This document shows, piece after piece, positions 1 through 30,066 of a stretch of 30,066 bases of DNA (positions are counted from its first letter, which is position 1; the number at the start of each line of letters is the position of its first letter). The stretch is from a virus. A program made the translations under genes and the position numbers. Below the pieces are notes generated by a model that was given only the letters and a program-made list of their open reading frames with translations, was not told where the DNA came from and did no database searches. The DNA is taken from the IMG/VR virus record IMGVR_UViG_3300025322_000121, positions 1 through 30,066 of that record; one strand, written 5' to 3'.

Positions 1-472
1 AACAAAAGGTTAAGGTTGTGTCTGGCCCACCTCCACCTCCACCACCATAACCTTTTGTTACAGTTCCTGAACCTGAGATAGTAGTGTAACAACCTAATTT
101 AACAGCTGTACCACCATTTTCACCTGGTGATCCGGGTGCTCCAGACTCTGGAGATCCGGCTGTATAGATACCTCCAGCCCCGCCAGCACCACCATGACCA
201 GTTATAGTTGCTGTGATTCCTACTATAATAATCAGTCTGGCACCATTATGTAAGGTATCTCCATTTATTGCGTAACTAGAAGTATTTGATGCTCCACGAA
301 CTACCCCGGGTGGGATGGATAGTGTAATAATATCTCCAGCCTTTGATCCACCACTTGTAGGGTACGTGGTAACAAGATTATTTTCTACAACATACTCTGT
401 ATCGCCGCTAGCTAGAACTAGCAGAAAACTTCGACCACTTAATCCCATAGCTAATACAGAATTAAAAGCCAT
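1..472 (-). CDS. Glycine-rich tail tip/adhesin-like protein (3' end outside window)
   Basis: The reading frame starts at an ATG whose A is shared with the TAA stop of the upstream fibre gene (TAATG), and runs off the left edge. The first ~90 residues form a beta-rich head beginning MAFNSVLAMGLSGRSF. From about residue 90 it becomes collagen-like and glycine-rich (GHGGAGGAGG, later GYGGGGGGG). Such glycine-rich tracts are known from distal tail-fibre adhesins and the glycine-rich domains of phage tail proteins. Position directly after a fibre-like gene fits a receptor-contacting tip or fibre-assembly protein. The role is inferred; the coding frame and composition are seen directly. Confidence 0.75.
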   Translation of the reverse strand, partial: MAFNSVLAMGLSGRSFLLVLASGDTEYVVENNLVTTYPTSGGSKAGDIITLSIPPGVVRGASNTSSYAINGDTLHNGARLIIIVGITATITGHGGAGGAGGIYTAGSPESGAPGSPGENGGTAVKLGCYTTISGSGTVTKGYGGGGGGGPDTTLTFC

Positions 473-1167
473 TATAAAGCACTCGTTATGTCTTTCTGAA
501 TACCGAGAATAGTCCAAGTAGATGCAGTATATCTATATATAGTATATATATCCTGCTTATTAGCATCTGTAGATGCAGTTATATCAAGTCCAGCGACTTT
601 TGTAAAATTAGATCCAAAATTAACAGTACGAAAACCTGTACCATCTTGAATTACTCGTAAAACTACGATAGCTCCTATCTGAGCATTTGCTGGAGCTTGA
701 AAAGTAGCACCGCCATTTAAGGTTACGGAAAAGTGTTGACCATTTACTAGATCTGTATTAATAGCCCCAGATGTTGTACCTAAACTATACTCATTGGAAA
801 TCTGAGCACCGGTCCACCTATTACTAGTTATGAAAGCTCGCAACTTTCCAAGATGTGTTAACTGAGTTACATTACTATCTGGATCTTTCCAAAACAGCTC
901 AGTCTTACCTGATACATCTTTTGAATACAAACCGATATTATTTGCAGGAATCGTTGGATCGCCACTTTGCTCTCGAAAGGTAATCTTCTTGTGATAACCA
1001 GCTTCTGATGGTGTTCCAGATTCACCACCAAATTCATGATCTACCTCAAGACGCTCTCGAAGATCAACCCAACGCTCTCTCATGCGTTGCGCACCCTGAG
1101 AGACGACGTTCGCATCGGCTGGAATTGCCTCAAGAGCAGTGTTCCAAGTTCTAGTAAAAGCTGTCAT
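472..1167 (-). CDS. Tail fibre-like virion protein
   Basis: A 231-residue protein. The N-terminal ~60 residues are charged and helical (MTAFTRTWNTALEAIPADAN then QRMRERWVDLRERLE), a type seen at the start of many phage fibre-like proteins. A middle part (about 75-105, LYSKDVSGKTELFWKDPDSN) resembles repeats in fibre shafts. The C-terminal ~110 residues are beta-rich (NGGATFQAPANAQIGAIVVL, then TIYRYTASTWTILG), like small receptor-binding or trimerising domains at fibre ends. It overlaps the endolysin gene by ATGA and the glycine-rich gene by one base, so the three are probably translationally coupled. The virion role is inferred from composition and context. Confidence 0.7.
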   Translation of the reverse strand: MTAFTRTWNTALEAIPADANVVSQGAQRMRERWVDLRERLEVDHEFGGESGTPSEAGYHKKITFREQSGDPTIPANNIGLYSKDVSGKTELFWKDPDSNVTQLTHLGKLRAFITSNRWTGAQISNEYSLGTTSGAINTDLVNGQHFSVTLNGGATFQAPANAQIGAIVVLRVIQDGTGFRTVNFGSNFTKVAGLDITASTDANKQDIYTIYRYTASTWTILGIQKDITSAL

Positions 1168-1529
1168 TTCCGACCCTCATATCCAATACTGTAATGGTTT
1201 CCATCGGGTTTTGGATTACCTTTAGAATCTTTAAAATCCCCACCCCAAAAATGTTCTGGGCCTAAACTTTTCCACCATTCGCCAAGAATTTCATGATCCT
1301 CAGATTTATCAAGATACTCTTGATGCTTAAATAAGTTAAGGTCTACTGCAAGAGATACTAGATGTAAACTTCTACTAATACCCTTACCAGCTGTAGCGTT
1401 TAAATCAGCTATTCGTTGATCCCGCTTAACTTCACTTAAAGTAACTTCGTAACCAAGATCAAAAGCGTGAGCAATAAGTCTCGAGAGATCACGAGCAAAC
1501 TTTACTTGTTTATCCCTAAGTTCACTCAT
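1164..1529 (-). CDS. M15-family peptidase endolysin
   Basis: A 121-residue single-domain protein with the zinc peptidase signature of M15 (D-Ala-D-Ala carboxypeptidase / L-Ala-D-Glu endopeptidase) enzymes. The signature is SLHLVSLAVDL with His56-x6-Asp63, then a WGGDF segment (95-99), then DGNH with Asp109 and His112. These would give the His/Asp/His zinc site. T5-type lysins have the same fold and similar size. It should cut peptide cross-links of peptidoglycan at lysis. It has no signal peptide, so it would need the holin to reach the wall. It lies among virion genes and far from the holin. Both neighbours overlap by ATGA. Substrate bond specificity cannot be read from the sequence. Confidence 0.88.
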   Translation of the reverse strand: MSELRDKQVKFARDLSRLIAHAFDLGYEVTLSEVKRDQRIADLNATAGKGISRSLHLVSLAVDLNLFKHQEYLDKSEDHEILGEWWKSLGPEHFWGGDFKDSKGNPKPDGNHYSIGYEGRK

Positions 1530-2299
1530 GGATTACTTCTCACAAATGGGTCTCTCCAATACTGACCAGAAACTCCGCCGGGAACCGGCTGTCCGATAAT
1601 TTCTGAATGCGGATTTCTATCATCAGCATCGATAAGTTCTTGCACAAGAACACTATAAATCTTAAAGTATTCTAATGCCTTATCCTCACGTCCAAATGAT
1701 TGATAAATTATACTAACAGCTAAATTTATAACCGCATCGTCATGTGAATTAAAGTCGAGTGGATCACCATCTACTAATCCATCTCCTAGTATTCTAGGCT
1801 GCACGGTTACCCTAAGCTCATACTGATATGCTACGTCGGGGGCGGGAACAATTTCGAGCATATTTTTCTTAACTTCCGCCCCACTAGAAACACGAGTTCC
1901 AAACCAAGTATAAGCGAGAGGCATACTGCGACTATGGAAATCAGGGTCAGGAAACCGAGCATCAAAATCTTTGTGGACCAGTCCACGAAGTTTCTCCGAT
2001 CGTCCAGTTCCAGGTTCACGAAGTTTAAACGTATAGAGATTTTTAAATCTGAAGCCACCTGTAAGCAAGGTAGACATATCAATTAGTCTATCAGTTCTTC
2101 GGTCCTGTGCAGTATCTCCCGGTGACACGGATAGAGTACCTAATATGGTATACTTCAGATCATCCCAATCATGTCGACGGGCAATTCTATACTGAGCTAA
2201 ATTAATAGCTCTATTGACTCGTGTAGCTGTAAGGTCAGATCTATCAGTGTGGTAGGTCATCACCTCTTCACGAATCTCTTGAAATGTTAAAAAGCCCAT
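1526..2299 (-). CDS. Head-tail adaptor-like protein (SU10-type)
   Basis: A 257-residue protein with a helical N-terminus (TFQEIREEVMTYHTDRSDLT, then NRAINLAQYRIARRHDWDDL). This resembles adaptor proteins that sit under the portal in podoviruses such as SU10. The middle is beta-rich, and the last third is helical again (AVINLAVSIIYQSFGREDKA, then YFKIYSVLVQELI). That helix / beta-insert / helix plan is typical of gp4/gp11-type connector components. A good ribosome binding site (TTGGAGATAATATG) supports this start. It follows the capsid and decoration genes, the usual place for a connector. Assignment rests on pattern recognition rather than a catalytic motif, so an undefined virion protein is the alternative. 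Confidence 0.65.
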   Translation of the reverse strand: MGFLTFQEIREEVMTYHTDRSDLTATRVNRAINLAQYRIARRHDWDDLKYTILGTLSVSPGDTAQDRRTDRLIDMSTLLTGGFRFKNLYTFKLREPGTGRSEKLRGLVHKDFDARFPDPDFHSRSMPLAYTWFGTRVSSGAEVKKNMLEIVPAPDVAYQYELRVTVQPRILGDGLVDGDPLDFNSHDDAVINLAVSIIYQSFGREDKALEYFKIYSVLVQELIDADDRNPHSEIIGQPVPGGVSGQYWRDPFVRSNP

Positions 2300-2316
2300 A
2301 TTATCTCCAAGGGATC

Positions 2317-2334
2317 GGGGAGCCGAAGCCCCCC
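2317..2334 (-). ncRNA. UUCG-capped hairpin between decoration and adaptor genes
   Basis: On the transcribed strand the 48-base gap contains GGGGGGC-TTCG-GCTCCCC. This is a 7-bp stem with one G-U pair, closed by the very stable C(UUCG)G tetraloop. No U-run follows in the leftward direction, so it is not a classical terminator for the late operon. It could be a partial terminator, an RNA-processing or stability element that sets capsid/decoration levels above the downstream adaptor. On the opposite strand it is followed by TTTCCTTTT and could stop stray rightward transcripts. Confidence 0.6.
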
Positions 2335-2347
2335 TTTCCTTTTCCTC

Positions 2348-2827
2348 TTAGAATGGAAACTCGCAACTGATAATCTTTGCCGATGCGTCGAACGCATAAG
2401 CACAGATATGATCCGTTACAAGAGCCGAAACGTCAAGAGTACCGTCCGTTGTACCAACGATTGTTAGTGCGTTGCCGTCTGCGCCTGCGGTTAGAGCAGT
2501 GGTAAGAGTCGCTGGACCCCTAACCTGTATCCAACCATAGTAGCCATTCGTAAGAATAGCTTGCAGAACACCTGCGCCAAGCACAGCGTCAGTCAAGTCC
2601 ATAGTGACAACACAATCATCATAGCCAACCGTACCGACACCGCTAGCGCCATAGTAGTAAACTACGTTACCAGCGACTGCCGCTACAGGTCCAGCACCTG
2701 AGTTGTACTTTACCCACTTATAGACTTTGTTACCTTCAAAGCGAAGACAACCAATACCCTCAACGTCAGTTAACTCATTAGCGGTGAGTTTGGTCTGAAA
2801 GATCTTTTTAATACCATAGTTAGCCAT
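2348..2827 (-). CDS. Capsid decoration-like protein
   Basis: A 159-residue small, Ala/Gly/Thr/Val-rich, beta-type protein (NSGAGPVAAVAGNVVYYYG; LTAGADGNALTIVGTTDGT) with almost no long charged helices. It lies 9 bases downstream of the major capsid gene. Small beta proteins in this slot are commonly head decoration or stabilisation proteins that bind the capsid surface. A TAGGAG-like site precedes the capsid gene, and a GTAACA/GGAGTAACAT ribosome site precedes this ATG, so both should be strongly expressed. Decoration is an inference from size, composition and position; there is no diagnostic motif. Confidence 0.6.
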   Translation of the reverse strand: MANYGIKKIFQTKLTANELTDVEGIGCLRFEGNKVYKWVKYNSGAGPVAAVAGNVVYYYGASGVGTVGYDDCVVTMDLTDAVLGAGVLQAILTNGYYGWIQVRGPATLTTALTAGADGNALTIVGTTDGTLDVSALVTDHICAYAFDASAKIISCEFPF

Positions 2828-2836
2828 ATGTTACTC

Positions 2837-3835
2837 CTACGTAACGGGCAGGCCGAACAGCACGCCCTGCGTCCGTCTGCGGTTAGTAACAAATGAACAG
2901 GCACTAACGATCTGTGCAGCCCGATCATTCACCTGATCCGGAATAGACTTCCAATCCGTCATGTCGAAGTTCATACCAGGATCGTAGATGTAGAACAAGA
3001 ACTTAGTATTCAGAAAATACATCTTAGTTGCAGGACATTCAGGTGACCATACCATTGGTATGTTCTTGAAAGCCTGACTATCGAAACCAAGGTCCAGCAT
3101 CTTTGTATTCTGCACTCGCAGAACGCCAGCATACGTCGAGACTGGCAATGCAACACCTTCGTAAAGCTCATAGCTGAGCTGATCGGTAACGATAATATCA
3201 GGTTTGTCCTGTGAGCGATTATTCATACACGCATTCAGCATATGCCGCATATTCTGCAACACACCTGCATTGAACGTGGCTGAAAGATCGTCAAAGAACT
3301 GATTTTGCCACCAAGTATAGGTTGCCTGATTGATTCCGCCAATGCTGACAGCAGCAGTCGGATCATCCTGTACAAGATGACGAAGACCTGCAAATGCCCC
3401 ACCAACAGTACCAGTTGCAGTCGCGAACAAAGCATTCTCAAGCTTGTCCGTAAGACTACTCTTGGCATTGTTCAGCTTCGCACTCATCAGATCCATGATT
3501 TTGGTCTTACCACGATTTTTCTGATCATCCGTTCCGAACCGGACGATAGGAACAACCAGGTAATGCCAATCCCAAACGGCCTGAGTTAAGAATTCACGAT
3601 CGTTCAAGGGAACGGTACCACCCTTCCCAATGAACGCTACATCATCGTTCTTTCCGTACTCAACCGCTTCGAGGATTTGACGACCACCGACTACGGACTT
3701 CATTCGATTGTTCTCTTTCATCCATGCCCAAAAAGGAATAGATGAGAAGATATTATCGATAGCCTCACTTTTCATGTGAAGCCAAGTCGTAGTATAGAGG
3801 TTATCAAGTGCCTCAGATAATGTTTGAACGGCCAT
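2837..3835 (-). CDS. Major capsid protein
   Basis: A 332-residue protein preceded by the scaffold gene and followed by the decoration-like gene. The N-terminal helix region (SEALDNLYTTTWLHMKSEAI), a beta stretch with GGRQILEAVEYG (50-61) and LTQAVWDWHYLVVPI (about 83-97) leading into a long spine-like helix (DLMSAKLNNAKSSLTDKLEN), and a C-terminal DRAAQIVSACSFVTNRRRTQ are typical of HK97-fold major capsid proteins of phages that use a separate scaffold. DIIVTDQLSYELYEG (about 213-227) is a frequent A-domain segment in these proteins. Ribosome site TAGGAGAATCAATG. The function is well supported by combined sequence pattern and order; the fold is inferred. Confidence 0.88.
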   Translation of the reverse strand: MAVQTLSEALDNLYTTTWLHMKSEAIDNIFSSIPFWAWMKENNRMKSVVGGRQILEAVEYGKNDDVAFIGKGGTVPLNDREFLTQAVWDWHYLVVPIVRFGTDDQKNRGKTKIMDLMSAKLNNAKSSLTDKLENALFATATGTVGGAFAGLRHLVQDDPTAAVSIGGINQATYTWWQNQFFDDLSATFNAGVLQNMRHMLNACMNNRSQDKPDIIVTDQLSYELYEGVALPVSTYAGVLRVQNTKMLDLGFDSQAFKNIPMVWSPECPATKMYFLNTKFLFYIYDPGMNFDMTDWKSIPDQVNDRAAQIVSACSFVTNRRRTQGVLFGLPVT

Positions 3836-3868
3836 TGATTCTCCTATTGATTAAAACACCCGCTGCCG

Positions 3869-4543
3869 TCACTCTGAAAGTATATCTTTAATGCCAGGGA
3901 ATTTACCTAACGTATCATCCCAAGCCTTATCTGCAGCTTTCTCTTGCGTCAGTGGTTTACCATCATCACCCATGGGCGCAGTCCCAGAGGTTGGCGTGAG
4001 GCCACCGAAAGGTTGCTTCTTCGCCGGATCGTCAGCAGGTTTGTATTTCTCATCCAACGTCTTGACCTTCTCCGGGTTCTCAGTTTTCGCAAGCGCGTAT
4101 GCTCGTGAAATAGAAAGCCCCGGAGTATCTTCAATTATGGACTTAATCTCTTCCGTCAAATCCGCAATATCTGGATGATCCTTTGCAAAATTTTTCAGAT
4201 CTTCTCGTATCTTATTCTCTTGAAAACTATCAGAAACTTTATCAATATCCTTCTTGACTGCTCCAGTAGCTTTTGCGATATTTTCAGCTATAGACTGATT
4301 TATATGCTTTAGAAATTCTGATTGAGGCATATCGTTAAGTTGTTCGTCCGATAAATCAGATTTTTTATCCTCATTACCATTTTGACGAGTCTTAAGAGTT
4401 TCTGTTAATTCTCCAACTTTTGCATTCAGAGCTTCGTTTTGTGTACGGGCATCCTTCAACCCAGCTCCAAGCGCGCTAATAACGCTTACCATTTGTTTAA
4501 AGGTAGGATCATCTTTTAGACTAAACTGTTTTTCGTCAGCCAT
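3869..4543 (-). CDS. Capsid scaffolding protein
   Basis: A 224-residue, highly charged (Lys/Asp/Glu), almost entirely helical protein. It has a heptad-like stretch at about 25-55 (LKDARTQNEALNAKVGELTE) and a second coiled region at about 80-125. A Pro/Gly-rich flexible tail (about 165-200) precedes a final helix AADKAWDDTLGKFPGIKDIL. A helical, low-complexity, acidic protein immediately upstream of the capsid gene is the hallmark of an assembly scaffold, which guides capsid shell assembly and leaves before or during packaging. It overlaps the upstream small gene by 8 bases, with GGAG placed 7 bases before the ATG. No protease domain is seen. Confidence 0.82.
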   Translation of the reverse strand: MADEKQFSLKDDPTFKQMVSVISALGAGLKDARTQNEALNAKVGELTETLKTRQNGNEDKKSDLSDEQLNDMPQSEFLKHINQSIAENIAKATGAVKKDIDKVSDSFQENKIREDLKNFAKDHPDIADLTEEIKSIIEDTPGLSISRAYALAKTENPEKVKTLDEKYKPADDPAKKQPFGGLTPTSGTAPMGDDGKPLTQEKAADKAWDDTLGKFPGIKDILSE

Positions 4544-4811
4544 TTACAATCTCCGTTACATTCTTTAAGAATTTATCGCGTGCAAGATTTCTCTTTTCTT
4601 CGTCAGACATTTCAATAAGTGCTCGCTCCTTTTCCTTCCTTGCGAGTAAAGTTTTTCTATTTTCTCGTTCCAGAGCTATTTGAAATCCCTTGACCATGTT
4701 GTTATATACGTCAAATAACTTCACATAGTCAACATATTTCAACGTTGTAAATTCTATATCCTCTATACCGTTTGGTGTAAAGGTTACTATAACTCTAGTT
4801 ACGTCAGCCAT
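4536..4811 (-). CDS. Small conserved-looking phage protein, unknown function
   Basis: A 91-residue protein. A short N-terminal beta hairpin (VTRVIVTFTPNGIEDIEFTT) is followed by a long basic/acidic helix (about 35-85, rich in Lys, Arg, Glu). It lies just upstream of, and overlaps, the scaffold gene. Its start has a CGGAGATA ribosome site that directly abuts one copy of the repeated palindrome. The placement suggests a head-assembly accessory role (scaffold partner or regulator), but no family is recognised. Confidence 0.6.
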   Translation of the reverse strand: MADVTRVIVTFTPNGIEDIEFTTLKYVDYVKLFDVYNNMVKGFQIALERENRKTLLARKEKERALIEMSDEEKRNLARDKFLKNVTEIVNG

Positions 4812-4820
4812 TTGTATCTC

Positions 4821-4837
4821 CGTTCATATTTTGAACA
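4821..4837. promoter_or_regulatory. Palindrome copy A (TGTTCA-N5-TGAACA family)
   Basis: CGTTCA-TATTT-TGAACA, one mismatch from the perfect arms. It fills the 28-base gap between the zinc-ribbon gene stop and the next leftward ATG. Its end is 9 bases from that ATG and it abuts the GGAG of the ribosome site. Read in the gene's sense it is TTTGTTCAAAATATGAACG, the same orientation and spacing as the other copies. Confidence 0.7.
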
Positions 4838-4839
4838 AA

Positions 4840-5121
4840 CTATATGCCGTCAAACCACGATGTCGTCCAACCATTCTGATTAGCTACGTCTTGAAAGTGT
4901 TTTTTATCTTTCAGCTTTATAGGTTTATCAGCGATGTGTTCATGTACAGCGTTACGAGGAAAGCCAGTACGAGGAAAAACCGTCATCGCAGATTCAAGAA
5001 CCTGGAGGACGATTCCGCCACACTGACAGAAAATTCTACTACTAATATTAGTATGTTCATGTATGGAAGCATGGATATCTTCTTCCTCACCGCAGCTGCC
5101 ACATCGAAACTTATAGATCAC
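4840..5121 (-). CDS. Zinc-ribbon protein (FmdB-like)
   Basis: A 93-residue protein starting MIYKFRCGSCGEEEDI, with CGSCG at 7-11 and a second knuckle CQCGG at about 33-37. The spacing matches a zinc ribbon of the FmdB type found in many small bacterial and phage proteins. The GTG start overlaps the portal stop (GTGA) and has GGAGG 7 bases upstream. The C-terminal half is Lys/His-rich and of unknown fold. It lies between the portal and scaffold genes, so a structural or assembly role, or nucleic-acid binding, is possible. Only the zinc ribbon is visible. Confidence 0.75.
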   Translation of the reverse strand: MIYKFRCGSCGEEEDIHASIHEHTNISSRIFCQCGGIVLQVLESAMTVFPRTGFPRNAVHEHIADKPIKLKDKKHFQDVANQNGWTTSWFDGI

Positions 5122-6848
5122 TGTTGTCCTCCAACTGGTCCTACTGGACCTTGTGTTAACAGTTGAGGATTACTTTGTTGGACATTCTGAACAAGTTGTC
5201 CCATCTGACCTACTGAAAAAGGTTGTTCCGGACTCATACCGAAACCTTGAGGTAACCCGCGGAGCATATCATCAAACTGAACACCGTGCATTTCCCGAAG
5301 AAGATATTGTGTCAGCTTGAAAGGATCAATCAAGGGATTGGTTGCAAGAGTCTGATACATCTTTAAAGCCTTAACTTCTCGCAACTCTTTAGTTTCTGGC
5401 AACGATTGATCTGGATCAGCTGAGACATTAAAACTAACCTTTTTTAACATCGTCGGCTTGAAAGCTATCCAAAAGGGTATACCAGCGGGCCCGATGATTT
5501 GTTCTACCTGCTCGTTTTTCCAGTGATCGAAGATGATAGGGTGAAAGTCTGAGACAACATCAACAAGTAAGTCTGCAACCATATCTCGTCGCTCATCGAC
5601 TCTGATTTCTGCCGCAGAGCTAACTTCATCAACCTCTGTGGCTGTAGGTGATCGGGACCCACTCTTAAACTCCCCAAACTGGTTCCTTCCGAAACCCAAC
5701 GATTCCCGTACATCATTTTCTGCCAGCTGTTGACTAGTAACCAGACCTTGAGGAATATCCGCAGCAGTTATTGTATTAACTACAGTACGCGGATCACCAT
5801 CTACCCAAATAACCGGACTTACATCTGGACTAACTAGCTTTAATGCCTCCTCCTCACTTAAAGCATTTCTACGAACCAGTAATCGTGCAAGTGTCAAACG
5901 TCGATGATACATCGTATACGTACGAATCTCATTTAACTCCATCTGAAGAGGTTCGAGGATTTGTGAATCCGGGATACCCCAAAATCTCTCATCGTCGTCA
6001 TTAAAGACAAGTGTACTTGCTACGTTTATCTTTAATCTAGCAAATTCGTCAGTTTCGAAAAGTAACGTCTTTTCTTTTAAATTCGGACAGATGACAAAAA
6101 CCATACCTGTTTTCTTGTCTCGAATCTCGTAAAGGTCAATCATCGGAACTGCATCTTCTGCAGTTTTGCTCATCTTCATAACGTCGGTTTTGTTCGGACC
6201 GAGATTTTTAGCATTCTTAAATCGTGGGTCTCGCTGTACGTCCTCTAACGGTCGACGAATCAAAAAACAAGTCCAACGTGCATCTTCAATATACTCTGTC
6301 TCTGCTGGTACAACAAAGGTCTTCGGTGGCGCCCGTAAAAACCAGGGCATATTATTCATCAGATCATAATTATACTCGATATATTCATTCTGTCCACCTG
6401 GCGTCCCGGCATTAGGAGGAGACGTATCTCCAATAGGCTCTGGCGTACTCTGAAATTGTGCTCCAAAGCCTTTCTTACCAATCGCAGTACCAAACATCCA
6501 AGCATCTTGAACCATCCTTTTCATCTGCTTTTTAACCTTCATCGAACGAATCATTTTATTGTCTGTTCGTTCTAGCAACTTAGCAAGAATTGCATTCTCA
6601 ATACCGGGCATTGTTGCGACTATAGAGATACTAGGATTTCTAAAATAGATTCTTGGTACAGTTGTTCGAATCATCTTAAAAAACACATTAGTAGGAAGTA
6701 CTCCGTCTGCCCACTCACCACGATAATATTGACGCCAACGATCCCAACTAGCTTCAAAGGCAGATTTTTTACGATACTCGAGACCGTGTCTAATCTGCCT
6801 AAGCCAATAGGAGACTTCTGGCTTACCTTTACTATAACCTTCAGGCAT
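5118..6848 (-). CDS. Portal protein
   Basis: A 576-residue protein. The chosen ATG (MPEGYSKGKPEVSYWLRQIR) overlaps the upstream stop as TGATG and has GGAAG in front; a TTG five codons earlier is the alternative. Helix-rich N-terminus with WDRWRQYYRGEW, a following wing segment, then the stem and crown part with NEIRTYTMYHRRLTLARLLV (about residues 305-325) and SRSPTATEVDEVSSAAEIRV (about 400-420). The latter resembles the conserved TATE segment of P22/podovirus-like portals. The Gln/Pro-rich C-terminus (VQQSNPQLLTQGPVGPVGGQ) is flexible. The portal forms the dodecameric DNA channel and docks the terminase. Position between the terminase and scaffold/capsid genes fits. Confidence 0.88.
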   Translation of the reverse strand: MPEGYSKGKPEVSYWLRQIRHGLEYRKKSAFEASWDRWRQYYRGEWADGVLPTNVFFKMIRTTVPRIYFRNPSISIVATMPGIENAILAKLLERTDNKMIRSMKVKKQMKRMVQDAWMFGTAIGKKGFGAQFQSTPEPIGDTSPPNAGTPGGQNEYIEYNYDLMNNMPWFLRAPPKTFVVPAETEYIEDARWTCFLIRRPLEDVQRDPRFKNAKNLGPNKTDVMKMSKTAEDAVPMIDLYEIRDKKTGMVFVICPNLKEKTLLFETDEFARLKINVASTLVFNDDDERFWGIPDSQILEPLQMELNEIRTYTMYHRRLTLARLLVRRNALSEEEALKLVSPDVSPVIWVDGDPRTVVNTITAADIPQGLVTSQQLAENDVRESLGFGRNQFGEFKSGSRSPTATEVDEVSSAAEIRVDERRDMVADLLVDVVSDFHPIIFDHWKNEQVEQIIGPAGIPFWIAFKPTMLKKVSFNVSADPDQSLPETKELREVKALKMYQTLATNPLIDPFKLTQYLLREMHGVQFDDMLRGLPQGFGMSPEQPFSVGQMGQLVQNVQQSNPQLLTQGPVGPVGGQQ

Positions 6849-8023
6849 CAGATATACTTCCAATCTTCTAACTTACTAAAGAACGGATGTGCAAGCCCAA
6901 GTAAGTTAGAGTTATAATGTTTCTCAGGATACTTTACATTCTCAACAGTAGCGTAGACTCGATGAGTTGAATCAGCGAGGGTAGGACCATGAGCGCTAGC
7001 AGTAAACACAACAGAACCACAAGCCAACCGATACGTATCCGCATCTCTCCCAACAGAGTGAAAGACCATGTGTTTTAGTCTCTCGTTGTTTATACCTAAA
7101 ATCGGAGCACCCTCCAATCCAGTTTCTGTGCACAAACTCTGAACCACAGAGACATAGTCTTTTGTCTTTTTAGGCTGAAAAGTTGATCCTAAAGCAACAT
7201 TATGTAAGAATTCACCAAGTTCATCCTGAACAAATTCTAACATAGTATAAGTCAATGGATACTTAAAACCAGCATAGAAACGAGTACACAGAATCTCTGA
7301 TTTTCCCACAGCGATTTTAATATGAACAGGCCCATGATATTCCAAAGTCTTTAAGAGGGGTTCCAGTTTAAAAATTGTTTCAGTTACGAATCGATGATCT
7401 ATTGGAAGTGGGTAAGCTACAGCATAATTATACAGCTTTCCTGAAATATCCGGAGAAATAGAAAAACTATCTAACCATCTAATTCCGTTAAACCAACCAG
7501 AAATCTGATATTCCACACCGGTTGAAGTTTTTTGAAATACGATCTTTTGATCTAACGATACCTTAGTCATACCCCAGGAAAGCCAGTCCTGATAATTACA
7601 GTGTAACTCTACTGCACCATATTTGATAGTTGTTTGTCGAGCCTCCCAATCAATAGCACCTTCAAACATTTCTCCGATATCGTTGAAAACTTTAGTTTCT
7701 GGAGTTAAAAGCCCAAATCTTTGAAACAACTCATACTGTCTATACGCATCGACGTTCGCAAGTTCAAGGATGGGATGTGTACCGATAGCGATTCTATTAT
7801 AGAACTTTAATTTATCATGAAGCTGTGGCCAACCGGTACTATCAGTTATAACAAACTTAACATCCTTTAAACTGTCCCAAAGATTTGCACTCTTTTTAAA
7901 TATTCCGCTGTGGGATGATAGATCTATTTGTGTCCCATACACAGTTACGTCATGACCTTCTTGAACTAGCCGATGTGCTAGTCCGAAACCCTCACCAGTT
8001 TTCGTCAGTAATAGAATATTCAC
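6848..8023 (-). CDS. PurD-like (GAR synthetase) ATP-grasp protein, catalytic motifs degenerate
   Basis: A 391-residue protein aligned by eye to phosphoribosylamine-glycine ligase over its length. An N-terminal Rossmann-like segment (MNILLLTKTGEGFGLAHRL) comes first. The ATP-grasp entry follows (VDAYRQYELFQRFGLLTPET, 91-110, like the PurD segment before GIPT). A GVEYQISGWFNG stretch (169-180) matches the PurD GEE region. The C-terminal GARS_C-like part has EGAPILGI (304-311), a VFHSVG segment and STHRVYATVENV (352-363). The glycine-rich GKGV loop expected after IKYG (133-136) is absent. The metal-binding E-x-N-x-R-F-G-D-P-E signature is replaced by LCTRFYAGFKYP (245-256). The GTG start overlaps the terminase stop (TAGTG), with AAGGTGG upstream. 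It may be an altered ligase or a pseudoenzyme with a packaging-related role. Confidence 0.75.
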   Translation of the reverse strand: MNILLLTKTGEGFGLAHRLVQEGHDVTVYGTQIDLSSHSGIFKKSANLWDSLKDVKFVITDSTGWPQLHDKLKFYNRIAIGTHPILELANVDAYRQYELFQRFGLLTPETKVFNDIGEMFEGAIDWEARQTTIKYGAVELHCNYQDWLSWGMTKVSLDQKIVFQKTSTGVEYQISGWFNGIRWLDSFSISPDISGKLYNYAVAYPLPIDHRFVTETIFKLEPLLKTLEYHGPVHIKIAVGKSEILCTRFYAGFKYPLTYTMLEFVQDELGEFLHNVALGSTFQPKKTKDYVSVVQSLCTETGLEGAPILGINNERLKHMVFHSVGRDADTYRLACGSVVFTASAHGPTLADSTHRVYATVENVKYPEKHYNSNLLGLAHPFFSKLEDWKYI

Positions 8024-9594
8024 TAAGCCACCTTATGTTGTGCAGGAATCGGAAAACGTCCCGGACCTCGACGACCGAACTCTTTCAATATACCATCCAA
8101 AGAAAACGGGTCAGGCACCGCGGAGCCCATAATACTGCGAGCAACCGCTATATCTCTCAGATGCGCTTTCCTCGCTCCCATTAGGCACACCGCAGTAGCC
8201 ATAACCCGGTCATCAAAACAACCTGCCTCTGCTTCAAGCTTTCCTTCAGAGGTCTCGACGAATGTAGCTAGCTCGTCCTTGAGGGCGGGGGAACAAATTG
8301 TAAAGCCCTCAGTGAACTCATGTCGCAAGTTGTTAATCAGTAGCGGTTTTGTTTTACTTGTCGTTCGATAACCATATTCTAACACTTTGTCTGTGTCTTG
8401 ATCGTGAGAATACAACAAGCTTTCATTATACTCTTTCTTTAGTTCTAATAGTGTCATACCTCCGTGATTGTTGCTTTCAACAGTTATGAAGGCTCCACCA
8501 AACATCTCACCGATATATCTCAGTTTGTGAGCAAAATTATCCGGAGCTACACTATCCGAAACATACTCTCCAACTTGTTTGTTTAAATTCAAGTTTATGA
8601 TAGTTGCCACTGACCGATCTCTACCAACTCCAGCCGCCACATCCGCACCGATAGCATATTTATAGTGTCGTATAACTGGTAGCTCATCAGTTCTAATCCA
8701 GAGATTTGGATCAACTCGTGTCCATGAAACTTCCGGAACGTAATTAACAAGTGGGAACAAACTATAGCCGGTAGCCTGAAAACACTCATCAAGAGTTATT
8801 GGATACTCTTGTTTGAATAGTCTCAGGTCATAATCCAGCTCTTCAAGTTTCTCCCGTCTCCAGGCAATCTGCTCGAGGTTAAGTCCAAGTTCTTGAACTA
8901 AATGCGGCTCTTCCCAATCATCCCTCAGATGATTTCCAAGTTCCTTTTTTTGTTCTGCGTTGAGGGGAACTCGATATTCTTGAAATTGTAACCAGTTAAA
9001 GAAGTGTAACCGAAAACGTGATTTACCCTCGTAGGACTGAACACATCCACGATGATAGTAGTTACCTACTCCATTTCCAGTAGATTCTTCTAAAATCTCT
9101 CCTGAACGCGGCACAGCCTGATATAAACCTGCAACCAAAGTTTTCGGATCAGGCCAAAAAGCAATCTCGCTACAATGAAGATTAGTAATAGTATCACCGC
9201 GACCAAACTTACGAGCTCCCGCAGTACCGATATAGAACATAGAGTTAGTTTTAGGAAAACTAATCTCATTGCGGTTAGCAAGTTTTTTCGTTGCAGCAGG
9301 ACCCTTGACGTTATCGAGAAAGTAGTGTACTCGAGCGAGCATTCGTTGAGTTGATTCTTTATCATGCGATATGACGACGGCCCGAGTATTTTTGCGATAA
9401 AGACACCTAGCCGTGAATCTGGCAAGTACATAACTAGAGATTCCTAATTGCCGCGCTTTGGGTACTCTATCTCGACCAGTTAAACGAGCGTCGAGAAGAG
9501 CTTGCTCACGGTTGAGTTTAAAATCCACGTCGTTTCCAGCTTTATCTGGAATCTTAAACAACGTCTCGATGATAGCGCGTTCAGGTGTTGCCAT
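8023..9594 (-). CDS. terL: Terminase large subunit (packaging ATPase/nuclease)
   Basis: A 523-residue protein. N-terminal ATPase: a Walker A-like KARQLGISS (46-54), Walker B strand with acidic residues in CSEIAFW (141-147), and a coupling motif ESTGNG (170-175). C-terminal RNase H-like nuclease: first catalytic Asp in IGADVAAG (Asp318), Glu373 in VESNN, and the last acidic pair CFDDR (Asp461/462). It pumps DNA into the prohead through the portal and cuts the concatemer. It is flanked upstream by the adsorption protein (TAATG overlap) and downstream by the PurD-like gene. The length is normal and all key residues appear present. Confidence 0.95.
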   Translation of the reverse strand: MATPERAIIETLFKIPDKAGNDVDFKLNREQALLDARLTGRDRVPKARQLGISSYVLARFTARCLYRKNTRAVVISHDKESTQRMLARVHYFLDNVKGPAATKKLANRNEISFPKTNSMFYIGTAGARKFGRGDTITNLHCSEIAFWPDPKTLVAGLYQAVPRSGEILEESTGNGVGNYYHRGCVQSYEGKSRFRLHFFNWLQFQEYRVPLNAEQKKELGNHLRDDWEEPHLVQELGLNLEQIAWRREKLEELDYDLRLFKQEYPITLDECFQATGYSLFPLVNYVPEVSWTRVDPNLWIRTDELPVIRHYKYAIGADVAAGVGRDRSVATIINLNLNKQVGEYVSDSVAPDNFAHKLRYIGEMFGGAFITVESNNHGGMTLLELKKEYNESLLYSHDQDTDKVLEYGYRTTSKTKPLLINNLRHEFTEGFTICSPALKDELATFVETSEGKLEAEAGCFDDRVMATAVCLMGARKAHLRDIAVARSIMGSAVPDPFSLDGILKEFGRRGPGRFPIPAQHKVA

Positions 9595-12500
9595 TAGACT
9601 GGTTTACGAATTAAGTATGGAGCCTCATCAACTCGATTATGTGCTAAAATACTATTCCAACCTTTCATAACTCCGATAGAACAATACGTTCCACGTTTCA
9701 ACTGGTTATATTGTGAACCACCGTGAGTATTAGTTATCCTAGTTCCGACTAATGAATAACTGGTAAAGCTTAACTGATTAGAAGCTGTAAGATCTAAATC
9801 TAACCGTGCAATCTTTGTCGCTCGATCAGCTGGAACAGGATACTGCGGATTCGGAGCTGAAACATCTAGAACCCAAGCAACATCAAGTTCCTCATCATAT
9901 ACTGTTCCCGGACCAAAAGCGTTAACAAAACCATCAGTTGCCCCAGTTCCAGTCCAACTGATAGAAGAAGATGCGCTAATACCATTAAAGGTTACAATAC
10001 GAAGAGCTGAAGTTAGGGAGCCAAAAACTACAAGTCTATGCCTACGAGGATCGTAGAATCCGCCAGCAGCAGCGGCCCCGCTAGATGACACAGTAGAAGT
10101 ATTACCCGTCGCTCCCCAGTTGTTAGTAATTAGATTAAATACTCCCCACTTACCTATTCCAAGTCTTACACAAAGAATAACATCAGGATAGGCAGGGTCC
10201 CAGCAGATAAAGCTTGCATGTTCACTATCAGTAGTAAAAGGACCAAGACCATGACTTGTATAAACTTCAGTAACCGGATTAAAAGATCGTAAACCAATTA
10301 CATCAGCACCAGAACCTAGAGTTCCCGATCCGCCGAGAATAAACAATCTACCATCTGGTACTCTAAGTTTACCATTATAAGTATGAGTGGCAGACCAGCG
10401 AACTTTACTATCACCACTGTCTGCGCCATACAACATACTAGCAGTAGCACTAACACTGTTTAACCCTGTAGGACCGTCTATGTGAGTCCAACCGGTTGGT
10501 TGTGTAATTCCGTTAGGATCATATACAGCTACTTGACTATTAAACGCTGATGCGTGTCCACCATCTCCACCTTGATAACAGAATCGAGTAGCATAATCCC
10601 AGAAGAATGAGCACCAGGGATTCATTAAATCTCTGCCATCATTACTTCCACTACTTCCTAATTGAGCGGGAAGTATACAATCAATAAGACGTGGTCTACT
10701 ATTCGCGGCACTGTCCAACCTAACTACTTGACCAAGAGTAGTTGGCACAAAACTAGGAATACCGTACTTCGACACCGGTGGAGCTAAAAACCCTGGGGCA
10801 GGATTACCTGCATCGCCATCTCTTACAATAACTTCACCCCAATATCCAGCTAGCTCTGTATTAAGTGGAGAACCTGTATTTGGTATACGAGCAGTGTTAA
10901 AAAACGTTAACCAAGCAGCAGAGATCTTATGTGTCCCTTGCGGATTTGAGGCAGGATCGACGTCACCAACATAAGGATAGGCATCGTTAACATTACCAAC
11001 AGTATAATTTGTAGTATCTATCCCAAGAGTCAGATTATTAAATTCATACAGCTTGTATTTGTAATCATCTCCCTCAAGAGCAACCCAAACTTCAAGTTCA
11101 GTATTCGGTTGCCCCCAAGTACCAATCTTAACTCGAATCTGTACGTTTATCCAATCATTTGCACAGTCTCGACTCCACATGATACCGCCCGACTCTCCGG
11201 TATCAGAGCCAGGAACTGGAAGTTGTCCAGGATTGACATTTACAAAGCCATAAATTCCACCATAGCTACGACGAAGTCCAAGAGATCCACCGACAGTCGG
11301 ATCCTTTCCGGCTGGTTGAGTGGCGATGGAAGTATGCAAGATCGCAGGCTGAAATACGACATCATTCGGAGTACCTAAAAATCTTTCCCAAGGCTGAAAA
11401 CCTGAATTATTCTTATGATACCCCATAATATAGTTACGATAACTCTGATTATTGATAACTATCTCATGTTCTGTTGAACTCTTAAACCAATTATCAAGAA
11501 TTAGAATCTTCCAACCGCCACTACCAGTAGTATGACTATTTCTGTTTTCAGCTAATTCTGATGGAACTCTAATCCTAAAATGCGCCCAAACTGTTTCTCC
11601 CGGACCGTAGCCATCAAGAATTCCAGTATGTGCATCATTGAGCTTTCTAACCCAATTCATTCCACCTTCGCCAATACTAGCAGGAATGCGAAACTTCATA
11701 CAACCTGTATAACCGGGAATTCTAATAATCTCATCTGCATGATTCTCATCTACCCATTGAGCCAATGTAGGATCAGATTGGTAAGTAGAATTATGAAACA
11801 TATAATCATGAACTTCAGCATCAGTTGCAAAGTTCGTAGCCATACGAACCCGACCTAATCCAGAACGTCGTACAAAATCTGCTTGTTCATCAGTTAGAAT
11901 TACCGCTGCCGCAATGTTGATAGACAGTGTTCCACTATTTACACCGACCCCAAGACTATCAGTAGCCCGCAGAACAAAGTTCGGATTCTGAACTGTTGTT
12001 GGAGTACCTTGTACAAGAACACCAGAAAGACTTAAACCGCTTGGAAGAGTGCCAGAGACTAAACTCAAGTTGTACGGTGATACACCACCGGTAATAGTTA
12101 CACCTTGTGAATATGCTACACCTATTGTACCATCGGAAAGGGAGGTAGTAACGAATATCATAGCGGCTGGAGCTACAACAAGCGTAAAGGTACGTTCAAC
12201 AAATCCACTATCGTCAGTTATTCTAGCAACAACAGTTGGACTTCCATGACTTCCAGTTGTCGGAGTTCCGGTAAGTGCTCCAGTTGAGGAACTCTGAGAT
12301 AACCAAGCCGGCTTAGTAGGAAGAGTATATACCTTAGTTCCACTACCACCAGTGCCGATTATTGACTGTCCAGTGTAGGCTGTTCCAACAGTTGCGCTGG
12401 CAAGAGCTGCGGTAGTTATCTCTAACGTTGTACCAGCCTCAATAACTTGAACAGTAAGTGTAGCTAGATCATAAAATCCCGTACCATCCTCAACAACAGC

Positions 12501-13310
12501 AAAAGTAGCACTAACTGTTCCAGTTGGGGCAGTCACTGTTGACGAGCTAACTATACCAGTAATTAAATCTACAAACATCCATTGTGGAACAGTTATAGCA
12601 ACAAACTTATGGGAACTGATAATACCAGATACAGTCAACTGAGCTGTGTAATTAGTTTGTCCGACTGTAGCATTTGGAATAGATGTATTTGAAATTGCAA
12701 AGTTTGGCGCAATATCTATATGAACAGACAGCACTGCTCGACGACCTCTCGAGTCGAGAGCTTGAACCTCGAAGTCATACGGTCCAGATAAACCTAAAGA
12801 CGCTGAAGCAAGTTCACCAGTTAGAGGATTTAAATTACTCCCCGCAGGTCTTATACCACTAGATACTGAATAAGTATAAGGAGGCTTACCTCCAGCAGCT
12901 GTGAAGAAATGACTATAAGCTGAACCAGATGTTCCACCTGGAACAGTTTCAGTCAGCATTGCTACCATTGTCTCAGATGCCATAGTAAATGACCTTGTGG
13001 CTGATTGCCCAGCTACGGTTGTAGCCTTAACAATAAAGATAACTTCTTCGGCATTAACTGGTTGCTGACCTGGGCCACCGAATAGACCATTTTGATTAAG
13101 AGTGATGCCGTTTGTACTACCACTTTGAAGTTCCCAATCAACTGCACCGACATTACCCGTGGCTGTAAACTGTATTGCTGCGTAATCTTGTGCTACTGTT
13201 CCAAATGGTATAGAGATGTTATCTATAACTAATGTCGGTAAACCTGGAGGATCAGGAGGTGGAGGAGCAGTTAAAAAACTTTGCTTAAATGATCTAAGTC
13301 TTCGAAGCAT
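9594..13310 (-). CDS. Large modular adsorption protein: Ig repeats, lectin-like domain, kelch-like propeller
   Basis: A 1238-residue protein. A basic N-terminus and Pro-rich linker (PPPPDPPG, about 16-23) lead into five Ig-like units of about 85 residues (roughly 25-112, 115-201, 203-292, 294-380, 384-468). Several carry the He_PIG signature, for example ATVGTAYTGQSIIGTGGSGT, then GTPTTG. Residues ~470-850 form a beta-rich domain resembling a carbohydrate-binding or glucanase-like jelly roll. Residues ~870-1238 have kelch/galactose-oxidase-like blades (RVPDGRLFILGGSG; GGFYDPRRHRLVVFGS). Such proteins usually sit on the virion surface and bind or modify host glycans. Moderately AT-rich like the phage backbone, unlike the adjacent tailspikes. 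The start is close to a composition breakpoint. Enzyme activity is not demonstrable from sequence. Confidence 0.78.
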   Translation of the reverse strand: MLRRLRSFKQSFLTAPPPPDPPGLPTLVIDNISIPFGTVAQDYAAIQFTATGNVGAVDWELQSGSTNGITLNQNGLFGGPGQQPVNAEEVIFIVKATTVAGQSATRSFTMASETMVAMLTETVPGGTSGSAYSHFFTAAGGKPPYTYSVSSGIRPAGSNLNPLTGELASASLGLSGPYDFEVQALDSRGRRAVLSVHIDIAPNFAISNTSIPNATVGQTNYTAQLTVSGIISSHKFVAITVPQWMFVDLITGIVSSSTVTAPTGTVSATFAVVEDGTGFYDLATLTVQVIEAGTTLEITTAALASATVGTAYTGQSIIGTGGSGTKVYTLPTKPAWLSQSSSTGALTGTPTTGSHGSPTVVARITDDSGFVERTFTLVVAPAAMIFVTTSLSDGTIGVAYSQGVTITGGVSPYNLSLVSGTLPSGLSLSGVLVQGTPTTVQNPNFVLRATDSLGVGVNSGTLSINIAAAVILTDEQADFVRRSGLGRVRMATNFATDAEVHDYMFHNSTYQSDPTLAQWVDENHADEIIRIPGYTGCMKFRIPASIGEGGMNWVRKLNDAHTGILDGYGPGETVWAHFRIRVPSELAENRNSHTTGSGGWKILILDNWFKSSTEHEIVINNQSYRNYIMGYHKNNSGFQPWERFLGTPNDVVFQPAILHTSIATQPAGKDPTVGGSLGLRRSYGGIYGFVNVNPGQLPVPGSDTGESGGIMWSRDCANDWINVQIRVKIGTWGQPNTELEVWVALEGDDYKYKLYEFNNLTLGIDTTNYTVGNVNDAYPYVGDVDPASNPQGTHKISAAWLTFFNTARIPNTGSPLNTELAGYWGEVIVRDGDAGNPAPGFLAPPVSKYGIPSFVPTTLGQVVRLDSAANSRPRLIDCILPAQLGSSGSNDGRDLMNPWCSFFWDYATRFCYQGGDGGHASAFNSQVAVYDPNGITQPTGWTHIDGPTGLNSVSATASMLYGADSGDSKVRWSATHTYNGKLRVPDGRLFILGGSGTLGSGADVIGLRSFNPVTEVYTSHGLGPFTTDSEHASFICWDPAYPDVILCVRLGIGKWGVFNLITNNWGATGNTSTVSSSGAAAAGGFYDPRRHRLVVFGSLTSALRIVTFNGISASSSISWTGTGATDGFVNAFGPGTVYDEELDVAWVLDVSAPNPQYPVPADRATKIARLDLDLTASNQLSFTSYSLVGTRITNTHGGSQYNQLKRGTYCSIGVMKGWNSILAHNRVDEAPYLIRKPV

Positions 13311-13380
13311 AACATACCCGCCGCTCCAGCGTGAAGGTGCGATCGAACGTCTGGCCGTGCAGATTGTGTTTGTCGGTCAT
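13294..13380 (-). pseudogene. Possible remnant: 28-codon start of a foreign gene
   Basis: Behind the GC-rich tailspike lies a well-formed start: GGGAG placed 5 bases before ATG, then a short frame MTDKHNLHGQTFDRTFTLER with GC-rich codons. It stops at TAG soon after crossing into the AT-rich start of the big adsorption gene. QTFDRTFTLE resembles openings of small phage structural proteins. It looks like the first codons of the donor's next gene, imported with the tailspike and cut at the recombination point. It might instead be a translated leader coupling to the next ATG. Confidence 0.4.
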
Positions 13381-13405
13381 GAATGCTCCCACTACATCGC
13401 CAGCT

Positions 13406-14830
13406 TCATGTTTTCCACGCATACCACAAATTGCCGGGACCAAAGTCGTAGTGCAGATTCAGCACTTCATCCGTTGCGACGGTAAAGTCAGCGGCACCCC
13501 TACAATAGATTTTCGCCGCCGCAGTACCCGCTCCTGTGTTGTGTTTTATCGTCAACACCCCGCCAGCACTGCTGCGCCAGATTCTCACCTTGCGCCCTTT
13601 TGTATATCCAAGGATGCTGTCAATCGCAGACCCCGCCGCGTCTACAGTTAAACGCAGCGTTTCCGCGCCCTTGATGTTTAGATCGGTGCTGGTGCCCGCT
13701 GGTAACGTAAGCGCGGTGTCGTTTTGGAACGCACTACTTTCAACGTGGTTGTGGTAACTGGTATCAAAAGCGTAAATTGCCGCTGTTTGCCGATAAAACT
13801 GTACGACCGGCCATTCGAGCGCAAGGAGTGACACGGTATTCTGTGGATCGTCAATGATTGTCTGAGTAGTAAACGCCACGCCGCCATTCATCTGTAGCGC
13901 GCGCACTTCGTAATTATCCGTATAGCCGACAGTGGGCACCTTCAGCAGAGTCGTCATACCGCTGGAACCATCCCAGCCGGACAAGCCGTCAATGATCACT
14001 CCCCGCGTGACCGGCCCGGCAACGGTATCACCTAGCTGGCAACCAATCGGCACATGTTCGGCGTGAAGATCAGACGCATTCAGATTAACGCCGCGCAATC
14101 GGAAGCCGTACAACGCAGTAGCGATGTGTGCTCCATTAACTGAATTGACTGTGATACGACCCAGCACATTGCGCCCACCGAGCGTAAGGACATCTACGCC
14201 ATACCCGGTGGAACCTGTGCGCAGGTAAATCTCAAGGTCATTCACGAACCAGTTGTAGGCCGGCTTCGTCGCATCGGCGACTAAGTCCAATCCGCTATTG
14301 ACGTTGAAGATTCCAATGCCCCGAATACCGCTGAGTTCCTGAATCGTTGGCGCGGTAATGCCAACGACGTTGGTCAAGCCCCGGCCGTCAACTAATAGAT
14401 CGAGAAGCTGCGAGCCGTGAGAATACTCAGTGGGATGCCCCAGCCGGACTATTGCAGTGCCGTCATTCGGAAATGATGCGGCGGCGCGGATAATCGACCC
14501 CATCTCTCCCGCGCTTGAGTCCACGGAATTGGCGCGCCCCATGCCCTGCACGCGATGCTCGCGCGGGATCACGACCTGCACGGCGGTCTCAATACACGCC
14601 TGCAATTTCGTGCAGCCGCCGCGACCGGAAGGGATGCTTGCCCACGGATCGGCCGTGAGGTTGTAGCGGACGGAGGTCGGGGGCACGATCACGGTATTAC
14701 CGCGAGAAGTGCAACGCGCATACACAGCCTGAAATGCCGCAGTGTCTTCCGCAGGGTGCGCCCCATCACCAATCGCACCGAAATGGCGTACGTTATACGT
14801 GCTACTGAGAATTGCAGATGCGCGTGGCAT
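13406..14830 (-). CDS. Tailspike 2: pectate-lyase-like beta-helix protein
   Basis: A 474-residue protein. The N-terminus has the pectate_lyase_3 signature YNVRHFGAIGDG (about 12-23), followed by DTAAFQAVYA. This marks the entry to a right-handed beta-helix of tailspikes that bind or depolymerise capsule or O-antigen. Repeated short strand-turn units run to about residue 380. The last ~90 residues (LNIKGAETLRLTVDAAGSAI, ending NLHYDFGPGNLWYAWKT) look like a trimerising beta tip. There is no obvious virion-anchor domain before the beta-helix, so it may attach through the neighbouring small or spike-base proteins. Ribosome site GTGAGGATTATATAAATG. The gene is clearly GC-richer than its neighbours, pointing to acquisition by recombination. 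Confidence 0.82.
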   Translation of the reverse strand: MPRASAILSSTYNVRHFGAIGDGAHPAEDTAAFQAVYARCTSRGNTVIVPPTSVRYNLTADPWASIPSGRGGCTKLQACIETAVQVVIPREHRVQGMGRANSVDSSAGEMGSIIRAAASFPNDGTAIVRLGHPTEYSHGSQLLDLLVDGRGLTNVVGITAPTIQELSGIRGIGIFNVNSGLDLVADATKPAYNWFVNDLEIYLRTGSTGYGVDVLTLGGRNVLGRITVNSVNGAHIATALYGFRLRGVNLNASDLHAEHVPIGCQLGDTVAGPVTRGVIIDGLSGWDGSSGMTTLLKVPTVGYTDNYEVRALQMNGGVAFTTQTIIDDPQNTVSLLALEWPVVQFYRQTAAIYAFDTSYHNHVESSAFQNDTALTLPAGTSTDLNIKGAETLRLTVDAAGSAIDSILGYTKGRKVRIWRSSAGGVLTIKHNTGAGTAAAKIYCRGAADFTVATDEVLNLHYDFGPGNLWYAWKT

Positions 14831-14841
14831 TTATATAATCC

Positions 14842-15291
14842 TCACAACTCAAACTCCCACAGACAGGTGTCCTGTTCTATGGTCCAAATAGTATTAAGAT
14901 AATTAGCTAAAACTATTACACCAACAGTTGTCATTTCCATATACTTACCAGCTATTCCATCTCCAATAACTTCAGAATCTAAAGGATTTATCTTAATAGA
15001 GTATGGTAATACTATAACAAAGCCAAACCAGATATCATCTGCACTAGCTGGAAGATTTACCAGAAGTGGACCGCCCATCGCGATGTTAGTTATAATAGTT
15101 CCAGTATCAGCAGCTGTTAGAGTAACATCTCCTGTTGGGTTAATAACAGTAAGTAGATCAGTAGATTGAATAAGACTAATCGGAGCACGTATTGGTCTAT
15201 TCTTGTTAGCAACATCAATAAGTTCAACAAGCATATCGCTTGTTACAATAGATACTAATGGTGGTAAACGAAGTCGAGTTACATCATTCAT
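14842..15291 (-). CDS. Small beta-rich spike/fibre-associated protein
   Basis: A 149-residue protein; the start MNDVTRLRLPPLVSIVTSDM lies 2 bases after the upstream stop. A longer frame reaching 16 codons upstream would run through the end of the tailspike gene and is less likely. The body is beta-rich (LLTVINPTGDVTLTAADTGT; LANYLNTIWTIEQDTCLWEF), similar to single-domain fibre tips. It is AT-rich like the phage backbone although sandwiched between two GC-rich tailspikes. It may be a resident adaptor that joins the exchangeable spikes to the virion; this is inference. Confidence 0.6.
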   Translation of the reverse strand: MNDVTRLRLPPLVSIVTSDMLVELIDVANKNRPIRAPISLIQSTDLLTVINPTGDVTLTAADTGTIITNIAMGGPLLVNLPASADDIWFGFVIVLPYSIKINPLDSEVIGDGIAGKYMEMTTVGVIVLANYLNTIWTIEQDTCLWEFEL

Positions 15292-15293
15292 AG

Positions 15294-17258
15294 TTACATC
15301 CCGTCCACAACGCCGCCAGTACCGTCGCGAATGTCCCAACTAACCCCATTCCACTGCGGCCAGCTCACAGTACCAGCGTTATAGGCATTTACACGTTCAA
15401 CCGCATTACCCGCAGTCGCATCGACCGGCAGCGCATCTGCAATCGTGATAACGTTGCCCGCCGGAGCCCCGACTTGCGTGGTGTAGTGCTTATACGGAGT
15501 GCCATCAATTGAAGTGGTATTAAGGGTCACCATGATGAGGTCGTTAGCCGTAAATCCGGTCGCATCATCTAACGTGATAACAGTATCAGTAGCTACTGCT
15601 CCACCACCTTGAACCGTAGCCTGTCCGGTAACTCCAGTCGCCATCTCACGTGTGAGCAGGCAGGGATACCCACCGAACGCACCCGCCGACATATCCACAG
15701 AGGGCGCGTTAACAGTCACACCGTCCAACCCGTTTGTCAGGCGGACGTGTAATCGAACTCGTGCGGCGGGCGGATTCGCTACAAAACCACCGTCCGCGTT
15801 GTCCACATCAATCGTCGGCAAGTCCACCGTGACGCCGTTCATCGAATCGACGATGACTGCATCGCCACCGCAGGTGCCCCAGATGTGATGACACTGATGC
15901 CCGCCTAAATTACCGTCCGCAGCATCCCACGCGGTGTAACCGCCACCGCACCAGAAATCAACCATGTTGCCACCGACTTTGCCAGAGCCGCCTTCCTCGC
16001 CGCCGCCGTTGTAACGACAGACCACACCCTGCAATGGCTGTTGGAATTCGTAGGCATCCTCGCCGCATTCATCGACCCAATTACCCTCGACAACAAACCC
16101 CGGTCCCGTGCGATAGAAAAACATCACTTCATTTCCGGCCACGACCTGCGTCGGGTCGCGGGCAATCCGATTGAAGCGGAAAGAGCAATCGCGGGTGTGA
16201 TTAACGTCCGTGTTGGATGACAGCCCCAGACAAAGCATTTTTACGCCCGACAAGCGTCCCGCTGCGGCCATTATGTGGTTGTGCTCAACAGTCAGATTAC
16301 GGATCGAGCGCGTGGCGGCGTTGCTGTTATCGGTCATGCCGATAATGGCTGAATTCGATGAGATGGTGCCGCAGCGCACGCGGTTGTCGCGGATCAGGAC
16401 CGGCAATGTCCATGCAGCCAGCAGGACGCTCTGCGACAACGGCAGGACACTGGCGAAACCAGCGGCGTCGTTTGTGTTCACATCGCCGCGCTCGATCGTC
16501 AGCGTAGTCGGCTGGGTGAACCAGCACAGCGGGCCGGACCACGATGCGCCTGCCAGCGTATAGCGTTGAAACGAGAAACTGCCACCAGCAGCCGTATTAC
16601 GAAACAGTCCTAAAACATAGCCATAGCCAACAGCCGAGGAGACACTGAAGTCCTGAAGATCGACAACAGCATTCGCTCCATCCTTCAGCACCCAATTATC
16701 ACTGCTGAGCGCGGAGATCAGATCGTAGCGCGACCGATAGGTTCCAATGGTGACCTTGACATGAGCGTCCTGCGTCTGCGAAGCATTGTTCCAGCGGTTG
16801 TGCTGGGTGGTAACCCCACCGGCCATTTCCACAATGCTGAGACAGCCAGTCGGGTTGCCGCTCCAGTCGCAATCCACAAACTTCACCCAGTAGACTTCCG
16901 CAGTGGCATCACTGAAGGTCACCGCAAGGCCCGCTGTGTCGAACAACTTGTTAGAAATGACGTATGGATCGGCTTCACTATTCCCAGTGCCGGTCATGCC
17001 GGGGAAGTTCGTGGTATTCATGTCGGTGCGGGCAGCGACTACAATTGCACCGGAAATCGTTGCCGTCGTCGCAGTGGTGAGACCCGGCGTCTCCGCGGGG
17101 TCGTAGCCGGGAGTCACCCCCGGAGTGATGCCGGCGTTGGCGCGGACGAATTCCTCGCTGTAGCCACCACTATATGGAAAACCTATAGCTAAAGCTAACC
17201 CAAGCATAAGCTCTGGATGCTTTAATTTTCCTAATGGGTTATGACGATCAAAGAGCAT
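15294..17258 (-). CDS. Tailspike 1: chimeric beta-helix protein with phage-type N-terminal anchor
   Basis: A 654-residue protein. The first ~33 residues (MLFDRHNPLGKLKHPELMLG, then LALAIGFPYSGG) are encoded by AT-rich DNA. From about YSEEFVRANAG onward the DNA is strongly GC-rich to the stop codon. The large middle is an Asn/Gly/Val/Asp-rich right-handed beta-helix (IRNLTVEHNHIMAAAG; DCSFRFNRIARD; GFVVEGNWVDECGEDAYEF), typical of glycan-binding or -cleaving tailspikes. The C-terminal ~130 residues (ATVQGGGAVATDTVITLDDA) are a beta domain ending in NGVSWDIRDGTGGVVDGM. The short conserved N-terminus is probably the virion attachment peptide. The ATG abuts the previous stop (TAGATG). Enzymatic residues cannot be picked out with confidence. 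Confidence 0.8.
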   Translation of the reverse strand: MLFDRHNPLGKLKHPELMLGLALAIGFPYSGGYSEEFVRANAGITPGVTPGYDPAETPGLTTATTATISGAIVVAARTDMNTTNFPGMTGTGNSEADPYVISNKLFDTAGLAVTFSDATAEVYWVKFVDCDWSGNPTGCLSIVEMAGGVTTQHNRWNNASQTQDAHVKVTIGTYRSRYDLISALSSDNWVLKDGANAVVDLQDFSVSSAVGYGYVLGLFRNTAAGGSFSFQRYTLAGASWSGPLCWFTQPTTLTIERGDVNTNDAAGFASVLPLSQSVLLAAWTLPVLIRDNRVRCGTISSNSAIIGMTDNSNAATRSIRNLTVEHNHIMAAAGRLSGVKMLCLGLSSNTDVNHTRDCSFRFNRIARDPTQVVAGNEVMFFYRTGPGFVVEGNWVDECGEDAYEFQQPLQGVVCRYNGGGEEGGSGKVGGNMVDFWCGGGYTAWDAADGNLGGHQCHHIWGTCGGDAVIVDSMNGVTVDLPTIDVDNADGGFVANPPAARVRLHVRLTNGLDGVTVNAPSVDMSAGAFGGYPCLLTREMATGVTGQATVQGGGAVATDTVITLDDATGFTANDLIMVTLNTTSIDGTPYKHYTTQVGAPAGNVITIADALPVDATAGNAVERVNAYNAGTVSWPQWNGVSWDIRDGTGGVVDGM

Positions 17259-17504
17259 CTACGGAATTCCGAATATTGAAGCTACAGTAGTAGAAGTTAA
17301 ATGTATCTTTGTAGTTTCCCACATATATTCTCGCCCAACTACTAGACCAGGAATAGTTCTAACATTACCAGCTTTAGTCGTTATTCGAATAGTTGTTCCG
17401 CCGGAAACGTCTCCGACATAAAAACCTCTATATATATTAGCCCCACTGTCACTTGGTGTCACCGGCACCATATCTACTGCCGGGCCGATTTCATAAGATG
17501 ACAT
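17259..17504 (-). CDS. Spike-base-like protein (RCAP_Rcc01079 type)
   Basis: An 81-residue protein with the pattern V-x-PSDS ... RGFYVGDVSGGTTIRITTKA ... VVGREYMWETTKIHLTSTTV. This matches by eye the small spike-base proteins first named from the Rhodobacter gene transfer agent and common in phages next to receptor-binding proteins. It would connect a spike to the head or baseplate. It overlaps the terminase small-subunit candidate by TAATG and immediately precedes tailspike 1, which fits a mounting role. The start has CGGAGAACAATA in front. Confidence 0.72.
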   Translation of the reverse strand: MSSYEIGPAVDMVPVTPSDSGANIYRGFYVGDVSGGTTIRITTKAGNVRTIPGLVVGREYMWETTKIHLTSTTVASIFGIP

Positions 17505-18154
17505 TATTGTTCTCCGTAGAAGTTCATTTGAATGTTGCTAGCTTTAGCTACGATAGCAGTTGCTACATCTTCAGCTGTTTGCGCAGGATTAGTTTCAGGA
17601 GCTACGACTTGTTTAAGCTTCGCGTACGCAGATACCGCTTGAAGCTTCTCTTTAGTTGTACCAGTCGTAAGAGCAGATCGAACAGCATCGGTCGTTCGCC
17701 CTAGTAAAGAGTCTAACTCCTGTTGACGAGCTTCATATATATTTCTAAGATACTGCTTTGCGAGAGGATCAGTTACAACTTTCCAAACTGTACTTAAGGA
17801 AACTCGCATAGCCGTAGCTATCTCTTCCATCGACATTCCAGCAATCTGCATATTTACCATTTGTAAGTGTCGTGGAGTAAGTTTCTTAAGATGCATCGCA
17901 CCGTTCTCACGACGCAATCCAAGAGCTTTCTCTCGAAGATATTTTGTAACCGGCTGCTGTGTACCCGGAATAAAGTACTTGGGCGCCCTGCCACGACGAG
18001 GGGTGCCAAACTCAGCGGGGGGAGGCCGCTGCGCGGCAGTAGTCCTACCAGCGGGATCGTCCGCCAGGCGGGCAGGGAATAACTCAGCGATTAAGTCCAT
18101 CTCTCCGAGATCCTCGGCCGTTGGCATGAACGTCAGTCTTTTGTGTTTTAACAT
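17504..18154 (-). CDS. terS: Probable terminase small subunit
   Basis: A 216-residue protein. After a flexible Pro/Arg-rich N-terminus (about 30-65) comes a clear helix-turn-helix region (LTPRHLQMVNMQIAGMSMEE, then IATAMRVSLSTVWKVVTDP; about 93-130). Two helices follow (EARQQELDSLLGRTTDAVRS; KEKLQAVSAYAKLKQVV), suitable for oligomerisation. This N-HTH / central helix plan and size fit small terminases, which recognise the packaging site. The ATG has GGAAAC about 10 bases upstream; a GTG directly before it is an alternative start. It is separated from the large terminase by ~8 kb of host-range genes, an unusual order. A transcription regulator is the alternative. Confidence 0.65.
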   Translation of the reverse strand: MLKHKRLTFMPTAEDLGEMDLIAELFPARLADDPAGRTTAAQRPPPAEFGTPRRGRAPKYFIPGTQQPVTKYLREKALGLRRENGAMHLKKLTPRHLQMVNMQIAGMSMEEIATAMRVSLSTVWKVVTDPLAKQYLRNIYEARQQELDSLLGRTTDAVRSALTTGTTKEKLQAVSAYAKLKQVVAPETNPAQTAEDVATAIVAKASNIQMNFYGEQ

Positions 18155-18254
18155 CACGAAGTTTCCGTAAAAGTTTGTTGTTTAACTCTCGAGCATGGAT
18201 AGCCACGGGACTGTTCCATAACTTCTCGATATCGGTCTTGGGTTTGACGATCAT
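18084..18254 (-). CDS. Short gene of unknown function (56 aa)
   Basis: It starts with an ATG overlapping the upstream stop as ATGA, and encodes MIVKPKTDIEKLWNSPVAIH followed by a Lys/Arg-rich helix (ARELNNKLLRKLRDV). The last ~23 codons overlap the beginning of the small terminase candidate in another frame. The coupling overlap and the otherwise empty gap support it. It could be a small basic DNA-binding accessory protein. No family is recognised. Confidence 0.5.
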   Translation of the reverse strand: MIVKPKTDIEKLWNSPVAIHARELNNKLLRKLRDVKTQKTDVHANGRGSRRDGLNR

Positions 18255-18592
18255 CGCTGGGTGGGCCCCGCGTGCATCTGGGAAAGTTTTTGCATAAAGA
18301 ATTCGTCCAATATCTTCTTGAGTGTATCTCTACTTTCGATCAGATGATCGGTCTGTGTTTTTTTCTTTGGAAGACGCCTCCTAGTCTCTGGGTCGTATAC
18401 TGGCATATTATCTTGCCGATCATTTATCCCCTCTGATGATAGTTGCATTTTAAGGTAGATAAGATCCTCTATCTCTTTGAGTTTAGACTCTATAGCCGGA
18501 ACCATATTGTCTGGGAGAGTAGTTGGAAACCTCTGCTCGTCCCAAACAGACGATCCGAGATTTTTATCATTCCGTTTTGGGTCGTTAGGCAT
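18251..18592 (-). CDS. Hypothetical helical phage protein
   Basis: A 113-residue protein. Polar N-terminus (MPNDPKRNDKNLGSSVWDEQ), then a helix (MVPAIESKLKEIEDLIYLKM, about 30-50), a basic linker (RRRLPKKKTQ) and a second helix (RDTLKKILDEFFMQKLSQM). The start ATG lacks a recognisable Shine-Dalgarno sequence. Instead the palindrome B ends 3 bases before it. It lies between holin and terminase genes in the late operon. No function is assigned. Confidence 0.62.
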   Translation of the reverse strand: MPNDPKRNDKNLGSSVWDEQRFPTTLPDNMVPAIESKLKEIEDLIYLKMQLSSEGINDRQDNMPVYDPETRRRLPKKKTQTDHLIESRDTLKKILDEFFMQKLSQMHAGPTQR

Positions 18593-18595
18593 CTG

Positions 18596-18612
18596 TGTTC
18601 AAATTTTGAACA
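18596..18612. promoter_or_regulatory. Palindrome copy B (TGTTCA-N5-TGAACA)
   Basis: Perfect arms TGTTCA-AATTT-TGAACA in the 25-base gap after the holin stop, ending 3 bases before the next leftward ATG. In the sense of the gene it reads TTTGTTCAAAATTTGAACA. It occupies the position where a ribosome binding site would be expected. Confidence 0.75.
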
Positions 18613-18617
18613 AAGAG

Positions 18618-19037
18618 TCACTTACCCTTCTTCGCTTCTGCAACCGCATTCGTGATTGCTGGAGCCACCTTCTCGAGTGATCGTCCCGCGACGTAGCCGC
18701 CAAGTCCTATTTGTAACAACGTCCAGGCTTCACTTGCGAGAGGGTTAGGTAACCATCCAAAGCTATCACACACCACCAGTGCAAGGAAGGTTAACATAGT
18801 GATCGGACGCCAGTTCCTCTGGAGTACACCCTTCCCACTAGCCTCCGCCATAATAATAGACTTTTGCCCATCCAGGAGGGCTAGCTCATAGTCCATCATT
18901 TTATCGGCCATGCCCATTTGCGCCTGGAAGATGGCACTCTGCAACTCGAGTTTCTTATCTCCAGATGGTACGATATGCTCTATAACATCCGCTACCGGTT
19001 TGAACAACCCCGCCACAAGATCCGCAATCTTACTCAC
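18618..19037 (-). CDS. Holin, 3-TM phage type
   Basis: A 139-residue protein. An amphipathic N-terminus (MSKIADLVAGLFKPVADVIE) is followed by a charged helix (about 25-65). A hinge GKGVLQRNWRPITMLTFLAL leads into hydrophobic segments (about 77-92 and 104-117; WTLLQIGLGGYVAGRSLEKV). The N-W-R-P-I-T and GLGGYVxGRSxEK signatures are typical of the Holin_3TMs family (gene-transfer-release type). It should permeabilise the inner membrane for endolysin release. It overlaps the upstream membrane protein gene by 4 bases. Family assignment is confident; timing function is inferred. Confidence 0.85.
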   Translation of the reverse strand: MSKIADLVAGLFKPVADVIEHIVPSGDKKLELQSAIFQAQMGMADKMMDYELALLDGQKSIIMAEASGKGVLQRNWRPITMLTFLALVVCDSFGWLPNPLASEAWTLLQIGLGGYVAGRSLEKVAPAITNAVAEAKKGK

Positions 19038-19363
19038 CGGGAGGCCTCTCGATCATTTATTCTAGTCTCGATTCGATTGAGCTGCCCCTGCATTTGTATA
19101 AGCGTAGCTTCTACAGAGGCCAATCGTTCAAAGCCTTTCACCCTAAGTTCGCTCTGTGCTTCCAGTGCGGTTAGCCTGCGTTCGTAGTATTGCATATTTT
19201 GCCATGTGATTCCCGCCTGGAAAATAATCAATACAAAAAGTACCACATCTAGTGTGATTCTAACTTTCGTGTCTGCGTACTGTGCCAAAAGATGATCCGA
19301 TCTGACGTGCTGGAACCAACAGCTCTGGGTTGTTATAACATCGTTGTGATTCGATCTGCTCAA
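19034..19363 (-). CDS. Membrane-anchored coiled-coil protein, possible lysis accessory
   Basis: A frame of 109 codons with a single transmembrane helix (VRITLDVVLFVLIIFQAGITW, ~33-53) followed by a coiled coil (YYERRLTALEAQSEL; ASVEATLIQMQGQLNRIETR). One helix plus a coiled stalk next to the holin resembles inner-membrane spanins or holin partners, but no outer-membrane partner is seen. The start is uncertain: the frame opens at a TTG, and another TTG about 26 codons later would still keep the membrane helix. It is the first gene of the leftward operon. Confidence 0.6.
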   Translation of the reverse strand: MSRSNHNDVITTQSCWFQHVRSDHLLAQYADTKVRITLDVVLFVLIIFQAGITWQNMQYYERRLTALEAQSELRVKGFERLASVEATLIQMQGQLNRIETRINDREASR

Positions 19364-19801
19364 TTCAGTCGAACCCCATCGTCAGACCGGACCTATAGAC
19401 CTGGGGCTACACAATATTGCTCTGATTTGTGTAACCGCTGGCACGCAGTGCCCGTCTATTGTATGTATACCACAAGGCGGGTTGGAAGTCAAATCTTTTC
19501 AATACATTATAAACTCCTTCACATGCTGTGGCACAGCAATCTGAGGGTTTGGGTCTAGTCACATAAACTCCCCCATCGCTATTTATAATCTATATCTATA
19601 TACTATCTCCAGCTCCAACAGCTCCAACAGCGTAGCTATTGTATGTTGCATTGCAGCATTCTGAAAAAGTAGAATCGTTGTATAGGTGCCCTCGACTCCA
19701 ACGACGACCCCTCTGGGGGGTAGGTCACTAGATATAAAGATACTTCACGTAGAGGCGCTCCACATCTAATTACCTCACGTCAAACTACTCAACATCAAGC
19801 T

Positions 19802-19829
19802 AGATGATGCATCGCAAAAAGATGATGCA
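19802..19829. repeat. Direct repeat AGATGATGCA x2
   Basis: Two exact 10-base copies (19802-19811 and 19820-19829) with an 18-base period, separated by TCGCAAAA. They lie about 40 bases before the DnaA box. The spacing of nearly two helical turns is compatible with iteron-like protein binding on one DNA face. Confidence 0.5.
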
Positions 19830-19865
19830 CTGTAGTAAGCTCGCTGCGTCGCACTATGAATAGCT

Positions 19866-19874
19866 TGTGGATAA
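19866..19874 (-). promoter_or_regulatory. DnaA box
   Basis: TGTGGATAA, the exact complement of the consensus TTATCCACA. A single exact 9-mer could occur by chance in 30 kb with low probability, but its location in the divergent repeat-bearing gap makes host DnaA binding plausible. Confidence 0.45.
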
Positions 19875-19985
19875 CATGTGCAAAAGAAAGAGCAAAATGT
19901 GCTGGCATTCGACTGAACCATCCTCGCAAACCGGGGTCCGATCATTTGTCACCGAGGAATAGACCTGAGGTCAACGCCACGGGAC

Positions 19986-20000
19986 CACCTCCAAAAGGTG
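19986..20000 (+). ncRNA. 5' leader hairpin before the first rightward gene
   Basis: CACCT-CCAAA-AGGTG, a 5-bp stem ending exactly 29 bases before the ATG. The hairpin in front of the gene at 23798 has the same distance. It may stabilise the mRNA 5' end. Confidence 0.4.
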
Positions 20001-20029
20001 TTGTTATTTAATAATTAGGAGTTACCATA

Positions 20030-20422
20030 ATGCAAGCCATTAAACGAGCTGGTGCGAGAACCGATACTATCGTGAATGAGGATACTCGCATTGCTACAGT
20101 ACATCACTTCACAGAGCATGATTCGACTGTGAAAGATGAGGGGTTTCAGTTCACAACCTATCTGGACTTCAACGGTGTGACACTGGCGCAACTAATTGTG
20201 CTGGCCTCTCAGACCGTCATTATCCGGGCGAGGTCGAAGATGGGTTTCCGAACCTTGGACCCGGATAAAACCAACAACATGACGATAAAGGTCAAGGACT
20301 TCTTGGTCGGATCGAAGGCTCGAAACCCCGAGAAACTCGCGGACCGCGCTAAGAAGGCACTCCAAGCTCTTGGAATGACTGAAGATCAGATTGTCGAGAC
20401 CCTCGAGAACCTAAAGAAGTAA
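20030..20422 (+). CDS. Monocistronic early protein, unknown function
   Basis: A 130-residue protein. Mixed N-terminal part with beta strands (FQFTTYLDFNGVTLAQLIVL, about 47-66; TVIIRARSKMGF), a basic middle (RTLDPDKTNNMTIKVKDFLV) and a C-terminal helical hairpin (ADRAKKALQALGMTEDQIVE). GC-richer and with stronger codons than the small genes that follow. It has a good ribosome site (TTAGGAGTTACCATA) and a strong terminator right after its stop. That isolation and the strong signals suggest high, independent expression, as for an abundant DNA-binding or host-takeover protein. No family is recognised. Confidence 0.75.
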   Translation: MQAIKRAGARTDTIVNEDTRIATVHHFTEHDSTVKDEGFQFTTYLDFNGVTLAQLIVLASQTVIIRARSKMGFRTLDPDKTNNMTIKVKDFLVGSKARNPEKLADRAKKALQALGMTEDQIVETLENLKK

Positions 20423-20433
20423 CTCAAAACTTG

Positions 20434-20460
20434 GCCCCGGGACTTTCACCGGGGCTTTTT
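20434..20460 (+). terminator. Rho-independent terminator
   Basis: GCCCCGG stem, GACTTTCA loop, CCGGGGC, then TTTTT, 12 bases after the stop codon of the preceding gene. Strong GC stem and clean U-run. Confidence 0.92.
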
Positions 20461-20527
20461 GTGTCCATCATCTTTATTAACTGCACAATCTAGGCGAACA
20501 ATATCTCCTTTTGATATCGTAACCGAT

Positions 20528-20544
20528 TGTTCAAAGTTTGAACA
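20528..20544. promoter_or_regulatory. Palindrome copy C (TGTTCA-N5-TGAACA)
   Basis: Perfect copy; with flanks TTGTTCAAAGTTTGAACAA is a 19-base palindrome around a single central G, the most symmetric of the five. It overlaps a possible -35 (TTGAAC) that has TATTAG 15 bases downstream, a weak promoter match. A repressor here could block the following early genes. Confidence 0.75.
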
Positions 20545-20597
20545 AACTGTTAGTATAGTATTAGATAGCCTTGTTTTGTTTGTTTATGGATAATATG

Positions 20598-20766
20598 AAT
20601 AATTATCCCCAGGTATATCCTTGGGACGTAGTATGGATTACTGTTATTCTTAAAAATATTTTTTTTTAATATATAGAATATACCCTAGAACTTAGATACT
20701 AGTTAGCACCAGAACTAGTAAGAGCTGCCACTAGTAAGAACTAATATGGACCTGGGGATAATTATT
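20598..20766. repeat. 17-bp exact inverted repeat around an AT-rich core
   Basis: AATAATTATCCCCAGGT (20598-20614) recurs as its exact complement ACCTGGGGATAATTATT (20750-20766), with a 135-base spacer. The right arm ends at the TTG that begins the next open frame. GACCTGGGG within the right arm also appears at 19398, and in a one-base variant at 19962. Confidence 0.75.
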
Positions 20767-20807
20767 TGGATTATAACCAGACAGACAAAACAGTCGGAGA
20801 TATGTTG

Positions 20808-21209
20808 ATGCTATGCAAGATTTGGGCGCGCGAACCTCTTGTGTTACAATACATTATGAGCACGAAATATAGCAAGCTGTCTCGTTCATCTAAGAACCGC
20901 ATAATCGAAAAGATTAGACGCCATCACTTGATTAGTCAACTCGAGCTTGGGAAAGTACCAACGCTGAGGACATATCTTCCAGGTGCGGAGGAAATATATC
21001 TGAGGTTTAACATTCGCCCGAATGTGGATGTATTCGTACCGAAGAATAATCTCTCTAAAGAGATTGAACTCAAGCAACGACGTAGGTTCAAGTATGATAA
21101 ATATGTCAAGCCGTATGCGCACAACGGTCTATCGGAACTGACTAACACTATTCGCCGTATCAACGATGCGAATCTAAAAGATCGGAGTGTTGCATTGAAG
21201 CATAGATAG
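20808..21209 (+). CDS. Basic early protein, unknown function
   Basis: A 133-residue protein from the ATG that has GGAG eight bases upstream; the frame is open from a TTG 14 codons earlier. Very basic: SKYSKLSRSSKNR-type region (KYSKLSRSSKNRIIEKIRRH), then a central TYLPGAEEIYLRFNI, and a Lys/Arg/Tyr-rich tail (KQRRRFKYDKYVKPYAHN). Composition suggests nucleic-acid binding. It sits next to the inverted-repeat region and might act there, for example as an initiator or regulator. No family is recognised. Confidence 0.65.
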   Translation: MLCKIWAREPLVLQYIMSTKYSKLSRSSKNRIIEKIRRHHLISQLELGKVPTLRTYLPGAEEIYLRFNIRPNVDVFVPKNNLSKEIELKQRRRFKYDKYVKPYAHNGLSELTNTIRRINDANLKDRSVALKHR

Positions 21210-21306
21210 TTTGGTCCCTCCTCTGGGGAACGAATGTTCCCAGAGCGGGTCAAAGTATTTGATCACAGAACCATTGACCTGAACTATTTCCAAGGAGTAG
21301 CACACC
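21210..21306 (+). ncRNA. Structured leader with two hairpins
   Basis: The first stem is CTCTGGGGAAC-GAAT-GTTCCCAGAG (21221-21245; 10 bp with one bulged G). The second is GGTCAA (21248-21253) with TTGACC (21274-21279), which encloses CAAAGTATTTG. No U-run follows, so it is not a standard terminator. It precedes a well-formed ribosome site (AAGGAG). It may be an mRNA stability or processing element. Confidence 0.45.
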
Positions 21307-21654
21307 ATGTTCTCAGCCCAACATCGAAAGATACTCGTAAGGGCTCGCGAGATTATCAACGACCCTGCACGCTGGACACAAGGAGTCAATGCTACCAGTG
21401 ATGCGAACGAGGAGATAGATCCTTGTAACCCTCACGCAGTTGCTTTCTGCGCTAATGGAGCTATGCTAAGAGCTTCTAGCGAACTGAATAGTTCTCCAGA
21501 CCGTTTAGTTGGACCGCTAGACGAAGCTGCTATCTTACTAGGTTATCATGATTTCGTTCAAGTTAATGATAACTTCAGTCATTCCAAAGTCCTTGAGATG
21601 TTCGACAAGGCTATTGCACTCTGCGAGGAGGATAGCAGTGAGCCAGTACTCTAA
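21307..21654 (+). CDS. DUF6197-like protein
   Basis: A 115-residue protein. It starts HRKILVRAREIINDPARWTQ, with a Cys and small-residue core (AVAFCANGAMLRASSE) and a C-terminal NDNFSHSKVLEMFDKAIALC. The order of these segments (A-x-x-I-x-x-P-x-x-W-x-Q-G; C-x-x-G-A; ND...SH-x-x-V-L-x-x-F-x-x-A) resembles DUF6197, a family in phages and actinobacteria with no known biochemical function. It is preceded by AAGGAG. Its end overlaps the next tiny membrane-protein gene by 17 bases. Confidence 0.65.
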   Translation: MFSAQHRKILVRAREIINDPARWTQGVNATSDANEEIDPCNPHAVAFCANGAMLRASSELNSSPDRLVGPLDEAAILLGYHDFVQVNDNFSHSKVLEMFDKAIALCEEDSSEPVL

Positions 21655-21763
21655 GCATCAAATTCTTTACGATAAACCCAAAGCTCCACCACTCTCATTC
21701 TTTGAGATGGTTCTTTACGGTATGATACTCGGATCAATTCTGAGTTCAATCTTCTTAACCTAA
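21638..21763 (+). CDS. Tiny single-pass membrane protein (41 aa)
   Basis: The GTG start has a near-perfect GAGGAGG six bases upstream inside the previous gene. The product begins with a polar part (SQYSKHQILYDKPKAPP) and ends in one hydrophobic helix, FFEMVLYGMILGSILSSIFL, directly at the C-terminus. The topology is that of a C-tail-anchored phage miniprotein; effects on host membrane enzymes or superinfection are possible but unproven. Confidence 0.6.
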   Translation: MSQYSKHQILYDKPKAPPLSFFEMVLYGMILGSILSSIFLT

Positions 21764-21781
21764 CCGACAAGAGGTTATGAT

Positions 21782-22048
21782 ATGTCTGAGAGTTTAGCCC
21801 TAGTTTGTAACTATCCACCATCTGTTTGGACATACTACAAGATAAGATGGCCTTCCATACCGGGCACGAGGGTAGCTCTGCTACCCTACAACAAGGAGGG
21901 TATCGAACAAGCTCAAGCTATCGCTCACCGAAACAAAGTCACATCTGCATATATTGTCCGAGTTGAAGGAGAGTTCAAGAGTTCTCAAGCTCTGCTTGAT
22001 GCGGCTCTTGCGAAGGTAGCGCAAGGCCAGTGTCATAAGTTGGCATAG
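21782..22048 (+). CDS. Small early protein, unknown function
   Basis: An 88-residue protein with an AAGAGGTTATGAT ribosome site. Alpha/beta pattern: VCNYPPSVWTYYKIRW, then TRVALLPYNKEGIEQAQAIA and SAYIVRVEGEFKSSQALLDA. The strand-helix-strand order could be a small independent fold. It lies in a run of short early genes in one direction with gaps of 10-20 bases. No family is recognised. Confidence 0.6.
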   Translation: MSESLALVCNYPPSVWTYYKIRWPSIPGTRVALLPYNKEGIEQAQAIAHRNKVTSAYIVRVEGEFKSSQALLDAALAKVAQGQCHKLA

Positions 22049-22058
22049 GAAGCTAACA

Positions 22059-22391
22059 ATGCCCAAGATTGAAATTAATTTTGATATTACAAACATTGAC
22101 GATTGTTATTTCGCCAAGCTCAGCTCTAACAACACAGTGTTTGAAGTATCCTTCTCAAGACGTTACTGGGAGGTGTCAAAGCATACCAACGATGGATCGC
22201 AATGGTTCTCGAGGGAACTAACCAAAGGCGATAGAAAGTATCGCCTAAACTTATTCAAACAGATGTTCAAAAAGCACGAGGAAGTGCTACAAAGGAGACG
22301 TGATGAACAATCCGGAGAACGTGCAATCGAGCGTAAGCCCAACAGGCCAGTTGTCACTAATCGTGGACTTAAGCAAGCGATTAGGACCTAG
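22059..22391 (+). CDS. Small early protein, unknown function
   Basis: A 110-residue protein. The N-terminal half is beta-type (KIEINFDITNIDDCYFAKLS; VFEVSFSRRYWEVSK) and the C-terminal half is a basic helix (KQMFKKHEEVLQRRRDEQSG) ending RPVVTNRGLKQAIRT. GGAAGCTAACA precedes the ATG. The last 89 bases overlap the next gene, which has its own strong ribosome site. Function is not recognised. Confidence 0.6.
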   Translation: MPKIEINFDITNIDDCYFAKLSSNNTVFEVSFSRRYWEVSKHTNDGSQWFSRELTKGDRKYRLNLFKQMFKKHEEVLQRRRDEQSGERAIERKPNRPVVTNRGLKQAIRT

Positions 22392-22500
22392 CAAAACTGG
22401 TAAGACAATAAGTGTGGCTAGTACTTATGGGCCATACAAAGTAAGGCATGGAGAGAAAGAGTACATTGTCAATCTCAACGTGAACTTGAAAGGAAGCTAA
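22303..22500 (+). CDS. Conserved small phage protein, unknown function
   Basis: A 65-residue protein. The ATG is preceded by AAAGGAGACGTG, which decides this start over the GTG just before it. The segment LSLIVDLSKRLGPSKTGKTI, then ASTYGPYKVRHGEKEYIVNL, matches from memory a small protein recurrent in environmental phages and in bacterial phage remnants. SKTGKT superficially looks like a P-loop end, but the protein is too short for an NTPase. It overlaps the upstream gene by 89 bases. Confidence 0.65.
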   Translation: MNNPENVQSSVSPTGQLSLIVDLSKRLGPSKTGKTISVASTYGPYKVRHGEKEYIVNLNVNLKGS

Positions 22501-22501
22501 G

Positions 22502-22657
22502 ATGACTACTGAAGAACTGGAAGGACTATCCGAGCTGTTGCATAAAGATCCTCTGAGTCCGTTGGATCATCCGGAGGACGAGGAGGAAGATAACGATGAA
22601 GAAGAAGATGAGTTTGAGGACGACGAAGACGAGGATGATGAGGATGATGAGGACTAG
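22502..22657 (+). CDS. Poly-acidic miniprotein (51 aa)
   Basis: MTTEELEGLSELLHKDPLSP is followed by an almost pure Asp/Glu tail (about 25 of the last 29 residues). An AAAGGAAGC ribosome site sits at the end of the previous gene, and a terminator follows directly. Extreme acidity with a short amphipathic head is a feature of DNA-mimic proteins (anti-restriction, nucleoid or polymerase inhibitors), but also of simple charged tails. The low-complexity GA-rich DNA may hide this gene from automated callers. Confidence 0.65.
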   Translation: MTTEELEGLSELLHKDPLSPLDHPEDEEEDNDEEEDEFEDDEDEDDEDDED

Positions 22658-22671
22658 ATTGTAACACAACC

Positions 22672-22696
22672 GGGCGGGACTGCCAACCGCCCTTTT
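22672..22696 (+). terminator. Rho-independent terminator
   Basis: GGGCGG stem, GACTGCCAA loop, CCGCCC, then TTTT. It closes the run of small early genes 14 bases after the poly-acidic gene; the next gene's ribosome site follows almost at once. Confidence 0.85.
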
Positions 22697-22709
22697 CTAG
22701 GAGCGTAAG

Positions 22710-22874
22710 GTGAACAAAGATTATCTAGGCGACTCAGTTTATGTCGAACTAAATGAAGTTGGACAACTAGTTCTAACCACTGAAAATGGTTACGAGGCAT
22801 CCAATACTATATATCTCGAAGTAGAAGTTTTTGAACAATTGATAAAAATCGGAACCCGTTTGTTCAAATTATGA
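22710..22874 (+). CDS. Conserved small phage protein (54 aa), unknown function
   Basis: GTG start with AGGAG seven bases upstream. NKDYLGDSVYVELNEVGQLV, then LTTENGYEASNTIYLEVEVF, is a pattern seen in many short uncharacterised phage proteins: beta-rich, with a T-E-N-G turn and N-x-I-Y-L-E. Its TGA stop lies within palindrome copy D. The role is unknown; wide recurrence suggests a general phage function. Confidence 0.68.
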   Translation: MNKDYLGDSVYVELNEVGQLVLTTENGYEASNTIYLEVEVFEQLIKIGTRLFKL

Positions 22875-22877
22875 ACA
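22861..22877. promoter_or_regulatory. Palindrome copy D (TGTTCA-N5-TGAACA)
   Basis: Perfect arms TGTTCA-AATTA-TGAACA. It overlaps the stop codon of the preceding gene and ends 4 bases before the ATG of the next, which has no Shine-Dalgarno sequence. It reads TTTGTTCAAATTATGAACA in the direction of the gene. Confidence 0.75.
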
Positions 22878-22881
22878 TAGT

Positions 22882-23109
22882 ATGGACAACAAAAAGCTAA
22901 GATTTATCCTCAACGCGTGGGTTGCCGATACTAATGAACGTATCCTCCTTATAGAGAGCATCGTAAAAGATGAGTTCGCTCGTGGTAGCGTTTACGATGC
23001 CATAGTTTCTTACGCCGATCAGCTGAGGGTTACACTTCGAGCTGGTTTACATACATTAGATAAGTTGGAGAATCCCGATGGCTACGACGACGATAACATT
23101 AAGAATTGA
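22882..23109 (+). CDS. Small helical protein, unknown function
   Basis: A 75-residue, all-helical pattern: KLRFILNAWVADTNERILLI, then VKDEFARGSVYDAIVSYADQ and LRVTLRAGLHTLDKLENPDG. There is no ribosome binding site; palindrome D directly precedes the ATG. Its 3' end overlaps the next gene by 32 bases. It might be co-regulated with the ribbon-helix-helix-like protein downstream. Confidence 0.58.
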   Translation: MDNKKLRFILNAWVADTNERILLIESIVKDEFARGSVYDAIVSYADQLRVTLRAGLHTLDKLENPDGYDDDNIKN

Positions 23110-23698
23110 TCTATTAGCGGTTCTCTCTTGTGGAGACCTCTTAAAGAGGCAAGGCGTTGATACCAAGAGTCAACCAGTATCTACGACAGTACGTACCGCT
23201 CTTGAGGCTATAACCGAGTTAATGAGAAAGAACGGCAGTTTACCAATCTATCCAGAGCAAGAAGAATATCAGCTACAAGCTTACGAAGAGATGTTTGGAA
23301 AGACCCCGGTAATTGTCGATCCACAGATGGATTTTTCCGGACTATCTGAAGTTTTACAAAACAAGATATCTGGACAAGATTCTATTTCGAAAATCGCTAG
23401 TGAAGTTGACAATCGCTTGGGGCCACGCGAAGCGCTGGACGTGCGTTTATCCACTGAACAGAGCGAAACATCTGATATTGCCAAGATCAACATATTTGAT
23501 ATGTTCTCTAGTGATTTTGAAAACCTCGAGAAGCAAGCTCCCAAGGATAAGTATATTGAAATCTGTGGAGATTCTAAAACTCCTGATGTTTTACGTAAAG
23601 CTATTTGCATAACCTATACTACATTACCTGTAGATCAATGGGGAACACCGATCGCTGAACGCTTCATTAAGGCTCTTGTTGAACAACACAAGGAATAA
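23078..23698 (+). CDS. Protein with ribbon-helix-helix-like N-terminus, otherwise unknown
   Basis: A 206-residue protein. TTTITLRIDLLAVLSCGDLL, then TTVRTALEAITELMRKNG (residues ~3-53), has the strand-helix-helix spacing of ribbon-helix-helix DNA-binding domains, although longer than the classic Arc unit. The remainder contains an acidic, Ser-rich linker and a C-terminal helical part (TPDVLRKAICITYTTLPVDQ). TTGGAG lies eight bases upstream of the ATG. It could be a phage regulator and is a candidate binder of the dispersed palindromes. Confidence in the gene is high; in the domain, modest. Confidence 0.6.
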   Translation: MATTTITLRIDLLAVLSCGDLLKRQGVDTKSQPVSTTVRTALEAITELMRKNGSLPIYPEQEEYQLQAYEEMFGKTPVIVDPQMDFSGLSEVLQNKISGQDSISKIASEVDNRLGPREALDVRLSTEQSETSDIAKINIFDMFSSDFENLEKQAPKDKYIEICGDSKTPDVLRKAICITYTTLPVDQWGTPIAERFIKALVEQHKE

Positions 23699-23714
23699 TA
23701 AATGGTATAAAGAT

Positions 23715-23743
23715 TTGCATTGAAGATCAACTTGTGTTATTAT
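23715..23743 (+). promoter_or_regulatory. Sigma70-type promoter
   Basis: TTGCAT (-35), 17-base spacer, TATTAT (-10; five of six consensus bases). Transcription would start around 23750, at the base of the leader hairpin. Confidence 0.65.
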
Positions 23744-23751
23744 GCTTTTGT

Positions 23752-23768
23752 GGTAGGGGAAACCTACC
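23752..23768 (+). ncRNA. 5' leader hairpin
   Basis: GGTAGG-GGAAA-CCTACC, a 6-bp stem at the predicted 5' end of the transcript, ending 29 bases before the ATG. It probably protects the mRNA end. Confidence 0.5.
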
Positions 23769-23797
23769 CATTAACCAACTGACGAAGGAACTAGAAA

Positions 23798-24148
23798 ATG
23801 AGCGTAAAAGAAATTACGGCCCGAGTAGGTAAAGAGGAGAACGCCCCCAGCGTGACGGTAACGTACGATATGGGCGACAATCTCCCCGAGGCGATCGAAA
23901 AGTTTGGAGCCGACGTTGTCTACAAGCGTTTCGAACAGAGTTTGACAATCGAAATTCAGGCAATCATTCGCAGACACATGAGCGGCGAGAAGCCGAAGTC
24001 TGAGTCCGAGATTCAAGCCATCATCGCAGAGTTCTCTCCCGGTCTGCAACGTGCTCGCAAGACCAGCAAGGAAAAGGCTCTCGATCTTCTGGCCGATCTG
24101 TCAGAGGCGGATCGCGAGGAAATTCTCAAGTCCTTGGCCGCAGCCTAG
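23798..24148 (+). CDS. Monocistronic, probably highly expressed early protein
   Basis: A 116-residue protein. A short beta start (SVTVTYDMGDNLPEAIEKFG), a helical middle (VVYKRFEQSLTIEIQAIIRR), a linker with SGEKPKSESEIQAIIAEFSP, and a C-terminal helical pair rich in Ala/Lys (EKALDLLADLSEADREEILK). GC-richer codons than its neighbours, its own promoter, leader hairpin, GAAGGAACT ribosome site and terminator. It belongs to a type of small protein frequent in phages that I cannot name. An abundant accessory replication or DNA-binding role is possible. Confidence 0.75.
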   Translation: MSVKEITARVGKEENAPSVTVTYDMGDNLPEAIEKFGADVVYKRFEQSLTIEIQAIIRRHMSGEKPKSESEIQAIIAEFSPGLQRARKTSKEKALDLLADLSEADREEILKSLAAA

Positions 24149-24156
24149 CTACCCAC

Positions 24157-24189
24157 GGGGACAGGACTTCAAACTGTCCCCATCTTTTT
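24157..24189 (+). terminator. Rho-independent terminator
   Basis: GGGGACAG stem, GACTTCAAA loop, CTGTCCCC, then ATCTTTTTG. An eight-pair GC-rich stem nine bases after the stop codon. Confidence 0.93.
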
Positions 24190-24217
24190 GTTTTCTAATA
24201 GCTCAATTTCCCACAAT

Positions 24218-24487
24218 ATGACAGAACAAATAGACTACGAAGGCATAGTAGAAGCCTTTCGTGTACACCTCTGTGAGGCACTCAATCTTCAATTCTCACA
24301 GAAAGAAATTTATATATTCGAAGAACATACATTCAAGCTGTGTTCTCTGGTGATAAATGAACTTGAAAAGAGGTTACAATGCGATACTACGATAATACGC
24401 GAATCTCGGACTACAGAACCTGCCCAAGAAAATACTATTTCCGACACGAAAAAGGCTGGGTTAGAGAGGGAACCGCTATTGCCCTGA
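24218..24487 (+). CDS. Small protein overlapping the exonuclease gene, unknown function
   Basis: An 89-residue protein from ATG (MTEQIDYEGIVEAFRVHLCE), helical in its first 60 residues (QKEIYIFEEHTFKLCSLVIN). The last 36 codons overlap the downstream nuclease gene in another frame and look unstructured. The ribosome site is weak. Codon use resembles that of the neighbouring early genes. The gene is plausible because it bridges the terminator and the nuclease; no function is recognised. Confidence 0.5.
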   Translation: MTEQIDYEGIVEAFRVHLCEALNLQFSQKEIYIFEEHTFKLCSLVINELEKRLQCDTTIIRESRTTEPAQENTISDTKKAGLEREPLLP

Positions 24488-25341
24488 TTAACGGCCTAGC
24501 TTGGCACGACAGCATGGATGTTGTGTGGGCACGAGCTCATGAGGATATATCCGACGTTGAGTTAACCAAGGCAGCATTACAAGCCTACGTTAATACTTGG
24601 ACAGCCGAGGGATTACCACACTCTCGAGATATGACAATGGAACAGCAAGAGTTTTACACTCCTCGAGGTCCATTCATCGCGGCTGAAACTCTAATGCAGT
24701 ATGTGTTACAACGGAGGAGATTTATCCGTGATAGCGAGATACTGGCCATCGAGAGGCCATTCGCAGTACCGATATACGAAGATGAAACGCCAATCATGTA
24801 TATCGGTCGTCTTGACAAAGTCATCAGACACAAGCTCGAAGGTACTCTTATCGTGGAGCATAAAACTACCACGCAGTACTATAAGACCTCCGGTCTCAGA
24901 CAATCTTTCGTCGATAGCTTCTCTCCGAATTCTCAAGTGGACGGTTACCTTCACGCGGGTAATATCTTATACGAGAAGCTGAGAGGTGTTTGGATCGACG
25001 TAGCGGTATTTAATAAAACCCAGCACGACGCATTTAAGTTCTTACCAATAGATCGTCAGTATGCCATGCTTGACAGCTGGCTACATGAAGTTAAGAACTG
25101 GATCGAAAGGCTGGAAGATGATAAACAAAGGTATCCTGAGCACAAGCTCATGGGAAGTTATCCGAAAAATACTGATCGCTGCGGTGATTACGGGGGTTGT
25201 CCTTTTGTTGATGTCTGTAAGTTTTATGCTGATCCAGATGGGCTTGCAAGCTCTCCTCCGGGTTTTAAAGTAGACTTTTGGAATCCCTTTGATGTGTTGC
25301 ACTTAGACCAGGTTGGTCTTAAACCGGAGGGGACAACATGA
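24379..25341 (+). CDS. PD-(D/E)XK exonuclease with 4Fe-4S cysteines (Cas4/RecB-like)
   Basis: A 320-residue protein. The N-terminal SDYRTCPRKYY carries Cys15; C-terminal CGDYGGCPFVDVC carries Cys268, Cys274 and Cys280. This one-plus-three pattern holds a 4Fe-4S cluster in Cas4/AddB-type nucleases. The nuclease core shows His43 (LAWHD), Asp146 (GRLDK), Glu160-x-Lys162 (IVEHKTTT) and Gln186 (SQVDGYLHA). It should resect DNA ends to give single strands for recombination. AAGAGG precedes the ATG. It is followed within the same operon by a Sak4-like ATPase and an ssDNA-binding candidate, which fits a phage recombination system. Confidence 0.88.
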   Translation: MRYYDNTRISDYRTCPRKYYFRHEKGWVREGTAIALINGLAWHDSMDVVWARAHEDISDVELTKAALQAYVNTWTAEGLPHSRDMTMEQQEFYTPRGPFIAAETLMQYVLQRRRFIRDSEILAIERPFAVPIYEDETPIMYIGRLDKVIRHKLEGTLIVEHKTTTQYYKTSGLRQSFVDSFSPNSQVDGYLHAGNILYEKLRGVWIDVAVFNKTQHDAFKFLPIDRQYAMLDSWLHEVKNWIERLEDDKQRYPEHKLMGSYPKNTDRCGDYGGCPFVDVCKFYADPDGLASSPPGFKVDFWNPFDVLHLDQVGLKPEGTT

Positions 25342-25580
25342 AAGCAAGGTTACACGGTTACTGTGTGATTTTTGATAACGAGGATAAGGAAACTCCTGTT
25401 AAAACCTACATCCCTTTTAATCAAATAACCGCATTTGAAGCTAAAAAGCTACAAGTCAGAATCATCTCGCGTGGCGTAACCTGGGAGTTAAACTTTTCAG
25501 CTCAACGAACAGCCGATGATTTTGTGAACCGATTATCTCAACAGATGCGTTACTGCGCAATGGGAGCGCCTTGTGCCTAA
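25338..25580 (+). CDS. Small protein in the recombination operon, unknown function
   Basis: An 80-residue protein. The ATG overlaps the exonuclease stop by ATGA, with GGAGGGG upstream. Beta-rich first half (RLHGYCVIFDNEDKETPVKT; QVRIISRGVTWELNFSA), then a helix (ADDFVNRLSQQMRYC). It resembles a short pleckstrin- or OB-like barrel in strand pattern, but this is only an impression. It overlaps the ATPase gene by 8 bases, so co-translation with the recombination proteins is likely. Confidence 0.62.
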   Translation: MKARLHGYCVIFDNEDKETPVKTYIPFNQITAFEAKKLQVRIISRGVTWELNFSAQRTADDFVNRLSQQMRYCAMGAPCA

Positions 25581-26403
25581 CGCAAAAGACTTAGATTTGA
25601 CAAAATTGGGAAAGCCAAAATTCCTTCTGGTAGGTTCCACAGGATCTGGTAAAACATCTCAGATTCTTACACTACCAGGTAAGACTTTCGCATACCTATT
25701 TGATCCCTCCTCGTTGAGTACCCTACGAGGCTTTGACATAGAGTACGAGATGTTCGTACCGGAGGTAGTTAATCTTGCAGCACACTCACTCACGAAAGAC
25801 AAAGGCGATCAAAAGACTCAAATCGCGGATGCCCATGAAGTCTATAAAAAGTGGGAAAGTGACTACGAAGAAAAAGCTAAGAAGGGCTTCTTCACAAACA
25901 TCGACAACATACTATTCGATAGTTTTACCACGTTCGCAGATATTGTCATGGACCGAATCCTTTATATCAATAATCGAGCAGGTAGGTGGCCACAACAAGA
26001 TGACTGGACAGCTCAGATGTCGACAATTAGAAATGTCGTACGAACCCTTACCGGGCAGCAAGGAATGGTACTTGTTTGCACAGCTCACGATCAAATAAGG
26101 CAGGACGAAGTTACAACTCGCATTCTCAATCAGATTATGCTAACTGGACAGCTTCGTGCCAAGTTGCCGTTACTGTTCTCAGATATTTGGCACATGAGTT
26201 GTGACAGCAAAAAAGATGTTATCAAATACACGGCGCAGACCCGTCCGGACTTCATGAATCCCACCGTCCGGTGCAGCTTCCAAGACCTCGATATGTTCCA
26301 TGACGTTACTATCGGAGATTGGAAAAATCCACAGAACTTCGGTATTGGCAAGTTACTGAAGAATCGTGGTTACTACGCAACACAACAGGAGAAGGTAGCA
26401 TGA
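25573..26403 (+). CDS. Sak4-like RecA-fold ATPase (AAA_24)
   Basis: A 276-residue protein. GTG start with GGGAG upstream. Walker A GSTGSGKT (21-28), Walker B NILFDS (112-117), and a sensor-like VLVCTAHDQIRQDE. These fit the phage nucleotide-binding family AAA_24, whose members include Sak4, a RecA-core single-strand annealing ATPase that works with a phage SSB. Neighbours support this: a nuclease upstream and a DUF669-like protein immediately downstream (ATGA overlap). It probably promotes strand annealing in phage recombination and replication restart. Confidence 0.85.
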   Translation: MPNAKDLDLTKLGKPKFLLVGSTGSGKTSQILTLPGKTFAYLFDPSSLSTLRGFDIEYEMFVPEVVNLAAHSLTKDKGDQKTQIADAHEVYKKWESDYEEKAKKGFFTNIDNILFDSFTTFADIVMDRILYINNRAGRWPQQDDWTAQMSTIRNVVRTLTGQQGMVLVCTAHDQIRQDEVTTRILNQIMLTGQLRAKLPLLFSDIWHMSCDSKKDVIKYTAQTRPDFMNPTVRCSFQDLDMFHDVTIGDWKNPQNFGIGKLLKNRGYYATQQEKVA

Positions 26404-26795
26404 GTTTTATCGAACTTGGTGATCTAGGTGAAGTTAGAGAAAAGCAACTGTTGAAAGAGGGCCGATATACACTACTCGTCGAGAGCGCAAAAACCAAACG
26501 TAACGAGAAGAGCGGAAAGGATGGTATCTTGGTTATTCTGTCCGCCGAAGGCCAGGATAATACTGCCAATCTGTTGCATAACATTGCACTACCTCACGTT
26601 GATGACGAAAGTGAAACCAAGCAGTTCAAGATGCTAATGATCAAGAGATTTCTTGTTCAGTTTGGGATACCGTTCGAAGATGGTGTGAATACCGAGGCGT
26701 TCAGCGGTTCTCGAGGTGAGTGCAACGTGACTGTGGATGAGTACGAGGGTAGACAGAGTAACAAGCTAGTGCTTGACCCACTTCCTCAAAGTTAA
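26400..26795 (+). CDS. DUF669-like single-strand DNA-binding partner
   Basis: A 131-residue protein beginning MSFIELGDLGEVREKQLLKE and GRYTLLVESAKTKRNEKSGK. It has the G-x-Y ... K-x-T/G-K ... L-x-I-L-S pattern of DUF669, then FKMLMIKRFLVQFGIPFEDG and a final beta part RGECNVTVDEYEGRQSNKLV. DUF669 proteins are commonly adjacent to AAA_24 ATPases and are considered SSB-like partners. The chosen ATG overlaps the ATPase stop by ATGA, with AGGAGAAGGTAGC upstream. The SSB role is inferred from family neighbourhood. Confidence 0.78.
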   Translation: MSFIELGDLGEVREKQLLKEGRYTLLVESAKTKRNEKSGKDGILVILSAEGQDNTANLLHNIALPHVDDESETKQFKMLMIKRFLVQFGIPFEDGVNTEAFSGSRGECNVTVDEYEGRQSNKLVLDPLPQS

Positions 26796-26801
26796 CTTTA
26801 T

Positions 26802-26865
26802 AGGGCTGTGAACACTTGATAAGCCATTCTCCCCAATAGCCCAAGTTAGTAGCAGCCCTTCTTTT
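26802..26865 (+). ncRNA. Leader with two mutually exclusive hairpins
   Basis: AGGGCTG (26802-26808) can pair perfectly with CAGCCCT (26853-26859), which is followed by TCTTTT, like an extended terminator. Alternatively its GGGCT pairs with AGCCC (26838-26842). One 5' strand with two competing 3' partners is the form of an attenuator or riboswitch-type switch in front of the ribbon-helix-helix gene. Confidence 0.4.
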
Positions 26866-26875
26866 GGAAACCCCG

Positions 26876-27091
26876 ATGGATCATAGCACAAGAATCAGTA
26901 TCTCTATTCCCGATGATATGCATGACAAGCTAAAGAAGATGCTTCCCTGGGGAATAAAGTCCGAAGTGTTACGAGAATTAATAGCTACACTTATTAAAGC
27001 TCAAGAGGCTGACCAAAATAACTACATAGTGCAAGACCTACTTGATGGCAGGTGTTCGCTCGTTGTTCAAAATGTGAACAAACTATCATGA
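26876..27091 (+). CDS. Ribbon-helix-helix DNA-binding protein
   Basis: A 71-residue protein. STRISISIPDDMHDKLKKML, then GIKSEVLRELIATLIKAQEA, shows the beta strand (RISISIP), first helix (DDMHDKLKKM), the turn and second helix (KSEVLRELIATLI) of an RHH regulator that binds inverted or repeated operators as dimers. The ATG has TTTGGAAA upstream; an upstream in-frame TTG is less likely. The 3' end of the gene contains palindrome copy E, and the stop overlaps the next ATG by ATGA. Self-regulation, or control of the palindrome set, is a reasonable guess. Confidence 0.72.
   Translation: MDHSTRISISIPDDMHDKLKKMLPWGIKSEVLRELIATLIKAQEADQNNYIVQDLLDGRCSLVVQNVNKLS
27064..27080. promoter_or_regulatory. 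Palindrome copy E (TGTTCA-N5-TGAACA)
   Basis: Perfect arms TGTTCA-AAATG-TGAACA. It lies inside the coding end of the ribbon-helix-helix gene (codons for VVQNVNK) and ends 7 bases before the ATG of the next gene, which lacks a ribosome site. Confidence 0.7.
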
Positions 27092-27324
27092 CAAAACAGT
27101 ATCAAGACCTTTTTCAACAGTTCTCTAAAATGTCTAGTGATGAACAACTCGCGAAGATACGTGAGATACGACATAGACGTTCCATCGAGAGGCCAGCATC
27201 TGCCCGAAAGAGGGTAGTTCGGGAGAGTAAACAAAAACAAACTAAGATGGACAAAGCTAGAGGATTGTTGAAAAAGTTAAGTGCTACTGAACTGGCGGAT
27301 TTGAAAACCAAACTGGGGAAGTAA
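27088..27324 (+). CDS. Small basic helical protein
   Basis: A 78-residue protein. MTKQYQDLFQQFSKMSSDEQ, then a very basic middle (RRSIERPASARKRVVRESKQ) and a helical tail (DKARGLLKKLSATELADLKT). The ATG overlaps the previous stop (ATGA) and there is no Shine-Dalgarno sequence, only palindrome E in front. The basic middle suggests DNA or RNA binding. It precedes the ParB-methyltransferase gene by one base and is probably co-transcribed with it. Confidence 0.6.
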   Translation: MTKQYQDLFQQFSKMSSDEQLAKIREIRHRRSIERPASARKRVVRESKQKQTKMDKARGLLKKLSATELADLKTKLGK

Positions 27325-27325
27325 A

Positions 27326-28735
27326 GTGCCCGATAAACTACTCCATCTAACTTTAGACAAGGTAACCGAAGGTGAACGATTCAGAAAAGAGTATGACTTG
27401 GAAGGGCTCTTGGAATCTATTCAAGAGCGGGGAATACTTCAACCTATTACAGTTTCTCCAAGTACGGAAAAAGGACGGTACCTGTTGCTTGCAGGAGGTC
27501 GTCGTTTGCTTGCCGCTAGGAAACTCAATCTTGAGTCGATTCCTTGTTTGGTACGTAAAATTGAGGGAGATCTTGATCTTAGAGAGATCGAATATATTGA
27601 AAACTCCTATCGAAAAGATTTGTGTTGGACCGAGAGACTCAACTTGGTCGTCGAAATTCATAGGTTGATGAAAGAGAAGTTCGGGGCAAAATGGAATCAA
27701 AGAAAAACAGCAGAAAAGCTAGAAAAAAGCGTCGGCGGTATTAACCGACTGCTACAATTAAACGACATGATTGTTAAGTTTCCAGATCTTAAACTGGAGA
27801 AAACAGAAGATGATGCAGTTAAGAAAGTTAGAAAAATCCTCGAGGCCGTCACTGTTAAAAGCTTGGTGGACAAGCACAAGGCGGAGGGTGGAGATCCGGA
27901 GTCTATACTCCAAGCACTCTCCCAGCCAGAAACTAGGGAAGGTTTTAAAGACGATCCCTTCGTCTCCCAATGCCGACGTGCTGATAGTCATTATCGAATC
28001 GGAGATGCTTTTATCGAGATGGAGTCGATCATTGCGAACCCTGATCTTCGTCCACCTATTGCGCTTGTGGAAATCGATCCACCCTACGGTATTGATTTAC
28101 AAGTACAAAAGAAGGGTGATGCTAATCGAGCTTTGCAGAGGTACGAAGAGGTTGATGCTCAGAACTATGGGGACTTTACCGAGAGACTGTGTAAGGATAT
28201 ATCAGAGATTACACCTGCAAACTGTACTATCATCTACTGGTTTGCAATGGATTGGTACGATGTTATTACCAAACAGCTGATGGCTAACAACATTAGCTAT
28301 GATCCTATTCCTTGTATATGGGTCAAACCTAGTGGACAAACTAATGCTCCAGATAAATATCTCGCAAGGACCTATGAAACCTTTATATACGCTTGGAAAG
28401 GTGAAGGAACTCCGCTTAGAGCAAGAGGACGGGCAAACGTATTCAGTTATCCTCCGGTTCCAGCTGCCAGAAAATACCATCCAACTCAGCGGCCTATCGA
28501 ACTTATGCGAGAAATTCTCAGAACTTTTGCATGGCCAAACACTATAATTTTAGTTCCTTTTCTTGGTTCTGGTGTTACTTTACGAGCCTGTTACGCTGAA
28601 AATATGGTTGGATTTGGATGGGAGCTGAACACGGAAAACAAGCCTAAATTTTTAGCTGCAGTTGAGACCGATATAAACGATTACAAAGTTGGCAATGATG
28701 TGAAGGATGATCCAGACAATGACATTCCTTTCTGA
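27326..28735 (+). CDS. ParB-domain/N6- or N4-type DNA methyltransferase fusion
   Basis: A 469-residue protein with GTG start (GGGGAAG upstream). Residues ~1-105 are a ParB/Srx-type domain (GRYLLLAGGRRLLAARKL, 50-67; ENSYRKDL, 92-99). Residues ~110-200 give a helix-turn-helix and linker (WNQRKTAEKLEKSVGGINRL). Residues ~220-450 are a beta-class amino-methyltransferase: DPPYG (251-255, catalytic motif IV), HPTQRP (385-390), then PFLGSGVTLRAC (411-422, SAM-binding motif I). Such fusions occur in phages and plasmids and may methylate phage DNA against restriction or for regulation. No cognate endonuclease is seen nearby. All key motifs are intact. Confidence 0.9.
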   Translation: MPDKLLHLTLDKVTEGERFRKEYDLEGLLESIQERGILQPITVSPSTEKGRYLLLAGGRRLLAARKLNLESIPCLVRKIEGDLDLREIEYIENSYRKDLCWTERLNLVVEIHRLMKEKFGAKWNQRKTAEKLEKSVGGINRLLQLNDMIVKFPDLKLEKTEDDAVKKVRKILEAVTVKSLVDKHKAEGGDPESILQALSQPETREGFKDDPFVSQCRRADSHYRIGDAFIEMESIIANPDLRPPIALVEIDPPYGIDLQVQKKGDANRALQRYEEVDAQNYGDFTERLCKDISEITPANCTIIYWFAMDWYDVITKQLMANNISYDPIPCIWVKPSGQTNAPDKYLARTYETFIYAWKGEGTPLRARGRANVFSYPPVPAARKYHPTQRPIELMREILRTFAWPNTIILVPFLGSGVTLRACYAENMVGFGWELNTENKPKFLAAVETDINDYKVGNDVKDDPDNDIPF

Positions 28736-29738
28736 AGCTCAGTCCAACAGGCCAATCTCCGGTAATCCGGAGGCTAAAATCTTGATAGTTGGTGACTACC
28801 CAGATGAGTGGGCACTCAAAGCTGGAAAACCCTTCGCTCATGCAAATGAAACAGTTCTGCAAACAGCCCTCCATCATGCAGGTCTTACCACCTATGAAGT
28901 TCTAACTACAAACTTGCTATACGATACTATGAATATCAGCCACTATTGGAGAGAAACTGCTAAAAAGGATATCGGCAAGCTGACAAGTTCAATCAATGAA
29001 TATAAGATTAGTCTTCTGGAGCTTATCCAGCTGCATAAGCCAACCGTAATAGTTGCAATGGGAGGACTAACGACCTACGCTTTCACAGGTAGAAGTGAAG
29101 TTAATAAGGTTCGAGGTTACCCCTTTAAGACTGAAGCTCACGGATTTATTGTGGTTCCGACGTTACATCCTCGTAAGATGATCTGGACCAACTATGAGTG
29201 GCGATATTATCTAGCTCATGATCTTAAGAAGGTTCGTCAAATTGCTGAGAAGCCTGATATTCTGAATGATCCAAGAGAGATTATTTTACCTGAGAACTTT
29301 AATCATGCAATTCAACTTCTTACTGAACTTAACAATAGTGTACACCACCCACTTAGTATTGACATCGAGGTGGATAACTTTGAAATATCTTGTATTGGTT
29401 TTGCTCAAGATGCAAAATCTGGAATAGTTATTCCTTTTGACATGAGGTGGACAGAATACGAAGAAGTTAAGCTTTGGAAACTTACAACTAAAGTTCTTGA
29501 GAATGATAAGATAGCTAAGATCGGACAAAACTTTATCTTCGATATACACTTCTTAGCGCAGAAGATGGGGATCTTTATTAAACCGATCAACGGAGATTAT
29601 ATCCAAGATACTATGATTGCACATCATATTATGTATCCAGACTTTCTAAAGGGTTTAAACTTTCTCGGTTCAATACATAGTTACCAACCGTATTGGAAAG
29701 ATGAACTTGATTTCAAGACGATAAAGAAGGAGAGTTGA
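28707..29738 (+). CDS. UDG-like domain fused to an incomplete 3'-5' exonuclease: N-terminal part of a split family A DNA polymerase
   Basis: A 343-residue protein (a second ATG four codons later is an alternative start). Residues ~20-180 form a uracil-DNA-glycosylase superfamily domain (ILIVGDYP, KPFAHANETVLQTALHHAGL, PTVIVAMGG, VVPTLHPRKM) without the Fe-S cysteines of family 4 enzymes. An SPO1-type polymerase has a comparable N-terminus. Residues ~205-340 start a DnaQ-like exonuclease: Exo I SIDIE (Asp219, Glu221), Exo II KIGQNFIFD (Asn275, Asp279), then IQDTMIAHHIMY and LNFLGSIHSYQPYWKDE. The expected Exo III Tyr-x3-Asp motif and the polymerase domain are missing, because the frame ends in DFKTIKKES. 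The downstream genes are compositionally different. Confidence 0.75.
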   Translation: MIQTMTFLSEAQSNRPISGNPEAKILIVGDYPDEWALKAGKPFAHANETVLQTALHHAGLTTYEVLTTNLLYDTMNISHYWRETAKKDIGKLTSSINEYKISLLELIQLHKPTVIVAMGGLTTYAFTGRSEVNKVRGYPFKTEAHGFIVVPTLHPRKMIWTNYEWRYYLAHDLKKVRQIAEKPDILNDPREIILPENFNHAIQLLTELNNSVHHPLSIDIEVDNFEISCIGFAQDAKSGIVIPFDMRWTEYEEVKLWKLTTKVLENDKIAKIGQNFIFDIHFLAQKMGIFIKPINGDYIQDTMIAHHIMYPDFLKGLNFLGSIHSYQPYWKDELDFKTIKKES

Positions 29739-29739
29739 T

Positions 29740-29976
29740 ATGAACAAACGACAGCGACAAGACCTCGATCGCTACATTACTGGTAACTATGGCGAAGATC
29801 AGTTACGCGATGAAACCGCAGCCAGGCTGTCGCCGTTGATTGTGGCAGTCGAGTGTGTCTGCTGCGGGCACCGGCAGGAAATTGATCCTGAGACGGTTGA
29901 TCCTAACGACGGCCCGATATGCCCGAAGTGCTGTGGCCTGATGATCGTGAAGTCCGCCGAGTGGGAGAGTCACTGA
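29740..29976 (+). CDS. Zinc-ribbon protein following the truncated polymerase part
   Basis: A 78-residue protein. Charged N-terminus (NKRQRQDLDRYITGNYGEDQ), then CVCCGHRQEIDPE and ICPKCCGLM forming a C-x-x-C ... C-x-x-C zinc ribbon (CCG and CPKC at about 39-65). Strong ribosome site AAGGAGAG inside the end of the previous gene. The sequence is visibly GC-richer than the preceding genes, so it may have come with an insertion that separates polymerase fragments. No enzymatic domain is visible. Confidence 0.7.
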   Translation: MNKRQRQDLDRYITGNYGEDQLRDETAARLSPLIVAVECVCCGHRQEIDPETVDPNDGPICPKCCGLMIVKSAEWESH

Positions 29977-30066
29977 TGAGCAACATTATGTGGTGGGGAT
30001 ACCTGCACCAAAATGGTACGGTCCAGTTAAAGCGCTGGTTTGGCGATCACAAAGATTACACGGATG
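29976..30066 (+). CDS. Small protein, 5' part only (continues past window)
   Basis: It starts at an ATG overlapping the previous stop (TGATG) and reads MSNIMWWGYLHQNGTVQLKR and WFGDHKDYTD to the window edge. The W-W-G-Y-L-H-x-N-G-T-x-Q-x-K-R opening is one I associate with short conserved phage proteins of unknown function near replication genes. GGGAGAG lies upstream. Too little is visible for a function. Confidence 0.62.
   Translation, partial: MSNIMWWGYLHQNGTVQLKRWFGDHKDYTD

Follow-up and report, generated by a model that had tools for sequence, protein, structure and literature searches.

Dispersed odd palindromes as candidate cognate sites of a phage ParB-methyltransferase fusion

Introduction

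The stretch of viral DNA analysed here (the window; all 30,066 nucleotides of it) carries five scattered copies of the palindrome TGTTCA-N5-TGAACA. What reads them, and what for? A preliminary description, made from the letters alone, likened them to the stoperators of mycobacteriophage L5, which are dispersed repressor sites near gene boundaries. It offered an RNA hairpin in place of a ribosome site as another reading and named two ribbon-helix-helix (RHH)-like proteins as candidate binders. We followed the palindromes into related phages and asked which shared protein changes when they change.

Results

Five palindromes in the window

The five sites were found again at the coordinates and with the mismatch counts first reported for them. 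The copy at 4821-4837 (CGTTCATATTTTGAACA) has one arm mismatch, and the arms are perfect at 18596-18612, 20528-20544, 22861-22877 and 27064-27080; none is assigned a strand. In full, the site is a 17-bp odd palindrome, TGTTCAAA-n-TTTGAACA. The preliminary description had called for a comparison with shuffled sequence, and at up to one mismatch the window holds five sites, whereas 100 dinucleotide shuffles average 0.10 and none reached five. Relaxing the search to three mismatches removes the excess (19 against 17.5), so the family consists of just these five sites.

Four copies had been described as lying immediately before start codons. The distances to the ATG (9 bases for 4821, 3 for 18596, 4 for 22861 and 7 for 27064) and the missing Shine-Dalgarno sequences at 18592, 22882 and 27088 are borne out by the letters. 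The closeness is real, but preceding stop codons are abutted or overlapped just as tightly. Site 4821 begins 2 nt past the TAG of gene 4840-5121(-) and lies 9 nt ahead of the ATG of gene 4536-4811(-), site 22861 contains the TGA of gene 22710-22874, and site 27064 falls within the 3' end of the RHH gene. Site 20528 occupies a non-coding stretch ahead of a rightward operon. Elsewhere in the window, a short ORF at 22502-22657 has a strongly acidic, D/E-rich product.

The sites are conserved in related phages

A motif-only scan of IMG/VR with the query TTGTTCAAANTTTGAACAA returned 12 stretches. Three long contigs among them, G003, G004 and G009, have 11, 8 and 5 dispersed copies, respectively, at up to one mismatch. 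By protein comparison these contigs are genuinely related to the window phage, as is G011, a contig with two copies: terminase identity is 52-55% in G009 and G011, and G009, G004, G003 and the window have a nuclease, an AAA protein, the ParB-methyltransferase and a polymerase in common. Because true relatives were retrieved with the motif alone, the motif predicted kinship.

A terminase-profile (TerL) scan made without reference to the motif identified about 22 close relatives. Together they contain 13 perfect sites (0.08 for shuffled-arm controls) and 21 sites at up to one mismatch (1.1 for the controls). The junction of site 4821, after the small gene that follows a 581-aa gene, keeps a site in most TerL relatives that include this stretch (e.g., L134, L136/G009, L138, L139/G011 and L142). 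In L144, L147 and L148 the counterpart has the form TGTTCA-NNNNN-TGAACA, and the five central bases vary across relatives. L152 carries TGATCA-N5-TGATCA one gene farther on, with both arms changed. Site 22861 shares its junction with site 661 of G009, and site 27064 has counterparts at 7428 in G009 and 24567 in G004. Both sets of relatives, found by motif and by terminase, have sites at matching gene junctions. Chance frequency, lack of conservation and scattered positions, the three outcomes that the preliminary description had counted against the palindrome, were looked for and not seen. No near match was found in INPHARED, and IMG/VR scans with single proteins (15294-17258, or the fusion alone) found little.

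At the G003 sites, such as the one at 11446, the palindrome reaches outward to about 34 bp with CGAGA...TCTCG flanks, which suggests a second contact beyond the core.

Relatives carry a family of odd palindromes

Relatives that lack TGTTCA have different odd palindromes, dispersed and built on the same geometry, for example TGTCCCAA-n-TTGGGACA, TGATCAAA and TGTAACAA; Desulfofustis phage LS06-2018-MD01 has nine copies of GTCCCAA-n-TTGGGAC. AATCAAA, ATTCAAT, GATCAAA, GTAACAA and more occur as further site types. A profile search with the ParB half of the fusion yielded 80 viral loci. De novo discovery against Markov shuffles covered 50 ParB-methyltransferase loci with at least 25 kb of sequence available; 33 of them had significant dispersed odd palindromes and 17 had no significant one. 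Nearly all discovered sites fit TG-nnn-nAA(A/T)-n. In Gordonia phage Nyceirae and Bifidobacterium phage Bbif-1, whose ParB-like protein has another architecture, the only palindromes were GC-rich and of low complexity.

G022, a more distant ParB-methyltransferase phage, shows a wider variant in the same layout: eight 19-bp odd palindromes, AAGGTCAAAAATTGACCTT, at 5645, 8430, 11466, 20155, 33017, 38944, 44001 and 47485.

The ParB-methyltransferase fusion

The protein that we propose as the binder is encoded at 27326-28735 (+) and has 469 residues and a GTG start. It matches Pfam ParB_N (PF02195; 6.9e-14) and N6_N4_Mtase (3.2e-16). Residues 1-98 (27326-27619, +) form the ParB nucleotide-binding fold, in which R18, R20, G57, R59, R60, E92, N93 and R96 are invariant. 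Against the PDB, the ParB half finds ParB (6t1f, 7e-26), Noc and KorB (7e-10). The family traits are in place, namely the ParB_N fold with its nucleotide-binding boxes and a central helix-turn-helix at residues 125-151 (27698-27778, +), whose recognition helix starts at V136 (nt 27731). An AlphaFold2 model (mean pLDDT 85) places helices at 125-132 and 136-151, with block pLDDT of about 89-93. In alignment, V136 falls on R173 of Caulobacter ParB, the residue that switches specificity between ParB and Noc: at this position R or Q decides between parS and NBS, and Q173 goes with adenine (PMC7383237).

The C-terminal dimerisation domain of the ParABS ParB is absent, and an N6_N4_Mtase domain stands in its place. 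This beta-class amino-methyltransferase domain (residues 215-455; 27968-28690, +) has the fold of its class and a DPPY motif at 251-254, ahead of an FxGSG motif. The methyltransferase half, the only part used in the VIA-align comparison, scores Z 23.8 to M.BceJIV and 23.1 to CcrM. Across 32 sequences of the fusion, the nucleotide-binding arginines, E92/N93 and the methyltransferase DPP are invariant or nearly so.

Site sequence tracks the recognition helix

Few protein families occur in most site-bearing genomes: a nuclease, an AAA protein, an SSB-like protein, the ParB-methyltransferase, a polymerase and a few small proteins. We slid a four-residue window along each protein and measured how well it tracked differences between sites once overall divergence was removed. 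Residues 136-139 of the ParB-methyltransferase, the first turn of the recognition helix, came first of about 420 sliding windows (p 0.001 for the single window and 0.008 familywise, in 30 phages). In phages outside the set in which the pattern was first noticed, these residues gave p 0.006; within that independent subset, however, six other windows score above them, so that the helix window comes 7th, and with 34 phages, four of them with doubtful motifs, the familywise p is 0.12. The other shared genes, RHH included, gave best familywise p values of 0.15-0.84.

Residue 136 differs between site types. V136 occurs in 8 of 13 phages with TTC sites and in 0 of 17 others (Fisher p 2e-4), Q136 in all three phages with A at that site position and in 0 of 27 others (Fisher p 2e-4), and K136 in 4 of 5 phages with CCC sites and in 2 of 25 others (Fisher p 0.003). 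Exceptions are P136 or K136 alongside TTC sites (L235, G003 and L265). Close pairs illustrate the pattern: G004 (VGAV, TGTTCAAA) and G013 (KGAV, TGCCCAAA) are 52% identical, and G016 (QSSV, TGATCAAA) and L209 (KSAV, TGCCCAAA), likewise about 52% identical, differ in both helix and site. At loci outside the fitting, 9 of 12 core-motif occurrences fell in the class predicted from residue 136.

On a tree of the fusion minus its helix-turn-helix, site type changes 16 times against a shuffled mean of 16.8. Site type is therefore hardly clustered, and shared ancestry does not explain the match between helix and site. The two change jointly across the tree and are almost never opposed. Among independent pairs, three to six of six moved in the expected direction and TTC never in the opposite one; for V alone, there are too few pairs for the sign test to reach 0.05. 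This co-variation strongly suggests that a dimer of the fusion reads the half-sites through its ParB-type helix-turn-helix, and that residue 136 and its neighbours would set specificity, with a matched helix and site in each phage lineage. The palindrome is real, dispersed and conserved in relatives, and its binding by a protein, as the preliminary description supposed, is strongly indicated.

The two RHH-like proteins fare differently. That at 26876-27091 (+) is a weak Pfam match (17.6 bits; cut-off 20.5), and the product of 23078 has no RHH Pfam match. As a binder the 26876 protein is disfavoured: its best familywise p for co-variation is 0.68, which is no signal, and RHH is undetected in 7 of 30 site-bearing genomes. 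We rejected this RHH protein as binder, since site specificity does not follow its beta-strand whereas the ParB-methyltransferase just downstream does co-vary. The 27088 protein, the 20030/23798 family, the AAA ATPase, the SSB-like protein and the PDDEXK nuclease were likewise rejected for want of a co-variation signal. Queries 20030 and 23798 converged on identical sequences and count as one control; these two small proteins of the window (20030-20422 and 23798-24148) belong to one family with paralogues in many relatives.

A conserved 78-aa protein is encoded between RHH and fusion (27088-27324, +) and is present in 27 of 30 site-bearing genomes. The RHH and 78-aa genes (26876-27324) directly precede the ParB-methyltransferase in most relatives. 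Their products may be partners of the fusion, with a KorA-like role possible.

Sites are evenly spread and sit just after stop codons

Rule-based gene calls, which include some spurious small ORFs, label 91 of 200 sites as coding, so the position statistics rest on the other 109. In gaps between tandem genes, the site starts a median of 6 nt past the upstream stop (45 for random non-coding windows) and ends a median of 17 nt (mode 11-13) ahead of the next start (again 45). For most sites the distance to a start codon is 11-20 nt. That closeness comes mainly from sites tucked into minimal gaps after stops, clear of the ribosome site. Divergent gene pairs have fewer sites between them than expected (8 against 21), and convergent pairs have 10 against 11.5 expected. 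This layout fits minimal gaps after stops better than promoter operators.

Sites number 5-15 per genome with a mean spacing of 3-8 kb, spanning early and late genes. In 25 of 26 genomes the spacing is more even than that of random gene junctions (Fisher p 1.5e-16; 9e-12 under a stricter thinned null). Both nulls are built on junctions or thinning, as random-position nulls overstate evenness. The lone exception is the window itself, a fragment whose five sites have a CV of 0.87. Neither ParA (PF13614) nor tyrosine integrase (PF00589) was detected in any of 24 records, many of them possibly incomplete.

Discussion

We consider it likely, judging from co-variation and layout, that the palindromes are parS-like recognition and loading sites of the ParB-methyltransferase fusion. 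Conserved motifs suggest that its N-terminal ParB fold would bind nucleotide, close as a clamp, leave the site and slide. The sites would then be loading points from which a clamp bearing an adenine/cytosine-amino methyltransferase spreads over the phage's own genome, so that phage DNA might be marked or organised. The even spread every few kb across early and late genes, the lack of a partition ATPase in the 24 records and the apparent lack of promoter bias favour loading points. Sliding, methylation and the purpose of the fusion are hypotheses here; given the attached methyltransferase, the most parsimonious purpose, we infer, is that the phage marks its own DNA. More tentatively, and with somewhat less than even expectation, we picture an address system of lytic-type phages in which evenly spaced, lineage-specific sites recruit the sliding clamp and only the phage's own genome is marked.

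The sites might instead serve long-range transcription control of the KorB type, with the fusion acting on them mainly as a repressor or silencer and RHH perhaps as a KorA-like, clamp-locking partner. Structures of KorB are among the matches to the ParB half, KorB itself works by sliding from operators both near and distant (PMC11790492), the RHH gene usually adjoins the fusion, and site 20528 overlaps a weak sigma70-like match. KorB-type operators lie at or upstream of promoters. Judged by gene orientation, in place of mapped promoters, the sites are too few in divergent gaps and show no deficit in convergent ones, and most are just 11-20 nt from a start. With spacing that stays even across late operons and methyltransferase residues that are strongly conserved, we regard this control as rather unlikely. 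Organisation, segregation or packaging, in which site-loaded clamps compact or protect phage DNA and methylation is secondary, would suit ParB family membership, even genome coverage and the apparent lack of promoter bias. It sits badly with the lack of ParA in the 24 records and with the retained DPPY motif and methyltransferase fold, and we regard it, too, as rather unlikely.

Dispersed gene-boundary sites that diversify among relatives, as in heteroimmune phages, recall immunity-repressor operators or stoperators under a small regulator, for instance the RHH protein. Even spacing, the deficit in divergent gaps and the absence of tyrosine integrase from the 24 records disfavour such an array, specificity tracks the ParB helix and not RHH, and this origin seems very improbable. 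RNA hairpins acting on translation would account for sites 11-20 nt ahead of start codons, but abutment on the upstream stop explains that distance equally well. Mismatches in the first pair are common (G003, G028), the centre is conserved as a palindrome, sites occur in convergent gaps and the co-varying partner is a DNA-binding helix; a hairpin that replaces the ribosome site is hardly credible.

The ParB-methyltransferase reading gains context from known systems. Like ParB-parS (ParABS), the phage pair combines a nucleotide-binding fold with conserved boxes, a helix-turn-helix and palindromic TGTT...AACA-type sites, and the residue equivalent to R173 varies. Unlike it, the fusion has a methyltransferase in place of the C-terminal dimer domain and no ParA was found; parS sites cluster at the origin, whereas the phage sites are odd-palindromic, evenly spread at 5-15 per genome and belong to lytic-type phages. 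Noc-NBS shares the dispersed sites and the pairing of Q at 173 with A (PMC7383237), as for Q136 here, but Noc works in cell division at the membrane and has no enzyme domain. KorB-OB of plasmid RK2 is a ParB-family clamp with several sites per replicon that loads and slides (PMC11790492); it represses promoters with KorA, whereas the phage sites show no evident promoter bias and the phage protein has an enzyme attached. The L5 stoperators are similar in being dispersed near gene boundaries and differ in binder, symmetry and lifestyle signals, the likely binder here being a ParB protein and no integrase having been found. The CI operators of TP901-1 and phi13, AGTTCA-N7-TGAACT as deduced from the mutant primers of PMC8516035, differ in spacer (5 in the phage sites) and outer base.

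The domain pairing itself is already known. As far as the accessible text of a 2025 survey goes, ParB-N6/N4-methyltransferase fusions with the pairing seen in the window are enriched in phages and prophages, are among the common ParB-fold fusions in phages and are of unknown function, and NTP specificity is not predictable from sequence (PMC12704722). That text gives no DNA sites for the fusions; cognate sites, a specificity pattern and spacing are proposed here. A Bacillus ParB-methylase that nicks nonspecifically is mentioned in an older review (PMC5512222). In a literature search with subscription papers and preprints outside its scope, no cognate sites turned up for ParB-methyltransferase fusions of phages.

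Now that candidate sites, a layout across the genome and a pattern that predicts specificity are available, ParB-methyltransferase fusions become open to direct tests. The binding proposal predicts that the fusion favours TGTTCAAATTTTGAACA over TGCCCAAATTTTGGGCA and over a scrambled site. If the address system is true, the label is a self-label addressed by sequence, and its code, from helix residue to site base, is legible in the genome. This suggests a possible viral means of aiming an enzyme at its own DNA, and the natural series of orthogonal ParB-site pairs could be of use in DNA labelling or loading.

Dispersed palindromes also occur in the record L342 (ON073792.1), deposited as Aphanizomenon 'phage' Yong-DA. 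Six dispersed copies of TGTTCAGACATCTGAACA, at 3726, 15524, 19737, 31875, 38137 and 42293, accompany a ParA/ParB pair, and there are no annotated virion genes; Yong-DA has the look of a cyanobacterial plasmid that was filed as a phage.
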